Below are positions 1 through 64,000 of a stretch of DNA of 64,000 nucleotides, one piece after another. Both the position numbers and the translations under genes were made by a program. Source of the stretch: Lutimonas saemankumensis (GTDB lineage: Bacteria; Bacteroidota; Bacteroidia; Flavobacteriales; Flavobacteriaceae); the NCBI RefSeq assembly GCF_020171465.1, contig NZ_JAIUZR010000005.1, positions 62,001-126,000 of the forward strand, given 5' to 3'. The notes beneath the pieces are model-generated. The model made no database searches. It saw nothing but the letters and a program-made list of their open reading frames with translations, and was not told where the DNA came from. Each line of letters begins with the position of its first letter. The stretch's first letter is position 1.

Positions 1-1695
1 CAGGAAAGAATTACACATGCTTTGGTCAAAGGTATTGACAGTTTCATCGTTGAAGATGTTGAGGAAGCAAGAAAATCCGTAGACAGACCCCTTCAGGTTA
101 TCGAAGGCCATTTGATGAACGGAATGGATGTGGTGGGTGACCTGTTTGGATCGGGAAAAATGTTTTTGCCACAGGTTGTAAAGTCAGCACGCGTCATGAA
201 GAAGGCCGTGGCCTATTTGAATCCGTTTATAGAAGCTGAAAAAGGAGAGAGCCAAAAGTCTTTGGGTAAGGTCCTGCTTGCAACGGTTAAAGGTGATGTT
301 CATGATATTGGTAAAAATATCGTGAGCGTGGTTTTGGGATGCAATAATTATGAAATAGTGGATTTAGGAGTAATGGTTCCTCCCGAGAAGATTATTGATA
401 CCGCCATCAAAGAGAATGTGGATGCCATTGGTTTATCGGGACTTATTACCCCGTCACTTGATGAGATGGTTTACCTGGCGAAGGAGATGGAACGAAGAAA
501 GCTTGATATTCCATTATTGATAGGGGGAGCAACCACATCCAAGGCCCATACAGCGGTCAAAATAGATACCGAATATAAAAATGCCGTAGTTCATGTAAAT
601 GACGCTTCCCGGGCCGTAACCGTGGTGGGAGATCTTCTGAACAAGAGTTCAGAGAAGCAGTATGTGGCCAATCTGAAAAAGGACTATGAAGAATTTAGGC
701 AAAAGTTCCTCAAAAGAGGGAAAGCCAAACGCTATGTTAGCCTGGAAGAAGCCAGGGCAAATAGCTTCAAAATCGATTGGGAGAAGGCAGACATAAAAAA
801 GCCAAAGGAAATGGGAATTCAGGCCCTGAAACAGATCAGTCTCAAGGAATTGCTTCCTTATTTTGATTGGCAGCCGTTTTTTATTTCCTGGGATTTGCAC
901 GGGAAATTCCCGGAAATTCTTAAAGATGAGCTGGTTGGACAGCAGGCATCTCACCTTTATGAGGATGCCCAGAAAATGATTGAAAAGATCATCTCCAAAC
1001 AACTTTTCAAAGCCAAAGCCATTTTTGGTCTTTTTGAGGCAAATTCGGTGAATAAAGATGACATAATGATCAGTAAGAATCAAAAAGAAATAACCAGGTT
1101 CAGGACCCTAAGGCAACAGTTGCATAAAAGGCAGGGTGTACCCAATTATGCCTTATCAGATTTTATTGCACCAGTTGATACTGTTCAGGATTATATGGGA
1201 GCTTTTTGTGTTGCGATCTTTGGAGCTGAAGAGCTGGCTGGGAAATTTAAAGAAGAACACGATGATTACAATGCGATTCTTGTTCAGGCCATTGCAGACA
1301 GGTTTGCCGAAGCCTTTGCAGAATATCTTCATAAGAAGATCAGAAAGCAGCACTGGGGCTATTCAGAAAATGAAAATCTTGACAACCAGGCGTTAATTAA
1401 AGAAACCTATACCGGAATAAGGCCCGCACCGGGTTATCCGGCCTGTCCCGATCATCTGGAAAAAGATACGATCTGGGAACTGCTCGACGTTGAAAAGATC
1501 ATCGGAGTAAAGCTAACTGAAAGTAAAGCCATGTGGCCCGCTGCCGCAGTATCTGGATATTATTTTGCAAACCCGGAAGCCAAATATTTTGGACTCGGAA
1601 AGATTAAGGAAGACCAGGTAATCGATTATGCAAATAGAAAAGGAATAACCAAAGAGGCAGCCTTGAAATGGCTGCAACCCAATTTATCGTTTTAG
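1..1695 (+). CDS. metH: Cobalamin-dependent methionine synthase, C-terminal part (5' end outside window)
   Basis: Methionine synthase transfers a methyl group from methyl-tetrahydrofolate to homocysteine by way of cobalamin. The frame is open from base 1 (it reads [11 protein letters not shown]), so the gene begins upstream and no start is visible; a TTG at 22 is internal. About 564 residues are present. The cobalamin-cap helices come first, then the B12-binding DVHDIGKN motif near residue 100 (its His is the lower cobalt ligand in this family) and GLSGLITPS. The AdoMet-binding activation domain ends with [16 protein letters not shown] and [17 protein letters not shown]. Flavobacteria often split MetH into two genes, the homocysteine-binding part lying upstream; whether that holds here cannot be seen. 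metF follows after 5 bases, so the two steps of methyl supply are probably co-transcribed. GTP-style fusion or frameshift is not seen. Confidence 0.95.
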
Positions 1696-1700
1696 GAAGA

Positions 1701-2657
1701 ATGAAAGTAACAGAACATATAAAAAATGCCAAAGGGAAAAGTTTATTTTCCTTTGAAATTGTACCCCCTCAGAAGGGGCAGAATATACAGAAGCTCTATG
1801 ACAATATAGACCCTTTGATGGAGTTTAAACCACCATTTATTGATGTGACGACCTCACGTGAAGAGCATGTATACATTAAAAAAGAAGGAGGTTTACTGGA
1901 GCGTAAGGTAACTCGTATGCGTCCCGGAACTGTGGGTATTTGTGCTTCGCTGATGCACAAGTACCAAGTAGATACCGTACCCCATGTTCTATGTGGAGGA
2001 TTTACAAAAGAAGAAACGGAATATGTATTGGTTGACTGTCATTATCTTGGGATAGACAATGTAATGGCTTTGAGAGGAGATGCACGGAAAGACGAGGCCT
2101 ATTTTATGCCAAGCAGCGAAGGAAACAAATATGCTTCCGAGCTCGTTACCCAGATCAATAACCTGAATAAAGGAATTTATCTTCACGATATCATTGAAGC
2201 AACGTATAAAGCGGATTTTTGCATTGGTGTGGCGGGTTATCCGGAAAAGCATATGGAGTCGCCAAGTTTGCAGGCTGATCTTCGCAGGTTAAAGGAAAAA
2301 GTGGATGCCGGAGCGGAATACGTAGTGACCCAGATGTTCTTTGACAATCAAAAGTATTTTAAGTTTGTCGAGGCAGCCAGGGCGATGGGTATTGAGGTGC
2401 CGATCATTCCCGGCATTAAACCTGTGGCCGTAAAGAGGCATTTAAGTGTTTTACCCCAGGTCTTTAGTTTGGACCTTCCGGATGCGCTGGTCAGCGAAAT
2501 AGAAAAGTGTAAGGATAATAAGACAGTCAGACAGGTGGGGATCGAATGGGCGATTCAGCAATCAAAAGAACTGGTTGAAGCCGGAGTACCTGTGGTTCAT
2601 TATTATTCTATGGGGAAATCAGACAATATAAAGGCAATAGCCAAAGAAGTTTTTTAG
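1701..2657 (+). CDS. metF: Methylenetetrahydrofolate reductase
   Basis: Cytosolic flavoenzyme that reduces 5,10-methylene-tetrahydrofolate to 5-methyl-tetrahydrofolate, the methyl donor for MetH. The 318-residue protein begins MKVTEHIKNAKGKSLFSFE and shows the family landmarks FEIVPPQKG, IDVTTSREEH, ALRGD, VAGYPEKH and VTQMFFD, all typical of the FAD-dependent TIM barrel. The ATG at 1701 is chosen because it lies 5 bases after the metH stop with a GGAAGA purine stretch before it; an in-frame ATG at 1668 would overlap metH by 28 bases and add residues not seen in the family. The neighbouring metH supports a methionine-synthesis operon. Length is normal for bacterial MetF. Confidence 0.96.
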   Translation: MKVTEHIKNAKGKSLFSFEIVPPQKGQNIQKLYDNIDPLMEFKPPFIDVTTSREEHVYIKKEGGLLERKVTRMRPGTVGICASLMHKYQVDTVPHVLCGGFTKEETEYVLVDCHYLGIDNVMALRGDARKDEAYFMPSSEGNKYASELVTQINNLNKGIYLHDIIEATYKADFCIGVAGYPEKHMESPSLQADLRRLKEKVDAGAEYVVTQMFFDNQKYFKFVEAARAMGIEVPIIPGIKPVAVKRHLSVLPQVFSLDLPDALVSEIEKCKDNKTVRQVGIEWAIQQSKELVEAGVPVVHYYSMGKSDNIKAIAKEVF

Positions 2658-2765
2658 GCCCGGGCTTGTGAATTTATGGCAACAAGGGCTGAAACGAATC
2701 AATAATTTAAATATCACTATAAGAAAAATAGATTTTTAATTGGTCCTAAAGGCAAAATAATTTCA

Positions 2766-2773
2766 TATTTTTG
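2766..2773 (+). promoter_or_regulatory. Candidate -7 promoter element of trxA
   Basis: TATTTTTG fits the Bacteroidota -7 consensus TAnnTTTG and lies 41 bases before the trxA start. A TTG at 2740-2742 could be the -33 element, but the 23-base spacing is long, so only the -7 box is proposed. Confidence 0.45.
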
Positions 2774-2814
2774 TGCTCTAATTAATTGACAAGAAATATT
2801 TAAACTATAAAATT

Positions 2815-3132
2815 ATGGCAATAGAAGTAACAGATGCTAATTTTGAAGAGGTAGTGTTGAACTCAGACAGACCTGTATTGGTTGATTTTTGGGCAGCTTG
2901 GTGTGGACCATGTAGAATGTTGGCTCCAATCGTGGAAGAGTTGGACAAGGATTTTGACGATAAAGCAAAGATTGTCAAGGTAGATGTTGATGCGCATCAG
3001 GAATTTGCTGCCAAATATGGTGTAAGAAACATTCCAACAGTCTTAATCTTTAAAGGAGGGGAAGTAGCGGATAAGCAAGTTGGTGTTGCACCAAAGAATG
3101 TGTATACAGAAAAACTGAACGCTCTTTTATAA
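2815..3132 (+). CDS. trxA: Thioredoxin
   Basis: Small cytosolic dithiol-disulfide oxidoreductase that passes electrons from thioredoxin reductase to target proteins. The 105-residue protein has the standard active site WCGPC (residues 30-34, in [11 protein letters not shown]), the cis-proline segment [10 protein letters not shown] and the normal thioredoxin length with no signal peptide. It is preceded by a 157-base gap holding a candidate promoter and followed by a strong hairpin terminator at 3158-3188, so it is probably a single-gene transcript. Confidence 0.96.
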
Positions 3133-3157
3133 AAGAACAGATTCGATAAGAAATTAG

Positions 3158-3188
3158 AGGTTTGACCCATCAGGTCAAACCTTTTTTT
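3158..3188 (+). terminator. Rho-independent terminator after trxA
   Basis: A perfect 10-bp stem (AGGTTTGACC with GGTCAAACCT) with a 5-base loop is followed directly by a T run. It lies 26 bases after the trxA stop. Confidence 0.88.
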
Positions 3189-3226
3189 ATGCCCTGTCTT
3201 TAAACAATTCTGCTTATTTTTGAACT

Positions 3227-4150
3227 ATGACCAAAGTCGATTTAAGTCAGATCAGGGAGATTCCCAATATTGAATTGCTCGCCAAGCAGGTGGTTGAAGG
3301 GTTTATCACAGGTATGCATAAAAGCCCTTTCCATGGATTTTCGGTAGAATTTGCCGAACACAGACTCTATAATAAGGGCGAAAGCACAAGGCATATAGAC
3401 TGGAAACTCTTTGCAAAGACCGAAAAATTATTCATTAAACGATACGAAGAAGAAACCAACCTAAGGAGTCATATTATCATTGACAACTCATCCTCCATGC
3501 ATTATCCCAAAATGCAGAATATCTCAATCGATGACTATAATAAAATCGGCTTTACGGTTTTTGCTACAGCAGCTTTGATGGAAATACTGAAACGGCAGCG
3601 TGATGCATTTGGCCTGAGTATTTATGATGATGAAACCCGTTATTTTGCGCCGGCCAAAGGAAATGAAAAACACCGAAGAATGTTACTTGAACAGCTGAAG
3701 CAAATTTTGATGCAAAGCACTTCAAAAACAACAGATACCTATAAGGTACTCCATGAAATCGCAGATAAAATACACAGAAGATCCCTGATCTTCTTGTTTA
3801 CCGATATGTTACAGTCCGACAAAAAGGAAGAAGAACTCTTTGCTGCTTTAAGACACTTGAAATACAACAAACATGAGGTGGTTTTATTTCATACCTATGA
3901 TGGGAAGAGAGAACTTAATTTTGATTTTGACAATGCCCCCAGAAAGTATGTTGATGTTGAAACCGGTGAGCAAATAAATTTGTTTGCCGAGAATATCAAG
4001 GAAGCTTATAAAGAAAAGATCGAGAATTATTTTAAAGAGCTTAAATACAAATGTATGCAGTATAAAATTGATTATGTCCCTGTGGATATACACGATGGGT
4101 TTGATCAGATTTTAACGACTTACATGGTAAGAAGGAGCAAATTTTTGTAA
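3227..4150 (+). CDS. DUF58 / von Willebrand A-like domain protein
   Basis: 307 residues. The central IIIDNSSSMHYPK segment (about residues 86-98) is the DxSxS metal-ion-dependent adhesion motif of the vWA fold, and the preceding GESTRHIDWKLFAKT is the DUF58 signature (RxIDWxxxA). There is no signal peptide or membrane segment. DUF58 proteins usually sit next to a MoxR ATPase and act with it on unknown targets; no MoxR gene lies beside this one within the window, so its partner may be elsewhere. It begins 38 bases after the trxA terminator, and a TATTTTTG box at 3215-3222 sits almost on the start codon. Molecular function is not established. Confidence 0.85.
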   Translation: MTKVDLSQIREIPNIELLAKQVVEGFITGMHKSPFHGFSVEFAEHRLYNKGESTRHIDWKLFAKTEKLFIKRYEEETNLRSHIIIDNSSSMHYPKMQNISIDDYNKIGFTVFATAALMEILKRQRDAFGLSIYDDETRYFAPAKGNEKHRRMLLEQLKQILMQSTSKTTDTYKVLHEIADKIHRRSLIFLFTDMLQSDKKEEELFAALRHLKYNKHEVVLFHTYDGKRELNFDFDNAPRKYVDVETGEQINLFAENIKEAYKEKIENYFKELKYKCMQYKIDYVPVDIHDGFDQILTTYMVRRSKFL

Positions 4151-4167
4151 AAAAAATCGATTTCTTT

Positions 4168-4197
4168 TTGACAAATCAAAAAACCAATTTATATTTG
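4168..4197 (+). promoter_or_regulatory. Promoter of tRNA-Asp
   Basis: TTG at 4168-4170 and TATATTTG at 4190-4197 are separated by 19 bases, an excellent match to the flavobacterial sigma factor consensus (TTG, 17-23 nt, TAnnTTTG). The tRNA begins 37 bases downstream of the -7 box. Confidence 0.75.
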
Positions 4198-4233
4198 CAC
4201 CTGCTTAGCAATAAGCGACGCTTTTATAGCAAC

Positions 4234-4307
4234 GGTTTGGTAGTTCAGCTGGTTAGAATACCTGCCTGTCACGCAGGGGGTCGCGGGTTCGAGTCCCGTC
4301 CAGACCG
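4234..4307 (+). tRNA. tRNA-Asp (anticodon GTC)
   Basis: The 74-nt cloverleaf has acceptor strands GGTTTGG and CCAGACC (one U-G pair), a D arm GTTCAGCTGGTTAGAAT, an anticodon loop CTGTCAC with GTC in the middle, and a GGTTCGAGTCC T arm. The discriminator is G, as tRNA-Asp requires. CCA is not encoded (CAA follows). The T arm and 3' end are the integration target: copies lie at 24504, 27813 and 30727. The tRNA is intact because the inserted element carries the same 3' end. Confidence 0.97.
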
Positions 4308-4405
4308 CAACTTTTTTAAGAAACAATAGTTGTGTTGTTAACATTAAGAGTTCACTCTTAAATAGTTAGCTAATGAAAAACTTCAGGGAAATCTGAGGTT
4401 TTTTT
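4283..4405 (+). repeat. att copy 1 (tRNA-Asp 3' end plus its terminator)
   Basis: Starting in the T arm, this 123-base stretch recurs at 30727-30849 (first 90 bases identical, then two mismatches) and from 4289 to 4354 at 24504-24569 (66 bases identical). Its first 23 bases from 4289 recur at 27813-27835. It is read as the tRNA-proximal attachment site of the island. Weak similarity to copy 4 continues for roughly another 45 bases. Confidence 0.9.
4376..4405 (+). terminator. Terminator of tRNA-Asp
   Basis: Stem CTTCAG (4381-4386) with CTGAGG (4393-4398), extended by A/T pairs, followed by a run of T. The same hairpin is duplicated within att copy 4, and altered hairpins follow copies 2 and 3. 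Confidence 0.75.
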
Positions 4406-4542
4406 GTTTTTGGGGGTGTATGAACCTTTATGCCTCTTTCTCTACTCACTATTTCATGTAAACCCCTTTATTGAATAAGGGTTTGACACTATAATCTTCT
4501 TTCTGAAGGGTAATCCATTATATATCTTTTTTAACCCTTGCA

Positions 4543-4580
4543 AGGTGCGCTACGAGGTGCGCTAATTTCTCGAGGTGCGC
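4543..4580 (+). repeat. Three direct repeats before the integrase (candidate arm-type sites)
   Basis: AGGTGCGC occurs at 4543-4550, 4555-4562 and 4573-4580, 12 and 18 bases apart, in a short GC-rich island just before the integrase start and about 240 bases from the att core. Direct repeats in this position fit arm-type binding sites for the N-terminal domain of the integrase. They could also be operators controlling its expression. Confidence 0.55.
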
Positions 4581-4608
4581 AATTATTCTAACTTTAAAAT
4601 TATTCGAA

Positions 4609-5808
4609 ATGTCAATATTAAAACTATACATCAGATTTACTGTTAAGTCAACTGAACTGAGCAAAACAAATCTTGCACCTATCAGGTGTAGAATTACCTA
4701 CAACAAACAACGCAAGGATTTCTCAACAGGAATCAGGGTTAATCCAGACCATTGGGACCCTAATAAACAGAGACTTCTTGATCAATCAGATCAGGAAGAA
4801 ACTACCAACATGCAACTAAGCCTTATTGAGAACAAAATCAGTAAGGCTTTTTTAATGCTTCAAGTTGGAGAAGAACCATTTACAGTACAGGATATTTATG
4901 ACGCCTACAAGGGTAAAACCCTAGAAAAGGAGCTGGGTATATTGGAGGTATGGGACCTGCATAATGAGCGTATGGAAAGGCTTATTGGCAAGGAAATAGT
5001 CTATGTCACCTACCAGAAATACCTGGAGTCTCAGCGGCATCTAAAAGACTTTATCAGGCATCAATACAAGGTGTCAGATAAGCCACTTAGAGGGCTTAAA
5101 ATGAGCTTTATCAATGAATATGCCTATTACCTTAGAACAGTCAAAAACTTTCAACAAAGCACCTTAAATAAGGCCATTCAGAGGATGCGTAAGGTGGTGA
5201 AATTTGCCATTGGACATGACTATCTGGACAAAGATCCCTTTCTTTTATATAGGGCTAAATCAGTCAAAAAAGAGTTGGTATTTCTAACTGTTGAGGAGCT
5301 TAAGAAATTGGAGAAATCAACTTTTGAAATCAAGAGATTAGAAGTCATTAAGGATTGCTTTGTTTTCTGTTGCTATACAGGTCTTGCCTTTAAGGAAATG
5401 ACCAGTTTAAAGAAGGAGCATATTGTCAAAGGATATGATGGAGAGGATTGGATCAAGATGAAAAGGCAAAAGACTCAGAAGGAGCTGTCAGTACCATTGC
5501 TTCCCAAGGCTAAGAAGCTATTGAGGAGGTATAAATCAGATAGTGATCAGTTACTTCCTGTGACAAGTAATGCCAGATTCAATGGCTACCTCAAGGAAAT
5601 AGCTGATCTGGTTGGGATAGAGAAAAGACTGACCCATCATGTAGCCAGAAGGACATTTGCCACTACTGTACTGCTATTGAACAATGTACCTATGGAGGTA
5701 GTTTCTGAATTATTGGGGCATTCTAAGATGGCAACGACTCAACAGAGCTATGGGAAGATTGTTCAGAGGAAGGTAGGTGAGGAGATGAAGAGAATAAGGG
5801 ATGATTAA
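4609..5808 (+). CDS. Tyrosine recombinase / site-specific integrase
   Basis: 399 residues, cytosolic, expected to cut and join DNA at the tRNA-Asp att sites. The order is an arm-DNA-binding domain (about 1-90, with DFSTGIRVNPDHWD), a SAM-like core-binding domain (about 110-205) and the catalytic domain (about 222-395). Catalytic residues visible: K288, H344-x-x-R347, H371 and nucleophile Y381 (QQSYGKIV). The first arginine of the box I motif is replaced by alanine (TGLA260FKEM), as in the IntDOT branch of Bacteroidota integrases, which also lacks it. The gene lies directly beside the tRNA, reads away from it, and is preceded by three AGGTGCGC repeats and followed by a hairpin terminator. Confidence 0.95.
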   Translation: MSILKLYIRFTVKSTELSKTNLAPIRCRITYNKQRKDFSTGIRVNPDHWDPNKQRLLDQSDQEETTNMQLSLIENKISKAFLMLQVGEEPFTVQDIYDAYKGKTLEKELGILEVWDLHNERMERLIGKEIVYVTYQKYLESQRHLKDFIRHQYKVSDKPLRGLKMSFINEYAYYLRTVKNFQQSTLNKAIQRMRKVVKFAIGHDYLDKDPFLLYRAKSVKKELVFLTVEELKKLEKSTFEIKRLEVIKDCFVFCCYTGLAFKEMTSLKKEHIVKGYDGEDWIKMKRQKTQKELSVPLLPKAKKLLRRYKSDSDQLLPVTSNARFNGYLKEIADLVGIEKRLTHHVARRTFATTVLLLNNVPMEVVSELLGHSKMATTQQSYGKIVQRKVGEEMKRIRDD

Positions 5809-5810
5809 CT

Positions 5811-5842
5811 AAAATCCAGCTATAGAAATATGGCTGGTTTTA
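5811..5842 (+). terminator. Terminator after the integrase gene
   Basis: CCAGC (5816-5820) pairs with GCTGG (5833-5837), flanked by AAAAT and TTTTA. It begins 3 bases after the integrase stop. Confidence 0.6.
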
Positions 5843-5913
5843 CTGTTTACCGTAAATAACCTTTATGCTGAAGGGCTACTTTTGATTCTTATAAAGTCTA
5901 AATTCAAATTTTC

Positions 5914-6159
5914 ATGAAAGCACTTTTTGTTTCACTTTATGGAGTATTTGCCATTACTGCTATTATTACACATATATGGACCGTGATAATTGCATTCACG
6001 GAAAGTGGATTTATAGGAGGTATTATGACTCTATTACTCCCATTTCTTGCAGAATTATATTGGATGTTTAACATGTTTGGAGAGAATAATATCTATGCTT
6101 TTATAGCTTTAGCTCATTTAATTTTAGCCATTCCATTTTCAATGTTGAGCAAAGAGTAA
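5914..6159 (+). CDS. Small membrane protein, unknown
   Basis: 81 residues, almost all hydrophobic. Two or three membrane segments are visible: about 4-26 (FVSLYGVFAITAIITHIW), 34-52 and 60-76. No family is recognised. The start ATG at 5914 is the first in frame after the integrase terminator. It is followed 29 bases later by a gene for a small secreted protein, so the two may be one cargo transcription unit of the island. Its role cannot be told from the sequence. Confidence 0.55.
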   Translation: MKALFVSLYGVFAITAIITHIWTVIIAFTESGFIGGIMTLLLPFLAELYWMFNMFGENNIYAFIALAHLILAIPFSMLSKE

Positions 6160-6188
6160 AATCGAAAATAAAAATCCACTATTCAATT

Positions 6189-6596
6189 ATGAAAAATTTC
6201 AAAACATTATTAGTCAGTATTGTTGTGCTACTCTCATTTAAAAGTTACTCTCAAGCCATTAAATATTATGATTCGGACTATTCAATAAAAGTTAAAATGG
6301 ATAAGTATCAAAGCACAGATGGAGGAGAATATCAGGGTGCTCTTCAAGAAAACATTAGATTAATACACGATAAATCAAAATCCACTCTTCAGATAATACT
6401 TTCAGACTATGACAAAGTAGTCCATTTGTTTAAAAATGTAGAATACCATGAAATATTTTATAATGATGGTAATAAATACATTGCCTACACAGCAAATAAA
6501 GATGGGATGCCATACTTTATTTCTTTTGGAAAAAATTTAATTAAGATAGATAATAGGGTAAAAAAGTCGGTAATTGCATTTCACCTTAAAAACTGA
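6189..6596 (+). CDS. Small secreted protein, unknown
   Basis: 135 residues. The N-terminus (MKNFKTLLVSIVVLLSFKSYSQ) is a typical Bacteroidota signal peptide cut after SYSQ, so the mature protein of about 113 residues is periplasmic or secreted. The mature part is rich in charged and aromatic residues and has no cysteine, known motif or repeat. It follows the small membrane protein by 29 bases. No family is recognised. Confidence 0.6.
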   Translation: MKNFKTLLVSIVVLLSFKSYSQAIKYYDSDYSIKVKMDKYQSTDGGEYQGALQENIRLIHDKSKSTLQIILSDYDKVVHLFKNVEYHEIFYNDGNKYIAYTANKDGMPYFISFGKNLIKIDNRVKKSVIAFHLKN

Positions 6597-6793
6597 TCTG
6601 TGTGAAAAATATGGAAAAGTTCAAAATTGGAGCATTAAAATGATTCAAATTTTAAAAGAATAGTAGAAGGCTTAGAGGTTCTCCTTTGTGCATTTAGGAA
6701 GGTATTTTCTATGGAATTGACATAAATCATATTGAATCTTATGACGATAATCTATTTTTATAGATTATTCAAATTTAATCAGTAGTAAGTAAG

Positions 6794-7819
6794 ATGAACA
6801 AGCCTATAAAAAAGTATACAATCGAAGAATTTTCAAATATAGAATTGGATCAAGTTGATCCAGGTAATTTTGTTAATAAACAAAGTTGGGATTCTCTGAT
6901 AATAAAAATGAAAGAGATTAAAAATCTGTTAGATGAAATGATTCACATAATTGAATTGAATGATGAAATTCCTGATTCCTTGAAGTCCAGGTCTAGAGCA
7001 TATATAGCAACGTTTACATCTTATTTAAATTCAATTACAAAAGAAGAAGAAAAAAAGGATGGATCTCAATTAGCTAGAGAAAAGGAACAATTAATAGTTA
7101 GAATTACGGGTTGGTGTAGAGAATTAATGGAAAAGACTAACAATAAATCTGATGAACTCAGTTTCTTCGAAACATTTTCTGCCATTAAGAATTTAGACAA
7201 AAGTTCGGGAACAATTGATTTTGATGAAATAAATAGATTAAGAGAGAAATCAACAGCTGACGCAGATAGTATTAATAGAATTTTGAGGGAAGTTCAAAAA
7301 AAAGGATCTAAAGAAACTGTTTCTGACTATGCGGAAATATTTAAAAGGGAATCAGATATTAACAGAAAAGCATCAAATATCTGGTTAACTATAGGTATCT
7401 GTACTTCAGTCATTTTTATTACGTTTTTATTCCTTTATAATTTCAATGATAAGTTTCCTACCCAAGAATTAATCCCAGGGGAAAATACTATTGTAATTTA
7501 TAATATTGGAAATATATTAACGAAAATTTTAATCTATGCCATTTTCATATTTATTATAAGTTTTTCTTTTAAACAATATTCCATAAGAAGACATATATCC
7601 ACTGTGAATAAGCATAGGCAGAATGGAATGGATTCTTTTAAAATTTTTATTGAATCAATTAACAGTGAGGATGTAGAGACTAGACATACGTTAATGTTAC
7701 AACTAGCTAAATCAATTTATGAGCAAACATCTTCTGGATATATTGGAGATAAAAATTCAAATGTTAATTCTGGAATTGTTGAAATCACCAAAATGATTCG
7801 AGGCAATAATGAATCATGA
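6794..7819 (+). CDS. Membrane protein with helical cytoplasmic region, unknown
   Basis: 341 residues. The first ~190 residues are charged and predicted helical, with a likely coiled-coil character around residues 85-190. Two membrane segments follow, about 197-218 (IWLTIGICTSVIFITFLFLY) and 238-257, and then an ~80-residue cytoplasmic tail. There is no signal peptide and no enzyme motif. It stands alone, 183 bases before the restriction-modification operon, in strongly AT-rich DNA. A sensor or effector of a defence system is conceivable from position alone, but nothing in the protein shows it. Confidence 0.6.
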   Translation: MNKPIKKYTIEEFSNIELDQVDPGNFVNKQSWDSLIIKMKEIKNLLDEMIHIIELNDEIPDSLKSRSRAYIATFTSYLNSITKEEEKKDGSQLAREKEQLIVRITGWCRELMEKTNNKSDELSFFETFSAIKNLDKSSGTIDFDEINRLREKSTADADSINRILREVQKKGSKETVSDYAEIFKRESDINRKASNIWLTIGICTSVIFITFLFLYNFNDKFPTQELIPGENTIVIYNIGNILTKILIYAIFIFIISFSFKQYSIRRHISTVNKHRQNGMDSFKIFIESINSEDVETRHTLMLQLAKSIYEQTSSGYIGDKNSNVNSGIVEITKMIRGNNES

Positions 7820-8002
7820 TTAATTTAATATAACTTGGTTGCTTTATTTCAATCGCAGGAGGATAGGGTATTTTTATAATTACCTTGAATTTTAAACAAA
7901 AACTTCTAGCTTTTGATAGGTATTGCACAGCAACCAATAGTTAAGTAGCTTAGGGGTTTGAAAAAGAAGATTTACAAACAAAATTTACCTTAGAATATAA
8001 TT

Positions 8003-9478
8003 ATGATCACAGGAGAATTAAAGTCGCAAGTTGATAAAATATGGGAAGCCTTTTGGACAGGAGGGATATCTAATCCACTATCTGTTATTGAGCAGTTTAC
8101 CTATTTACTTTTTATAAGAAGATTGGATGAGCGTCAATTGCTGGAGGAGAAAAAAGCAAATTTGGTTGGGATACCCATTAAAGATGAAATATTCACGTCA
8201 GCTCAAAAGGAATTGCGTTGGAGTTCATTTAAAAACAAAGATCCTGAGTCTATGTTTGAACTGTTTGTAAAGCCTATGGTGGATGATATGACAGTATTTG
8301 ATCATATGAAACAGGTGGGTCACTCTGCAGGCGTATTTGCTGATTTTATGAGTAAGGCTAATTTTATTATTGCTACGCCAAGACTACTGGATCAAGTGGT
8401 ACAACTTATTGATAAGATCAATATGGAAGATAGGGATACTAAAGGTGATCTCTATGAATATATGCTTTCTAAAATTGCATCCGCTGGTACCAATGGTCAG
8501 TTTAGAACACCCAGACATATTATCAGAATGATGGTCGATATGGCTAAGCCTAAAAAGGATGATATTATCTGTGATCCATCATCTGGTACAGCAGGTTTCT
8601 TGGTAACAGCAGGGGAATACTACAGAGATAATCATGAAGACTGGTTTTTAGATAAAGACTTTAGAGATCATTTTAATAATGAAATGTTTAATGGGGTAGA
8701 GATTGATGATACCATGATTAGAATTGGGGCTATGAACCTACAATTACATGGTATTGAAGGACCAAATTTGATTAAAAACAATGCCCTTAGTGAAAGTCTC
8801 GCAGATATCAGAGATCAATACACCTTGATACTGGCAAATCCACCTTTTAAAGGGGCATTAGATTATGATGCAGTTGAAGGCTCAATACTTAAAACCGTCA
8901 AGTCTAAAAAGACTGAATTGCTCTTTTTAGGATTGATGCTCAGGATGCTTAAAACAGGTGGGAGATGTGCAGTAATTGTGCCTGATGGGGTATTATTCGG
9001 AAGCTCTAAAGCCCATAAGCAAATTAGACAGGAAATCATTGAAAACCATAAACTAGATGCGGTTATTTCTATGCCAAGTGGGGTATTTAAACCTTATGCA
9101 GGAGTAAGTACAGCGGTGCTATTTTTTACCAAAACAGGTACTGGAGGTACTGATAAAGTTTGGTTCTATGACATGCAGGCTGATGGTTATAGTTTGGATG
9201 ATAAAAGAAATGAAATCAAAGAAAATGACATACCCGATATTCTTTCTAGATATCATAATATGGATGAGGAATCATCAAGAGCAAGAACTGACAAAAGTTT
9301 CTTAGTGCCTTTTGATGAGATCAAAGAAAATGATTGGGATTTATCCATCAATAGGTATAAAGAAATCGTCTATGAAGAAATAGAGTATGACCCGCCAAAA
9401 GTCATCATAGAGCAGATTGAAACTTTGGATAGAGAGAGAAATGAGGCATTGGAGGCTTTAAAAAAGATGTTGGGATGA
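8003..9478 (+). CDS. hsdM: Type I restriction-modification system, methyltransferase subunit
   Basis: 491 residues. HsdM uses AdoMet to methylate adenine N6 in the target chosen by HsdS, and forms M2S (modification) and R2M2S (restriction) complexes. The HsdM N-terminal helical domain (about 1-130) is followed by the N6-methyltransferase domain with GQFRTP (165-170), AdoMet-binding DPSSGTAGFL (191-200) and catalytic NPPF (279-282). Length is normal. It overlaps hsdS by 4 bases (ATGA), a sign of translational coupling, and starts the operon hsdM-hsdS-unknown-hsdR. Confidence 0.96.
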   Translation: MITGELKSQVDKIWEAFWTGGISNPLSVIEQFTYLLFIRRLDERQLLEEKKANLVGIPIKDEIFTSAQKELRWSSFKNKDPESMFELFVKPMVDDMTVFDHMKQVGHSAGVFADFMSKANFIIATPRLLDQVVQLIDKINMEDRDTKGDLYEYMLSKIASAGTNGQFRTPRHIIRMMVDMAKPKKDDIICDPSSGTAGFLVTAGEYYRDNHEDWFLDKDFRDHFNNEMFNGVEIDDTMIRIGAMNLQLHGIEGPNLIKNNALSESLADIRDQYTLILANPPFKGALDYDAVEGSILKTVKSKKTELLFLGLMLRMLKTGGRCAVIVPDGVLFGSSKAHKQIRQEIIENHKLDAVISMPSGVFKPYAGVSTAVLFFTKTGTGGTDKVWFYDMQADGYSLDDKRNEIKENDIPDILSRYHNMDEESSRARTDKSFLVPFDEIKENDWDLSINRYKEIVYEEIEYDPPKVIIEQIETLDRERNEALEALKKMLG

Positions 9479-10680
9479 AGTGGGATACTGAATTAGAAAA
9501 AATTGGAGCAAAAACTAAGTATCCTATTGGGGATGGTGATCATGGATCTATTAAACCTCAAGTGTACCAAGATAATGGTATTCCTTATATTAGGGTTGCA
9601 GATATTTCTAGAGAAGGTTACATAGATAAATCAAAGATGGTCTATATTCCAGAGGAAGTAAATGAAGCTAATCCTAAAAGTTTTTTATATCCAGGTGATA
9701 TTGTAATATCCAAGACAGGAGCAACAATTGGCAAAGTTGCAATCATTCCAGATGATATCAAGTTAGCTAATACAACTGCATCAATAGGTAAAGTATCACT
9801 TGATTTTGACCTTGCTAACGCAAGGTTTGTTTTATGGTGCATGAAATCTCAACACTTTCAATCTCAAATGTGGAGAGTTAGTCATAAATCAGCACAACCA
9901 GGTTTTAATGTGAAGGACTTGAAAAAGTTTAAAATCCCCCTCCCTCCCTTAGACCAACAAAAAAAGATAGCTGCTATTTTAGATGCTGCAGATGCGTATA
10001 GACAAAAAACTAAAGCACTGATTAAGAAATATGATGAGCTTACCCAAAGTTTGTTTCTTGATATGTTTGGGGATCCTGTGACTAATCCTAAAGGATATAA
10101 GATTGTGACTCTAGGTGAAGTAACCTCAAAAATTACAGATGGGGTGCATTTTAAACCTGATTATAAAGAAAGTGGTGTAGAGTTTATATCTGTTAAGGAT
10201 ATTACCACAGGGGTATTAAAATTTGATAATTGTAAATTCATATCCAAAGAGGACCATGACAAGTATTATAAAAGATGCAATCCTGAATACTTAGATATTT
10301 TATATACTAAAGTAGGTGCTACTTACGGAAGACCAGCCATAGTGAATGTTAAAAGAGAATTTAGTCTTTACGTTAGTGCAGCATTGATAAAACCTATCAA
10401 AGAAATAATAAACCCATACTATTTAAAAGATGCAATGGCGAATCCAGCTATTAAACGTCAAGCAGATAGATCAATAAAAGGGATTGGTGTTCCTGATTTA
10501 CATTTAAATATGATACGAAAGTTTTTAATTCCACTTCCTTCAATGCAGGAACAAAACCAATTTGCTGAAAGAGTTAAGGTTATAGAAGCTCAAAAAGGTC
10601 AAGCACAAGACAGTTTAGCCCAAGCAGAAAATTTATTTAACAGCCTTTTACAAAGGGCATTTAAAGGGGAGCTGGTATGA
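9475..10680 (+). CDS. hsdS: Type I restriction-modification system, specificity subunit
   Basis: 401 residues with the two-fold layout of HsdS. The first target-recognition domain (about 1-150) ends in FKIPLPPLDQQKKIAAILD and a helical spacer (about 160-195). The second domain (about 200-350) ends in FLIPLPSMQEQNQFAERV and a second helical spacer ending FKGELV. Each domain reads half of a bipartite site, which cannot be inferred here. The gene overlaps hsdM (ATGA) and the next gene (ATGA, 10677-10680). No inverted repeats or extra hsdS fragments that would mark a shuffling locus were noticed. Confidence 0.95.
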   Translation: MKWDTELEKIGAKTKYPIGDGDHGSIKPQVYQDNGIPYIRVADISREGYIDKSKMVYIPEEVNEANPKSFLYPGDIVISKTGATIGKVAIIPDDIKLANTTASIGKVSLDFDLANARFVLWCMKSQHFQSQMWRVSHKSAQPGFNVKDLKKFKIPLPPLDQQKKIAAILDAADAYRQKTKALIKKYDELTQSLFLDMFGDPVTNPKGYKIVTLGEVTSKITDGVHFKPDYKESGVEFISVKDITTGVLKFDNCKFISKEDHDKYYKRCNPEYLDILYTKVGATYGRPAIVNVKREFSLYVSAALIKPIKEIINPYYLKDAMANPAIKRQADRSIKGIGVPDLHLNMIRKFLIPLPSMQEQNQFAERVKVIEAQKGQAQDSLAQAENLFNSLLQRAFKGELV

Positions 10681-11255
10681 GGTTAATATTGCCGATTCTT
10701 ACAAATAATCGATCAGGTAGTTTATCTGATTTTATTTCTTTTTGGAGCAATATTTATTCTTACGATGATTCTGAAAAATATGAGTTCATTCACAATGATA
10801 TTCTATCAAAATCAGACCTAACTCAATTATATGAATGGAAAAATGGGATGAAACTCAGTGTTTCCAAGACCAATAGTTTGAAATCTAAGATTATAAAAAA
10901 ATTGGATATTATTAATAGTCTTAAAGCTGAAGAAAACATTGATATTGATGAATTTTTGAAAGAGTTTAAGAATGTATCAGTAGTCTGGAAGATATTTCTG
11001 TTGCATATTATTAATCCAAAAATCTATCCCATATATGATCAACATATTCATAGGGCTTTTAGGTTTATAAATAATCAATCTACTGAAGGGATAAATGCAA
11101 GTATAAATGAGAAAGATAAATTAAATTTTTACTTTGTAGAATATTTACCGTTTGTTACTAGGACAGGAGAAACAGATCTTAAGAAAATGGATGAAGCCTT
11201 TTTTGCCTTTGGTCAATTTATCAACATTGGGAATCAAAAAATATTAGCAGAATAA
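10677..11255 (+). CDS. Unknown protein inside the hsd operon
   Basis: 192 residues, cytosolic, no signal or membrane segment. It overlaps hsdS by 4 bases (ATGA) and ends 3 bases before hsdR, so it is made with the restriction system. The segment SVVWKIFLLHIINPKIYPI followed by YDQHIHRAF (about 102-129) resembles the helix-hairpin-helix region of DNA glycosylase-like folds, but the catalytic Lys/Asp pattern was not identified and the likeness is only by eye. It may be a regulator, an anti-restriction control protein or a DNA-binding accessory. The name cannot go further than hypothetical. Confidence 0.7.
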   Translation: MRLILPILTNNRSGSLSDFISFWSNIYSYDDSEKYEFIHNDILSKSDLTQLYEWKNGMKLSVSKTNSLKSKIIKKLDIINSLKAEENIDIDEFLKEFKNVSVVWKIFLLHIINPKIYPIYDQHIHRAFRFINNQSTEGINASINEKDKLNFYFVEYLPFVTRTGETDLKKMDEAFFAFGQFINIGNQKILAE

Positions 11256-11258
11256 AGA

Positions 11259-14200
11259 ATGTCCAACTTCCAATTCCTACATAAAGAATTCCCTGCACTC
11301 TATAAAGAAGCTAAAGAGGCAGAACAGCTTACTTTAACCTCTCCTAAGGCATGTGCTATGATTGCCAGAAGTGCTTTGGAAAAGGCAGTTCAATGGCTTT
11401 ATCAGAATGATGTAGAATTGGAATTTCCTTATGATACTAAACTATCGAGTTTAATTCATGAGCAGTGTTTTAGGGAAATCATTAAACCCTCCATGTTTAG
11501 GGAGATAAACCTGATTAGACTCACAGGAAATAATGCAGCGCATGGTAAGTCTATCACCCATGACCAATCTATAGCTAGCATCAAAAACCTCTTTAGATTT
11601 TTAAGTTTTTTAGGGATTTATTATAGTGAACAGGAAGTAGATATTCCTTCTTTTACTATGGGTCTTATTCCTGATGGCAATGAGCAAAAGGAAACTTTAA
11701 AAGCCTTGCAGGAACTCGAAGCTCAATTAGAATACAGAAGGGGAAAAGACAGAGAGGAAAGGGCTAAAATTGAGGCTCAGGCTGAAAAAATTGAACAGTT
11801 GCAACAGCAGCTTGAGACGCAACAAAAAGAGACTACAAAGAGAAGGTTAGAGAGGGAAAAAGTTAAAGACCCAGATAAGACCATCCCAATTCTGATTCCT
11901 GAGTCAGTTACCAGAAAACTCTATATAGATGTTTTATTAAAAGATGCTGGGTGGGATAAGCTTGAACAGGATAGAGAAATAGAATATGAAGTCACAGGTA
12001 TGCCACTTTCTACTAATCCTTCAGGAATTGGTTATGTGGATTATGTGCTTTGGGGAAAAGATGGAAAACCCCTGGCAGCTATAGAGGCTAAAAAAACAAT
12101 GGCAGATGCGAGAAAGGGAAGACATCAGGCAGAACTATATGCTGACTGTTTAGAGCAGATGCATGGGCAGCGCCCTGTTATTTTTTATACCAATGGTTTT
12201 GAAACCCATATATGGGATGATACTTTTTATGTGGATAGAGAAATTCAGGGGTTTTACTCACTTGATGAATTACAACTGCTGATTGATAGGAGAACTACCA
12301 GAAAGGACCTTAGAAACTTTAAAGTAGATACTGAAATAGCTGGTAGAGATTATCAACTTGAGGCTATTAAAAGAATAGCTGAAAATCTTATTGTTGATAA
12401 TAAAAAGGGTGAGCTCAGAGGAGCCAGAAGAGAAAGCCTTCTTGTGATGGCAACAGGATCTGGGAAAACAAGAACAGCTGCTGCCATTGTAGATATGCTT
12501 ACCAAATGCAACTGGGCAAAAAGAGTTCTTTTTCTAGCTGATAGAAATGCACTGGTTACCCAGGCAAAAAATGCCTTTAGTGAACACCTGCCAGAGTTAT
12601 CCTCAATAGACCTTACTAAAGAAAAAGAAGACAATAGCACAAGACTTGTGTTTTCTACCTATCCAACTATCATTAACAAGATTGATAAAGTTAAAACAGA
12701 TGATAAGAGGTTTTATGGGGTAGGTCATTTTGATCTTATCATCATTGATGAGGCACATAGAAGTGTGTATCAGAAATACAGAGCTATATTTGAGTATTTT
12801 GATGCCATGCTTATAGGACTCACAGCTACTCCTAAAAAAGATATTGACAGAAACACCTATACACTATTTGGTATTGAAGATGATAATCCCACCTTTGCCT
12901 ATGAGCTTACTACAGCTGTTGAGCAGGGCTATTTAGTGCCACCCAAATCAATCAGTGTCCCCTTAAAATTTCAGCGTGAGGGAATCAAGTATGCTGAACT
13001 CTCAGAGAGAGAAAAAGAGGAATATGAAGAGAAGTTTGGTGATCCGTCTAATGAAGAAGCTCCTGATACCATAGGCAGCGCAGCACTCAATAAATGGCTT
13101 TTTAATACAGATACAGTAGATAAAGTATTGGAGCATTTGATGAATGATGGAATTAAAGTAAGTGGAGGGGATAAGCTGGGTAAAACCATCATTTTTGCAA
13201 AGAATCATAATCATGCTGTATTTATAGAAGAGAGATTCAACAAAAACTATCCAGAGTATTCAGGTAAGTTTTTACGGGTCATTGATAATTATGAGACCAA
13301 GGCACAGGATTTATTAGAAAAATTTACAGATCCATATGCTGAACAGGAACCTCAAATTGCTGTTTCTGTTGATATGATGGACACAGGTGTAGATGCTCCT
13401 AGAGTGGTGAATCTGGTATTTTTTAAAATGGTAAAAAGTCCAACAAAGTTTTGGCAGATGATTGGAAGAGGAACCAGATTATGTCCTGATTTATTTGGTC
13501 CTTCAGATGATAAAAAAGAATTTCTAATATTTGACTACTGTCAGAATTTTGAGTTTTTTGATGAGTTTCCTGATGGTGTGAATACCAAGCAAACCAAACC
13601 ACTTTTACAACAGATATTTGAAGCTAAATTAAAAGTATCACAACTCATAACCCATCTATCAGACAAGACACCTTCAGAGGCTGAGATTAGAGATACCTAT
13701 CTCACAGAACTACATAAAATAGTACTCAATCTGGATGAGAATAGATTTGTTGTTAGGAAGGAGCTTAGGTATGTCAAAGAATACAGTAATAAGAGTAAAT
13801 GGCTGATTTTATCTAAGGGAGATATACAAGAGATAAATACACATTTATCACATCTGCAACCAGCAGCTAAAGAAGATGATGAACTGGCTAGAAGATTTGA
13901 CATGTTGATTCTGATTTATCAGATGGTACTACTAATAGGTACAGCTGATACTGGGAAATATGTAAATAAGATCTTTAGGACAGCTGCCGCATTACAAAAG
14001 AAAGACAATATCCCGCAGGTATCTATCCATCTGCCACTAATTAGAGAAGTGCAGACTGAAAGGTATTGGAAAACCATTGATGTCAAAAAACTGGATGAAT
14101 TAAGAGTTGCTCTAAGAGAACTAATTAAGTATCTGGATAAAAAACCACAAGAGTCTGTATACACCCATTTTGAAGATGATTTAGACTATGATGGAATTGT

Positions 14201-14708
14201 ATCTAGAGAACCAGTAGGCACTTCCTATGTAAGTTTGAAATCTTATAAAGACAGGGTTGAAAGTTATATCAGAAAGAATAAAAATCATTTGACTATTACC
14301 AAACTATCCAATAATGTTCCTATCACCAAAGATGAGTTGGATGAATTGGAAAAAATGCTGTTTACAGAGAGTGTTGCAGGAACGAAAGAGCAGTTTGTAA
14401 AGCAGTATGGAGATAAACCCTTAGGTGCTTTTATAAGAAGCATTACAGGGCTTGAAAGAGATGCACTAAACAAAGCATTTGCAGAATTTTTACAGGTTGG
14501 AAACCTTAAGGCAGATCAAATGACATTTATCAAAAAAATCATTGATTACTTATCTAAAAATGGAACTATTGATAAAGGAATGCTTTTTGAATCTCCTTTT
14601 ACAGATCTAAATGACCAGGGTCTTACTGGAGTCTTTGATAATGATTCTCAGGTTATACAAATTGTTAAGATAATTGACCTTATCAATCATAATGCTGAAG
14701 TGGCATAG
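11259..14708 (+). CDS. hsdR: Type I restriction endonuclease subunit with N-terminal DUF4145
   Basis: 1149 residues. HsdR moves DNA with ATP and cuts unmodified DNA when bound to M2S. Domain order: DUF4145-like region (about 15-120, ending RLTGNNAAHGK), charged coiled coil (about 140-200), PD-(D/E)xK nuclease (D261, E276-x-K278 in AAIEAKKT), helicase motor with Walker A ATGSGKT (398-404), DEAH (497-500), LTATPK and the motif VI segment GRGTRL, then the C-terminal coupling domain. All catalytic parts look intact. It ends the operon; 360 bases without a gene follow. Confidence 0.95.
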   Translation: MSNFQFLHKEFPALYKEAKEAEQLTLTSPKACAMIARSALEKAVQWLYQNDVELEFPYDTKLSSLIHEQCFREIIKPSMFREINLIRLTGNNAAHGKSITHDQSIASIKNLFRFLSFLGIYYSEQEVDIPSFTMGLIPDGNEQKETLKALQELEAQLEYRRGKDREERAKIEAQAEKIEQLQQQLETQQKETTKRRLEREKVKDPDKTIPILIPESVTRKLYIDVLLKDAGWDKLEQDREIEYEVTGMPLSTNPSGIGYVDYVLWGKDGKPLAAIEAKKTMADARKGRHQAELYADCLEQMHGQRPVIFYTNGFETHIWDDTFYVDREIQGFYSLDELQLLIDRRTTRKDLRNFKVDTEIAGRDYQLEAIKRIAENLIVDNKKGELRGARRESLLVMATGSGKTRTAAAIVDMLTKCNWAKRVLFLADRNALVTQAKNAFSEHLPELSSIDLTKEKEDNSTRLVFSTYPTIINKIDKVKTDDKRFYGVGHFDLIIIDEAHRSVYQKYRAIFEYFDAMLIGLTATPKKDIDRNTYTLFGIEDDNPTFAYELTTAVEQGYLVPPKSISVPLKFQREGIKYAELSEREKEEYEEKFGDPSNEEAPDTIGSAALNKWLFNTDTVDKVLEHLMNDGIKVSGGDKLGKTIIFAKNHNHAVFIEERFNKNYPEYSGKFLRVIDNYETKAQDLLEKFTDPYAEQEPQIAVSVDMMDTGVDAPRVVNLVFFKMVKSPTKFWQMIGRGTRLCPDLFGPSDDKKEFLIFDYCQNFEFFDEFPDGVNTKQTKPLLQQIFEAKLKVSQLITHLSDKTPSEAEIRDTYLTELHKIVLNLDENRFVVRKELRYVKEYSNKSKWLILSKGDIQEINTHLSHLQPAAKEDDELARRFDMLILIYQMVLLIGTADTGKYVNKIFRTAAALQKKDNIPQVSIHLPLIREVQTERYWKTIDVKKLDELRVALRELIKYLDKKPQESVYTHFEDDLDYDGIVSREPVGTSYVSLKSYKDRVESYIRKNKNHLTITKLSNNVPITKDELDELEKMLFTESVAGTKEQFVKQYGDKPLGAFIRSITGLERDALNKAFAEFLQVGNLKADQMTFIKKIIDYLSKNGTIDKGMLFESPFTDLNDQGLTGVFDNDSQVIQIVKIIDLINHNAEVA

Positions 14709-15068
14709 CCAATAAGTTTTTTCTCATCCCAATTCATCAAAGAAATAATATCACATAAAGATCTTGTTTATATTCATTGCCTTTTTTATGGATAGGGATA
14801 GGAAAGGAATTGGCAAGAAATAATCTATGAAATCCAAACAATATTTTTGATATTTAATCGTTATTCTTAAAATGAGTTTACTCATTTTAAGACTCCCCAT
14901 TCTTAACAGAAGTCTTTCCCAAAAATTCAACCCTAATTTATAATTGAATAATAGTATTGGAATATTTTTCTTCCAAAATCCCTCTAAAACTATTGTTTTA
15001 TGCCATAAAAAAAGGCATTATCATGAAGTTGGAGCAAATAGTGGAAATGTAAAAACTAAAAAGTATTC
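14709..15068. other. Gene-free stretch between hsdR and the helicase-like gene
   Basis: 360 AT-rich bases. It holds the 12-bp-arm palindrome listed at 14865-14892 and a weaker ATGCC/GGCAT hairpin around 15000-15018 just before the next gene. No reading frame of interest or clear terminator for hsdR was found. Confidence 0.5.
14865..14892. repeat. Perfect palindrome (12-bp arms, 4-base spacer)
   Basis: TCTTAAAATGAG at 14865-14876 is the exact reverse complement of CTCATTTTAAGA at 14881-14892. It lacks the T run of a terminator and lies 177 bases before the helicase-like gene. An operator, or a site used in replication of the island, are the likely readings. Confidence 0.6.
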
Positions 15069-16937
15069 ATGAAAGAAAATATTAACTTAAATAACAGTAA
15101 AAAAGATTCTTATATAAATGAACAAATAGTGACAAACGAACGGGTAATAAACGCCCAGAATAAAAGGTATTTGTCAGAATTTATGGATGACTTGCCAGAA
15201 AATGTGATGTTAAATAAAGTTACAACTGGTTGTGGCATGACCACCGTAGCATTATCCAATAATAGAAAGTATGTTATTGCGGTGCCTTTTGTAGCTTTAA
15301 TTCAAAACAAGCTAGAACACTGTAAGTATAATAATATCAATGCATTAGGAGTGTACGGAAACAGTAACAGTTACGATGAAATAATAGAGTTTAAAGGAGA
15401 TAAAATAATAACAACATATGACTCTTTGGGAAAAGTAACGAAGGCTTTGGAAGAGAGGAAAGACATAATGCATTGGAAAATACTTATTGATGAAGCTCAT
15501 AAATTAGTGGACAGTGCATCTTTTAGAACTGAGGCAGTACAGACTGTACTTGATTCTTACAATAAATATGGCTCATATGTATTCGGAACAGCTACCCCCA
15601 TTGATGATAGATATCAACTACCACAGTTAAGGAATATCCCAAAAGAAAAAATTAATTGGGGAAACCTTACGCCAGTTAATGTAAATTTCTGTAGATATGA
15701 TCAAAATATATATGATGTGGCAACTGTTATAGTTACCAAATTTCTTGATGGACGGGAAAAAGGAAATGCACATATCTTTATAAACTCCGTAAAGGGAATT
15801 ATTTCAATAATAAATAAACTTAAAAGCTCGGGGAATAGTAATCCCAATCAAATTAGAATTGTATGTGCAGATAACAATTATAATAATGATTCAGTTAGCA
15901 AAGGTTTAAATGGAGAATATAAAGTAGAAAGTATAAATAGTCATGTCAAAAAGATTAACTTTTACACTGCAACAGCATTTGAGGGTTGTGACATTTACGA
16001 TGAAGATGGTAAAACCATTATCCTTACGGATGGATCCAAAGATCATACGAAAATTGATATAATTACAGTATTACCCCAAATTATAGGTCGAATTAGAAAT
16101 ACAAAATATAAAAATACAGTTAGGCTATATTACAACAAATCACCTTTCTTTAGTGATATAACTGAAAATGAATATGAGCGTAGCGTAAAGTCAAAGATAC
16201 AGGAGGCTGAAGACATAGTTAAAAAATATCATGAGGGAAGTGATATGGAAAAGGAAATGATTTTTGAATATGCCTCCAAAAGTAGTTACCTAAGAGTAAA
16301 TGCTGATAATATTTGTGTTAATGAATTAGCACTGTATAATGAAATGCATAATTTTTCTACCCTGAACAAAACCTTTTATGTATCTAATAATGGAAAATCA
16401 AAAATTATAAGGGATGGTATTAAAACAATTAACACTATTGATTACGTATATATTGAGGATGATAAAGTTGAAATCAAGGGTATTAATAAAAAAATAGTAG
16501 GAAAAAGAGTAGCATTTAAAGATGAATGTGAAGACTATTTCAGATTAATGGAAAATCCACCAAGCTTTCCAAAAGTTTATAAAGACAAATTCGATAAAGT
16601 CATTCAAAATGGGTTTGAAATACTTGGTGAAGATAAAATGAGGGCTTTAAAGCTAAGAAAAAAGGATATTTCAAATGAATTAATTAAGGTAGATAAACTC
16701 AAATCTTCTACTGACAAAATAGTAGAACTTTTAAATCTAACAAATGGTAAATTCTACAGTAATCAATCTTTAAAAAAAGAAATTCAAAAAGTATATGATG
16801 TGTTAGAAATAATATCAACAGCTAAAGCAGTTGATGTCGAAAAGTGGTATGATGTTAAAAAAAGCAAACATCAAAATTCATTAGGTTACACAATTATAAA
16901 CTGTAAATTTCAAAAACCCTTACAAATAATGAAATAA
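15069..16937 (+). CDS. Superfamily-2 helicase-like protein with lysine-less Walker A
   Basis: 622 residues. The first ~350 residues have the order of SF2 helicase motifs: TTGCGMTT (52-59) where Walker A is expected, DEAH (141-144), GTATP (173-177) and QIIGRIRN (337-344). The Walker A lysine is replaced by methionine (GCGMT instead of GxGKT), which would normally cripple ATP hydrolysis. The last ~270 residues match no family I recognise. It is the first gene of the island's DNA-metabolism block (unknown protein, RecA-like ATPase, DUF3871 protein downstream), suggesting a part in replication, recombination or maintenance. Codon use is very AT-rich. Confidence 0.75.
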   Translation: MKENINLNNSKKDSYINEQIVTNERVINAQNKRYLSEFMDDLPENVMLNKVTTGCGMTTVALSNNRKYVIAVPFVALIQNKLEHCKYNNINALGVYGNSNSYDEIIEFKGDKIITTYDSLGKVTKALEERKDIMHWKILIDEAHKLVDSASFRTEAVQTVLDSYNKYGSYVFGTATPIDDRYQLPQLRNIPKEKINWGNLTPVNVNFCRYDQNIYDVATVIVTKFLDGREKGNAHIFINSVKGIISIINKLKSSGNSNPNQIRIVCADNNYNNDSVSKGLNGEYKVESINSHVKKINFYTATAFEGCDIYDEDGKTIILTDGSKDHTKIDIITVLPQIIGRIRNTKYKNTVRLYYNKSPFFSDITENEYERSVKSKIQEAEDIVKKYHEGSDMEKEMIFEYASKSSYLRVNADNICVNELALYNEMHNFSTLNKTFYVSNNGKSKIIRDGIKTINTIDYVYIEDDKVEIKGINKKIVGKRVAFKDECEDYFRLMENPPSFPKVYKDKFDKVIQNGFEILGEDKMRALKLRKKDISNELIKVDKLKSSTDKIVELLNLTNGKFYSNQSLKKEIQKVYDVLEIISTAKAVDVEKWYDVKKSKHQNSLGYTIINCKFQKPLQIMK

Positions 16938-17097
16938 AATTTTTTAAAAATTTTTTTCAAGCCCAGAATAACCCTTAGAATGTCCCCCACGCTGCTTTGC
17001 AATTGGGAGATTGGGGTAGTCCTTTTTCCTAGTGAAATGCCATACTCAGTTGGCAGAAAAACATACCTGGAATAAATCTGGGATTAAAACATTTATT

Positions 17098-17571
17098 ATG
17101 AAATCATTATTAAACACACAGAAAGTTGTAGCTCATCCTGAAACTGGTGAGGTAATTACTTATTTTTCTAAAATGGATTCGGAAGGGGTAGAAAAGAATT
17201 ATGGTAAAGTTAGAATTGATGAAGAAGTGTTAACACTTACAAATGGCTACTTATCTCCAAAAAGGCGAACTGCTTTTATCACATTAGATGATGCTGCTTT
17301 GAGGATTCTAAGTCCTTACATTAAAGAAGGTCAGCCATATCCTATGGAAGGAAAAATTATCATCACTGAGTCACTTGAACCACAGTATGAAGGACAGGAT
17401 CCTAAGTTAAATCCAAGTACCGGTAAGTATATCACTTCCGATGGTTTTTATATCTATAGAAGTACTGAATTTACAACCAACCTTGATGCCAAGGATAAGC
17501 TTATTCAGTATAATTCTAATATCATTCAAGAGAAAGAATTAGAGGTTATTGAACAAGATTTGGTGATATAA
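17098..17571 (+). CDS. Unknown cytosolic protein of the island
   Basis: 157 residues from the ATG at 17098 (MKSLLNTQKVV). An earlier in-frame ATG at 17032 would add 22 residues of unlike character and is judged less likely. No membrane segment, signal or known motif; the middle (GYLSPKRRTAFITLDDAAL) and the tail of acidic residues are its only marked features. A hairpin terminator follows at 17593, so it may be a separate, strongly expressed unit. It sits between the helicase-like and RecA-like genes. Small size and position would fit a DNA-binding accessory, but nothing proves this. Confidence 0.6.
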   Translation: MKSLLNTQKVVAHPETGEVITYFSKMDSEGVEKNYGKVRIDEEVLTLTNGYLSPKRRTAFITLDDAALRILSPYIKEGQPYPMEGKIIITESLEPQYEGQDPKLNPSTGKYITSDGFYIYRSTEFTTNLDAKDKLIQYNSNIIQEKELEVIEQDLVI

Positions 17572-17592
17572 TATTTACTCATCTTCTGAGCT

Positions 17593-17630
17593 AAAGGACT
17601 TATACTAATATAGTATTGGTCCTTTTTTTT
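17593..17630 (+). terminator. Terminator after the 157-residue protein gene
   Basis: AAAGGAC (17593-17599) pairs with GTCCTTT (17619-17625), with an inner TACTA/TAGTA stem, followed by a run of eight T. It starts 22 bases after the stop. Confidence 0.8.
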
Positions 17631-17663
17631 ATGCCTTTTAAATAACATTAAATACAATACATT

Positions 17664-18572
17664 ATGAAACTACAAAAAGCTCAAAAAGAGCAAATAAAAC
17701 TAAGAATAGGACTATCTGGTGCCTCTGGATTTGGTAAAAGCTATTCAGCCTTACTGCTTGCTTATGGAATCACTAATAACTGGAATAAAATAGCTGTAAT
17801 TGATACTGAAAATGGAAGTATTAATCTTTATTCAGAATTAGGAGATTTTAGCACAATTAGTCTCAGTCAACCTTACAGTCCAGAGAGATATATACAGGCA
17901 ATTAAAGCATGTGAAAATGCTAAAATGGAAGTGATAATTATTGATTCCATAACTCATGAATGGAATGGGAGGGGAGGATGCCTTCAAATTCATGAAAATC
18001 TGGGAGGAAGATTCCAGGATTGGGCAAAGGTCACTCCAAGACATCAAGCATTTATAGATTGTATACTTCAATCTTCTTGTCATATCATAACTACAGTGAG
18101 AAGAAAATCTGAATTTTCATTGGATCAGGATGCAAATGGGAGAATGAAAGTTGTGAAATTAGGTACAAAGGAACAAACTAGAGAAGGGTTTGAATATGAA
18201 CTTACCATCAATTTTGAACTCATCAATGACAATCATTTATGTATTGCTTCAAAAGACAGGACTGGGCTATTTATGAATAAGCCTGAGTTTGTAATAAGCA
18301 GTGGGACAGGAAAGATTTTAAAGCAATGGTGCCAAAAAGGTATTACAAATGATTTTACAATGGACATAGAGAAGGAAATTAGTCAGTGCAGTACACTTGA
18401 GGGACTCAGACATATCTATATCAAATACCCAAATAAGCAAGGTGTAATAAGAGAGAAGCTCATTCAAAGAAAAAGAGAGCTTGAAGAGGCTAAAAGCACA
18501 TACCTGGATAACAAAGAAATTATTAACAACATTAAAACATCTGAAAATGGAACCACAAGAAATGATTATTGA
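17664..18572 (+). CDS. RecA-like AAA ATPase, phage Sak4/AAA_24 type
   Basis: 302 residues. Walker A is GASGFGKS (19-26), and the hydrophobic VIIIDSI (about 90-96) is Walker B. The following THEWNGRGGCLQIHE and HIITTVRRKSEF are typical of phage nucleotide-binding ATPases related to Sak4, which help single-strand annealing or recombination. No membrane segment. In Bacteroidota such genes occur in prophages and integrative elements. The 3' end overlaps the start of the DUF3871 gene by 26 bases, so the two are translated from one message. An exact phage function is inferred, not shown. Confidence 0.75.
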   Translation: MKLQKAQKEQIKLRIGLSGASGFGKSYSALLLAYGITNNWNKIAVIDTENGSINLYSELGDFSTISLSQPYSPERYIQAIKACENAKMEVIIIDSITHEWNGRGGCLQIHENLGGRFQDWAKVTPRHQAFIDCILQSSCHIITTVRRKSEFSLDQDANGRMKVVKLGTKEQTREGFEYELTINFELINDNHLCIASKDRTGLFMNKPEFVISSGTGKILKQWCQKGITNDFTMDIEKEISQCSTLEGLRHIYIKYPNKQGVIREKLIQRKRELEEAKSTYLDNKEIINNIKTSENGTTRNDY

Positions 18573-19521
18573 TGAGTCTTTAAATCAAACTACATCCACA
18601 TCTAATTTTATTGAGGCAAATACAAAACAGGTATCACTTAAACATTTGAGAGATGATACCATTATTCCTGTTTTTTCAAAGGATAATGAAATGACTATGA
18701 GTCATCATACTTTTATTGAAACTGCTCAGGAGGCTATTTTGAAGGTTTTTCCTAATATATATCTGGAGAACCCTGACATTAGAGTATCTCATATAGTGAA
18801 AGGTAGAGTGCCTTCAGCTATTGGAAAACCTGTAAAAGAGCTACTTCCTCATGAAAAAACTATTTACTATGAGAGAATGGCTTTTATGCTTCAGATTCCA
18901 GAGGTTCAGCACAATGTAAATGGGAATATGTTGGCTCTTACAATTGGTGGGGTGAGAGCTTATAATCATGAGAACTTATATTCCAAAAAATCTATGGAGA
19001 AATTCAAAGTATTCATTGGATTCAAAAACATGGTATGCACAAATCTATGTATATCTACTGATGGGTTTAAAGATGAATTAAGAGCAAGTAATACTTCAGA
19101 GCTTTTGAGGCAAATGATAGACTTATTTCTAGGATATGACCATCAAAGACATCTTGGGAATATGGAGAGGTTGAGTAAATTTTATTTCAGTGCTCAGCAG
19201 ATGGCTCATTTACTAGGTAGGCTGAAAATGTATCAGTATTTGCCTTTGCCAGAAAGAAAAAGAGTCTTTCCTATTGCCTTGAATGATGGTCAGATAAATG
19301 CCATTTCCAAAGGATATTTTACAGATCATAATTTCAGTTCTGATCAAGATGGGAATATTAACCTTTGGGATCTATATAACCTCTTTACAGGAGCTGTGAA
19401 AAGCTCATATATTGATTCATTTTTAAAAAGAGAATGTCAGGCATTTGAATTTTCACAAAATTTAGCAAATGACCTTCAATATGATTCTGATAACTACTTT
19501 TTACTTCCTCAGCATGAATAA
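18547..19521 (+). CDS. DUF3871 family protein
   Basis: 324 residues from the ATG at 18547 (MEPQEMIIDE), which lies inside the end of the ATPase gene; a further ATG at 18562 is possible. The text HIVKGRVPSAIGKPVKELLPHEKTIYYERM and VGGVRAYNHENL-like segments agree with DUF3871, a family I know from Bacteroidota mobile elements, where it accompanies recombination ATPases. Residues 80-220 are the conserved part. Function is unknown; a single-strand-DNA or replication role is only suggested by the company it keeps. Coupled downstream to a small gene by an 8-base overlap. Confidence 0.7.
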   Translation: MEPQEMIIDESLNQTTSTSNFIEANTKQVSLKHLRDDTIIPVFSKDNEMTMSHHTFIETAQEAILKVFPNIYLENPDIRVSHIVKGRVPSAIGKPVKELLPHEKTIYYERMAFMLQIPEVQHNVNGNMLALTIGGVRAYNHENLYSKKSMEKFKVFIGFKNMVCTNLCISTDGFKDELRASNTSELLRQMIDLFLGYDHQRHLGNMERLSKFYFSAQQMAHLLGRLKMYQYLPLPERKRVFPIALNDGQINAISKGYFTDHNFSSDQDGNINLWDLYNLFTGAVKSSYIDSFLKRECQAFEFSQNLANDLQYDSDNYFLLPQHE

Positions 19522-19762
19522 TGAAAATCTGGCTAAACTACTTAAATACTCTTCCCCTTATAGTCTTTTAGTAGTTCGTTGGGACAATAGATTAATTCAG
19601 GTTTATTGTCCCTTCAAAGTGCTTGTAATAGCAAATTTTGAGGGGTTTAAGCAAGGAGATACAGCTTGGGTCTGGAAGGTTATGGTTTCAACTAATTCAA
19701 AGACTGTGTATATAATATCAGGGAAGCCTTACTATTACTATCATTTTGATATTTTAGCGTGA
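19514..19762 (+). CDS. Small protein coupled to DUF3871 gene
   Basis: 82 residues from ATG 19514 (MNNENLAKLLKYSSPYSLLVVRW), which overlaps the last 8 bases of the DUF3871 gene. An upstream in-frame ATG at 19469 exists but lies wholly inside that gene. The protein is hydrophobic-aromatic without a clear membrane helix. The central QVYCPFKVLVIANFEGFKQGD and terminal YYYYHFDIL look like a small beta-rich fold. No family is recognised. Confidence 0.6.
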   Translation: MNNENLAKLLKYSSPYSLLVVRWDNRLIQVYCPFKVLVIANFEGFKQGDTAWVWKVMVSTNSKTVYIISGKPYYYYHFDILA

Positions 19763-19790
19763 TAACCCTCACCAATAGTAAGGTTATTCC

Positions 19791-19805
19791 TTACCTTTAA
19801 GGTAA
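19791..19805. repeat. Short palindrome
   Basis: TTACCTTTAAGGTAA is a perfect 15-base inverted repeat centred on one T. It lies between two small genes, 23 bases before the 47-residue gene, and could be an operator. Confidence 0.4.
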
Positions 19806-19827
19806 CATGAGTGATTAAATTTGGGTT

Positions 19828-19971
19828 ATGGTAGAAATGAAAGGATTGTCACGAGAGCAAATTATGGAAATATACTATGATTCCCCTTCTGAGGTCAAGC
19901 AATGGATGCGTGATAATGCTCATTTGTTGTGGGAGAATAAAAAACACCTCAAAATTCAGTCGGGTGAATAA
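19828..19971 (+). CDS. 47-residue protein, unknown
   Basis: A short open frame (MVEMKGLSREQIMEIYYDS, ending KIQSGE) 66 bases after the previous small gene. The composition is that of a folded helical protein (SREQIMEIYYDSPSEVKQWMRDNAHL-type pattern of charged and hydrophobic residues), and the text has no low-complexity. It probably belongs to the same unit as the DUF3871 gene. No family is recognised. Real coding status is moderately supported only. Confidence 0.45.
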   Translation: MVEMKGLSREQIMEIYYDSPSEVKQWMRDNAHLLWENKKHLKIQSGE

Positions 19972-20053
19972 GGGGTTGGATGATATTTGAATTAATTTGG
20001 TACAGAAAGTTTGATTTACTGTTCCTAATTTATTTTGAGTCGAGCTCTACACT

Positions 20054-20482
20054 CTAATTAATCCTTTCAAAGTGAGTTTCCCAGTATCTGCTTTCGGTAC
20101 TGTTACTCAATGATTTAAGAATAAGTATCCTTTTGTTTACAACAACTGAGAACTTACTACCTTCTTCATGAATTTCTAAAGTTATCCCATCATAACTATA
20201 AGTGTACACCTCTAATGTAGGTGAACAATTTCCTAAACCATCACTATCATAGGATTCCAATGTCATTCGATTTGTCGCATCAAATTCAATAGTTTCATCA
20301 TGTTCGCAATCAGTACCATCATTAACTACTTCTTGTGAAGTTACACCATTTTCTACCAAAAATGACCTCGTAAATTTCCACTTACCTTCAATCTTAGATT
20401 CTAATGACTCTTCTGGTGATTCCGATTCTGTGCAGCTTAATATTGCTATTGCAAGTAACATAACAAATAATACCTTTTTCAT
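20054..20482 (-). CDS. Lipocalin-like lipoprotein
   Basis: 142 residues. The N-terminus MKKVLFVMLLAIAILSCTES has a lipobox (AILSC) with the lipidated Cys at residue 17, so it is a membrane-anchored lipoprotein. The mature part KIEGKWKFTRSF, then ETIEFDATNRMTLESYD and a C-terminal RYWETHFERIN, is the pattern of small lipocalin-like beta-barrels common in Bacteroidota. It is on the strand opposite to its neighbours and starts 161 bases from the next gene. Specific ligand unknown. Confidence 0.65.
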   Translation of the reverse strand: MKKVLFVMLLAIAILSCTESESPEESLESKIEGKWKFTRSFLVENGVTSQEVVNDGTDCEHDETIEFDATNRMTLESYDSDGLGNCSPTLEVYTYSYDGITLEIHEEGSKFSVVVNKRILILKSLSNSTESRYWETHFERIN

Positions 20483-20643
20483 ATACTTTCTTTGTTTTTG
20501 CTAAATAAATAAATTTACTATGATTGATTTTATGGAATACCGTAAATATGAAATTTACCCTGATGAGGGTATGGATTAATTGATTAATGTCATAATAAAT
20601 GGTTGAGGTTGTATCTATTTTTAAACCTTAAATATAAAATAAC

Positions 20644-21216
20644 ATGAGCACGGAAGAAAAACAAATACAAGAGCTAAAAAAAGAAATAGATAAGTTACAA
20701 AGAGCAGTAGCTTCATTATGGATGCATAATAATAGCAGGTACAGTAGTTTGAAAACATTTAGTGAGACAGAGTATGGAAGAGACATTCCTTTTTTACTGA
20801 ATCTTGATTTGGAAAGTATGAAGGACGTAAAAGATAATAAGTATTATCCTTCTCTTTTTGAATCCCAACTAAATGAGGATGATAGTAACAAAAAGTCGGT
20901 GTCATCGAACAAAACAGAACAACAATTTAAAAAGGAATTAGACGACATGGGAAGCCTCCCTTTTTATGAATTTGACGTTAAAGATTTAAGAACAGGTAAA
21001 AAGGATAATATGATATGTATTATATTAATCAGTGAGGGTAAATTTATTCTTCAAAGAGAGGCACTAAATAAAGAAGAGGAGGAAGGTGATAAGGGAACAA
21101 GGAGTGAAATCTATATTAATCCAGATCAGGACCTTAATTGGCATTTACAAGCTTTATGGGATAAAGCAATTAAAGACTTAAAGAACAGTGAATTTTATGA
21201 ATTAATCCAAAAATAA
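20644..21216 (+). CDS. Coiled-coil protein, unknown
   Basis: 190 residues, cytosolic. Residues 3-28 (EEKQIQELKKEIDKLQRAVA) form a coiled coil. The middle is polar and probably disordered (DDSNKKSVSSNKTEQQ), and a C-terminal half from about residue 110 looks folded (FDVKDLRTGKKDNMICIILISEGKFILQ). No signal, membrane segment or family is recognised. Convergent with the 50-residue membrane protein gene, with a hairpin between them. Confidence 0.55.
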   Translation: MSTEEKQIQELKKEIDKLQRAVASLWMHNNSRYSSLKTFSETEYGRDIPFLLNLDLESMKDVKDNKYYPSLFESQLNEDDSNKKSVSSNKTEQQFKKELDDMGSLPFYEFDVKDLRTGKKDNMICIILISEGKFILQREALNKEEEEGDKGTRSEIYINPDQDLNWHLQALWDKAIKDLKNSEFYELIQK

Positions 21217-21223
21217 AGTGAAT

Positions 21224-21253
21224 AAAAAACCCCTCACGATTAAGTAAGAGGTT
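21224..21253 (-). terminator. Terminator for the 50-residue protein gene
   Basis: Read on the minus strand, AACCTCTTAC pairs with GTGAGGGGTT (8 of 10 positions) and is followed by TTTTTT. It lies 41 bases after the stop of the small minus-strand gene. Confidence 0.45.
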
Positions 21254-21294
21254 CACTATGGGAAATTATAATTTGTCAGGCATTTCTGCCTTCT

Positions 21295-21447
21295 TCATTC
21301 TTTACTATTGCTCTTTTGTTTAAAGAACTCTCGAATTAATCCTTTTGCAGCTCTATATATCAAATAAGGAATTAAAAAAAAGAATAACCCTACAATCAAC
21401 CATTGCCAAGGACCAATAAATTCAAGGGGTAAAATAAGCTGTGTCAT
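21295..21447 (-). CDS. 50-residue single-pass membrane protein
   Basis: Short frame starting MTQLILPLEFIGPWQWLIVG and ending QKSNSKE. Residues 11-31 (IGPWQWLIVGLFFFLIPYLIY) form one membrane helix, followed by a basic amphipathic tail (RAAKGLIREFFKQK), the usual layout of a real small bacterial membrane protein with a cytoplasmic C-terminus. It has its own hairpin downstream. It may be a membrane stabiliser or toxin-like peptide; the sequence does not decide. Confidence 0.55.
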   Translation of the reverse strand: MTQLILPLEFIGPWQWLIVGLFFFLIPYLIYRAAKGLIREFFKQKSNSKE

Positions 21448-21973
21448 AGTAACTTGTTTAATATTTACCACAAATTTATCTTACTTAATTAGACATTTAG
21501 GCGACAACTAATGTCATGTTGATGAAGCCGAAAATTATGATCTTTCGGGTTAGGGATATTTTTCTGACACATAAAGATCTTAATATAGTAAACCTGCCAA
21601 AAAAATATTCCAAAGTGTATTATTTTTTGAGTGGCAATATTTCTTTTTAAGCAAATCCGCCAAAAAAATAATGCAGTTAAGCTTTTAATAAGTAATCCAA
21701 AACCCTACTAATTTTACTCTTATTTTCAATTTAGATTTGATTCCAGATATATATACATAGCTAAAAGTGCTATAATTTTCTCCCTTAACTTTTCTCCATC
21801 CCATCCAAGAAGCAGTCAATGCTTATTAAAAAAGTATGGTTAAATCATTGATTTGGGATGGAAAAGGGATGATATAAGGTATATTTTATTGAAAAATAGC
21901 TATCAGCATATCATAATCAAAGTTATAAAGTAAATTGTTGTGGTCTAGGCGAGACCATGATAAGTTTTTTTTG
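21448..21973. other. Gene-free stretch with direct and inverted repeats
   Basis: 526 AT-rich bases. The 12-mer GCCAAAAAAATA occurs at 21596-21607 and again at 21659-21670, 63 bases later. An inverted repeat pairs CTTTTCTCCATCCCA (21789-21803) with TGGGATGGAAAAG (21854-21866), 13 pairs with a 2-base bulge. No coding frame is convincing. A regulatory RNA or replication/maintenance region is possible. Confidence 0.45.
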
Positions 21974-22492
21974 TTAAAGACCATCAAGACAACGAGTGAT
22001 TGCCTCCCTTATATCATCAGCTTCTGTTGACCCAATACCTTCTGCTGTACATGAATAAATAGTATCATAAGTGTTAGCGTCAATTAGAATTATAGTAACT
22101 TCTAAGGTGTATCCAAGACCCAATGAGACTGATCGTTTACCACTTTCACCATATTTCACTATTAAAGTTTTATCAACCTTATCCTGGCGAACTTGATCCA
22201 TCGTAGTAAATCCCTTTTTCAGTAGTATTCCTTCAATTACCTCTCCAGGATTTACTTCTTTGCTTACGGATCCACCATATGTCCCATATTGATTTCCATA
22301 AACACTTCCAGTGCTTGAAGCTAAATCACTAGTTTCAGGGATCACAACATATTGATAGTTGTTGATAGATGAATCTTTTGTGACGGTTGGCTCTTTTAAT
22401 GAAACACAGCCATTAAAAGCTATTAAACCCAATATGAATGGAAGATATTTAATTTTATTCCATGTAATGCGAAATACTTTATACTTTCTCAT
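21974..22492 (-). CDS. Lipoprotein, unknown
   Basis: 172 residues. A charged start (MRKYKVFRITWNKIK) precedes a hydrophobic stretch and the lipobox FNGC, lipid Cys at about residue 29. The mature part YVVIPETSDLASSTGSVYG, then a C-terminal domain (GEVIEGILLKKGFTTMDQ, TLIVKYGESGKR, GLGYTLEVTIILID, EADDIREAITRCLDGL) resembles small periplasmic proteins such as the DUF4136-type group, though this is only by eye. A TATTTTTG box lies upstream on the minus strand near 22530. The glycine-rich SVYGNQYGTYGGS linker is notable. Standing alone. Confidence 0.6.
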   Translation of the reverse strand: MRKYKVFRITWNKIKYLPFILGLIAFNGCVSLKEPTVTKDSSINNYQYVVIPETSDLASSTGSVYGNQYGTYGGSVSKEVNPGEVIEGILLKKGFTTMDQVRQDKVDKTLIVKYGESGKRSVSLGLGYTLEVTIILIDANTYDTIYSCTAEGIGSTEADDIREAITRCLDGL

Positions 22493-22897
22493 AGTTTCTA
22501 TTTGTTCGATTAACTACAAAAATACTTTCAGGTGATTAATAATCAGACGACATAACATGTCCATTAATGGTGTAAGGAGCGGACTACAAATTTGGTATGA
22601 GCTGCAGCACTTGCATATTCAGAGTAGTATCTTAGATTCTTGTCTGGTTAGGACTAGTTTTCTTAATTTTTAAATAAATTGCTGTCTTCAATACGTCCAA
22701 ATATAATGACAAAAATTAGTTGAGCTCGAATCTGATGTCAGAGTATTTTTTATTCATATCCTATATAAACCTCACGTAACTAGAGCCTTATAAAGACTAA
22801 AATAAATGGGACTGACTAAAAATACCTGAAAACCATTAGTTTTTGTTAACGATTATTGATTATTTTTGAGATAAACCAACCTTAATTCCCTCAGATC
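22493..22897. other. Gene-free stretch
   Basis: About 405 AT-rich bases between divergent genes. Apart from the possible -7 box TATTTTTG (minus strand) for the lipoprotein gene, nothing distinctive was seen. Confidence 0.4.
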
Positions 22898-24475
22898 ATG
22901 AAACAGTTCCTCATTTTATTTATTTTATTTCTGTTTTCTTCAGTTACAATAGCGCAAGAAGGAATTCGATATATTAACTTTGATCAACCCATAGTTCAAA
23001 ATGCAGTCCCAAGTAGAGATGGGAACAATATTTATCATTTTTATTTTGAGTTTAATTGGGTTAATGAAATTTCATCCTACAGTGATGAATTGAAACCTAA
23101 AATTGAAGAGTTACAAATATATGAGTCAGGTACTGAAAACATTATCAAATCAAGCAAAGCACCGTTCAATCAAGATAATCAGATTGAGTTCAGAGTTAAG
23201 AAATCAGATATAGATAGGTTTAATCAAATAGAATATGCGGTTAAATGGCATATCAATGATGCTTCAGGAGAGAATATGCTTACTAAATTTACAAAGAGAC
23301 GAACTATGAATGTAAATTTCAAAACTGATCCTAAACTTATAGTTCAAATATCTGACGAAAGGATTTATTATTTAGATGATATTAATAAACCCCGAATTAA
23401 GATTAAAACTAATCATAACGGAGCTTCCGTTGATGAGCTTACACTAAGATTAAGGAACGATCCAGAATCTGCAGTTGTTGCTAGAATAAATAAAACTGTA
23501 ACGCAGTTAAATAATAACAAGTATTCAGAACTTGTCTTCGATTCAACAGAAGGAGAGGCAGAAATACAGGAAGGTAAAACCTACTATCTTTTCGGAAATG
23601 TGAGTACTCCAAATTTAAATGCAAGAATTTTTGAAAACAATACATACCAGATTTACAAAAGAGAACAATATTACATAAAACCTTTAGACGACGGAACGAA
23701 GACAATAAAGGTAAAAGGAAACTTGGATAAACAAATAGTTTTGGATGCTACGGGTAAAGTATCTGAAGTAAAAGCCACTTTGAAGTTAGGTGATGGTGGA
23801 AAAAAAGAATATTCTTTAGACGATCTAGATAACAATAGATGGGAACTAAAAATACCAGGAAACACCAACATTCAATATGGGACCTATGTTTTGGAGATTA
23901 CGGGCAATGGCAGTAATGGACAGCCAATGAAACCAACATCCTTTTCTTATGTTAAAACTCCAATTAAACGTAAAATTATTCAAATGGAAATCAAGGATGG
24001 TATTTATAAAGTTAACGCAGAGTTTACAGAGACTCCAACTAATAATGTTTATTTAGTAATAGACGATTTTGATGTAATGATGAATAAAGATGCAGCGGAT
24101 TCTAAAAAGTATTCTGTTAGTTTTGCATTCGATGATAATACATTACAATCAATAAGTAATAAAATCAAAGCTTCGGCAAAGAATACTAAAAAAGTATTAC
24201 TAACAACAAAAATAGATGATATTAATGATGAATCATACCTAGCAACAAATGCAGTTATAATCGACAAAAATAAACTTGCAGATATGAAGAAGAAAAGTGA
24301 AGTTAAAAAATATTTGGAAGATATTGGATTTCAAGAGAATGTTGATAAGCTTGCCAAAAGTATTATGACAGAGTTGAAGAAAGAAGATAATGATCAAGAT
24401 TGGGGGGCTAATGTATGGTCCTCATTAGTTGAGTGGGCCCCAAAAGCGATTCCGCTTGTTTTAATGTTACTTTAA
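22898..24475 (+). CDS. Large secreted protein of unknown function
   Basis: 525 residues. A signal peptide (MKQFLILFILFLFSSVTIAQ) is cut after TIAQ. The mature part is probably a row of beta-sandwich domains: repeated stretches such as RMNVNFKTDPKLIVQIS, PRIKIKTNHNGASVDELTLRL and TKTIKVKGNLDKQIVLDA have the alternating pattern of Ig-like folds. The last ~20 residues (WAPKAIPLVLMLL) end in a hydrophobic segment that may tether it to a membrane. No Cys and no catalytic motif. It is the last gene of segment A, ending 28 bases before att copy 2. The protein may be surface cargo; no family is recognised. Confidence 0.65.
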   Translation: MKQFLILFILFLFSSVTIAQEGIRYINFDQPIVQNAVPSRDGNNIYHFYFEFNWVNEISSYSDELKPKIEELQIYESGTENIIKSSKAPFNQDNQIEFRVKKSDIDRFNQIEYAVKWHINDASGENMLTKFTKRRTMNVNFKTDPKLIVQISDERIYYLDDINKPRIKIKTNHNGASVDELTLRLRNDPESAVVARINKTVTQLNNNKYSELVFDSTEGEAEIQEGKTYYLFGNVSTPNLNARIFENNTYQIYKREQYYIKPLDDGTKTIKVKGNLDKQIVLDATGKVSEVKATLKLGDGGKKEYSLDDLDNNRWELKIPGNTNIQYGTYVLEITGNGSNGQPMKPTSFSYVKTPIKRKIIQMEIKDGIYKVNAEFTETPTNNVYLVIDDFDVMMNKDAADSKKYSVSFAFDDNTLQSISNKIKASAKNTKKVLLTTKIDDINDESYLATNAVIIDKNKLADMKKKSEVKKYLEDIGFQENVDKLAKSIMTELKKEDNDQDWGANVWSSLVEWAPKAIPLVLMLL

Positions 24476-24503
24476 ATCTGAGGCGTTAAAAGAATTATGC
24501 TTG

Positions 24504-24640
24504 TCGAGTCCCGTCCAGACCGCAACTTTTTTAAGAAACAATAGTTGTGTTGTTAACATTAAGAGTTCATCCGCCAAGGTCGGACAGGCTATTAAATAGT
24601 TAGCTAATGAAAAACTTCAGTTATCACGGAGTTTTTTTTT
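24504..24640 (+). repeat. att copy 2 (segment A / segment B boundary)
   Basis: 24504-24569 is identical to 4289-4354 in and after tRNA-Asp. Bases 24570-24591 (starting TCCGCCAAGG, forming a weak TCCG/CGGA hairpin) replace three bases of copy 1. Then TTAAATAGTTAGCTAATGAA and the following CTTCAG match again (to 24620), ending in an altered hairpin and a T run. The T arm upstream of TCGAG is missing, so it is not a tRNA. Confidence 0.9.
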
Positions 24641-24700
24641 GTTTTAAAGCATGTCCAAATCCATTCTTCACATATAAGACATATTTGAACAAAGGATTAA

Positions 24701-24850
24701 GATGATTTGGCGCTTTATTTTACCTTCAAATGGACTCTAAAAAACCAACGAAAAGTGGAGTTTGACCTAGTAGACATCGTTGAATTTAATATCTCGGGCA
24801 AAATAAAAAAACTGAAAATAATTTATGATACTGAATTGGCTAGAAAATAG
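24701..24850 (+). pseudogene. 3' remnant of an NTF2/SnoaL-like gene
   Basis: An open stretch of 49 codons to a TAG, directly after a stop in the same frame, with no start codon. The text FDLVDIVEFNISGKIKKLKI then IYDTELARK is the C-terminal beta-strand region of nuclear transport factor 2-like (SnoaL/ketosteroid-isomerase fold) proteins. About the first two thirds of such a protein are absent. It lies just inside att copy 2, so the rest may have been lost when segments recombined. Confidence 0.6.
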
Positions 24851-24940
24851 GTATCTGAATTAAATTCCTAAGTTTATAAGCTTCCACAAACATCGATTGT
24901 TGATATCTCTGATAATCTTTAAGCTAATTTTTGAATAAAT

Positions 24941-25267
24941 ATGAGAGTAATAAGTCTCTTAACCTTTCTGATATCTTTTGTGATATTAGAGGCGAGCGAT
25001 CTGTATTCCCAAGAAATTATTCATGATCCTGAACTTTCTACAATGGGAGAAATTGTTGGGGATAAATGGAAAACCAATGAAGGGGCAGTTCAAAAGAAGT
25101 TGGGCGCCTTAGAAAAAGAACATGGGAAGAAACTTAATATCATTAGTATCCTTGTAGATGATGTTGGTTATACTGAGTTGGGTGTTTATGGTAGTGGAAA
25201 GCTTAGAGGAGCTCCAACTCCCAATCTAGATAAAATGGCTCACCAGGGAATGAAACTTATGAGTTGA
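24941..25267 (+). pseudogene. Truncated sulfatase gene (5' end only)
   Basis: 108 codons: a signal peptide ([20 protein letters not shown]), then [16 protein letters not shown] and [14 protein letters not shown], the N-terminal metal-binding start of formylglycine sulfatases, where the DD pair binds calcium. It stops at TGA 25265-25267, far before the CxPSR site that would become formylglycine, so no active enzyme (about 450-550 residues) can be made. The next gene ends 22 bases later on the opposite strand. Whether the short frame is still expressed is unknown. Confidence 0.75.
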
Positions 25268-25288
25268 AAGCTTTATTTATAATGTGAT

Positions 25289-26215
25289 TTAAGTTTGAAC
25301 TGATTTTCGAAGATGTTGTGAAGGTAGTTTACCGAAAAGGTTTTTATAATCTTTAGCGAATTGACCTGAATGCCAAAATCCGAATGCCAGAGTGACATCA
25401 ATTAATCTATTATACTGATTTGATTGGATCTTTCGTTTGATTTCATTCATTTTATAAAATAGAATGTACTTTTTAGGTGACACCCCGGTAAGTTCTGAAA
25501 AGGCATATTGAAGGCTCCTTTCACTAACGCCCAGCCGATTACACAACTCTTTTACAGTGTGGCAATCTTCAGGTTCATTGTGAATTAAATCTTTGGCTCT
25601 TTTAAAGGTTCTGTTGTTGGCTTTGAATCTGAGATCTCTTTTCTTTTCACTCTTTATAATTGAGCTGATGATCATTTTTGGAACTTCATATGAAATCAAA
25701 TGTTCGTTCAGCATTTGGCTCTGACAAATATGAAGAACCCAGAACTGCAGAATTTTGGCACTCCTTTCTGAAATATGGAAATACTCCTCTTGATTAATAT
25801 CATCAATAAAATTAGGGTGCCCGAGATCTAATGCCAATTTATTGAGATATTCCTGTTTGATTGAAACGGGAATTCCTACAAAATTAGATTGGCTAATGCA
25901 AAAATGTTCCATCCCACCTCTTAAAATCCCAATTGTATTCCCTTTAAATCGAATATTACGCCAAATGAAATCCTGATAGAAATTTCCTGGAATAAGAAAT
26001 GTGAGGTAATTTTTTAGACCAGTCCCTTCTTGAATGATCTTCTGATTCATTTGATGATGGCTCAATATGACATTGGGTGTAATAACTTGTGTAAGGGAAC
26101 CCTCAAATACCCCTTTACTTATCTGTGAACATTCCAGATTTGCTTGCTTTGTAAAATCTGAATAACAATCAAAGTCATTGAAATTGAATTGCTCGATTAC
26201 TGGTGATAGGTTCAT
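25289..26215 (-). CDS. AraC family transcriptional regulator
   Basis: 308 residues, cytosolic. The N-terminal ~180 residues resemble the beta-sandwich sensor part, without a membrane segment. The C-terminal ~100 residues hold the two helix-turn-helix units: CHTVKELCNRLGVSERSLQYAF (about 219-240) and the second near ENKRKIQ... followed by VTLAFGFWHSGQFAKDYKNLFGKLPSQH, which matches the AraC signature. It is divergent from the metallo-hydrolase gene, 155 bases apart, and very probably controls it. Confidence 0.88.
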   Translation of the reverse strand: MNLSPVIEQFNFNDFDCYSDFTKQANLECSQISKGVFEGSLTQVITPNVILSHHQMNQKIIQEGTGLKNYLTFLIPGNFYQDFIWRNIRFKGNTIGILRGGMEHFCISQSNFVGIPVSIKQEYLNKLALDLGHPNFIDDINQEEYFHISERSAKILQFWVLHICQSQMLNEHLISYEVPKMIISSIIKSEKKRDLRFKANNRTFKRAKDLIHNEPEDCHTVKELCNRLGVSERSLQYAFSELTGVSPKKYILFYKMNEIKRKIQSNQYNRLIDVTLAFGFWHSGQFAKDYKNLFGKLPSQHLRKSVQT

Positions 26216-26370
26216 GGGTTTTCGGGTTTTAGACCTTTTTAAAGATAAGAAAAATTTAAATTTGGCTATAGTGTGGTACTTTTAAATCTTCTAGACTCTT
26301 ATCTTAGGATCACCAATCACTCTTTTTTAATATCAAGCTAATTAATGACTTTCATTACAATCAAAACATT

Positions 26371-27714
26371 ATGAAATTAAAAACTTTATTCCTTACCTTA
26401 ATACTGCTATCATATTTTATAAATGCTCAAAACCAAGATGCTGAACTCTTAAAAGCGAAAGAATTTTTTGAAAATGCCGGAGTTCCCGGGGACAAATGGG
26501 TAGAAGGAGAGACCTTGTATCCGAATATTCGGCCTGCCAAACATTTTCACTCCAGTATGTTATACTACCCGGGAACGGAAGAACTCCATGAAGATGAGGT
26601 ACGTGTGACTTTTATGGGTTCAAGTTATTCTCCCTCTCAGACCCAATCCGGAATGAGTATACTGGTTGAACTGGGCAACGGCGAAAAGTTTGTCTTTGAC
26701 TTAGGTATTGGATCACTTAGAAACTACAATTCATTTAGTATTCCATTCAATACGATCAATCATGTTTTTCTAACCCACCTGCATATGGATCACGTGAGTG
26801 ACCTTCCTTATCTTATGATGTTTAGACCTATCCAGGGAGGTTGGACACCTCTGCATGTTTATGGCCCAAGCGGATCAGAACCACAATACGGCACGGCCCA
26901 TATGATGAAGCATATGATGGAAATGACAGCCTGGCACCAGGATAGTTTCCATTCCTGGCCCATAGGTGAAGGGTATGAAACCAAAGTGCATGAATTTGAT
27001 TTTATGGATGAAGGAGGAGTAGCCTATGAAGCGAATGGCGTAAAAATAACGCATTGGCCAACCTCACACACGAAGGATGGAGCTACAAGTTATAGGCTTG
27101 ATTGGAACGGCAGGAGTATTTGTTATACTGGTGATAATCGACCAAACAGCCTTACCATTAAAAAATGTCAAAATGTGGACATGTTAATAAGTGAAGTTCA
27201 AACTGCAACTGTTTCATTGTCGGCACAGTCACTAGGTATGCCTCCTGCTATGGCGGCATATACCATTGATACATCTCATTCTCCGGGGTATGGTTTGGGA
27301 TATATTTTAAATGAAGCCAACCCTACGGTTGGTGTTGCGACTCATTATGGCTATGACGATATCTTTATAAATGAAACCGTTGCCCAGGTCAGGTATCATT
27401 ACAAAGGAGCCTTTGCCTTTGGTGCACCGGATTTGGTGACCTTCAATATTCACGGCGACGGTAAAGTATGGTGGCGAGAAGGTGTAGCAGGCAATTCTAT
27501 TCAAGTACCCAAGCCTCATATGACCTCTGAAACGATTACATTTCCAGCACCGAAGCATCAGGTTTATGATGTGATCAATGATACAGTAGAAAAAAATGAA
27601 ATCCCAATGGAACTTTGGTATCCTAAAGGACATATGCCTCAAAGAGTTAAGGAATGGCCAATTACTAAAGACTTAACGCTTCCTAATCCATGGGCTCCAA
27701 GTAAAAAGAATTGA
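26371..27714 (+). CDS. Exported MBL-fold metallo-hydrolase (ribonuclease Z/arylsulfatase-like)
   Basis: 447 residues with a signal peptide (MKLKTLFLTLILLSYFINAQ), so it acts in the periplasm or outside. The two-zinc motif is HLHMDH (136-141) after FDLGIGSLRNY; later ligands are in WPTSHTKDGA, YTGDNRPN and ATHYGYDD. It resembles the large MBL group that NCBI names GntH-like, but that name is from memory and the substrate is unknown. An AraC regulator is transcribed divergently 155 bases upstream, so expression is probably induced by a small molecule. It is flanked by att copies. Confidence 0.8.
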   Translation: MKLKTLFLTLILLSYFINAQNQDAELLKAKEFFENAGVPGDKWVEGETLYPNIRPAKHFHSSMLYYPGTEELHEDEVRVTFMGSSYSPSQTQSGMSILVELGNGEKFVFDLGIGSLRNYNSFSIPFNTINHVFLTHLHMDHVSDLPYLMMFRPIQGGWTPLHVYGPSGSEPQYGTAHMMKHMMEMTAWHQDSFHSWPIGEGYETKVHEFDFMDEGGVAYEANGVKITHWPTSHTKDGATSYRLDWNGRSICYTGDNRPNSLTIKKCQNVDMLISEVQTATVSLSAQSLGMPPAMAAYTIDTSHSPGYGLGYILNEANPTVGVATHYGYDDIFINETVAQVRYHYKGAFAFGAPDLVTFNIHGDGKVWWREGVAGNSIQVPKPHMTSETITFPAPKHQVYDVINDTVEKNEIPMELWYPKGHMPQRVKEWPITKDLTLPNPWAPSKKN

Positions 27715-27812
27715 AAGCTTATTGTTTAGGTCTATAATTGATTGAATTTAAACTATATCAGAACTGAATATCCAAGATAATCACATACTCTTAAATATGA
27801 TAATTCACGGCG

Positions 27813-27835
27813 TCGAGTCCCGTCCAGACCGCAAC
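27813..27835 (+). repeat. att copy 3 (segment B / segment C boundary)
   Basis: 23 bases identical to 4289-4311 (TCGAGTCCCGTCCAGACCGC and on). Beyond them only patches such as TAGTTGT and TCTTAAATAGTT remain. The GATAGCTATC palindrome at 27886-27895, inside a CCTGATAGCTATCGG hairpin, replaces the normal terminator. Confidence 0.8.
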
Positions 27836-28005
27836 ATAAATAGTTGTATTCTTAACTTAAGCATCATATTCTTAAATAGTTTCCTGATAGCTATCGGAAT
27901 GAAGTTTTTTGAATTCAAAAGGTAATACACAATCTGAATTTCAATAATCAGTTTTTTTAATTAAATTTGATTTAGTACAATAATTAAAAATCTTAAATCG
28001 ATTTT

Positions 28006-28404
28006 ATGAAAAAGCTATTATTTCTTCTTGCTATATCTTTAATTTTTTCATGCTCAGATGATGAAGAGAGCACGAGATTAATGTATAATATTTCATATAG
28101 AGCAGTTGCTTCAGATGGAGCCACACTGAACAAAGTTGAATATATGGATGAAAAAGGTGATCTCATAGAATTAACCAATGTTAGTTCTCCATGGTCCATT
28201 AATCTTCAAGTTCGGGCAGGATTAGCATTGGAGGCCAGAGCTTATGGTGATGTTCCTTACCAAGGATCCTTAAGTATAACTGCCAATTGGACACCTGAGG
28301 GAGGATTAAAACAATCAGAAACGGTCACCTTGCCAAATGACCAGCCTGACACAGTTATAAATAATGGAAGTGTAGAAATATCGGGCAGAACCTTACCGGA
28401 TTAA
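28006..28404 (+). CDS. Small lipoprotein, unknown
   Basis: 132 residues. MKKLLFLLAISLIFSCSDDEE is a signal with the lipobox IFSC (Cys 16) followed by the acidic residues that often direct Bacteroidota lipoproteins to the surface. The remainder looks like a single beta-sandwich (NISYRAVASDGATLNKVEY, then SPWSINLQVRAGLALEARA). A TAAATTTG box lies at 27962-27969. No family is recognised. Confidence 0.6.
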   Translation: MKKLLFLLAISLIFSCSDDEESTRLMYNISYRAVASDGATLNKVEYMDEKGDLIELTNVSSPWSINLQVRAGLALEARAYGDVPYQGSLSITANWTPEGGLKQSETVTLPNDQPDTVINNGSVEISGRTLPD

Positions 28405-28456
28405 AGATATCCCCGTGTTCACTGAAGCATGTGAATTTACATGAGTAAAAAGTTGA

Positions 28457-29236
28457 TCAATAATTTCGCTCATCAAGCTCATCTTCGATCTCTGTCAAGA
28501 TCTTTAAAACGTGCTCTCGAATTGTATTGTAAGAATTCGATTTCAAGCTCCATAGCGTCATTACATAAAGTCCCATTCGACTTTCAAATTCTCGAATTTT
28601 AAAAACATCTCTAACATCTCCTTCAAAATTAGATTTCGATGGTAATGCATCAATAGTATTGTTTAGCCCTAATTCACCCGGAAAATTAAGAAACGGGGTA
28701 TGAACAACCAAAATATTTAGAAGAGCCGTTCGATGTTCAAAAGTTTCTACTTCTTGACGAGAAGTGTTATTCAAAATAATGAACCATTCCGACAGTTGAT
28801 TTCTCAAGGTAGTTCGACTAATTATTGAGAGATTCCCTGAATTGATTAAGTCTTCAAGAATACCTGGACTTGGAACGTACTTGGTGGCATTCTGCATACA
28901 TCCTGCCAAATGGATGGATGCTGCTTGTTCAGAATCGGGAATGTTATTCTCGCCAGTCCATTGCAATACGGTTTCTGAGGATAACAACATATTTTCGTAG
29001 GTCTTAATACTTTCATCAATTATTTCAAGATTCTTTGTGAATTCACTCTTAAGAGCGACTAAATAAATGATCTCTGTATCTCTTTTTTTCCTGGCCTCAT
29101 TCCAATTATTAATCTGCAGGGCTATTAAAATCCCAATCACTACCAGCACAATCTCACCAATGGCATATCTACTATACTTGAAGAACTGATTATCATCAGC
29201 CAATTTTTTTCGGATTTTACGGAAGAAGGGGATCAT
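28457..29236 (-). CDS. DUF6090 family membrane protein
   Basis: 259 residues. It starts MIPFFRKIRKKLADDNQFFKY, the DUF6090 signature, and has one membrane helix at about 27-44 (GEIVLVVIGILIALQINNW). The rest is a long, likely periplasmic, helical domain (LVALKSEFTKNLEIIDESIKTYENML) of unknown role. A paralogue with the same N-terminus lies at 39380. The two share an upstream leader (see the TATATTTAA findings). The gene is convergent with the preceding lipoprotein gene. Confidence 0.8.
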   Translation of the reverse strand: MIPFFRKIRKKLADDNQFFKYSRYAIGEIVLVVIGILIALQINNWNEARKKRDTEIIYLVALKSEFTKNLEIIDESIKTYENMLLSSETVLQWTGENNIPDSEQAASIHLAGCMQNATKYVPSPGILEDLINSGNLSIISRTTLRNQLSEWFIILNNTSRQEVETFEHRTALLNILVVHTPFLNFPGELGLNNTIDALPSKSNFEGDVRDVFKIREFESRMGLYVMTLWSLKSNSYNTIREHVLKILTEIEDELDERNY

Positions 29237-29254
29237 TGTTTTGGTTGTTGATAC

Positions 29255-29264
29255 TTAAATATAG
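29255..29264 (-). promoter_or_regulatory. Motif CTATATTTAA before the DUF6090 gene
   Basis: Read on the minus strand, CTATATTTAA lies 19 bases before the start codon and is followed by ATCAACAAC, the same as at 40148-40157. It recalls a -7 box (TAnnTTTG) with a changed end. No clear -33 TTG was found. Confidence 0.4.
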
Positions 29265-29309
29265 TGAAAACATCTATCTTAGTATTGAATTACAGATATT
29301 TAGCTGATA

Positions 29310-29891
29310 ATGTACGCTCAACTCTTAAAAATATTAGGCAATTTTGCCAATCTTGATGAATATGAAACGGAACTAATCAAGTCCAGTTTTAAACCACATT
29401 CATTATTAAAAGGAGAATTTTTTTTGAAAGAAGGCACGGTGTGTAAAAATGTTGGATTTCTATATAAGGGCCTGGTAAGATATTTTGTGCATAAGGATGG
29501 GGAAGAATCTACATTTGAGTTTACTTGTGAAGGAGAGTTTATTGGGGATTATCAAAGCTTTCGAAATGCTTCATTGTCAGTTCAAAATATTCAAGCTATT
29601 GAAGATTGTGAGATGCTTATTATTGATTATCCAAAAATTCAAAACATCTATAATACAACGAATAATGGTAATCTGATTGGACGTCAGATAATAACGCATC
29701 GATTTGAAATCATGGTCAATCAAATTCTTGAAGTTTATATGCAAAATCATGAAGATCGCTACACGAGTTTTATTGACAAGTATTATGGATTGACTCAAAG
29801 AATTCCTCAGTATTTGATTGCGTCATATGTTGGTGTAAAACCAGAATCTCTAAGTCGTATTAGAAGAAGATTTGCTAAAAATATTTCTTAA
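29310..29891 (+). CDS. Crp/Fnr family transcriptional regulator
   Basis: 193 residues. The cyclic nucleotide-binding beta-barrel is seen in residues about 20-110 (LLKGEFFLKEGTVCKNVGFLYKG, STFEFTCEGEFIGDYQSF). The C-terminal part contains a helix-turn-helix typical of the short Bacteroidota Crp group (QRIPQYLIASYVGVKPESLSRIRRR). No Fe-S cysteines. It is followed 48 bases later by the membrane protein gene and may regulate it. Confidence 0.85.
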   Translation: MYAQLLKILGNFANLDEYETELIKSSFKPHSLLKGEFFLKEGTVCKNVGFLYKGLVRYFVHKDGEESTFEFTCEGEFIGDYQSFRNASLSVQNIQAIEDCEMLIIDYPKIQNIYNTTNNGNLIGRQIITHRFEIMVNQILEVYMQNHEDRYTSFIDKYYGLTQRIPQYLIASYVGVKPESLSRIRRRFAKNIS

Positions 29892-29939
29892 CTCAGGTTA
29901 ACGAATAATTGATAGTGTTCTGTTTAAATTGCAATTCAA

Positions 29940-30536
29940 ATGAAAATGCAACAGAAAATGAACAGCGAATACAAACACCTCGAAAAGAAATTCCTTATAA
30001 AATGGGTTAAAGCTAATGGGATAGGATGGCTCGTGGGTTTTATTGGTGCTATTGTTATGTCTCATCTGGTCGTTAATATTTTCTATCCAAAAGAAACGAA
30101 TTTAATAGTAGGTCTTTGTATAGGGGCAAGTATAGGATATGCACAATGGTTTGTTTTAAAAGGAATGTTTAAAATAAGTAGTTTGTGGGGTCTGGTATCC
30201 ACCTTATGTTTAGGAATTCCATTCATCGCTATTGAATTAATGGATGAAAACGGATATGAACTTCCATCTTTCCAGGGAGATTATGAGTTTGTTTATCGAC
30301 TTATTTTTGGCCTGTTTATGGGTTTGGTAATTGGATCACTGCAAATGCAATTTTTAAAACCTTATTTCAAAAAAGCGGCTTGGTGGATCGCTGTAAGTTC
30401 CATGGGATGGGGTATTTGCTTTTTAGCATCCTCAGTACCAATGCCATTTTCTCTTCTGGGCTTATTACTTGGTGGAGTTTTATTGGGAGTTATAACAGGT
30501 TACGGTATGATCTGGATGAACAAATCTCAACCGTAA
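29940..30536 (+). CDS. Multi-pass membrane protein, unknown
   Basis: 198 residues from ATG 29940; an internal ATG at 29958 (MNSEYKH) could also be used. Six hydrophobic stretches are visible, including WLVGFIGAIVMSHLVVNIF, GLCIGASIGYAQWFVL, GLVSTLCLGIPFIA, LIFGLFMGLVIGSLQM and two glycine-rich C-terminal ones (LLGLLLGGVLLGVITGYG). No signal or motif. It forms a likely pair with the Crp-type regulator. Confidence 0.65.
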   Translation: MKMQQKMNSEYKHLEKKFLIKWVKANGIGWLVGFIGAIVMSHLVVNIFYPKETNLIVGLCIGASIGYAQWFVLKGMFKISSLWGLVSTLCLGIPFIAIELMDENGYELPSFQGDYEFVYRLIFGLFMGLVIGSLQMQFLKPYFKKAAWWIAVSSMGWGICFLASSVPMPFSLLGLLLGGVLLGVITGYGMIWMNKSQP

Positions 30537-30726
30537 TGTTGCCCTTTTCATAAGTAGATCCTATCCCATTTGATAATAGTTGTTTATGAGACTAAAATTA
30601 TGCTGTATTCTAATTTTCATTTAGGCATTGTACGTAGTCGAGAAGAAAAAATATTCAAGAGGGTTTTCTCAAAGATATATATGCAAATTAGAAGGGCAAA
30701 AGCGATTTATATTGTTTGATTCTTGA

Positions 30727-30849
30727 GCGGGTTCGAGTCCCGTCCAGACCGCAACTTTTTTAAGAAACAATAGTTGTGTTGTTAACATTAAGAGTTCACT
30801 CTTAAATAGTTAGCTACTAAAAAACTTCAGGGAAATCTGAGGTTTTTTT
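30727..30849 (+). repeat. att copy 4 (distal end of the island)
   Basis: Matches 4283-4405: 90 identical bases, then two mismatches, including the terminator hairpin. It starts at GCGGGTTCGAG, so only the T arm and 3' end of tRNA-Asp are present. Beyond it the DNA keeps weak likeness to the region after copy 1 (GAAC, TTATGCC, CTTTC). It is probably the original chromosomal tRNA end displaced by the first insertion. Confidence 0.9.
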
Positions 30850-31005
30850 TGGTGGTATGTGAACAATTATGCCCCTTTCCCCATTCAACCATTCCTTGGT
30901 GAGAACAAAATCAGTACTCAGACCGTTCCAACATTTTAAAAAAAAATGTAACATAATTCAAAGGACGCAGTCTCATTTATTATCAATCAATATAACAGTA
31001 ACAAA

Positions 31006-33072
31006 ATGAACTTATCTATTAGACTACTATATTTCGCTTTTATAACTTTTTCAACATGGAGCTCTTTTTCTCAGGAAACGAGTGATGCGGTTAATGGAGA
31101 AAAACTAACCAAAATCGAAGCCAAAATTCAGGCCTGGCAAAAGCAAACCAATGCCCCTGCTGTTTCAGTAGCATTCCAGTACCACGATTTTTATTATGAA
31201 AATGCCTGGGGCCTGGCGGATATCGAGAATCAGGTCAAGGCAAAACCGGCATCTTCCTATCAAATTGCTTCAACCACTAAGCCCATGACTGCCATGGCAA
31301 TATTGAAACTTTGGGAAATGGGAAAAATCGATTTGGATGCTGAAGTACAAACCTATTATCCGTATTTTCCAAAAAAAGAATATCCTATTACCATTCGCCA
31401 GATTTTATCTCACACCGCGGGCATTTCTCATTACCGAAGCGACAGTAAGGAGGAAAAACATATCAAAGAACCTTATTCTACAACAATGGCGGTTGATATT
31501 TTTAAAGATTGGAAATTACTTTTTGAGCCAAATACAGATTGGAGCTATTCAAGTTATGGCTATAACCTGTTGGGCGCGGTGATTGAAGAAGTAAGTGGTA
31601 AATCCTACGAAGATTTTTTAAAAGAACACATTTGGATACCCGCAAACATGGAAAATACCATGATGGATGATCCGATTGCGATTGTTCCGAATCGAGTTCG
31701 AGGCTATTTTAAAAATGGAGGCAAAATTGAAAATGGGGAGTATCTCGACATCAGCAGCCGATTTGGAGCCGGTGGGGTGCGTTCGACGGTTCAGGATGTT
31801 GTTAAAATGGGAGTTGCCTTGAAAAATGGAAAAATTCTAAAACCTGAAACCGTTGAATTGATGCTTGAACCAATGGGCGAACAGGGCTGGAATGAATATG
31901 CCTTAGGAATTTCGGTACGTCCTTTTTTGGGACAACACATCATCATGCATAGTGGCGGAATGCCTCAAACCAGTTTTTTGTTTATCGCCGCGCCGGCGGA
32001 TAATATATCTTTGTCTATCGGATCTAATCTGGGTCGGCAAGATGTAGAAAGTTTAGGGATTAGTTTGGTTCAAATCCTGTCAGGCATTGACACTAAAACT
32101 GTGGCCGCAAAAAAAGCCGAAGATAAGCTGATGTTGGACGCCATAAATGAAGTTTATAATTTTGGCCAAGGGTATTATCAGAAAATGGGCAAGACGAGGG
32201 TTGAAAATGATATAAATTTAGCTTCAGATTTCAAGTATTTCAATCGGTATATTAATCCAAAATACATCAGAGATAATTCTACGGAAGTCCGGGAAAAAAT
32301 AGAGGCCGGGCATCAAATTCAACCTGAAAAATCTTTAATCTGGGATCGGGTAGGCGGATACATGGCAAGCCAGCTAAATCAAAATTTTTCCCAGGAAGGC
32401 GCATTAGCTTTTTTCAAGGCCTATATTGATTTGTACAAAAAAGATAAATCCATTTCGTACCGTTTTACAAAAGGATTTGAAAGTGCTGTGGAGAAATATG
32501 ATCAAGACTGGCAAGTTACCAAAGCGCTTGATCCAAGCTTGACACGCTTTGATGAAAACACAGATTGGGATCAAGTACCGATTCAATTGGACAATGAATT
32601 GGGAGAATATAGCGTTTATCCTGATTTTTACGGTGATTTGATCGACTATACCTATTCAAATTTACTTTTTAATAAGAAATATGACGAAATTTCTGAAATT
32701 ACAGGCCTGGCTGACACCTATTTTTCCGGTCGTTTCTTTACCGAGTTTTTGAAGGGATTCGAAGCATTAAGTCAAAAAGATTTGAACAAAGCGAATACTT
32801 GTTTTTCAAAGGCAAATGAAATCGAAAATCATTTAGAGAACCCGATGTGGATAGGCTCATTAATTTTAAACCTGGCCCAGGTTGACCCGGTAATGGCATT
32901 TGGTTTAGGTGAAGTTATGGCTACCTATAATCCAAAATCATACGAATTTCAGATAGGCATGTCAAACTTAGCACGTAAAATGGGCATGAAAGAAAAATCT
33001 TTATTTTATGCTCAAAAAGCTTTAGAGATAAAACCTGATGATGAAACGGCTTTGAAATTCATAGGGAGTTAA
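31006..33072 (+). CDS. Exported serine hydrolase, beta-lactamase class C-like
   Basis: 688 residues. Signal peptide about 1-23 (cut near FSQ). The serine-hydrolase domain has SxxK as STTK (S89-K92), YSS at 181-183 where class C enzymes have YxN, and HSGG near 316 (IIMHSGGMPQTS). The C-terminal ~300 residues are helical and repeat-like, ending with a TPR-type ALEIKPDDETALKF. Such proteins cut D-Ala or ester/amide bonds; the substrate here cannot be told. It is the first backbone gene after the island and stands alone. Confidence 0.85.
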   Translation: MNLSIRLLYFAFITFSTWSSFSQETSDAVNGEKLTKIEAKIQAWQKQTNAPAVSVAFQYHDFYYENAWGLADIENQVKAKPASSYQIASTTKPMTAMAILKLWEMGKIDLDAEVQTYYPYFPKKEYPITIRQILSHTAGISHYRSDSKEEKHIKEPYSTTMAVDIFKDWKLLFEPNTDWSYSSYGYNLLGAVIEEVSGKSYEDFLKEHIWIPANMENTMMDDPIAIVPNRVRGYFKNGGKIENGEYLDISSRFGAGGVRSTVQDVVKMGVALKNGKILKPETVELMLEPMGEQGWNEYALGISVRPFLGQHIIMHSGGMPQTSFLFIAAPADNISLSIGSNLGRQDVESLGISLVQILSGIDTKTVAAKKAEDKLMLDAINEVYNFGQGYYQKMGKTRVENDINLASDFKYFNRYINPKYIRDNSTEVREKIEAGHQIQPEKSLIWDRVGGYMASQLNQNFSQEGALAFFKAYIDLYKKDKSISYRFTKGFESAVEKYDQDWQVTKALDPSLTRFDENTDWDQVPIQLDNELGEYSVYPDFYGDLIDYTYSNLLFNKKYDEISEITGLADTYFSGRFFTEFLKGFEALSQKDLNKANTCFSKANEIENHLENPMWIGSLILNLAQVDPVMAFGLGEVMATYNPKSYEFQIGMSNLARKMGMKEKSLFYAQKALEIKPDDETALKFIGS

Positions 33073-33236
33073 TAGTCATTTTTTCAGCGTACAATAGTTT
33101 ATATCCTGACCGTTGTGAGGCCTAGAAGGAAAGGTTTGAATTTAAAAATCTGGTAAACGGTTATAAAAATTTGGAAGGTTTTTCGACCTGCACCGACCAA
33201 GGTCTTAAATTCATAATAATTAAAAACCTTAATTGT

Positions 33237-33908
33237 ATGCGACACCTTGGTATATTGAGTATAATTACGCTACTATTTTTTGCCTGTACGAATGATGAAG
33301 ACATGGATTCAAATGATGTCAATGGTAGTGCGGAATATTTGGTAACTTTTAAAATTGATTGGAATAGCGAAGATTTTCCTACAAACTATCCTTCGAATGC
33401 GCATTTTTCCAGGGTAATTGGCTGGAGTCATGATGCTAACCAATCTCTTTTTAAGATTGGAACCGATGCTTCAGATGGCATAAGAAACATGGCCGAAACC
33501 GGAGGTACATCACCACTTGATACCGAATTAAAGGAGTTAATTGAGGAAGGAAATGGGCATAATTATTATATTGGAAGTAACCTGGGTTCAGGAACGGGAG
33601 AGATTGTTCTTAGAGTGGAAGCTACCGAGCAACATTCTTTCATAACCCTTGCCACAATGATCGCTCCAAGCCCTGACTGGTACATTGCTGTAGTGGACAT
33701 AAATCTGATGGAAAACAATTCTTTTGTCAATCAAAAAACGGTTGAAGCACATGTTTATGATGCTGGTACTGACAATGGGATAAGCTATTCATCCCCAAAT
33801 GAAACTACAGACCCTCAAGAGCCTATAACATTGTTTGTAGATTCACCAGTTGGTGACGGAGTTCAATTAAATGCAACAATTGCAACGGTTAATTTCACAA
33901 AAATGTAA
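33237..33908 (+). CDS. Spondin-domain lipoprotein
   Basis: 223 residues from ATG 33237 (MRHLGILSIITLLFFACTND), chosen because it opens a signal with lipobox FFAC (Cys 16); an upstream ATG at 33171 would put 22 unlike residues first. The domain FPTNYPSNAHFSRVIGWSHD through LATMIAPSPDWYIAV (about residues 45-170) matches the Spondin_N fold, found in bacterial surface proteins. It may bind matrix or polysaccharide; specific function unknown. Confidence 0.8.
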   Translation: MRHLGILSIITLLFFACTNDEDMDSNDVNGSAEYLVTFKIDWNSEDFPTNYPSNAHFSRVIGWSHDANQSLFKIGTDASDGIRNMAETGGTSPLDTELKELIEEGNGHNYYIGSNLGSGTGEIVLRVEATEQHSFITLATMIAPSPDWYIAVVDINLMENNSFVNQKTVEAHVYDAGTDNGISYSSPNETTDPQEPITLFVDSPVGDGVQLNATIATVNFTKM

Positions 33909-33969
33909 GATTTGGGATCTTGCTAACATTTACTTTTTCATTGAACAGGGAATGTCAAGTGAAGTCAAT

Positions 33970-34869
33970 TCAAACTTTAGAAACTTTATAATTTGAATCA
34001 CTTTGGGTAGGTCTCTTTCCGAGTTGCCACATGAGGATTCCTCCCGTTACAAACATCCATATCGAATAAGCTCCTGTTGGAATTCCCATTTCCACATTCT
34101 TCAATATAGAAGTAACGATTACAAAGGCCAGTGTGCCATTCTGAATACCGCTTTCAATTGTGATGGAGATGGCATTTTCCATTTTCAACTTAAAAAATTT
34201 GGCGGTCAGATATCCAATCCCCATTGTCGTTATGTTGAGCGCCAAGGTCACTAACCCGGCCTCTTTCATTCCTTCTGCAAGTTTTTCAGCATTGGCTGCC
34301 AGAACTCCTATGAATACTAAGATAAAGATGACTGTTGAGGCCACGCGCATGGGTTTTTTCATCCGTAATGCAAAATGTGGACGGTGCTTTCGAATGAACA
34401 TTCCGATGGAGATTGGGATCACAGTGATTCCCATGATCTGAATGACAGTATCTGAAATAGGCAATTCGATTTCAACACCGGTTCTGCCAATGAAATATTC
34501 CAATGCAAAAGACAGAATGAGTGGTATAGTCAAAATGCTCATTACACTTGCAAAGGCGGTTAATGTAACCTATAATGCGATATTTCCTTTGCTAACCTGT
34601 GTTATAAGATTGCTCGTGGCTCCGCCAGGGCAGGCAGAAAGAACCATTAATCCAATAGCCATTACAGGATTCAGATCAAACGCCAGGGCCAGGGCAAATC
34701 CGATGGCAGGTAAAAAAACAAGCTGATTCGTTAGGCCGATGATGACGGATTTAGGATACCTTAAAATTCGGCTAAAATCAGCTGGGACCAGGGTCATTCC
34801 CATACCCAGCATGATGATGCCGAGTGATACTGGTAAAAAAACGTTGCCGATGAGCTCTGCTGCATTCAT
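33970..34869 (-). pseudogene. Bile acid:sodium symporter family protein, split by an in-frame amber stop
   Basis: The minus-strand frame reads 99 codons from MNAAELIGNVFLPVSLGIIM to GNIAL, then TAG at 34572-34570, then continues in the same frame (VTLTAFASV) to MSILTIPLILSF and on to the end at 33970: 299 codons in all, the normal length of this family. The text VLSACPGGATSNLITQVSKGN and IESGIQNGTLAFVIV are family signatures of sodium-ion sites. Everything else is intact, about nine membrane segments included, so only a single base change is needed to break it. Sequencing error, recent mutation or readthrough are all possible. Confidence 0.85.
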
Positions 34870-35463
34870 AAATTCTTATTTAGTTTGATTAGTTACTTAT
34901 ATCCAATCGGCACCGAGGATTTATTGTTCTCGAATGGAGGTGCTTTACTAAGGACTCGCTTCTTTATTAACATTGACCATTAATGTCATCAGGGTCAGTG
35001 CCTGGTTTTATATAATGGGTCAAGGTACGAAATTTCAATTTTTTAGGTGTCAATGAAGGGGGAGGCTCATTGAGGTCTATTATTCCGATTTAACGAATCA
35101 TTTGTTAATCAAAATCGGCCCATCCTCTTGCTTTGAAGGGCCCAAACTCCACAAACTTTCCTTTTATAGTCATAGTTCCTGTTGCTCCGTCAAATAATAT
35201 TAATCGTAAGTATCGATGCACCCTGTTATTTCAATTGACTAAAGATTTAGAATTTTAAGGGCCTGGAATCTTATATTCGGAATAATTACTTATTTTAGAA
35301 AAAGCAATTCCCTGTTTATGAGGACTCAACGAAACATTCTTCTAATTCTTTTGGAAACTATTTAAAAGCTTCCTCATTAAGGATGAGCGCTTGTTGATTT
35401 TACAACCGGAGTTCGCTTGTATAAACAAGGAAATTCAGATATAACAACCAAAACCTACCCATT
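34870..35463. other. Gene-free stretch with a possible gene fragment
   Basis: About 590 bases. On the minus strand 35216-35105 an open run of about 38 codons (LFDGATGTMTIKGKFVEFGP, then FKARGWADFD and stop) has the look of the C-terminal end of a folded beta protein, but has no start and no extension. The rest shows nothing coding. Confidence 0.35.
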
Positions 35464-36426
35464 ATGAGATTTAATGTCAGTAAATTCTTCCTCCTTATTT
35501 TCTTTTGTTTAACCATTTCCGTTGAGGGCCATGCTCAAGATTCCAATACAAAACAAAAGGCCGTCTTAGTAACGGGTGCCAGTAGCGGCATTGGCCTAAA
35601 AATCACTGAGGTCCTGTCATCAAAAGGATACTTTGTTTATGCCGGGGCCCGAAAGCAGGCTGATCTGGACAGGCTCAATGCCATGGACAATGTCAAATCT
35701 GTTAAGCTGGATGTGAATAAATGGGATGAAATCAACGCAGCAGTAAAAACAATAGAAAGTGAAGGCAGAGGCCTGTACGGACTGGTAAATAATGCCGGTG
35801 TAGCCATACTTGCACCCCTTATTGAAGTTGAAGAAGATGAATTGGATTATATTTTCAATGTGAACATCTATGGCCCTTATCGAATTACCAAGGCATTCGC
35901 TCCACTTATTATAGAATCTAAAGGTAGAATTGCTACCATAAGTTCAATTTCCGGTATTTTATCGGGTAGTTTTTTTGGACCCTACAGCATGAGTAAACAT
36001 GCTATGGAAGCCTTTACAGATGCACTGGCGGCGGAAATGCAGAAATTTGATGTTCATGTCAGTGCTATTGAACCGGGAAATTACAATTCAAAAATTTCGG
36101 AAACCTTCTATAATAGGCTTATGTCACAGAATATGAACTTTGAAAATTCACGTTACAAAGAGGAGTGGGAAGGTCTGATGACTGGATTTAGTCCTGACAG
36201 AAGTCAGTATAAAGATCCTGATGAAGTTGCTGAAGCAGTAGAAAAGGCCCTGTTTTCTGAAAACCCAAAACGCAGGTACATGGTCGTGCCTCGCGAAGAA
36301 GAGGGGAGATGGACAATTACACAAATCATGCGTGAAATGGTTCAGCTTAATGAAAATCAGGCCTATAAGTATGACAGGGAAACCTTGATAAAGATACTGG
36401 ATCAGGTATTGGAGGAGGCTGAATAA
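35464..36426 (+). CDS. Short-chain dehydrogenase with signal peptide
   Basis: 320 residues. It begins with a hydrophobic signal (MRFNVSKFFLLIFFCLTISV, cut near GHAQ), which is unusual for an NAD(P)-dependent enzyme. The Rossmann core is complete: TGASSGIG (37-44), NNAG (109-112), Ser about 160, Tyr174 and Lys178 (YSMSK). Beyond the core is a 100-residue tail. The reaction is reversible oxidation of an alcohol or reduction of a ketone; the substrate is unknown. Whether it is really exported or the hydrophobic end is only a membrane anchor cannot be told. Single gene. Confidence 0.85.
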   Translation: MRFNVSKFFLLIFFCLTISVEGHAQDSNTKQKAVLVTGASSGIGLKITEVLSSKGYFVYAGARKQADLDRLNAMDNVKSVKLDVNKWDEINAAVKTIESEGRGLYGLVNNAGVAILAPLIEVEEDELDYIFNVNIYGPYRITKAFAPLIIESKGRIATISSISGILSGSFFGPYSMSKHAMEAFTDALAAEMQKFDVHVSAIEPGNYNSKISETFYNRLMSQNMNFENSRYKEEWEGLMTGFSPDRSQYKDPDEVAEAVEKALFSENPKRRYMVVPREEEGRWTITQIMREMVQLNENQAYKYDRETLIKILDQVLEEAE

Positions 36427-36452
36427 TCAGTGAGTCGTATACCTGGATATAC

Positions 36453-37340
36453 TTAAAACGCCACTCCTGGGGCTAAAACGAATTGGAAGAACATCAGTAA
36501 CAGCAACAGAAAAAGAACCGGGCTCCAAAATATTTTATCATTTACTCTGTTCGAAGTTCCTCTGACAGTTTTATTTATTCCGGCTGAAGACCATGTCCAG
36601 GGAACAGAAACAAAGAATACAATAAACGGAGTAATAGCCTGACTTACCGGTGGAATACGAAACGGCACCACGAGTATGCTGCCCGCTATTCCCGCTGCTA
36701 AGGCGATGAAGCCAAGATATTTGAATTTTACCTTTGGGTCACTCAGGTTGGCATTGGCTGAAATGAATTCCAGCAAGGGTTTGCCAATCCATACATTGAA
36801 CAAGATAATGGCCATAAAACTTGTCGTTGCGAGACCAATCAAAACTGGCGTACTCAGATTGAAATAATCCACTAGGGCCTCACCTACATCGGTTCCAGGA
36901 TCTAAGTATGCGATCATTACCTGGGGTATGGATTGTACGATTCCGTGAAATGCCATCCAGAATATAAACAGCTTCCAGATGCTTTTTGAGTTTCGAATTC
37001 TAAGAAGTATCACCAGACTGATCAAGCCGATCAGAAAAATTGCCAGGGCTCCGGACCCCTGCATGAGTGAAGTCATGGGATGCTCACCAATCCATTCATG
37101 ATTGTTATGATACAGAAATGCTTTTAATCCAAGGATCTTTTTTCCCAGAACAAGAAACACCTCTTGTAAAAAGAAAATTATATTGAAAGCCAATGCATAC
37201 ATAACGGCCGAATTTATAATTACCGCGTAATTGGCAATTCCTTTTGGGGAGAAAAGTTCTTTGTATTTTACTTTGTTATAAATGGTCCATACCACTGGTC
37301 CGATTAGAAGGAACCCAAGAAATATTTCTACTAAATTCAT
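36453..37340 (-). CDS. Multi-pass membrane protein, unknown
   Basis: 295 residues, about seven to eight membrane helices, including NLVEIFLGFLLIGPVVWTIYN, VIINSAVMYALAFNIIFFLQE, GALAIFLIGLISLVILLRI, LKYLGFIALAAGIAGSILVV-like and a C-terminal FLLLLLMFFQFVLAPGVAF. Charged loops between them are short. No signature of a known transporter was recognised. It is convergent with the dehydrogenase gene. Confidence 0.65.
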   Translation of the reverse strand: MNLVEIFLGFLLIGPVVWTIYNKVKYKELFSPKGIANYAVIINSAVMYALAFNIIFFLQEVFLVLGKKILGLKAFLYHNNHEWIGEHPMTSLMQGSGALAIFLIGLISLVILLRIRNSKSIWKLFIFWMAFHGIVQSIPQVMIAYLDPGTDVGEALVDYFNLSTPVLIGLATTSFMAIILFNVWIGKPLLEFISANANLSDPKVKFKYLGFIALAAGIAGSILVVPFRIPPVSQAITPFIVFFVSVPWTWSSAGINKTVRGTSNRVNDKIFWSPVLFLLLLLMFFQFVLAPGVAF

Positions 37341-37555
37341 TTTTGATATTTTAAGTTATGTTGGCCATCTGCCTGAATTACTCCGCTTTGGCTGTAAATC
37401 TGAGTAAACGATTTTTTTATTAGAGTACAGGAGATCAGAAAAGGTTACTTTTTATCAGGGAATTTCGGTCAAAAAAATCTGTGATTTTAAAAAATGCCCG
37501 GTAACGGTATTATTTTTTATCTTGAGATGATTATTAACAATTAATCCTTAACCCA

Positions 37556-39355
37556 ATGAAAAATCAATTTTATAAAATCATCTTATTGGCGATTCTTGTA
37601 ATCGTATCTGTTGCATTTATTTCTTGTAATAAGGAAAAATCATCAGTTTATGCCGATACGATTTATCTAAATGGTAAAATTTACACTGTAGACTCGGAGC
37701 GGTCTTGGGTAGAGGCAGTTGCCATAAAGGATGGAAAATTTATGGGTATGGGAAGTCAAAAGGAAGTTGAAAGATTCAAAGGAGATAAGACCCATATGGT
37801 AGATTTAGAGGGCCACTTTGCAATGCCGGGAATTTTTGATCTCCATTCGCATCCCTTTATAACCCCCTGGTACGGGAATATGAATCTGCAGTTGACCGGA
37901 GCAGATTCAAGAGAGAAGATATTAAATATGGTCAAACAGTATGCTGAATCAAATCCGGACAAGGAATGGATCATTGGAGGCCAGTGGTTGTTGGGGGTAT
38001 TCCCTAACGACAGCCCAAGAAAAGAATGGCTTGATGAGATAGTTCCTGACAGGCCGGTTGCCTTGTTGGATCAAACGGGTCACGGGATGTGGTTGAATTC
38101 TAAAGCACTGGAGCTTGCAGGAATTTCAAAAGACACCAGGACCAGCCAGCTGATTGTAATCCATAAAGACGAAAAAACCGGGGAGCCAACAGGTACCATT
38201 AACGAGCAAACCATCCAAATGGTTGAAAAAGTGATTCCTCAAGCCAAGCCTGAGCAATACATTGGATATATTTCAGAGATTTTTGAAATGTTCCTGTCAT
38301 ATGGTATTACCTCCCAACAAACCGCAGAAGGGCATAAGGTTCCTCTTGAGGCTTTAAAGATCATGGAAGAAAATGGCAATCTGAATGAGCGGGTTTTTGT
38401 CAGCTGGGATTGGAAAACTACCCTGAACCTGGCATATAGTCTTGAGGATATTGAAGCTCAAATTAAAAACAGAGAAAAATATGCCTCGGAATTTATCTAT
38501 CCCAATTATGTCAAAATATTCGCAGATGGCGGACCTTTCTCGGGCACCTCAGGCCTTCTGGAACCTTATGAAGAGTCTTTTTCTGGCCAACCTGATTTCT
38601 TCGGGGGGTCCAACTTGTCAGAAGAAGAGTTTACAGAGGCCTTTAAAATGTTTGACAGCTGGGGTGTTGGCGTCCATGTTCATGCCATGGGAGATGGTAC
38701 CATCAGAAGGGTTGTTAATGCACTTGAAAAGATGCAGAAGGAAAACGGAGACAGCGGTGTGCACCATAAGATTGCCCATAATCTGATGTTGAATGAGGAA
38801 GATATTCCAAGGTTGGCAGCACTGAAGGATGTTAATATAGACTTTTCACCACCCATTTGGTATCCGCATAAAGGAGCCACTCCGGGTTTAATTGCTGCCT
38901 TGGGTGAGGAGCGGAATAACAAGATATATCCCATTAAAAAAGCTTTGGAGTCCGGACTCAGTGTGGGCCAGGGTGCTGACTGGCTTACCGCAAACCCTAC
39001 CCCGGATCCATTTATAGCCGTTGAATCCATGATTACAAGAAGTAACCCCTTTGATGAATCTATGCCCGGAACGGTGAACCCTCAGGAGGCGATCAGCCTG
39101 GAACAGGCCGTTTACATTTGTACCCTGGGAGGAGCTGAAGTTCTGGGGGTTCAGGAATTTTTAGGATCTATCGAAGTAGGTAAATTTGCCGATATGATCG
39201 TTCTGGATCAAAACCTTTTTGAAATAGATGTAAATGATATTTATGGAACTGAGGTCCTAAAAACAGTAGTCGGCGGTAAAATTGTATATGATCTGCAGAA
39301 GCATGGTGATCAGGATGTGGATTCAAAATCAGCAATGAAAAGAGGGATGCATTAA
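37556..39355 (+). CDS. Amidohydrolase family 3 (YtcJ-like) lipoprotein
   Basis: 599 residues. Signal with lipobox (IVSVAFISCNKEK, Cys about 25). The metal-binding start is GIFDLHSHPF (about 98-107), with HVHAMGDGTIRRV, NIDFSPPIWYPH and GADWLTANPTPDPF further on, the order of YtcJ-type amidohydrolases. These hydrolyse amide or ester bonds of unknown substrates; anchored at the cell envelope here. The C-terminal FLGSIEVGKFADMIVLDQNLF is the family's end strand. No operon partner. Confidence 0.88.
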   Translation: MKNQFYKIILLAILVIVSVAFISCNKEKSSVYADTIYLNGKIYTVDSERSWVEAVAIKDGKFMGMGSQKEVERFKGDKTHMVDLEGHFAMPGIFDLHSHPFITPWYGNMNLQLTGADSREKILNMVKQYAESNPDKEWIIGGQWLLGVFPNDSPRKEWLDEIVPDRPVALLDQTGHGMWLNSKALELAGISKDTRTSQLIVIHKDEKTGEPTGTINEQTIQMVEKVIPQAKPEQYIGYISEIFEMFLSYGITSQQTAEGHKVPLEALKIMEENGNLNERVFVSWDWKTTLNLAYSLEDIEAQIKNREKYASEFIYPNYVKIFADGGPFSGTSGLLEPYEESFSGQPDFFGGSNLSEEEFTEAFKMFDSWGVGVHVHAMGDGTIRRVVNALEKMQKENGDSGVHHKIAHNLMLNEEDIPRLAALKDVNIDFSPPIWYPHKGATPGLIAALGEERNNKIYPIKKALESGLSVGQGADWLTANPTPDPFIAVESMITRSNPFDESMPGTVNPQEAISLEQAVYICTLGGAEVLGVQEFLGSIEVGKFADMIVLDQNLFEIDVNDIYGTEVLKTVVGGKIVYDLQKHGDQDVDSKSAMKRGMH

Positions 39356-39379
39356 AGGATTTTGCCTTGAACGCAAATT

Positions 39380-40129
39380 TTATTCCTGATCAGCCATGTG
39401 TTTCTCGATTCGATCAAGAATGAGATTCACATCAGCTAGGGTGTTGGTCATAAGCTCATTCTGATAAGACATAACAATTGACATATAGACCATGCTGGTA
39501 ATGATGTCTTCATCTTTATGGATTTGGGTATTTGCACTTGACTTTAAATTTAAGTTGACGCCATACATAAGGTTTATACTTTCTTTGGTTGTTAGATGAG
39601 ATGAAGCCATTTCAGAAAAAGACCGGGTTCTATAGGCTATGGTTTCCTGAGTTCCTCCCTCAAAGTCATATTTATAATATTTTGACAATAGTGTTCTGAG
39701 CTCCCTGTTCGATATCAAGCTAACACTTTCTGTATCTAAAAGGTTGTCAAAAGCCGTTCTGTTTGGAAGAAAATGTTCGTATGAACCTAATATACCCATA
39801 TGATTACTGAATGTATTGAGATCGAATGAATCCTTTCCTGCTTCCTCAAAACGAATCATTACATCTTGAATAGCGGCTTGTTTTTTCTCATTGAATTTCA
39901 ATATCTCATCAATTTGTAACTTATCCTTTGACAAATTCCCCTTGATTTCATTTAAAAAGTCTGTTTCAAGATTTCTTTTTAGACGGTAATCGTTCCATTG
40001 GTTGATTTGTAAGGCGATCAATATTCCCAATACTACGAGAACAATCTCCCCAATAGCATATCGGGTGTACTTAAAGAATTGGTTATCTTGTGCTAAACGC
40101 CAACGTATTTTGCGAAAGAAATGGAGCAT
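39380..40129 (-). CDS. DUF6090 family membrane protein (second copy)
   Basis: 249 residues: MLHFFRKIRWRLAQDNQFFKY, then the membrane helix GEIVLVVLGILIALQINQW. N-terminal third is strongly like the protein at 28457, the rest is not. The helical periplasmic domain has no known motif. The upstream leader (CTATATTTAA and ATCAACAAC, 40148-40157) resembles the paralogue's. Convergent with the amidohydrolase gene, 24 bases away. Confidence 0.8.
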   Translation of the reverse strand: MLHFFRKIRWRLAQDNQFFKYTRYAIGEIVLVVLGILIALQINQWNDYRLKRNLETDFLNEIKGNLSKDKLQIDEILKFNEKKQAAIQDVMIRFEEAGKDSFDLNTFSNHMGILGSYEHFLPNRTAFDNLLDTESVSLISNRELRTLLSKYYKYDFEGGTQETIAYRTRSFSEMASSHLTTKESINLMYGVNLNLKSSANTQIHKDEDIITSMVYMSIVMSYQNELMTNTLADVNLILDRIEKHMADQE

Positions 40130-40235
40130 AGGTTTTGTTGTTGATTATTAAATATAGCGAAATTGAGTTAAAGAAAGGTTTGTTTATTTGAAATTGCTTT
40201 TTTCCATAAGACGTATTATCAGAAATATAAACTTC

Positions 40236-40264
40236 TTGATGCGGGATTGTTTTTTGTATTTTTG
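40236..40264 (+). promoter_or_regulatory. Promoter of the TerB-like gene
   Basis: TTG at 40236-40238 and TATTTTTG at 40257-40264 are 18 bases apart, fitting the Bacteroidota consensus. The start codon follows at 40294. Confidence 0.6.
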
Positions 40265-40293
40265 GTCATTCATAATCTAAATAGTTTAGTGTA

Positions 40294-40605
40294 ATGAATT
40301 TTGATAAATCGGAAAAAATGGCTGTTGTCAAAGCCATTGCAGAAACCATAGTTCTTGACGACCAATATAAAGTAGGTGAACTCATGTATTTGGATGAGCT
40401 CATGCAAACCCTTGATTTTGATGTCCGGTACATGGAAAAGGCCAAGCAATTGAGTTCAGAGAAGACTGTAGAAGTGCTTAAGAAAATGACAAAAGAAAAA
40501 AAAGAGGCCTTGATCGTTATGATCGATAAAATGACTGAATCAGACGGCACCGTTCACTGGAAAGAAAAGGAATTCCTGTTGAACCTGATCCAAATTCTGG
40601 GTTGA
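40294..40605 (+). CDS. TerB-like helical protein
   Basis: 103 residues, cytosolic and mostly helical. The opening DKSEKMAVVKAIAETIVLDDQ and acidic SDGTVHWKEKEFLLNLI suggest the TerB (tellurite resistance) fold, whose paired acidic loops bind metal in relatives. No other ter gene is near, so a tellurite role is not implied. It has its own promoter. Confidence 0.55.
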   Translation: MNFDKSEKMAVVKAIAETIVLDDQYKVGELMYLDELMQTLDFDVRYMEKAKQLSSEKTVEVLKKMTKEKKEALIVMIDKMTESDGTVHWKEKEFLLNLIQILG

Positions 40606-40732
40606 TTCCTAAAAAGATTTAGTTAGAATTCTGTTTTTTCTTGAGTTCATTTTTTGAACCAAAACCTATCAGGTAATTACTTTTAATGCTTGAATAAAAA
40701 AGTTTAAAGTCTTGTTAAGCAAATATTGAGAA

Positions 40733-41122
40733 TTACTTCATCTCTTTTTTGGCCGTTTTTTCATCTACCTGTGTTAATTTTGGCCTTCCTGCATAATATC
40801 CAACTTTGACAGCAGCTTTGACATAATACGTTTTGCCTGCCTCAATGTTCAGGGTAACGGCATCTGCCGATAATACTTGGGAAAAAAATGTGCGTTCCCC
40901 CGGATCAACATTTACAGTTATTTTCCCTCCATTTTTTAAAGGGCCATAGTTTCTCTCGGAATCTTGAATATTGAAAGTGATGGCGCCGCCAGAGAATTTC
41001 TTGATGCGATAGAAAACAACGGTGCCCTTGCCTTCTTCGGGTTCATTGTTCTGAGCCAACAGATCAGTGTTGAAAAACAAACAAAAGAAAACACCCAGTG
41101 AAATGACATGAAACTTGTGCAT
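40733..41122 (-). CDS. DUF2846-like secreted protein
   Basis: 129 residues from the ATG at 41122 (MHKFHVISLGVFFCLFFNTD, cut near LLAQ); an upstream ATG at 41143 also exists. The mature part GTVVFYRIKKFSGGAITFNI, then TVNVDPGERTFFSQVLSAD and IEAGKTYYVKAAV is the pattern of DUF2846, small beta-sandwich envelope proteins. First of four minus-strand genes (in map order) for exported proteins. Confidence 0.65.
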   Translation of the reverse strand: MHKFHVISLGVFFCLFFNTDLLAQNNEPEEGKGTVVFYRIKKFSGGAITFNIQDSERNYGPLKNGGKITVNVDPGERTFFSQVLSADAVTLNIEAGKTYYVKAAVKVGYYAGRPKLTQVDEKTAKKEMK

Positions 41123-41308
41123 AGTATGATTTTTATTTAGCATTTAAAACTAAGTATAAATTTTTTATCAAATTCTTCATTTTCATTTATTTGTTTTCTT
41201 TTTTTCGAAAGAATTTTATTAGACTTCAATGAAGATGAATTATTCGGAATACTTTAAAAATTGATTTTCTTTTTGCTATTACAATTTAACAAGCCTCCCT
41301 TATAACAA

Positions 41309-42124
41309 TTATTCTGCCCCGTCTGTCAACTCTGTCTTCCGGCAGACATATTGTGTTTCATCGATCAGGGCCTTAATTCCTTGCTTTATTTTTCCAATCA
41401 AGAAGTTGCTGCCACCAACAAAAGAAGGAGGAATATTATGAATATAATTTAAGGTATAGTTAAATACTAAGGTCTGCGATTTATTTAACTGGAAATATCT
41501 CGATATGGATACAGACATCTTACTGGTTTCCTGAAACATGACCTTACCATATTTAAAATTGTGCTGAACAACGATAAGGTTAGGAGAAAGGTCTAAACCG
41601 TCATATGCATTGAAGTAGTTTTTAAGATCAGGGAAGTGACTGTCAAATTCTTCAGGTGAATAAAAATGTAACCTATAGTCAATTTCGGGGGCTCCAAATC
41701 CCACTGAAATATGATAGGTACTGTCAATCCTCTTGATTTTAGCAGCAGGCATGGTTTGTGAGATATAGCCCGGATCAGATAATCTTTCTTTTGTGAAAAA
41801 TTCAATGGGTTTATCCAATACGTATCCCACTTTGGTCATCAGGATGTCATATTGTTCTTCACCCTTGTGTTCCCAATAATGATAAAGGTCCAAGGGTTTG
41901 GCATGTTCCGAAAAGGAGAAGGGAGGTGTTTGCGTTAAAAGGCTGTCGTTTTCTGATCTTTCGAGCAAGGCATGATAAAAAAAGATACTGTCACTGGTAT
42001 AAACCTCTTTTGGGAAATCAAATTCAATGGTCTCAACATTCTTCCATTGTAACTCTTGTCTCTGCTGGGAAACAGAGCTAAGTGCAAGTAAAAAAAACAA
42101 GGAAAAAAATGAAAATCTCATCAT
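41309..42124 (-). CDS. Secreted protein, unknown
   Basis: 271 residues from ATG 42124 (MMRFSFFSLFFLLALSSVSQ); a longer start at 42154 is possible but puts 10 residues before the signal. Mature protein of about 252 residues, no Cys-rich or catalytic motif; phrases VEFTKERLSDPGYIS-like and LDLYHYWEHKGEEQYD are all that stand out. No family recognised. It lies among other envelope protein genes on the minus strand. Confidence 0.6.
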   Translation of the reverse strand: MMRFSFFSLFFLLALSSVSQQRQELQWKNVETIEFDFPKEVYTSDSIFFYHALLERSENDSLLTQTPPFSFSEHAKPLDLYHYWEHKGEEQYDILMTKVGYVLDKPIEFFTKERLSDPGYISQTMPAAKIKRIDSTYHISVGFGAPEIDYRLHFYSPEEFDSHFPDLKNYFNAYDGLDLSPNLIVVQHNFKYGKVMFQETSKMSVSISRYFQLNKSQTLVFNYTLNYIHNIPPSFVGGSNFLIGKIKQGIKALIDETQYVCRKTELTDGAE

Positions 42125-42242
42125 AGCCTTAAATGTGCAATACGTCCTGACCAATGGCTCGGTAATTTCAATCTAATGGGTGTAAAAATAGCATTTTCGA
42201 CGTAAATCTCAATAAAAACTTTGGCCAATAAAAAGTTAAATA

Positions 42243-43166
42243 CTACTTGCGGTTTTCTATTGAAACACTGTATACCAATCTTATACTTGCGATCATTCCA
42301 TCATGTATAGAGGCTGTTTTAGCGATTCGATTATCACCAAAAGTGATCAAGGGAATGCTTAAATCTACTTTCTGATCGGCTTCATATTGTTTATAGCTTC
42401 TTCCGAATGCATAGCCAATTCTTCCTTCCAAAAAGAAGTCACCAAACAGATTATATCTGGCATATAATGTCTCGTCAATACTTTTTCTTTCGATATAATC
42501 TCCTTCATATTCCGGATGACCAAGCCTGTAGGTGGTAACCAATCCAAAATGACTCCATCCGGCATCCAGTCTATCATTGATTTTATATTTTAATTTAGAG
42601 TAGATGGGCAACAATCCTACCAGGGACCACCTGCCGTTTATTTTCCAGTCGACATTTACAAGAGGGACCAGATTGGGCCCGGAAAATTCTTGATTGTATA
42701 AAGCGCCAAACCCTAGCCTAAGTGTTTCCCGGTATATTTTTTCATACACCACAATTCCTCCCAATTGAAAGTGATCAGAATTCACGTTTTTGAAATCCGT
42801 CATGAGCCTCGGTGCGAATAAAACCTGTAAAGAGCGATCATTTTCAAATTTTTGTATTAACCCGGTCCTTAAGATCAATCCATGAATCTGAATGGGATTC
42901 ATGACATCTTCAGGCATTTGTTCGTCATTGGATACCTTCCAGTAAAAATAATTCAAGCTCGAATACCAGATACTCTTTTCGGAAAGTTTCGCCGGGGCAA
43001 CAAGAGAAGCCATAAAACCGGATTCCACGCCCTTACCCTCGTAAATAGAATCATATGATGCAGGAAATCCATAACGTCCAGAGAGGGTCAGAATATCCAG
43101 TCTTTCCTGGGAAAATACTTGAATTAATGGCGCAAGGAATAATGCAATAAGAAACTTGTGTTTCAT
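42243..43166 (-). CDS. Outer membrane beta-barrel protein, DUF6268-like
   Basis: 307 residues from ATG 43166 (MKHKFLIALFLAPLIQVFSQ) with a signal peptide; the upstream ATG 43205 adds 13 residues before the signal. Alternating aromatic-hydrophobic strands through the whole mature part (RSLQVLFAPRLMTDFKNVNS, ETLRLGFGALYNQEF) and a C-terminus in RLVYSVSIEN fit a 12-14-strand barrel. I believe the family is DUF6268. Its cargo or partner is unknown. Confidence 0.65.
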   Translation of the reverse strand: MKHKFLIALFLAPLIQVFSQERLDILTLSGRYGFPASYDSIYEGKGVESGFMASLVAPAKLSEKSIWYSSLNYFYWKVSNDEQMPEDVMNPIQIHGLILRTGLIQKFENDRSLQVLFAPRLMTDFKNVNSDHFQLGGIVVYEKIYRETLRLGFGALYNQEFSGPNLVPLVNVDWKINGRWSLVGLLPIYSKLKYKINDRLDAGWSHFGLVTTYRLGHPEYEGDYIERKSIDETLYARYNLFGDFFLEGRIGYAFGRSYKQYEADQKVDLSIPLITFGDNRIAKTASIHDGMIASIRLVYSVSIENRK

Positions 43167-43242
43167 AGATTTATATATTTTTTTAGGGAAATGAAATGGG
43201 GTCATTCTTTTTGTATCAATTCATTTGAGCAACTTCATGGAA

Positions 43243-43761
43243 TCAATCAGATTGATATTTGATCAGTTCAGGCCTTAATCTGTTGTAATTCTCCTGAAGG
43301 CCGTTTATTTTAAATTTCTTTTTCAAGGAACCAATAACAGAACCGGTTGCGGCTCCTAATATTCCTAATGAAACCGCTGCTCCACCTGCTTTTTCCTCTG
43401 CCGTATATGAGAAATCAAAGAAATATTCCGGAGGGGGATCGTCACCATCAGCCAGTCCTGAAATAATTCCTACAACGATTCCTGTGGCGGCACCTACGCC
43501 GGCGCCCATTCCAATCGATCCTTTCCTTCGAAACTTTAGTTTATCTATTTCCTTTACCGGAATTTCCAAAACTTTGTCTTCCAAGAAACTGATTACAATG
43601 GAGCTGTCTTTTAATTTGATCAATCTTCCTTTATATTTAATATCCTTTACATTTGATTCAATCCAGATTTTATAAGTCCGTTTTTTCTCTCGCTGACCAT
43701 AATTATAGAACGGGCTCAAAAAAAATGCTATGCACGTTATAAAAATAAGACTTGTCTTCAT
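43243..43761 (-). CDS. Secreted glycine-zipper protein, unknown
   Basis: 172 residues. Signal peptide (MKTSLIFITCIAFFLSPFYN, cut near YGQ). Residues 35-75 form a small SH3-like or beta piece (KYKGRLIKLKDSSIVISFLED), and then two glycine-rich helices (GMGAGVGAATGIVVGIISGL and SLGILGAATGSVIGSL) of glycine-zipper type span an envelope membrane. No family is named. Probably one unit with its minus-strand neighbours, gap 76 bases. Confidence 0.6.
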   Translation of the reverse strand: MKTSLIFITCIAFFLSPFYNYGQREKKRTYKIWIESNVKDIKYKGRLIKLKDSSIVISFLEDKVLEIPVKEIDKLKFRRKGSIGMGAGVGAATGIVVGIISGLADGDDPPPEYFFDFSYTAEEKAGGAAVSLGILGAATGSVIGSLKKKFKINGLQENYNRLRPELIKYQSD

Positions 43762-43885
43762 TTCTCAACAGGTTTTGATTAAACTTATGAACAAATGTAT
43801 TTACAGGCCTTTATCTTAATGTCTCAAAAAACACGATCTGTAATTAATAGGACAAATTACAGGCTAACTATTGAAAAAGGGTTCA

Positions 43886-45118
43886 ATGTATTCGTTTTTT
43901 ATACTGTCCGAGTTTTTCAGTACCTTGGAAGTCAAGGCCAATGACATCATGGAAAATAAAATTTCGTTAATAGACCTGATCAATCTATTATTTATAACCG
44001 GAGTCTTTTACGGCTTGATTTTTACGGTCACCCTTTTCTTTTTGAAGAGAAAAATGGGGAAGCCCATTTTGTTTTTAAATCTGCAGGTTCTCTTTATTAC
44101 CCTTAATAATTTGCAGGCTTGGCTGATCGATATGAATTTGGTTAGTTCTTTTGTTTACATAAGATATATGAGAGTTCCATGGTACGTTCTTTGTATGCCA
44201 ATGTTCTATGTTTTTATGGTCAATTACTTGAAATTATCCAAAAGAAGTTTTTATGTTCTCAGAATTACCATCGGACTTTTTTGCACCTTTATAATATTAA
44301 GGATAAGCCTGATTTATTATGCTCAGCAAAATCAATTTAGCGAAGTTCAAATCAAGTATTTTATGGATAATTATAGCAGTATTGAGGAAATCGTTTCCTA
44401 TTCCTATACCTTGGTTATCTTTCTTTTATCTCTGACAACCTTCTACAAACGACAACATTTATTTTATCAGGTCCTCGAATATGACGATCTCAAATGGATC
44501 AAACATTTTATGAACCTCGCGGGAGTGATTCTTATTATTTGGCTGACAGCAATCATAAAAAGCATTGGAAACAGTGTATTCAGTTCCCCGGAAATCTATT
44601 ACCCATTGCGCTTGAGCACAACAATTCTTATCTACTGGATTGGATTTAAAGGATTATTCAGGTTTCGAGTAAAAGAAGATCGTATCGTTTTAAGAAAGAG
44701 CATCAGGAAGCAGTTAAAAACTGAAAATAAGGAGTTTCTTTGGGACCATGAACAGAATCCAGAGATAAAATCTGAAAAACAAAGAGAGCAATTTGACAGG
44801 GTAAACGATTATGTTATTAATCAAAAAATATATCTTGATCCATTTCTTAGTCTCGATTCTCTGGCCTTAAGTTTACAGTTAAGTAGTGGATATTTGTCGA
44901 ATTTGATCAATACTTTTGCAGACACTCATTTTACCGATTACATCAATAAGTTTCGTATTGAACAGGCTAAAAAAATGTTAATTGATAAAGATTTTGCGGA
45001 TTATACGATCATATCCATTGGGTTGGAGTCAGGGTTTAATTCAAAATCAACATTTTATAAAGCTTTTAAAAAATTCACTCAGATCACACCTGTGGAATTC
45101 AGAAGGAATAATTTGTGA
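43886..45118 (+). CDS. Membrane-bound AraC family regulator
   Basis: 410 residues from ATG 43886; a start at 43949 (MENKISLIDL) is also plausible and better matches relatives. About seven membrane helices occupy the N-terminal 230 residues (LINLLFITGVFYGLIFTVTLF through LSTTILIYWIGFKGLF). The C-terminal ~100 residues are the AraC DNA-binding domain: LSLDSLALSLQLSSGYLSNLIN and SIGLESGFNSKSTFYKAFKKFTQITP. Such proteins sense a signal at the membrane and bind DNA directly. Target not shown. Confidence 0.85.
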   Translation: MYSFFILSEFFSTLEVKANDIMENKISLIDLINLLFITGVFYGLIFTVTLFFLKRKMGKPILFLNLQVLFITLNNLQAWLIDMNLVSSFVYIRYMRVPWYVLCMPMFYVFMVNYLKLSKRSFYVLRITIGLFCTFIILRISLIYYAQQNQFSEVQIKYFMDNYSSIEEIVSYSYTLVIFLLSLTTFYKRQHLFYQVLEYDDLKWIKHFMNLAGVILIIWLTAIIKSIGNSVFSSPEIYYPLRLSTTILIYWIGFKGLFRFRVKEDRIVLRKSIRKQLKTENKEFLWDHEQNPEIKSEKQREQFDRVNDYVINQKIYLDPFLSLDSLALSLQLSSGYLSNLINTFADTHFTDYINKFRIEQAKKMLIDKDFADYTIISIGLESGFNSKSTFYKAFKKFTQITPVEFRRNNL

Positions 45119-45267
45119 TATATGGTTGCAAGAATTCAATTTGAATGTTTCACTGTGAATCTGGAAAGATCAGTTGACTTTTTTTGATTTTAATCGATAC
45201 TTTCCATCACTAAAAGTCATTTCCATAGTATATCTTGTAGGAAGATTTGACACCAATGGGCACCTTA

Positions 45268-46077
45268 CTAATCAAATCCGGTTTGAGTATCCAAAAATGT
45301 TTTACTCTTTCTGCTCAGAAGATCAAGAAGTTCTATCTCGTGGCCATAATTCAACAGGTCAAAATCAAAGGTATCGTCTTCCACATAGCGAATGAATTCT
45401 TCAACGCGATGCTCGGGAATACTAAAATTTTCAACTAAATAATCGGATCCAAAATAGTATTTAATGTATTCGGCAGGTACTTCCGGAACACCTGCTGCCT
45501 TTTTGTTTTTTACTTCAGACCTGAAAAGTGGTATCAGAAGCATATCAACAATATTAACCACATCCAGGCCATTGACCGTTGTTTTTCCTTGTTCGTTCTT
45601 TTCAAGATTCCTTATTTGACTTTGGCTATCATCAGTTAAACCGTAAATTTCATCATTGCTTATACCAAAATAAAAGGCATTTTGTTTCGGGTTAAAAGAA
45701 TCTAACTTATTGGCATCTGCCACCAATGTGCCGCTTAGTTCTTTATAGGTTACTACTACTTCTTGAAGTACATTCATTTTTTCAATCAAATAAACCCTCA
45801 TCCTTTTTGATTCTAATACGGCATTGTTCACCTTGACATTAATGCTTTGATATTCCAGGGCTCTAAACTCTAAAAGGTCATTTAAGGCTACAGAGATGAT
45901 GAAATTCCCTTTTGCATCCGTCACAGCTCCTTTCTGAGAGGAGGTATTGAAAATAGTAATTCCTTCCAGATCACTGCCTTCTACAATGATTTTACCAACA
46001 ATATTTTCTCGTTTGATCTCTTGAGAAACTGTTAGAAAGCAAGTGAAAATCATAAATACTGACAGAAATATTTTCAT
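45268..46077 (-). CDS. Carboxypeptidase-like regulatory domain protein
   Basis: 269 residues from ATG 46077 (MKIFLSVFMIFTCFLTVSQE) after a signal peptide; an upstream ATG at 46107 is less fitting. The N-terminal domain GKIIVEGSDLEGITIFNTSS and FIISVALNDLLEFRALEYQ (about 30-105) is the CarboxypepD_reg fold seen at the front of TonB receptors, but no plug or barrel follows. The remainder is unknown. It is exported and probably a surface or periplasmic component. Confidence 0.7.
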   Translation of the reverse strand: MKIFLSVFMIFTCFLTVSQEIKRENIVGKIIVEGSDLEGITIFNTSSQKGAVTDAKGNFIISVALNDLLEFRALEYQSINVKVNNAVLESKRMRVYLIEKMNVLQEVVVTYKELSGTLVADANKLDSFNPKQNAFYFGISNDEIYGLTDDSQSQIRNLEKNEQGKTTVNGLDVVNIVDMLLIPLFRSEVKNKKAAGVPEVPAEYIKYYFGSDYLVENFSIPEHRVEEFIRYVEDDTFDFDLLNYGHEIELLDLLSRKSKTFLDTQTGFD

Positions 46078-46311
46078 AGTCGAGGGCTTTACTATAAAGA
46101 TAGGCATAAAACAATTGATTTGGAGATGAAATAATATAATCCTTTGTTAAATTAAAAAGATTCCAAAAAGAATGTATTTATAACGATTTCAGCATTCGTC
46201 AAAACTATGATCTAAAATTCTGTTTATTTTGTTCAAACTATTGGGGATTTTGAGGTAAAATTATAACTTGTAAGACGCAAAACCCATAATAATCAACCAG
46301 ATACCTTTATT

Positions 46312-47883
46312 ATGAAAGAATATACCGGTTCAACCAAAACAGAATTGTCCAAAGAATCTTCAAAAGCAAATCCCAAGGGGTCAATTGATCGCAGAAAGTT
46401 TATTGAAGGAGTAAGTTCAGCAGCTATAGGTCTGACCATTGTACCGTCAACTGTATTGGGAGGAAGGCATGTTGCTCCAAGCGATAAAATAAATGTAGCC
46501 TACATTGGTTTGGGTACGCAAGGTCTTCGTCAACTACCGGATATTATTCAATTGCCGGATGTTCATATCGCCGCGGTTTGTGATCCGCAGAGAAAAGCGA
46601 TTAACTACTATGACTGGGGACCAACCTGGCTGCGTGATCAGATGCGAGAATTAACTGGTAATCCAAACTGGACTACGGGGGGCAACAATACGATTCCTGG
46701 TGGTTTGGATAATGGGAAAGAGATTGTAGACGCTTATTATGCCAAAACAGGAAAGAATTACAAATGCAATCCGTATACCGATTTTCGTGAGTTGCTGGAG
46801 AAAGAAAAAGACCTGGATGCCATTCAGGTTATGACACCAGATCACTTGCACGGGATCATCTGTGGGGCCGCCTTAAAGCGCAATATCGCTGTTTCGGTAC
46901 ACAAACCATTGTCAAACCGTTTAATAGAAGCTAATAAGGTGTTTGAAATGGCAAATGAATCAAGCGTAACGACCCATCTGCAACCCTGGGATTTAAATGG
47001 TGAGGATATGCCCAAAATAATGGACTGGATCAACAACGGAGCCATAGGAGAATTGCAGGAGGTTCATAACTGGTCCTTCCGTCCGGTATGGCCGCAATAT
47101 GCTAATTTACCTGCCGATACACCCAAGGTGCCAGATGGTTTTGACTGGGATCTGTGGCTGGGTCCTGAAGCGGACAGGCCTTATCATCCACATTATACCA
47201 ATATGACCTTTAGAGGCTGGTATGACTTTGGAGGTGGTTCCATGGCAGACATGGGGCATTATAGTTTATGGACCGTTTTTGAGCATTTGAAGCTGGGCAG
47301 GCCATCTATTGTAGAGCCTAATTTTAATCATGTCTGTGGTATCACCGATAAAGGAACTGCCTTTAAAATTCAAAATGATTTTAGCTTTCCTTATGCAAGT
47401 TCCATGCGTTTCAAATATCCTGCCGTTGAAGGCCGCCCGGCCATAGACCTGGTCTGGTATGATGGTGGAATGCGTCCTCCGGTTCCTGATGAGTTTTACG
47501 AGCAGGGAATTGAATTCCCGTCAGAAGGGATCATGTTTAAAGGGAGTAAAGGCATTATTATGACCCGAGGTTTTCACGCAACGGCCCCTTATTTACTTTC
47601 CGAAGGGGTGAAGGACAGTAAGGAAGTCACTGCGGCTGCGGGAGCCGTAAAAATGCCTGGAATACAGCGTTTTATTGAGGGGATTAAGAAGGGTAAGCAA
47701 ATAGAAGGAGGGTTCCGTCAGGCCTGGCACATAACTGAAGCTGTGAATTTGTATGCAGTGGCCCTTCGTTCTCAAAAAACCTTGCATTACGATGCTGATG
47801 CGATGAAAATTAAAAATGACCAAAAAGCAAATGAATACCTGAACAGATCCTATAGAAAAGGCTGGGGGCTGAATGAAGTATGA
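46312..47883 (+). CDS. Gfo/Idh/MocA family oxidoreductase, Tat-exported
   Basis: 523 residues. A twin-arginine signal (SIDRRKFIEGVSSAAIGLTI, about 24-44) marks export of the folded enzyme. NAD(P)-binding VAYIGLGTQGLRQL (about 62-75), then EKDLDAIQVMTPDH and VHKPLSNRLIEA (the EKP-like site is HKP here) belong to the Gfo/Idh/MocA fold. These oxidise or isomerise sugars or inositols; the substrate is not told by the sequence. Upstream gap of 200 bases, then an amino-acid permease downstream. Confidence 0.88.
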   Translation: MKEYTGSTKTELSKESSKANPKGSIDRRKFIEGVSSAAIGLTIVPSTVLGGRHVAPSDKINVAYIGLGTQGLRQLPDIIQLPDVHIAAVCDPQRKAINYYDWGPTWLRDQMRELTGNPNWTTGGNNTIPGGLDNGKEIVDAYYAKTGKNYKCNPYTDFRELLEKEKDLDAIQVMTPDHLHGIICGAALKRNIAVSVHKPLSNRLIEANKVFEMANESSVTTHLQPWDLNGEDMPKIMDWINNGAIGELQEVHNWSFRPVWPQYANLPADTPKVPDGFDWDLWLGPEADRPYHPHYTNMTFRGWYDFGGGSMADMGHYSLWTVFEHLKLGRPSIVEPNFNHVCGITDKGTAFKIQNDFSFPYASSMRFKYPAVEGRPAIDLVWYDGGMRPPVPDEFYEQGIEFPSEGIMFKGSKGIIMTRGFHATAPYLLSEGVKDSKEVTAAAGAVKMPGIQRFIEGIKKGKQIEGGFRQAWHITEAVNLYAVALRSQKTLHYDADAMKIKNDQKANEYLNRSYRKGWGLNEV

Positions 47884-47978
47884 CTTATTTAGCTTAAGGC
47901 CAAAAGTTCTGATATTAGTGCCTAAGAACATTTGTTATGTTTTACTTTCCTATCTTACATGACAAATCAAACCCTAAT

Positions 47979-49295
47979 ATGGCACCATCAGAAAAAGAAG
48001 AAGGATTAAAACGCGTCATTGGCGTTACGGGATTATCGCTTAATATTGTAAATATCACCATTGGAGCCGGTATTTTTGCTCTTCCTGCAGGGGTTGCAAT
48101 TGCCCTGGGAGGGTTTTCGGTATTTGCCTACATTTTTTGTGGCTTGATGATGGCAGCGATTATGCTCTGTTATGCGGAAATAGGAACCAGAATTACAAAT
48201 TCTGGAGGAAGTTATGCCTATGTTGAAGCCGCTTTTGGAGATTACGCCGGATTTATCGTAAGCTGGTTAATGGTTTTTGGCTGGAGTATATTGGGAAGTG
48301 CAGCTTTAATGAATCTCATTGCAGATTCAGTTGCCGTTGTAATACCCGTTTTTTCTGAAAAAGGGATGCGTGTTTTCTTACATGCCGTTCTTCTTGGATT
48401 TTTGCTTATCACGAATATTAGAGGAGCCAGGGAAGGTGTGGCTTTTATAAAAGTGATTACCATTATTAAGTTGTTACCATTGATCGGTATTATAATTTTT
48501 GGATTCTCCTCAATAGATACAGCAAATTTGCAATGGGAACATTTACCGAGGTTTGAAACCTTTTCAAGTGCCACTTTGGTATTGTTTTTTGCCTTTGCAG
48601 GTTTTGAAACAGCGCTTGGGGTTAGTGGTGAGATTAAGAATCCGCAACGCACGATCCCTTTGGGGATTTTGTTTGGAGGTGCTATTATATTGGTGATCTA
48701 TTTATTGTTGCAAGCTGTGACCCAGGGAATTTTGGGAAATGAAATGCTTGAAGTAAAAGATGCTCCCCTTGCTGCAGTGGCCAACAGAATTGTGGGACCG
48801 GCAGGTTCATTGATCCTTTTGCTGGCGGCGGCAATATCCTGCTTTGGGTCGGTAAGCACTGATATTTTAAACACACCTCGCGTTATCTTTGCAGGTTCCA
48901 ATGATGGATTGTTTCCTAAGTTTCTGGGAAAAGTTCATCCAAAATTCGCAACCCCTTATTGGTCAATTACCTGTTTTGTTGCGTTGATTTTTGTCTTTTC
49001 TGTTTGGGGTAGTTTTGAGCAGCTCGCCTTGCTGGCAAGTGCCGCGATACTTCTGATTTATCTCATGGTCATTTTTGCTACCATCAGGTTAAAAGTGAAA
49101 AATAAAGCGGCTAATAAAAAAATTTTTAAAGTGCCAGGTGGATTGCTTGTGCCCTTAGTGGCTATTGCATGTATTGTCTGGTTATTAAGTAGTTTAAGTA
49201 AAATGGAAATACTAGCTACAATTGTTTTTATCGCATTTGTTAGCGTCATCTTTTTTGCAATGAAATGGATTAAAAAAAGAGCCGGAGTTGAGTAA
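47979..49295 (+). CDS. APC superfamily amino acid permease
   Basis: 438 residues, about 12 membrane helices, beginning MAPSEKEEGLKRVIGVTGLS. The first helix has GAGIFALPAGVA, the conserved GAGIF unwound site of this superfamily. A longer start at 47937 exists but adds 14 polar residues unlike relatives. It is likely a cation-coupled or exchange transporter of amino acids. It may be cotranscribed with the oxidoreductase (95 bases apart), although the functional link is unclear. Confidence 0.88.
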   Translation: MAPSEKEEGLKRVIGVTGLSLNIVNITIGAGIFALPAGVAIALGGFSVFAYIFCGLMMAAIMLCYAEIGTRITNSGGSYAYVEAAFGDYAGFIVSWLMVFGWSILGSAALMNLIADSVAVVIPVFSEKGMRVFLHAVLLGFLLITNIRGAREGVAFIKVITIIKLLPLIGIIIFGFSSIDTANLQWEHLPRFETFSSATLVLFFAFAGFETALGVSGEIKNPQRTIPLGILFGGAIILVIYLLLQAVTQGILGNEMLEVKDAPLAAVANRIVGPAGSLILLLAAAISCFGSVSTDILNTPRVIFAGSNDGLFPKFLGKVHPKFATPYWSITCFVALIFVFSVWGSFEQLALLASAAILLIYLMVIFATIRLKVKNKAANKKIFKVPGGLLVPLVAIACIVWLLSSLSKMEILATIVFIAFVSVIFFAMKWIKKRAGVE

Positions 49296-49310
49296 AGACT
49301 TATGGATAAT

Positions 49311-49350
49311 ATTGGGTTTTGGGGTTTTCCGATAAAAACCAATTTTATTT
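49311..49350 (+). terminator. Possible terminator after the permease gene
   Basis: ATTGGGTTTT (49311-49320) pairs with AAAAACCAAT (49334-49343) with a small bulge and is followed by TTTATTTTCC. It overlaps the end of the response-regulator gene on the other strand. Confidence 0.4.
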
Positions 49351-50052
49351 TCCTTTTAAATAGCTCTCGTCTAAAATCTTTTTATAAGTTCGCCCTATGG
49401 GTACTCTGGCATTCGTATGCAAGTGAATCTCATTTCTTGATATTTTCTCAACCATCTTTAAATTCACGATATAGGATTTATGAACTCGGATAAATTCATG
49501 GTCGCTTAAGCTGTCTTCCCAATACTTTAATGACTCAGAGGAGATTAGTTTCTTATCTGCGTAATAGATATCCGTATAATCTGCATCCGAATTGATATGG
49601 GAGATTTGATCGATATCTATTTTGATGTATTCATGTCCGGATTTTAAAAACAAGGATTTTGTGGCCTTTGTGCCGGATTCATTGGCGTCCTGGACCTTAG
49701 GATCATTCAAGGGTAGTTTTGAAACCGCTTTGACAAAACGCTGAAAGGAAAAAGGTTTCAGCAAATAATCCACTACATCCAGGTCATAACTCTCCAAGGC
49801 ATAATCGGTAAAAGCGGTGGTGAGGATGACCTTAGGAGGATTTGAAATGGATTTTAAAAATTCTATACCCGACAATTTAGGCAGATGAATATCCAGGAAA
49901 ATCAGATCGACGGGTCTTGAATTTAAAAAAGACAAGGCCCTTAATGGATCGGAAAATGTTTCCAACAAGTTCAGAGAGCCCACATCTTCTATATACCGTT
50001 GTAAAATACGTTGAGCAGGTGCCTGATCCTCTATGATAATACAATCAATCAA
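49345..50052 (-). CDS. LytTR family response regulator
   Basis: 235 residues. Receiver domain about 1-115 with phosphorylation site Asp54 (LIFLDIHLP) and a LytTR DNA-binding domain about 135-235 (HSFINSDADYTDIYYADKK-like core, FIRVHKSYIVNLKMVEKI). It overlaps the kinase gene by 8 bases, so the pair is translated together. Divergent TonB receptor and intervening direct repeats suggest its target. Confidence 0.92.
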   Translation of the reverse strand: MIDCIIIEDQAPAQRILQRYIEDVGSLNLLETFSDPLRALSFLNSRPVDLIFLDIHLPKLSGIEFLKSISNPPKVILTTAFTDYALESYDLDVVDYLLKPFSFQRFVKAVSKLPLNDPKVQDANESGTKATKSLFLKSGHEYIKIDIDQISHINSDADYTDIYYADKKLISSESLKYWEDSLSDHEFIRVHKSYIVNLKMVEKISRNEIHLHTNARVPIGRTYKKILDESYLKGK

Positions 50053-51067
50053 CTTCTAATGGGTTTAACTGAATTTCCAAAAATACATGATACAGTTCCT
50101 TTTGATCGGTTATAGTCAGTGTATGCTGTTTTGGATAGAGTAAGTTAAGTCTTTTTTGAACATTTTTCAATCCGATTCCTTTGGAGAGGCTTTCTGTATT
50201 TGATTGTTCCTGAAATGTGTTGCTGCATTCAAACGTGAGTTTACCTTTGGTGTTTACGGTTAAATGAATAGCTATTTCAATAGAATCGGATTGGCTGGAT
50301 GTACTGTGTTTAAAGGCATTCTCTATGAAAACCATCAAAAGCAATGGTGCTATTTGAAATCCGGTTCCCTGGATATCCGATGTAAAAGAAACCTTTCCTC
50401 TTCCCTCCAAATGCATCTTATGCAAATGAATATAATTCTCCAGCTGTTCAATTTCCTTGTTAATACTCACGTATCTGGCTTTGCATTCATAAAGGGTATA
50501 TCGAAGAAAATCTGATAAGGCCAAAATGATCTCTGGGGTTTTATTCGACTTTTCAACAGCATGAGCATATAGATTATTCAGGTTATTGAACAAAAAGTGC
50601 GGATTTATCTGAGTCTTTAGCAGCTGTAGTTCACTTTCCTGAGCCTTTAATTTGACTTCATCGAGCTCCTTTTGTTTGATAACAGCATCCCAGGCAAATT
50701 TGAACCCGGACAGGATAATTATGGGAGGGAGTACATCCAGTAAATTAAAAAAGATGTTAGGAATGTACTTACCCCGGGTATCCGGATAGTAGATCTTTTC
50801 CAAAACACCCTCTTCTATGACGATTACAGCAGAGATGAGCACAAAAAACCAGAAAAAGAAGCCTATGTAATTTTTTTTGTACAAAAACCGATCGAGTAAA
50901 ATGTAATTCACAACCATGGCAGCGGCGACATAGGTTGAGAAAAAAACGATCTCATGCTCCTCTATCAAGGGGTCATTCTTGTCAAAGGAATAAAACAGGA
51001 AAACGATGATGATCAAAATCAATTGAAACAACAGTTCTGTTGACCATCTGTATTTTGTCTTGATCAT
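50045..51067 (-). CDS. LytS-type sensor histidine kinase
   Basis: 340 residues. Four membrane helices in the first ~125 residues (LIIIVFLFYSF, VAAAMVVNYILLD, IGFFFWFFVLISAVIVI, LPPIIILSGFKFA). The His_kinase domain contains the phosphorylated His157 in TQINPHFLFNNLNN, and the ATP-binding part has FIENAFKHS and GIGLKNVQKRLNLLY. Together with the LytTR regulator (8-base overlap) it forms a two-component system sensing an envelope signal. Confidence 0.92.
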   Translation of the reverse strand: MIKTKYRWSTELLFQLILIIIVFLFYSFDKNDPLIEEHEIVFFSTYVAAAMVVNYILLDRFLYKKNYIGFFFWFFVLISAVIVIEEGVLEKIYYPDTRGKYIPNIFFNLLDVLPPIIILSGFKFAWDAVIKQKELDEVKLKAQESELQLLKTQINPHFLFNNLNNLYAHAVEKSNKTPEIILALSDFLRYTLYECKARYVSINKEIEQLENYIHLHKMHLEGRGKVSFTSDIQGTGFQIAPLLLMVFIENAFKHSTSSQSDSIEIAIHLTVNTKGKLTFECSNTFQEQSNTESLSKGIGLKNVQKRLNLLYPKQHTLTITDQKELYHVFLEIQLNPLEVD

Positions 51068-51144
51068 TTTTGAAGGCTTTGTTCAGCAAATATATATACA
51101 AATTTTTCAGTGTTTAGGCATCAAATCCGCGAACGACATATTTT

Positions 51145-51214
51145 TACCGGTTAATGCATTTTTTTACTGGTAAATGTTTTAGCTGTCATTGACAAGATGA
51201 TTTCTGTCGTTCAC
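51145..51214. promoter_or_regulatory. Candidate LytTR operator array between kinase and TonB receptor genes
   Basis: Two tandem direct-repeat pairs: TACCGGTTAATG (51145) with TACTGGTAAATG (51165), period 20 bases, and TGTCATTGAC (51184) with TGTCGTTCAC (51205), period 21 bases. Two-turn spacing of direct repeats is the usual form of LytTR-family sites. An outer GAACGACA (51131) is the inverse of TGTCGTTC. They lie between divergent start codons, 78 to 146 bases from the kinase and 64 to 133 from the receptor. Confidence 0.6.
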
Positions 51215-51277
51215 GGAATTGTTTTTAAAAACCGGCAAGAATTGGATTTCTTTGCATGAAATAACTAAAGAGAGTAC

Positions 51278-53650
51278 ATGAGTTCCGTAAAATATATGAT
51301 TCTGGTTTTGTTTGTAGCCGCGGTTAATTCGCTTTTGGCTCAGAACAATGCTATCACCGTAACCGGTAAAATTGTGGAAGAAATCAATGAAGAACCTGTG
51401 CCCTTTGCGACAGTTTTGATAAGGGATTCCGAATCCAATGAAAACATCACCGGAACAACCAGTGATGAAGATGGGAAATTTATCCTCCAGGCGACAAGTT
51501 CAAAATTTAGCGTGGAAATTAGTTTTATTGGTTTTGAGAACATGATTGTTTCTGAATTCTCCATTGACGGGGGTGAGGCTGATTTAGGAGTTATTAGGCT
51601 GAAAAAGATCAATACTGTCCTTGATGAAGTTGAATTAAGAGCCGAGAAATCTTCAACTGAATTTAAGCTCGATCGAAGAGTTTTTAATGTCGGAAAAGAT
51701 TTGAGCTCAACAGGAATGGGAGCTTTGGAACTGCTAAATAATGTTCCCTCTGTAAATGTAAGTATTGAAGGTGAAGTCAGTTTAAGAGGAAGCTCAGGCG
51801 TTCAGATCCTGATTGACGGAAAACCTTCGATTATTGCCGATGATCCGGCCAATACACTGAGTTCTATCACCGCAGAAATGATCGAAAGAATAGAGGTGAT
51901 TACGAATCCATCTGCAAAATACGATGCAGAAGGAACTTCAGGAATTTTGAATATTGTTTTGAAAAAGGATGATAAGACTGGAATGAACGGGTCCGTAACC
52001 ATAAATACGGGTATTCCAGACAACCATAGTATTGGATTTAGTCTTAATCGCAGAACGGAAAAGTTCAATCTATTTACGCAGCTTGGAGTTGGCTACAGAT
52101 CCTTGCCACGGGACAGTGAGAACAGCAATCAGGATCTCGTGAACAACACCACAGTGAACAGTACAGGGACCGAGTATCGCAACGAAAATTTTTACAATAT
52201 TATTTTAGGAAGTGACTACTATATCAACGAGCTCAATGTAATAACCCTTTCGGGAAATTATGCCTATGAAATTGAAGATCAGCCTTCAGAAACGAATTTC
52301 AGTTATTTTGACAGTTCCGGAGATTTGGTGTCTTCCTGGATACGTGAAGAGACTACAGAAGCAACAAATCCAAAATGGCAATTTGATCTGCAGTTCAAAA
52401 GGGAATTTGAAGATTCGGAAGATCATCTCCTTTTATTTAGTACCCAGGGTCGTTTTTTTGGTAAAGACCAGGCTTCGGAGTTTGAGGTGACCCCTACAGA
52501 GGGTGATCTGGAATTTAATGATCAACAAACCGAAACTGAGTTTCAACAGGCGGAATATATCTTTAAACTGGATTACACGAAACCCTTTTCAGAACGTATA
52601 ACCATGGAACTTGGTTCACAGTATTTTATCAGTGATGTTGGGAATGACTACACGGTTCGAAATTTGATCGACGGGGAATGGGTTACTGACCCCAATCTTA
52701 CCAATAATTTTGAGTTTGATCAAAAGGTTTTTGGAGTTTACGGCACCTTTGCTTATGAAGGTGAGGTCTGGGGGTTCAAGGGCGGTCTTCGATTGGAGAA
52801 CACCGATCTTCAGACTTTTTTGACGGATACAGAAGAGAGGAACAGTCAGTACTATACGGATTTGTTTCCAAGTGCGCATATCTCCTATAAACTATCCGAT
52901 GTTACTTCATTTCAACTGGGTTATTCCTCAAGAATATATCGGCCAAGGCTGTGGGATCTGAACCCATTTTTCAATATCAGGAATGATTTTGTCATAAGAA
53001 AAGGAAACCCATACTTGCAACCAGAGTATACAGATTCGTTTGAACTTATCAGTATTCTGGTTTTTGAAAAGATATCGTTAAATGCCGGAGTTTACTATAT
53101 CTACACCACTGATGTCATCGAACGCGTTACCACCTTTGAGGACAATGTGAGTATTACGACTCCGGAAAACGTTGGTACGAATCAACGCATCGGATTTGAG
53201 GCCAATTTCAAATACAGCCCCATCAAATGGTTTACCCTGAACGGAGACTTCAATTACGGTTATTTCAAGCGACTCGGTGAGTTTGAGGACCAGTCTTTCG
53301 ATTTTACAGGCGATCAATGGACCTCGAGATTGACGGGAAAGTTTAAATTACCGGCCCAGTTCGAACTTGAAATTATCGGTAATCACAGATCCTCCTTTCA
53401 AAACATTCAAAGCGAGATATCCAGTGTGACTTTTGCGGATCTAGGTTTAAGAAAGAAAATTTCCAAAGGAAAACTGGTCCTGAATTTTAGTATACGTGAT
53501 ATTTTCGCTTCAAGAAACCGGGAAATAATGACTTCTGGTGATGATTTTTATGTCTACAGCAACAGTCTTAGAGGGCGTTTTGTAACCCTGGGTCTGAGCT
53601 ATGGATTTGGGAAAGGGGAAGCCATGACCTACTCAGGAAGAAGGCGATAA
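51278..53650 (+). CDS. TonB-type outer membrane beta-barrel receptor
   Basis: 790 residues. Signal peptide about 1-21 (LLAQ), then a carboxypeptidase-like domain (GKIVEEINEEPVPFATVLIRD), a plug (ALELLNNVPSVNVSIEGEVS, VTNPSAKYDAEGTSGIL) and a long C-terminal barrel of alternating strands ending in SYGFGKGEAMTYSGRRR. It belongs to the group often called outer membrane beta-barrel family protein, which imports or exports unknown large substrates with TonB energy. Divergent from the LytS/LytTR pair, which probably regulates it. No SusD-like partner lies beside it. Confidence 0.88.
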   Translation: MSSVKYMILVLFVAAVNSLLAQNNAITVTGKIVEEINEEPVPFATVLIRDSESNENITGTTSDEDGKFILQATSSKFSVEISFIGFENMIVSEFSIDGGEADLGVIRLKKINTVLDEVELRAEKSSTEFKLDRRVFNVGKDLSSTGMGALELLNNVPSVNVSIEGEVSLRGSSGVQILIDGKPSIIADDPANTLSSITAEMIERIEVITNPSAKYDAEGTSGILNIVLKKDDKTGMNGSVTINTGIPDNHSIGFSLNRRTEKFNLFTQLGVGYRSLPRDSENSNQDLVNNTTVNSTGTEYRNENFYNIILGSDYYINELNVITLSGNYAYEIEDQPSETNFSYFDSSGDLVSSWIREETTEATNPKWQFDLQFKREFEDSEDHLLLFSTQGRFFGKDQASEFEVTPTEGDLEFNDQQTETEFQQAEYIFKLDYTKPFSERITMELGSQYFISDVGNDYTVRNLIDGEWVTDPNLTNNFEFDQKVFGVYGTFAYEGEVWGFKGGLRLENTDLQTFLTDTEERNSQYYTDLFPSAHISYKLSDVTSFQLGYSSRIYRPRLWDLNPFFNIRNDFVIRKGNPYLQPEYTDSFELISILVFEKISLNAGVYYIYTTDVIERVTTFEDNVSITTPENVGTNQRIGFEANFKYSPIKWFTLNGDFNYGYFKRLGEFEDQSFDFTGDQWTSRLTGKFKLPAQFELEIIGNHRSSFQNIQSEISSVTFADLGLRKKISKGKLVLNFSIRDIFASRNREIMTSGDDFYVYSNSLRGRFVTLGLSYGFGKGEAMTYSGRRR

Positions 53651-53679
53651 CTAATTATGATATCTGAATAATTTTATGT

Positions 53680-54528
53680 CTAGTCGTCGATAAACTGATT
53701 TTCTTCGCCAAATCGGTCTATAATGAGGCCAATTATTTCATTTGCTGTGGATTCAATGGCTTTGTTGGAAATATTTATTTGTGTAAATCCACCTCTTTTA
53801 AAAAGAAATTTGGCATACTGCAGTTCCTGGCCAACTGTTTTCGTATCCGTGTAGTTCATCGTTGATAAATTACCCATGCCTTTCCATCTTTTTTGTCGCT
53901 GTATGACTAAATGGTTTAGATTGATGTTTAAACCAAAAACCCTGTTCTTATCAATTTCAAATAATTCTTTAGGTGGGTCGATTCCTTTTATAAGCGGCAC
54001 ATTGGCCACCTTCCATCCAAACATGGACATGTATACACTTAAGGGTGTTTTTCCGCATCTTGACACTCCGGTAACTACAATATCTGCTTTACTGAGATCC
54101 TGGGAATTAAGTCCGTCATCATGATGGAGTGTATATTCCATTGCCTCAATTCTCTTATAGTATTGGGCATTAATTTTATGATAAAGACCTGGCGTATTTA
54201 CAGATTTCAGTCCATAATCCCTTTCTATGATATTAGCTAGGCCACCCATTAGATCCGCTTGTTTTACCTCTTGCTTTTCACATTCTTCGATCAAAAAGGA
54301 TCTCATATCAGAATTAACCATGGTGTGGGTAAGTATCCCATTGGCTTTCTTAACTCTTTTAATAATCTCTAAGACCTTTTCTTCTGTGCGGACATCAGGA
54401 ATCAGTTTAACTTTTAACTTGTTTTCCGGATATTGAATAATCAGGGTCTGGACAATCGTATGCCCGGTTACACCTTTACCTCCGGATACAACAAAAATTG
54501 AAATGGTATCTTTAGTTGTATTCCTCAT
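53680..54528 (-). CDS. Pyruvate, phosphate dikinase / PEP synthetase regulatory protein (PSRP family)
   Basis: 282 residues from ATG 54528 (MRNTTKDTISIFVVSGGKG); an upstream ATG at 54555 would add nine residues. This DUF299 family both phosphorylates and dephosphorylates a threonine of its target enzyme with ADP or phosphate. Visible signs: SGGKGVTGHT at the front, the TGVSRCGKTPLS nucleotide site (about 160-172), and YMSMFGWKVANVPL. The dikinase or synthetase it acts on is not in this window. Confidence 0.85.
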   Translation of the reverse strand: MRNTTKDTISIFVVSGGKGVTGHTIVQTLIIQYPENKLKVKLIPDVRTEEKVLEIIKRVKKANGILTHTMVNSDMRSFLIEECEKQEVKQADLMGGLANIIERDYGLKSVNTPGLYHKINAQYYKRIEAMEYTLHHDDGLNSQDLSKADIVVTGVSRCGKTPLSVYMSMFGWKVANVPLIKGIDPPKELFEIDKNRVFGLNINLNHLVIQRQKRWKGMGNLSTMNYTDTKTVGQELQYAKFLFKRGGFTQINISNKAIESTANEIIGLIIDRFGEENQFIDD

Positions 54529-54601
54529 AATTGTGAAGTTTGATAGCCTTAACAAATGTAGTGACAGATGAGGTGAATTTCAATAAAGATAAAGGGATAT
54601 T

Positions 54602-54994
54602 TTATCTGTTTTTTTTACTTCTTTTGAATTTTTGAATATTCAAATAGATGCTGATACTAAATGAAGTAAAAAATAGTATAGCAGTTCCGTAATCAATCAA
54701 ATTTTCAGGGAAATTAATATGGGTTAGTTTGAGTATAAGAAAATGAATGTAGGAAGAACTCCGATTATCATATCCCAGCATTTCTCTTACTTGCCAGTGC
54801 CAGTCTGTGCAAATACAATAACCCCAGCCAAACCATATTCCCAGGATGAACCATGAAAAAGCAGTAAGGCAAAGAGTAATCAAGTTCGCAAAACGCCATC
54901 GAGGGACCATCCACCCAAAAACATTGAAAAGGATCAGAATTGAATGAAATCCAAAAAAGAATAGATCTAAAATTTTAAGAAGCGATTCAGGCAT
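54602..54994 (-). CDS. DUF2784 family membrane protein
   Basis: 130 residues. Four membrane helices: LLKILDLFFFGFHSILILF, FANLITLCLTAFSWFILGIWF, about 80-95 and YGTAILFFTSFSISIYLNI. The CTDWHWQVREMLGYDN loop is the family signature. Function unknown. A CTATATTTAA box lies on the minus strand at 55045-55054. Confidence 0.7.
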   Translation of the reverse strand: MPESLLKILDLFFFGFHSILILFNVFGWMVPRWRFANLITLCLTAFSWFILGIWFGWGYCICTDWHWQVREMLGYDNRSSSYIHFLILKLTHINFPENLIDYGTAILFFTSFSISIYLNIQKFKRSKKNR

Positions 54995-55133
54995 TATTTT
55001 AGAATTTTCTGAAGACGAAAATCATTAATTGGTGTTATTAGCCCTTAAATATAGCTAAAAATGCGGTTGGCATTGGATTATGAAATGAGAAGCAGCCGGG
55101 CAGACACATATCAAAAATAAGGTTGTGTAAAAT

Positions 55134-55170
55134 AAAACGATTCCAGAATTAAAAACTCTGGAATCGTTTT
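55134..55170 (-). terminator. Terminator after the beta-propeller lipoprotein gene
   Basis: A perfect 14-bp stem (AAAACGATTCCAGA with TCTGGAATCGTTTT) and a 9-base loop, followed by TATT on the minus strand. It is nearly symmetric and could act on both strands. Confidence 0.85.
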
Positions 55171-55234
55171 ATTAAGATAAGGCTGTAGGTTTTACCTAAT
55201 ACGAATCTTAAATTCACAAAAAATTGAATCAACC

Positions 55235-57013
55235 TTACTCTTTAGAAATACGATAAAGTACATTGGCTCCCCCACCAGTAACATAAATGTCACCCGAAGG
55301 ACCTACAGCTACGCCGTCAAACCACCAGGTTGGAATACTATTAGGTAGAGAAGGTCCACTCAGTTCGAGGCCATCCACAATGGTTGTTACATTATCACCC
55401 GGATCTTTTTCCAAGTCGATGCGTAACAGACTGGAAGTCCCAGTTTCAACGACAACCAGACTACCTTCTTTTTCAAACGCCAGACCTTCTGGAAATTTAA
55501 GATTGGTTGCAACTGGTTCAGGTGTATTTGGTGTATTGCCATTAAAATTGATCTCCCATACAATACCGGATCCCCAGTCAGCTACCCATAATTTTACCCC
55601 GTCAGTTGCCAAACCACCTGGTGCAAATACAGATGAGCCGTCTATGGGAAGTATAGGGTTTTTGCTATTTGCCCAAACCACGCCGCCAAGTCCGAGATCT
55701 GAAACTGCAATTTCACCATTCACCCTTGCAGCGTCAATAGGAAATACCATTTGATACTCTTCACTGACATCATTTGTTTTCGGGCTCCAGGATTGAACCA
55801 ATCCGCTGAACCAAGAAGTAACCACGAGATTATTTCCATCCGGCTGAACAGAAAATGGCATGGTCAGTTTATCAGTCTCTGGCACTAAATACCCTTTGAA
55901 AACCTCTTCTTCTTTACCGGTACGGCCATTGAAATTTCGCATTCTAAATAAGTCGCCGACAAAAATGGCATCCTTGTTATTTTTTCCAGATAAAACAGCA
56001 ACGCCTTGGGGCCCAATCATGCCTCCTCCGCTGATGGTGCGAGCCTGGCCACTTGGAAGAATTTGTATGATCCAGCCAAAATCGGCATTGGAGATATAGA
56101 GGTTGCCTTCAGAATCAAAAGCCAGATTATCAAGACCAGGTTGTAATGTAGTAAACAGAGTTTTGTCTCCAGTGTTATGATCTACCTTCCAAACTTTACC
56201 GTTTTGATCCAATACAGTGAGGAATCCATCAGGCCCGAATTTTGCAGCTACGGGATATTCCCAATCCTCATCATCATTCACAACTTCAGCTATTCCATCT
56301 GTAAAAGGGTCGGATGAGGTGGCATCTCCCCATTCACCTACATTTACTCTAATAACCTCTTTACGTAAAAATGAAGGCCCATATAAGAGTCCATCGGGGC
56401 CAAAGTCAAAGGCATTGAAAAAGCCCAGTGGAAAAGGATTTGTCGCACTTGGGATTATTATCTCCCGAAAAGTACTAAGATCGTCAGGATCCAGTTCATA
56501 AAGTCCGTCACCTTGAAAGTCCAAAGCAACAAAGAGTCTTTGACTACCGTCATCCGTGAAGGTGATTGGATTAACTCCATCTGCAAGATAACTTTTGTCT
56601 ATTACATTACCATTCAAATCCATTCGTTTAACGAATCCGGTCAGGATATCCGTAAAGTATATGGATTCACCATCGGGATGAAATACAAGGTCATCCGGAC
56701 CTTCCACGTCATAACCGTTTACTCCAAATCTATTGAGTATTTTTCCATTTTGATTATTCATGGCAACAATTTCCTGACCATAGAAACTGGCAATATAGAG
56801 GACATCGTCAGGACCAAAGTTTATTCCGTTCGTCCCGCGTATATGAGCACCTCGGGCTATTTCTTTTGCCTTAATTGCATTCTTAGATTTGTTGGCCTCA
56901 GGGCTTTCTTCAGTCAAAATAGAGTCTGGGCTACAGGAAAAGGCCGTTACAATGAGCATTGCCATAGCAAGCTTAAAGATAAATGTTAAAATACTTTGTT
57001 TTTTTGTTTTCAT
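55235..57013 (-). CDS. NHL/SMP-30-type beta-propeller lipoprotein
   Basis: 592 residues. Signal with lipobox (IVTAFSC, Cys about 27). The remainder repeats a phrase of the form FGPDDVLYIASFYGQE, FHPDGESIYFTDI, FGPDGLLYGPSFL, FGPDGFLTVLDQNG, FDSEGNLYISNADFG, LAFEKEGSLVVVETG and GPSGDIYVTGG, that is, NHL-like blades of about 45-60 residues, enough for one or two propellers. The mature protein is held on the envelope. Such proteins may be gluconolactonase-like or bind ligands; no catalytic residues identified. Confidence 0.8.
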   Translation of the reverse strand: MKTKKQSILTFIFKLAMAMLIVTAFSCSPDSILTEESPEANKSKNAIKAKEIARGAHIRGTNGINFGPDDVLYIASFYGQEIVAMNNQNGKILNRFGVNGYDVEGPDDLVFHPDGESIYFTDILTGFVKRMDLNGNVIDKSYLADGVNPITFTDDGSQRLFVALDFQGDGLYELDPDDLSTFREIIIPSATNPFPLGFFNAFDFGPDGLLYGPSFLRKEVIRVNVGEWGDATSSDPFTDGIAEVVNDDEDWEYPVAAKFGPDGFLTVLDQNGKVWKVDHNTGDKTLFTTLQPGLDNLAFDSEGNLYISNADFGWIIQILPSGQARTISGGGMIGPQGVAVLSGKNNKDAIFVGDLFRMRNFNGRTGKEEEVFKGYLVPETDKLTMPFSVQPDGNNLVVTSWFSGLVQSWSPKTNDVSEEYQMVFPIDAARVNGEIAVSDLGLGGVVWANSKNPILPIDGSSVFAPGGLATDGVKLWVADWGSGIVWEINFNGNTPNTPEPVATNLKFPEGLAFEKEGSLVVVETGTSSLLRIDLEKDPGDNVTTIVDGLELSGPSLPNSIPTWWFDGVAVGPSGDIYVTGGGANVLYRISKE

Positions 57014-57309
57014 GAGGGTCTGGTTTGAGGGTTAAACAAAAGGGAAAGGTCACCAACAAGCTTATTTGAGTCGTACAAAAGGATTTTTAAATTCCAATAA
57101 GGACTTCTGATTACTTGAATTTAGGGTTTATTTGTTAAGTTTTTAACGTAAAAAGGACGAATGAATAGTTTAAATGTCCGAAAGTCTTAGAAAAGTTTCC
57201 GAAGATTTTTTTGATTTAGGGAATCATTAGCCAAAGGTATATGATCATGATCCAATTTTATGTACTTTCCAATTATTTCGGGATCGATTGTTATGTGTTT
57301 TTGCTCCAA

Positions 57310-58536
57310 CTATAAGGCAACTTTTAACCCCTCAATAAGTTGATCAATGTCTTCCATGCTTGTATAATGAAGAAAGGAAATTCGGATCACACCCGGTTGT
57401 CTTGGGATTTTCATGTCATCCAAAGGCCGGACCGCATAAAAATTACCCATACCCAACATCAACTTGTGTTCTGTTAAAGTGGCATATACCTTTTTAATAT
57501 TTTTCTTTCGTGGAATAATAGAAACGATTGGGGCTCTTTCTTTTGAAGTATCGGGCCCTACGATCTGGACATCATCACGGCTTTTCAGGAAATCAAGTAA
57601 TGGCCCCAGAAGTTTGGTCTCATGGTTTTGAAATAAGCTATTGACTGCTCTATTTCTTTCAGCAGGACCGGCCTGTTCCTTAAAATGATGTTCATAAACC
57701 AAGTCAAAATAATCCAGTATTCCACTTGCGGCAGCAATTTGGGCATGATCCGGGCCTGCAGGGGTTAGCATGCTTCGCGTAATACCTTCCTTAAAAAAAT
57801 GACTTTGGTTTTCCATTTTACCAATCAATTCTTTGTCAACATACATCAAGCCCAAATGAGGACCAAATGTCTTGTATAAGGAAAATAGATAAATATCTGC
57901 TCCCAGTTCTTTAAGGTCAGGGAATCCATGAGGGGCATAACCAACTCCGTCAACTACAGAAAGTGCTCCATAATCATGTGCTCTTTGACTAATAGCTTTT
58001 ACAGGGTTAATATGTCCAATTACATTCGAACAATGAGGAAAAGCCACCATTTTTGTTCGCTTCGAAATCAAGGAATCCAGCTCTTCAAGGCTTAACAATC
58101 CGGTATCACGATCAACGTGCCATTCTTTTATTATCATACCGCGATCTGCCAGTCTTCTCCAGGCGCCTGCATTGGCTTCGTGATCCTGACAAGAAACAAT
58201 GATTTCATCACCATTTTCCCACATCGGGCGCATAGCATTGGCCAGCACATAAATATTCTGCGTAGTGGAAGGACCAAAATGAACTTCTGTTGGATCAACA
58301 TTCAAATAATCCGCCATCCTTTTGTAAGAAGCATCCATCAACCTGCCTGCCATAATGGAGGCTGGATAAGGATAATTGACCTGCACCTTATTCTTCATAT
58401 AAAAATCTGTGAGTCTTTTAATGACTTGTTTGCAGGGGTAGGATCCTCCTGCATTTTCAAAAAAAGCCCACCCTTGCAGTGAAGGTTCACTAAAGGCGGG
58501 AAACTGTTTTCTTACAAATTCTAAATCAAGTGTCAT
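57310..58536 (-). CDS. Class V aminotransferase (cysteine desulfurase-like)
   Basis: 408 residues, cytosolic. PLP-binding lysine K222 in LFSLYKTFGPHLGL, with HCSNVIGHI and SVVDGVGYAPHG before it. The C-terminus RISFLHYTSMEDIDQLIEGL is typical of this fold. Members include cysteine desulfurases and aminotransferases of unknown substrate. No iscU or sufB gene is nearby, so a desulfurase role is not supported. A CTATATTTAG box is at 58622-58631. Confidence 0.85.
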   Translation of the reverse strand: MTLDLEFVRKQFPAFSEPSLQGWAFFENAGGSYPCKQVIKRLTDFYMKNKVQVNYPYPASIMAGRLMDASYKRMADYLNVDPTEVHFGPSTTQNIYVLANAMRPMWENGDEIIVSCQDHEANAGAWRRLADRGMIIKEWHVDRDTGLLSLEELDSLISKRTKMVAFPHCSNVIGHINPVKAISQRAHDYGALSVVDGVGYAPHGFPDLKELGADIYLFSLYKTFGPHLGLMYVDKELIGKMENQSHFFKEGITRSMLTPAGPDHAQIAAASGILDYFDLVYEHHFKEQAGPAERNRAVNSLFQNHETKLLGPLLDFLKSRDDVQIVGPDTSKERAPIVSIIPRKKNIKKVYATLTEHKLMLGMGNFYAVRPLDDMKIPRQPGVIRISFLHYTSMEDIDQLIEGLKVAL

Positions 58537-58785
58537 TTTCCTAATTGGTTTTATATTCCTCCCGGTATGGTGTTTATCTTTTCATTTTTGACAGCGTTAT
58601 TTTGCTTAGAGTGACTGAAATCTAAATATAGGTAAATTGATGTGATTTGATGCTGAAAATTGAAATCATTGAAGTATTTTTCAAGCACAGTTTCATCATC
58701 TAATATATCTTAAACCAAATTTTAAAGTATAAATCAATTATCACTAAATTCGTATCACTTAACTTCAAAAAACAATTTCCGCGTT

Positions 58786-61218
58786 ATGAAAAAAGTATTC
58801 TTCATTCTTGCTTGTTTGATCAATGGCTTTGCATTTGGCCAACAGAATTTAGATTATCAGAAACCTCCTCAAGAAATAATAGAACTTGTTGATATTCAAA
58901 GGGCCCCATGGGTTCTTCTCAATGAGGATAAGGATTACATGTTATTGATTTACAGGGACCAATACAAATCAATTGAAGACCTATCTAAGAATGAATTAAG
59001 GTTAGCCGGGCTGCGAATAGACCCTAAAACGAATATTGGTAGTCGAACCACTTATTATAATAATATCCAGGTGAAGGACTTAACAAAAAAAGAAAGCCAA
59101 CAGACGCAGGTTTCAGGACTTCCCGCTAATGCGAAACTGTCAAACTTTAGCTGGTCGCCAGATCAGACAAAAATGGCGATGACTAATACGGTGAAAGAAG
59201 GGGTTGAGTTATGGGTTCTTGACTTGGAAACGGCAAGTATCAAGAAGCTTACCGATGCCAGCATTAATGCAAATATGGGCTATGTTCTTAATTGGTTCGA
59301 GGACGGGAATTCTTTGCTTGTGAAAATGATATCAGCCGAAAGAAGCGGGTTAATTGATACCAGGACGGTCGTGCCAACAGGACCCACTATTTCTGTTAAT
59401 GAAGGGAAGAAGGCCCAGAACAGGACCTATCAGGACTTGCTTAAAAATAAAAATGATGAGTATAATTTTGAGCAACTGGCCTTATCTGAATTGTATAAAA
59501 TCGGCCTGGACGGATCGAAGAATAAATGGAGCAAGAGTAGCATGTATCACCGGATTTCATTTTCTCCCGATGGTAATTATGTCATGGTTACAAGTATAGA
59601 TAAACCTTTTTCGTATTTGGTTCCTTACAGAAGATTTCCATCCAATACGTCCATATATGATAAGGAGGGAAATCTGATTGAGGTTGTATCGAAAGTGCCG
59701 CTGATAGAGGATTTACCAAAGGGATTTATGGCGGTTAGAGAAGGAAAAAGGGAATTTGGGTGGAGAAACGATAAACCTTCTACCCTTGTTTATGTTAAAG
59801 CTTTAGATAAAGGCGATCCTGAGGTTGCCACAGACCATAGGGATGAGGTTTTCCAACTTGACGCCCCTTTCAAGGGTGAAGGTCAAAGTGTTTTAAAGAC
59901 GGAAAACAGATTTTATAACTTGTTTTGGGGAAATGATGATATAGCCATAGCCTATGATTACTGGTGGAATACACGTAACATGAAAACCTATGTTTTTGAT
60001 CCTTCAGATAACACCAAGCAACCAAAAAAAATATTTGATCGAAACTATCAGGACCAGTATAGCGATCCGGGCGATTTCGTAATGAAAAGGAATGATATGG
60101 GAAGCGAGGTTTTGGCTCTTTCAAATGGATCCGCTTATTTGTTAGGGGATGGTTACACCGAAAAGGGGCAGTTTCCATTTTTAGATCAGATGGATCTAAA
60201 TTCAGGCGACACCAAAAGGTTATATGTATCTGAAATGGACGACAAGGTTGAATCTCTTCAGGAATTCGACCCTAAGACCAAACAGTTGGTGGTTAGAATA
60301 GAGTCACCCTCGGCCTATCCGAATTTCTTTTTCAGAAGTTTAAAGAAGAATAAACTGACTCAGCTCACTTTTAATGAGAACCCTTTTAAGAGCATAACGG
60401 GAGGTTATAAGGAAGTCATTAAATATAAGAGAGATGACGGACTCGAACTCTCGGGAACTTTATACCTTCCTGTTGGATATGACATGGAACAGAAGGAAAA
60501 GTTACCCCTGCTAATCTGGGCATATCCGGAAGAATTCAAAGACAGGTCCAGTGCAGGACAAAATATCAAGAATCAGAATAAATTCACGTATCCTTCTTAT
60601 GGGTCCATGATTTACTGGATCACTCAAGGGTATGCGGTTTTAGATGATGCATCATTTCCAATTATTGGAGAAGGCGAGGAGGAACCCAATGATACCTTCA
60701 GGTCGCAGTTGGTGGCTAACGCCAAAGCGGCCATAGACGCTGTGGATGCCTTGGGATTTATTGATAGAAACAGGGTTGCCGTTGGCGGACACAGTTACGG
60801 GGCATTTATGGTTGCTAATCTTCTTGCTCATTCTGACTTGTTTGCGGCGGGGATAGCCCGAAGCGGAGCTTACAACCGAACGCTGACTCCATTTGGATTT
60901 CAAAGAGAGGAAAGAAACTACTGGGAAGCCCCTGATGTTTATTATACCATGTCACCGTTTATGCATGCCGAAAAGGTAAATGAACCTATTTTACTGGTTC
61001 ACGGAGAGGCGGACAATAATTCGGGTACTTATCCGATGCAGAGCGAAAGGTATTTCAATGCCTTAAAAGGATTAGGAGCAACCGCACGTCTTGTCATTTT
61101 ACCCAAAGAAAGTCACGGCTACAGGGCAAAGGAAAGTATACTTCACGTTTTATGGGAACAGGATCAATGGTTGGATAAATATGTAAAGAACAGGAAAGAA
61201 CCTTCAAGTATGGAATGA
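58786..61218 (+). CDS. S9 family peptidase (prolyl oligopeptidase fold)
   Basis: 810 residues with a signal peptide (MKKVFFILACLINGFAFGQQ). About 550 residues of beta-propeller are followed by an alpha/beta-hydrolase domain with GGHSYGAF (Ser670), Asp743 (HGEADNN) and His777 (ESHGYR) in order, the catalytic triad. It cuts small peptides, usually after proline, outside or in the periplasm. Single gene with no operon partner. Confidence 0.9.
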   Translation: MKKVFFILACLINGFAFGQQNLDYQKPPQEIIELVDIQRAPWVLLNEDKDYMLLIYRDQYKSIEDLSKNELRLAGLRIDPKTNIGSRTTYYNNIQVKDLTKKESQQTQVSGLPANAKLSNFSWSPDQTKMAMTNTVKEGVELWVLDLETASIKKLTDASINANMGYVLNWFEDGNSLLVKMISAERSGLIDTRTVVPTGPTISVNEGKKAQNRTYQDLLKNKNDEYNFEQLALSELYKIGLDGSKNKWSKSSMYHRISFSPDGNYVMVTSIDKPFSYLVPYRRFPSNTSIYDKEGNLIEVVSKVPLIEDLPKGFMAVREGKREFGWRNDKPSTLVYVKALDKGDPEVATDHRDEVFQLDAPFKGEGQSVLKTENRFYNLFWGNDDIAIAYDYWWNTRNMKTYVFDPSDNTKQPKKIFDRNYQDQYSDPGDFVMKRNDMGSEVLALSNGSAYLLGDGYTEKGQFPFLDQMDLNSGDTKRLYVSEMDDKVESLQEFDPKTKQLVVRIESPSAYPNFFFRSLKKNKLTQLTFNENPFKSITGGYKEVIKYKRDDGLELSGTLYLPVGYDMEQKEKLPLLIWAYPEEFKDRSSAGQNIKNQNKFTYPSYGSMIYWITQGYAVLDDASFPIIGEGEEEPNDTFRSQLVANAKAAIDAVDALGFIDRNRVAVGGHSYGAFMVANLLAHSDLFAAGIARSGAYNRTLTPFGFQREERNYWEAPDVYYTMSPFMHAEKVNEPILLVHGEADNNSGTYPMQSERYFNALKGLGATARLVILPKESHGYRAKESILHVLWEQDQWLDKYVKNRKEPSSME

Positions 61219-61232
61219 AATAAAAGTTAGGA

Positions 61233-61991
61233 CTATTGATATCTGGAAACGAATCGTCTCAAAATTTCTTTGGGGACGGGAGTTTGAACGTTCTTAAGAT
61301 TCGAGATCAGTTCATCGGCCTGTTCAGGATGGAAATAACCGTGATTCTTATAGATTTTTATTCTTAAAATGAATTCATCTTCATCAGCTTCAGGGTGAAA
61401 TTGTGCTGCATAGATATTTTTCTTAATACGAAACATTTGGACGGGGCAAGCTGGTGAGGAAGCTAATAAAACGGCATTTGAGGGTACCTCATCACAGGCT
61501 TCCTTGTGTCCCGCCAGCGCAAGAAACCGCTTAGGTAACCCGATAAGTAAAGGATCTTTTTCCCCTTCTTCGGAGAGGGTAACATTTATACTGCCAATGG
61601 GCTCGGAGTATTTCGTTGAAATCGTGGTGCCGTAGTAGTTTCCTAACAATCCGTTACCCGAGCAGATTCCCAGAAAGGGGAAATCCATTGTAATTAACTG
61701 ATCAAATAAACTGTTAAAAAAGGATTCAATATTTCGCTGAGTGGCAGTCTTTTTTTCTTCCGGGCAGGAAACGTCAAAAGGACTGCCACCGGCTATGATA
61801 GCGCTGTAATTATCGAGATGAATTTGATGATTTTCAACTTGTTCCGCTCGAATTCGATCAACAAATTCTCTGTTGATTTTACCAACCCTTAAAATTGATT
61901 CAAACTCACTTTCACAAGTTTCATTTTCGGGCCGCATATGTAAAATGAGAATTTTTTTCACACTCTTATTCTTTATCAAATCGCATGGCAT
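61233..61991 (-). CDS. Class I glutamine amidotransferase (GMP-synthase-like)
   Basis: 252 residues from ATG 61991 (MPCDLIKNKSVKKILILHMR); a TTG at 62003 is in frame but overlaps the promoter-like box. The nucleophile elbow is FLGICSGNGLLGNYYG, and the His-Glu pair is AAQFHPEADED. GMP synthase-type GATases make ammonia from glutamine, but stand-alone ones such as this have unknown acceptors. A CTATATTTAA box (62006-62015) is directly upstream, so transcription would start very near the start codon. Convergent with the peptidase gene. Confidence 0.8.
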   Translation of the reverse strand: MPCDLIKNKSVKKILILHMRPENETCESEFESILRVGKINREFVDRIRAEQVENHQIHLDNYSAIIAGGSPFDVSCPEEKKTATQRNIESFFNSLFDQLITMDFPFLGICSGNGLLGNYYGTTISTKYSEPIGSINVTLSEEGEKDPLLIGLPKRFLALAGHKEACDEVPSNAVLLASSPACPVQMFRIKKNIYAAQFHPEADEDEFILRIKIYKNHGYFHPEQADELISNLKNVQTPVPKEILRRFVSRYQ

Positions 61992-62162
61992 CCGGATTTT
62001 CAAGTTTAAATATAGAGAAAATGGTATTACGTTGCGATTTGCCGTGTCAAAAGAAATGGTTGTACTGGTTTAAGATCCTTAAATCCGAGCTTGATTTCAT
62101 CGGAATTGCTGTATTTCAAAAGTTTATAAATATGTATTATCTTTAATAATTAAATAGTTCAT

Positions 62163-64000
62163 ATGAAATTTTTTGATGAACTTAAACGGAGAAATGTCAT
62201 CAAGGCGACCATCGCTTATATTACGGTGGCATGGGTATTATTACAAATAATTTCAGTCGTTTTTCCAAGTTTCGGCGCACCCCAATGGGTCATTAAGATC
62301 TTCATGTTTGTACTAATTGCCGGATTGCCAGTGTGGATTATTTTCTCATGGGTATATGAACTAACTCCAGAAGGCCTTAAGAAGACGAAAAAAGTAGCAA
62401 TAGAGCATTCAATTACCGAACAAACAAATAAGCGCCTAAATATAATTATTATTCTTACCCTGATGTTGCTGGCCGCAATTACTTATTTCAAGAATCCTGA
62501 AACAGATGCAGAAGCATATACAGAGAAGTCCTCAATTCGGTTGAGCGAAAAATCTATAGCGGTTTTACCTTTTAAAAATGACAGCCCTGACAAAGACAAT
62601 GTTTATTTCTGCGATGGGATCATGGAAGGGGTTCGAGAGAATCTTTCTAAAGTTCCGGAGCTGAGTGTTGTTTCCCGAACTTCGGTTGAACAATACAGGG
62701 AGAATTCACCTTCAGTAACTGAAATAGCTGATGAGTTAGGTGTAAATTATATTCTTGAAGGAAGTGTTTTGCGCATTGGTGATCGATCCATTATAAGGGC
62801 GCGTCTGATCTATGCTCCTGAAGATCAAAATTTATGGTCGGAGAAATATGACCGTGAAATGGAAGATATTTTTTCGGTTTTGGCTGAAGTGACTACAAGT
62901 ATCGCGCAGAAATTGAAAGCTACAATTTCACCAGAAGTTCTAAAGAGTATTGAATATGAACCAACCACGGATTTAACGGCTTATGATTATTATCTTCAAG
63001 GCAAAGAGTATTTTAATAATTATTTGCTCAGTGCTCGGCAGGAGGACTTCAATAATGCTGATCGATTGTTTCAGAACGCTCTGGATCTGGACTCAACCTT
63101 TGCCCTTGCCTATGTAGAAAGGGCCAGAATTTTAAAGGAAAAACACCAATATGAATTCTATAACAATGAATATCTGGTTGATAGCATACTTTTTTTGTGT
63201 AATAAAGCGATTGAATTAGACCCGTCCTCGGCGGATGCCTACAGCATGAGGGGAAAATTTTATGATGATTTTCTATTTGAAATTGCCAAAGCAGAAGAGG
63301 ATCTGAAAATGGCTCTGAAATTGAATCCAAATCATGTTGGCGCCTTGAGACAGATGTCCTGGTTGACAAGGCTACACCATCTGGACATAGTAACTGCATT
63401 GAAATTATTGAAAACCCTGGAGAAACTGGACAGATCGGTAAGAGAATTACAAAGAACCTTTGAGATGTACGCATTGTGTTACAGACAAATTGATTATCGA
63501 GAAAAAGAGCTTTACTATTTGAATAAGGCGATGGAGTTAGGTTCAGGAGTGAATTATGAAAAGGCATGGTATTTTGTAATTCATGACCAGATTCCTGAGG
63601 CTATTGAATTTATAATGGAATCTGAAAAAGATTCTCAGATTAAATTTGGAGCTCTTGGGTTTTATTATCTTCTATTAAAGGATTATAAGAATTCCTTGGT
63701 CTATTACAACAAATGGGCCGAACTTGTAAAAGAAGAAGGGGCTCATAATTCCTCAGGGGTTAAAGACTGGCACAGATACGGTCAAGTGTTGATGGAAACC
63801 GGCAGGAGGGATGATGGAATGAAAATTATGAAGGATCAACTTAAACGAAATGAAAAGCTTTTGGTCAATTTTCAGGTTGGTTATGAAATATTTTATGAAA
63901 ATGCAGGCATCCATGCCTTTCTTGGAAATAAAAAAGAAGCTTTGAAAAATTTAAGAAGATTTGATCAGTCGCATCGATGGGAGAAAAAAATAGATTTGAT
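62163..64000 (+). CDS. Membrane-anchored TPR protein, FlgO/CadC-like sensor (3' end outside window)
   Basis: 612 codons are visible and the frame runs off the end. MKFFDELKRRNVIKATIAYI is a start seen in a family of adenylate-cyclase/CadC-like proteins. There are two membrane helices near 20-70, then one near 95-110. The region KSIAVLPFKNDSPDKDNVYFCDGIMEGV through YILEGSVLRIGDRS is a FlgO-like/TolB-type domain. From about residue 280 TPR-like helices follow (NNADRLFQNALDLDSTFALAYVERARI). No DNA-binding domain is seen at the front. Its role is a protein-interaction scaffold; the partner is unknown. Confidence 0.8.
   Translation, partial: MKFFDELKRRNVIKATIAYITVAWVLLQIISVVFPSFGAPQWVIKIFMFVLIAGLPVWIIFSWVYELTPEGLKKTKKVAIEHSITEQTNKRLNIIIILTLMLLAAITYFKNPETDAEAYTEKSSIRLSEKSIAVLPFKNDSPDKDNVYFCDGIMEGVRENLSKVPELSVVSRTSVEQYRENSPSVTEIADELGVNYILEGSVLRIGDRSIIRARLIYAPEDQNLWSEKYDREMEDIFSVLAEVTTSIAQKLKATISPEVLKSIEYEPTTDLTAYDYYLQGKEYFNNYLLSARQEDFNNADRLFQNALDLDSTFALAYVERARILKEKHQYEFYNNEYLVDSILFLCNKAIELDPSSADAYSMRGKFYDDFLFEIAKAEEDLKMALKLNPNHVGALRQMSWLTRLHHLDIVTALKLLKTLEKLDRSVRELQRTFEMYALCYRQIDYREKELYYLNKAMELGSGVNYEKAWYFVIHDQIPEAIEFIMESEKDSQIKFGALGFYYLLLKDYKNSLVYYNKWAELVKEEGAHNSSGVKDWHRYGQVLMETGRRDDGMKIMKDQLKRNEKLLVNFQVGYEIFYENAGIHAFLGNKKEALKNLRRFDQSHRWEKKIDL

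Follow-up and report, generated by a model that had tools for sequence, protein, structure and literature searches.

Islands of Dehalococcoides stand in tandem behind one RNA gene, ssrA, the 3' end of which recurs as 20-bp repeats at their borders; an integration module is present in 16 of them and missing from 15, and it has been proposed that the latter may be cis-mobilizable elements that travel through accretion (PMC3146451). Additive flexible genomic islands have been reported in Methylophilaceae (PMC10872708), Alteromonas (PMC4119200) and Actinomarinales (PMC7771536), with cassette transfer between genera (PMC7771536). The tRNA-Asp locus analysed here, within a 64,000-nucleotide stretch of Lutimonas saemankumensis DNA (the window), resembles the former in its tandem islands, 3'-end repeats and integrase-less members (PMC3146451), and the latter in having a tRNA as the target of serial cassettes, a repeated tRNA end and a content that differs between close strains (PMC10872708, PMC4119200, PMC7771536). 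It differs from the Dehalococcoides islands in recombinase and target (a tyrosine integrase and tRNA-Asp, as opposed to a serine recombinase and tmRNA) and in having an extra RNA gene within the repeated unit, which the account of those islands drawn on here does not describe (PMC3146451). Relative to the additive flexible islands as outlined in PMC10872708, PMC4119200 and PMC7771536, the host is a flavobacterium, and the integrase clade, fragments of this integrase and the RNA-bearing repeat unit are identified. Integrase-less, att-flanked segments beside an integrase-bearing element also recall cis-mobilizable elements and the accretion of ICESt1-type elements (Pavlovic 2004, cited in PMC3146451), whereas here no conjugation genes were recognised among 15 ORFs scanned in the integrase-bearing segment, and the array of a related genome (G012) has no helper integrase. 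The type of array (additive islands, accretion, cis-mobilizable elements) is already known; the attachment unit that includes an RNA gene seems to be a new variant.

The window has a single tRNA-Asp gene (ARAGORN), and a 23-bp core, TCGAGTCCCGTCCAGACCGCAAC, occurs in it exactly four times, always on the plus strand (Table 1); the chance expectation, given a 23-mer in 64 kb, is about 2e-9 (by arithmetic). Genome-wide, region 4200-4500 was matched at these four places only, the first of which holds the sole full tRNA. The cores bound three segments of 20.2 kb (A), 3.3 kb (B) and 2.9 kb (C), as the initial annotation had proposed, and the lengths of exact identity to copy 1 that it had given were recovered as well (66 bp in copy 2, 23 bp in copy 3 and 90 bp in copy 4, or 123 bp with two mismatches as read off the alignment). 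The suffix types that follow the core are not alike among the four copies. GC content is 0.40 in the left flank, 0.33 in A, 0.37 in B, 0.34 in C and 0.385 in the right flank. With the tRNA 3' end repeated along its segment borders, as in tRNA-targeted additive arrays, the locus is probably an island array that grew at a single tRNA-Asp gene through successive site-specific insertions. A tyrosine integrase, presumably the enzyme that cuts, would recombine within the final 14-23 bases of the tRNA gene; every island would arrive with a tRNA 3' end and, behind it, a conserved hairpin RNA gene, both of its own, and insertion would restore both at the tRNA while shifting the older unit rightward. 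Segment A, the only one still with an integrase, would be the latest arrival, and B and C would be passengers that lost an integrase or never had one and may have been moved by that of a neighbour or in trans.

Table 1. Coordinates in the window of the tRNA-Asp gene, core copies, segments, predicted RNA genes and coding features
Feature	Position	Strand	Remarks
tRNA-Asp(gtc), insertion target	4234..4308	+	ARAGORN; Rfam RF00005
att core copy 1	4289..4311	+	exact 23-mer; final 20 bases of the intact tRNA, then AAC
att core copy 2	24504..24526	+	exact 23-mer
att core copy 3	27813..27835	+	exact 23-mer; RNA gene behind it decayed
att core copy 4, chromosome-side end	30733..30755	+	exact 23-mer; synteny with G012 from 30813
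Predicted RNA gene copy 1	4329..4405	+	conserved GTTGTGTTGTT, hairpins, terminator; R2 54.2 bits (in training set); fold z -3.5 (4309-4405)
Predicted RNA gene copy 2	24544..24638	+	19-bp insert in first hairpin; R2 41.1 bits (in training set); fold z -2.1 (24527-24645)
Predicted RNA gene copy 4	30773..30849	+	R2 48.3 bits (outside training set); fold z -4.2 (30756-30849)
Segment A	4312..24503	+	integrase, type I restriction-modification (8003-14708), helicase-like, AAA_24/Sak4-like, DUF3871 and lipocalin-like genes
Tyrosine integrase of A	4609..5808	+	Pfam PF00589 Phage_integrase, PF17293 Arm-DNA-bind_5, PF13102 Phage_int_SAM_5
Segment B	24527..27812	+	without integrase
Short ORF of B	24941-25267		N-terminus sulfatase-like, no Pfam match; apparently truncated sulfatase (by eye)
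AraC-type regulator of B	25289-26215	-	
Metallo-beta-lactamase-fold protein of B	26371-27714		
Segment C	27836..30732	+	without integrase
Small ORF of C	28006-28404		lipoprotein-like start (by eye)
DUF6090 gene of C	28457-29236	-	
cNMP-binding regulator of C	29310-29891		
Membrane-like ORF of C	29940-30536		by eye

Across the genus this tRNA-Asp site is a hotspot, with a conserved left flank and a right side that differs in the genomes compared, and its content varies between species as in additive arrays. In G012, the flanks of which are 94-96% identical to the window, a different array with at least six copies (counting the tRNA) occupies the site; at the DNA level A, B and C are all missing there, and the only cargo match is a 169-bp stretch of a DUF6090 gene. 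Relatives missing A, B or C singly, as the initial annotation had anticipated, were not found; neither B nor C was found whole outside G000 in any of the 22 genus genomes searched as DNA, the best other match being 0.68 kb of C at 80% identity in G009. The array of Lutimonas halocynthiae (G004) has 9-12 copies, nine of them with cores at three mismatches or fewer, and segments of these arrays range from 0.9 kb to 20 kb. A single composite 26-kb element with internal repeats, for which the uniform orientation of the four copies could be cited, is highly improbable and was rejected, as relatives combine segments differently and suffix types differ among the copies. Copy 4 had been taken as the original chromosomal end on account of its likeness to copy 1. 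Its chromosome-side position is upheld, since synteny with G012 (95.7%) begins within it at 30813, but the argument from likeness is not: copy 1 also resembles internal copies of G012 (identical over 128 bp to one and 98.5% to a second), so that the resemblance tracks the element-borne unit.

The integrase of A is intact in this strain, and the claim that A alone has one was corroborated by tblastn, in which no remnant was detected in B or C at E <= 10. Scans of 15 ORFs of A (11 by Pfam, three by PADLOC only and one by PHROGs only) revealed no recognisable relaxase or conjugation gene. B and C are att-flanked segments without integrase or transfer genes, as expected of cis-mobilizable elements, and lie next to segment A, whose integrase presumably acts on the same site, as in accretion; the G012 array lacks any integrase. 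B and C might be immobile relics of larger islands from which integrases were deleted, the array then being a fossil record with static passengers. Fitting this are four fragments of the same integrase, N- and C-terminal, in the G004 array (three of which follow a core, intact or decayed, at a distance of 0.2-0.4 kb), degenerate cores in both G012 and G004, the apparently truncated sulfatase of B (by eye) and the decayed RNA at copy 3, which has no foldable structure (fold z +0.2) and no R2 match. As the sole explanation, decay is nevertheless rather unlikely, because G012 has several segments with no integrase trace in its array (the best-scoring integrase match in that genome is 25% identical), and because its 12-kb integrase-less segment is also present in G017, one 6.4-kb stretch matching at 98.1% identity and one of 1.5 kb at 97.4%, the middle not being seen in that gapped, 72%-complete draft. 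The match stops exactly at the last base of the 23-bp core, beyond which the right neighbours differ. Elsewhere the two genomes are 82-86% identical at five loci, 90% at the flank and 82/86/95% in one further set; the value of 95% belongs to a 6.1-kb chromosomal piece of G017, so that the contrast between segment and chromosome is not uniform. A shared segment with an exact core junction and different neighbours indicates that integrase-less segments do spread, and constitutes a clean interspecies example of this. Both alternatives of the initial annotation, serial insertion with integrase-less passengers and decay of larger elements, therefore find support, some integrase-less segments spreading and others being eroded islands. 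Arrays of this kind show how bacteria can exchange gene packages lacking an insertion enzyme of their own.

Segments could also be exchanged, with no need of an integrase, if the approximately 100-bp repeats or the flanks underwent homologous recombination, for instance following uptake of DNA. It would agree with the identity of up to 100% over 128 bp between interspecies copies, and with the presence of an array in G012, where a close integrase relative is absent. We consider it unlikely, as the segment shared by G012 and G017 has its junction at the 23-bp core, followed by two suffixes of different types, the cores found in the window, in G012 and in G004 are all oriented alike, and in other genera too the repeated unit starts at the tRNA 3' end, as predicted by site-specific insertion.

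What had been called flanking DNA behind the tRNA tail is, judging by its predicted structure, a conserved RNA gene that was overlooked. It opens at least the first two segments and is hairpin-rich, with a terminator at its end and a conserved unpaired stretch, GUUGUGUUGUU. Of 30 tRNA-Asp loci sampled across other Flavobacteriaceae, 22 have the gene, and tandem units of tRNA tail and RNA gene were found in three other genera. Covariation of the family was strong, at 0.403 relative to 0.168 after shuffling, and doubly changed cells numbered 192 relative to 47.6 (16-39 in slid controls), in an alignment that had been fitted to the model; the fold z was -3.59, compared with -0.06 to -0.45 for downstream controls. 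Rows dropped on account of their terminators were L229 and L230 (odd or cut; alignment A1) and L012 (none present). Five of 58 RNA matches were not placed immediately behind a recognised tRNA tail (L092:88, L112, L224, L236 at a locus end, and the antisense L106:1308), and L251 has three matches without a recognisable tail. The RNA-copy count excluded matches overlapping a tRNA (L090, L093, L233, L098:1447) and weak matches elsewhere of 24-28 bits (L055, L098:2734, L225:3477); L218:13426 (27.6 bits) and the partial L198:1670 from the R2 search were likewise uncounted. A count of 30/46 corresponds to 28/44 distinct places, since L227 repeats L088 and L232 repeats L164. With Rfam 15 there was no match to the RNA gene above the gathering score, the only matches being the tRNA and one ribosomal-protein leader elsewhere; matches under that score were taken as chance. 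Rfp18, one of the sRNAs known from Flavobacterium psychrophilum (PMC9723704), is likewise a structured flavobacterial sRNA conserved across species, for which a third stem-loop is mentioned. The RNA gene seems undescribed, unless it should correspond to Rfp18.

As islands carry the tRNA tail and the RNA gene together, each insertion appears to rebuild both. The attachment unit of Flavobacteriaceae tRNA-Asp islands is quite plausibly composite, consisting of a tRNA 3' end and a complete, undescribed regulatory RNA gene; each insertion would then displace the RNA allele of the host and archive the old one in the array. If so, mobile islands would spread and swap chromosomal RNA alleles, and RNA copy number would rise with the array. 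The RNA is presumably transcribed and functional, and if it is a regulator, islands would rewire it on every landing. A repeat longer than the tRNA tail would be explained, since a second gene, that of a structured RNA, is apparently protected by the islands as well. Alternatively, the hairpins, folded in single-stranded DNA, could themselves be the recombination site of integron-like cassettes, with the tRNA as a fixed entry site. Short segments (down to 0.9 kb), the presence of one conserved hairpin-rich unit in each of many segments and the unrelated cargo ends are compatible with such cassettes. This is very improbable given that the RNA gene also adjoins tRNA-Asp where a genome has only one core match (for example G094, G071, G114 and G055), is terminator-ended with a conserved unpaired stretch, and lacks its first hairpins in some copies, and that segments reach 20 kb. 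Integron integrases are not known to have an arm-binding domain, which the integrase of A possesses (Arm-DNA-bind_5); an integron was rejected on this ground, on segment sizes and on the integrase fragments of G004, which are scattered, not fixed beside an attI.

Against the favoured site-specific insertion, the 300 bp upstream of 25 copies proved unrelated except in four weak pairs and at the end that G012 and G017 share, so that a conserved right-end integrase arm was not detected on the passengers. A phage or plasmid carrier of the integrase was rejected, as phage and plasmid records held no match of at least 60% identity and IMG/VR no close relative. In phage DNA no place covered 80% of the tRNA-Asp plus RNA query, and the best 15 of 309 rows all lay inside the tRNA gene or at most 18 bases beyond. 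In favour of site-specific insertion, tRNA-Asp lies near 11 of the 17 best-scoring integrase relatives fetched and near none of the next 12; against it, the closest relative fetched (L222, 61%) has tRNA-Met within reach, not tRNA-Asp.

The tRNA-Asp region of the window (G000:C5:62001-126000) had only four matches in the whole genome (3.58 Mb), all in the array listed in the table, in which segments A, B and C are bounded by copies 1-4 of the tRNA-Asp 3' end. The repeat lengths given in the initial annotation (90 identical bases at copy 4, or 123 with two mismatches, 66 at copy 2 and 23 at copy 3) proved right when recomputed on the window sequence. No integrase trace was found in segments B or C, and no genome without just one of A, B or C was seen among the 22 genus genomes searched. 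A 108-aa ORF of segment B, without Pfam match, resembles by eye the N-terminus of a sulfatase, which points to an internal deletion in B. Similar arrays have been described: PMC3146451 treats islands at ssrA with and without integration modules, and PMC10872708, PMC4119200 and PMC7771536 treat additive islands with tRNA repeats. As far as literature searches go (mostly titles and abstracts), it is new that the repeated unit contains an RNA gene and that this gene is linked with tRNA-Asp integrases within the family.

Features of the tRNA-Asp array and adjoining DNA in the window
Feature	Position	Strand	Size	Content
tRNA-Asp	4234-4308			single gene
Repeat	24504	+		last 20 bases of tRNA-Asp + AAC
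Repeat	27813	+		last 20 bases of tRNA-Asp + AAC
Repeat	30733	+		last 20 bases of tRNA-Asp + AAC
Segment A			20.2 kb	tyrosine integrase first, then type I restriction-modification set; further genes: helicase-like protein, AAA_24/Sak4-like protein, DUF3871
Segment B			3.3 kb	AraC-type regulator; metallo-beta-lactamase-fold protein; short ORF
Segment C			2.9 kb	DUF6090 protein, cNMP-binding regulator, two more ORFs
ORF of segment B	24941-25267		108 aa	sulfatase-like N-terminus
Hydrolase gene right of array	31006-33072

What had been taken as flanking DNA of the repeats contains GTTGTGTTGTT, behind which lie hairpins and a terminator, and is predicted from sequence, folding and covariation to be an RNA gene. 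At 30 of the 46 places examined in other genera (28 of 44 distinct ones), the GTTGTGTTGTT motif lay no more than 160 bp past the tRNA-Asp tail, relative to a background rate of 0.011 per 160 bp. Folded individually, most non-Lutimonas cases gave an unpaired 5' stretch, two hairpins and a terminator hairpin, while in the Lutimonas RNA the first hairpin lay mostly inside a second stem. Fold z-scores of the hairpin region, which are independent of alignment, averaged -3.59 for 26 sequences (below -2 in 23), with control values of -0.26, -0.45 and -0.06 at 150, 300 and 450 bases downstream. A first RNA model, made from four sequences from two genomes and searched against 89 sources at E <= 0.5, found 58 places, of which all but five directly followed a recognised tRNA tail. 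In the resulting alignment, the fitting of which to the structure favours that structure, standard pairs over 26 pairs amounted to 95.0% (76.4% shuffled), covariation to 0.403 (shuffled 0.168 +/- 0.008) and cells changed on both sides to 192 (47.6 shuffled, 16-39 for slid structures); pairs changed on both sides numbered 9 of 9, 5 of 6 and 5 of 11 in helices 1, 2 and 3, respectively. Both this and a second, refined model found the RNA at the same 22 of 30 tRNA-Asp loci of other Flavobacteriaceae (L083-L112), most of these 22 having trained the refined model. In the window, the refined model placed the RNA behind copies 1 and 2, which were in its training alignment, and behind copy 4, which was not; the RNA gene behind copy 3 is decayed. 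At gathering score, Rfam 15 matched no such RNA gene in the window or in ten further loci that have it, and a literature search by title or abstract found no published description of it; the Rfp18 sRNA of PMC9723704 could be the same RNA. Two of the family loci (L104 and L106) have two tandem tRNA-Asp genes, each with its own RNA gene behind.

Among the best-scoring family relatives of the integrase that were fetched (L222-L238), 11 of 17 had tRNA-Asp in their 1.5-kb flank, including that of Salinimicrobium terrae, and none of the 12 next-ranked relatives did. The closest fetched relative (L222, 61%) had tRNA-Met, not tRNA-Asp, and every relative in phage and plasmid records was below 60% identity. 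An 86% relative is encoded on a contig labelled as a Deltaproteobacteria MAG (L167, SMWS01000118.1), which is perhaps misbinned flavobacterial DNA.

The distance from the core (the 23-bp repeat of the tRNA-Asp tail) to the start of the RNA gene is about 6-20 bases in Lutimonas, and the two apparently form a composite attachment unit. Outside Lutimonas, tandem copies in three genera combine the final 14-23 bases of the tRNA with a terminator and the RNA. Such copies were both of those in locus L252 (Salinimicrobium), the internal one in L253, two of three in L254 and three of four in L255; the remaining RNA copies of these loci, and three matches in L251, had no recognisable tRNA tail. The tail-less copies at L255:3267-3366 and L254:4930-5011 indicate that the RNA can be retained in islands by itself. 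Upon insertion in the tRNA tail, the incoming unit would come to lie next to the tRNA and displace the older one, which predicts an RNA allele that changes with the island. The copy 1 unit of the window shares 128 identical bp with one internal unit of the genus relative G012 and has 98.5% identity with a second, and differs from the tRNA-proximal unit of G012, so that the RNA allele adjoining the tRNA seems to change along with the island. The order of segment insertion is one that we infer.

This tRNA-Asp site is a hotspot in the genus. Identity between G012 and the window was 94.3% in the left flank (2.0 kb) and 95.7% in the right one, and between the flanks, besides att units, only 169 bp of DUF6090 genes were common. 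The G012 array has five cores at no more than one mismatch (including the tRNA), a sixth at three mismatches and degenerate ones. No integrase remnant was found in this array, and the best-scoring match to the window integrase in the complete G012 genome was 25% identical. The 20 G012 cargo proteins scanned resembled ordinary enzymes, transporters or regulators, or had no match, and no mobility gene was among the matches. Nine cores with three or fewer mismatches are present in the array of Lutimonas halocynthiae CECT 8444 (G004), along with up to three further degenerate ones and four integrase fragments (residues 1-215, 1-65, 341-399 and 357-389). Of 100 family genomes sampled, only the window's own (G000) and G012 had more than three core matches. 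A 20-base pattern matched in 14 of 22 genus genomes, and copies besides the tRNA-proximal one were detected by this pattern in G000, G004, G012, G017, G013 and G009; searches with a longer profile or the RNA model added G002, G005, G008 and G014. The absence of extra copies in the other genus genomes means little because most are fragmentary drafts; in drafts, the contig ended less than 2 kb right of the tRNA in 10 of 12 cases, and left of it in 1 of 12. Most att suffixes (the DNA behind the core) of G004 are formed by 7-bp-type direct repeats (cacttaacacttaac...), not RNA (for example, L070, L069 and L068), and a suffix of this type also lies behind one G009 copy. The hydrolase gene right of the window array is 87% identical to G004:C17:29187-31238, on another contig there, which exceeds the 77-81% of the G004 flanks.

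An integrase-less segment of G012 (15474-27625, coordinates of the reversed stretch) recurs in another genus relative, G017, with 98.1% identity in the 6,369 bp that reach its right end and 97.4% in 1,493 bp at its left end. In the gapped G017 assembly, the segment is known from these two ends, its middle not being seen. At the right end, identity extends through the final core base and breaks off there, and beyond this core both the suffix types and the neighbours differ. Chromosomal identity between the two genomes was 82-86% at five loci and 82, 86 and 95% at three, and 90% in the left flank; the 95% piece weakens the contrast between segment and chromosome, yet is below 98%. A second, less strong example is a G004 segment of which 1.2 kb was 88.5% identical in G017, where a 3.5-kb segment matched G004 in its left third only; other G004/G017 matches were 68-80% identical, except one 57-bp piece. 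The cargo ends upstream of cores were mostly unrelated to each other. Matches to the beginning of a DUF6090 gene from segment C are clustered, at a spacing of about 1-4 kb, in G012:C1:559274-590437, G000:C4:72883-91382 and G004:C16:801328-813651, apparently tandem expansions outside the array.
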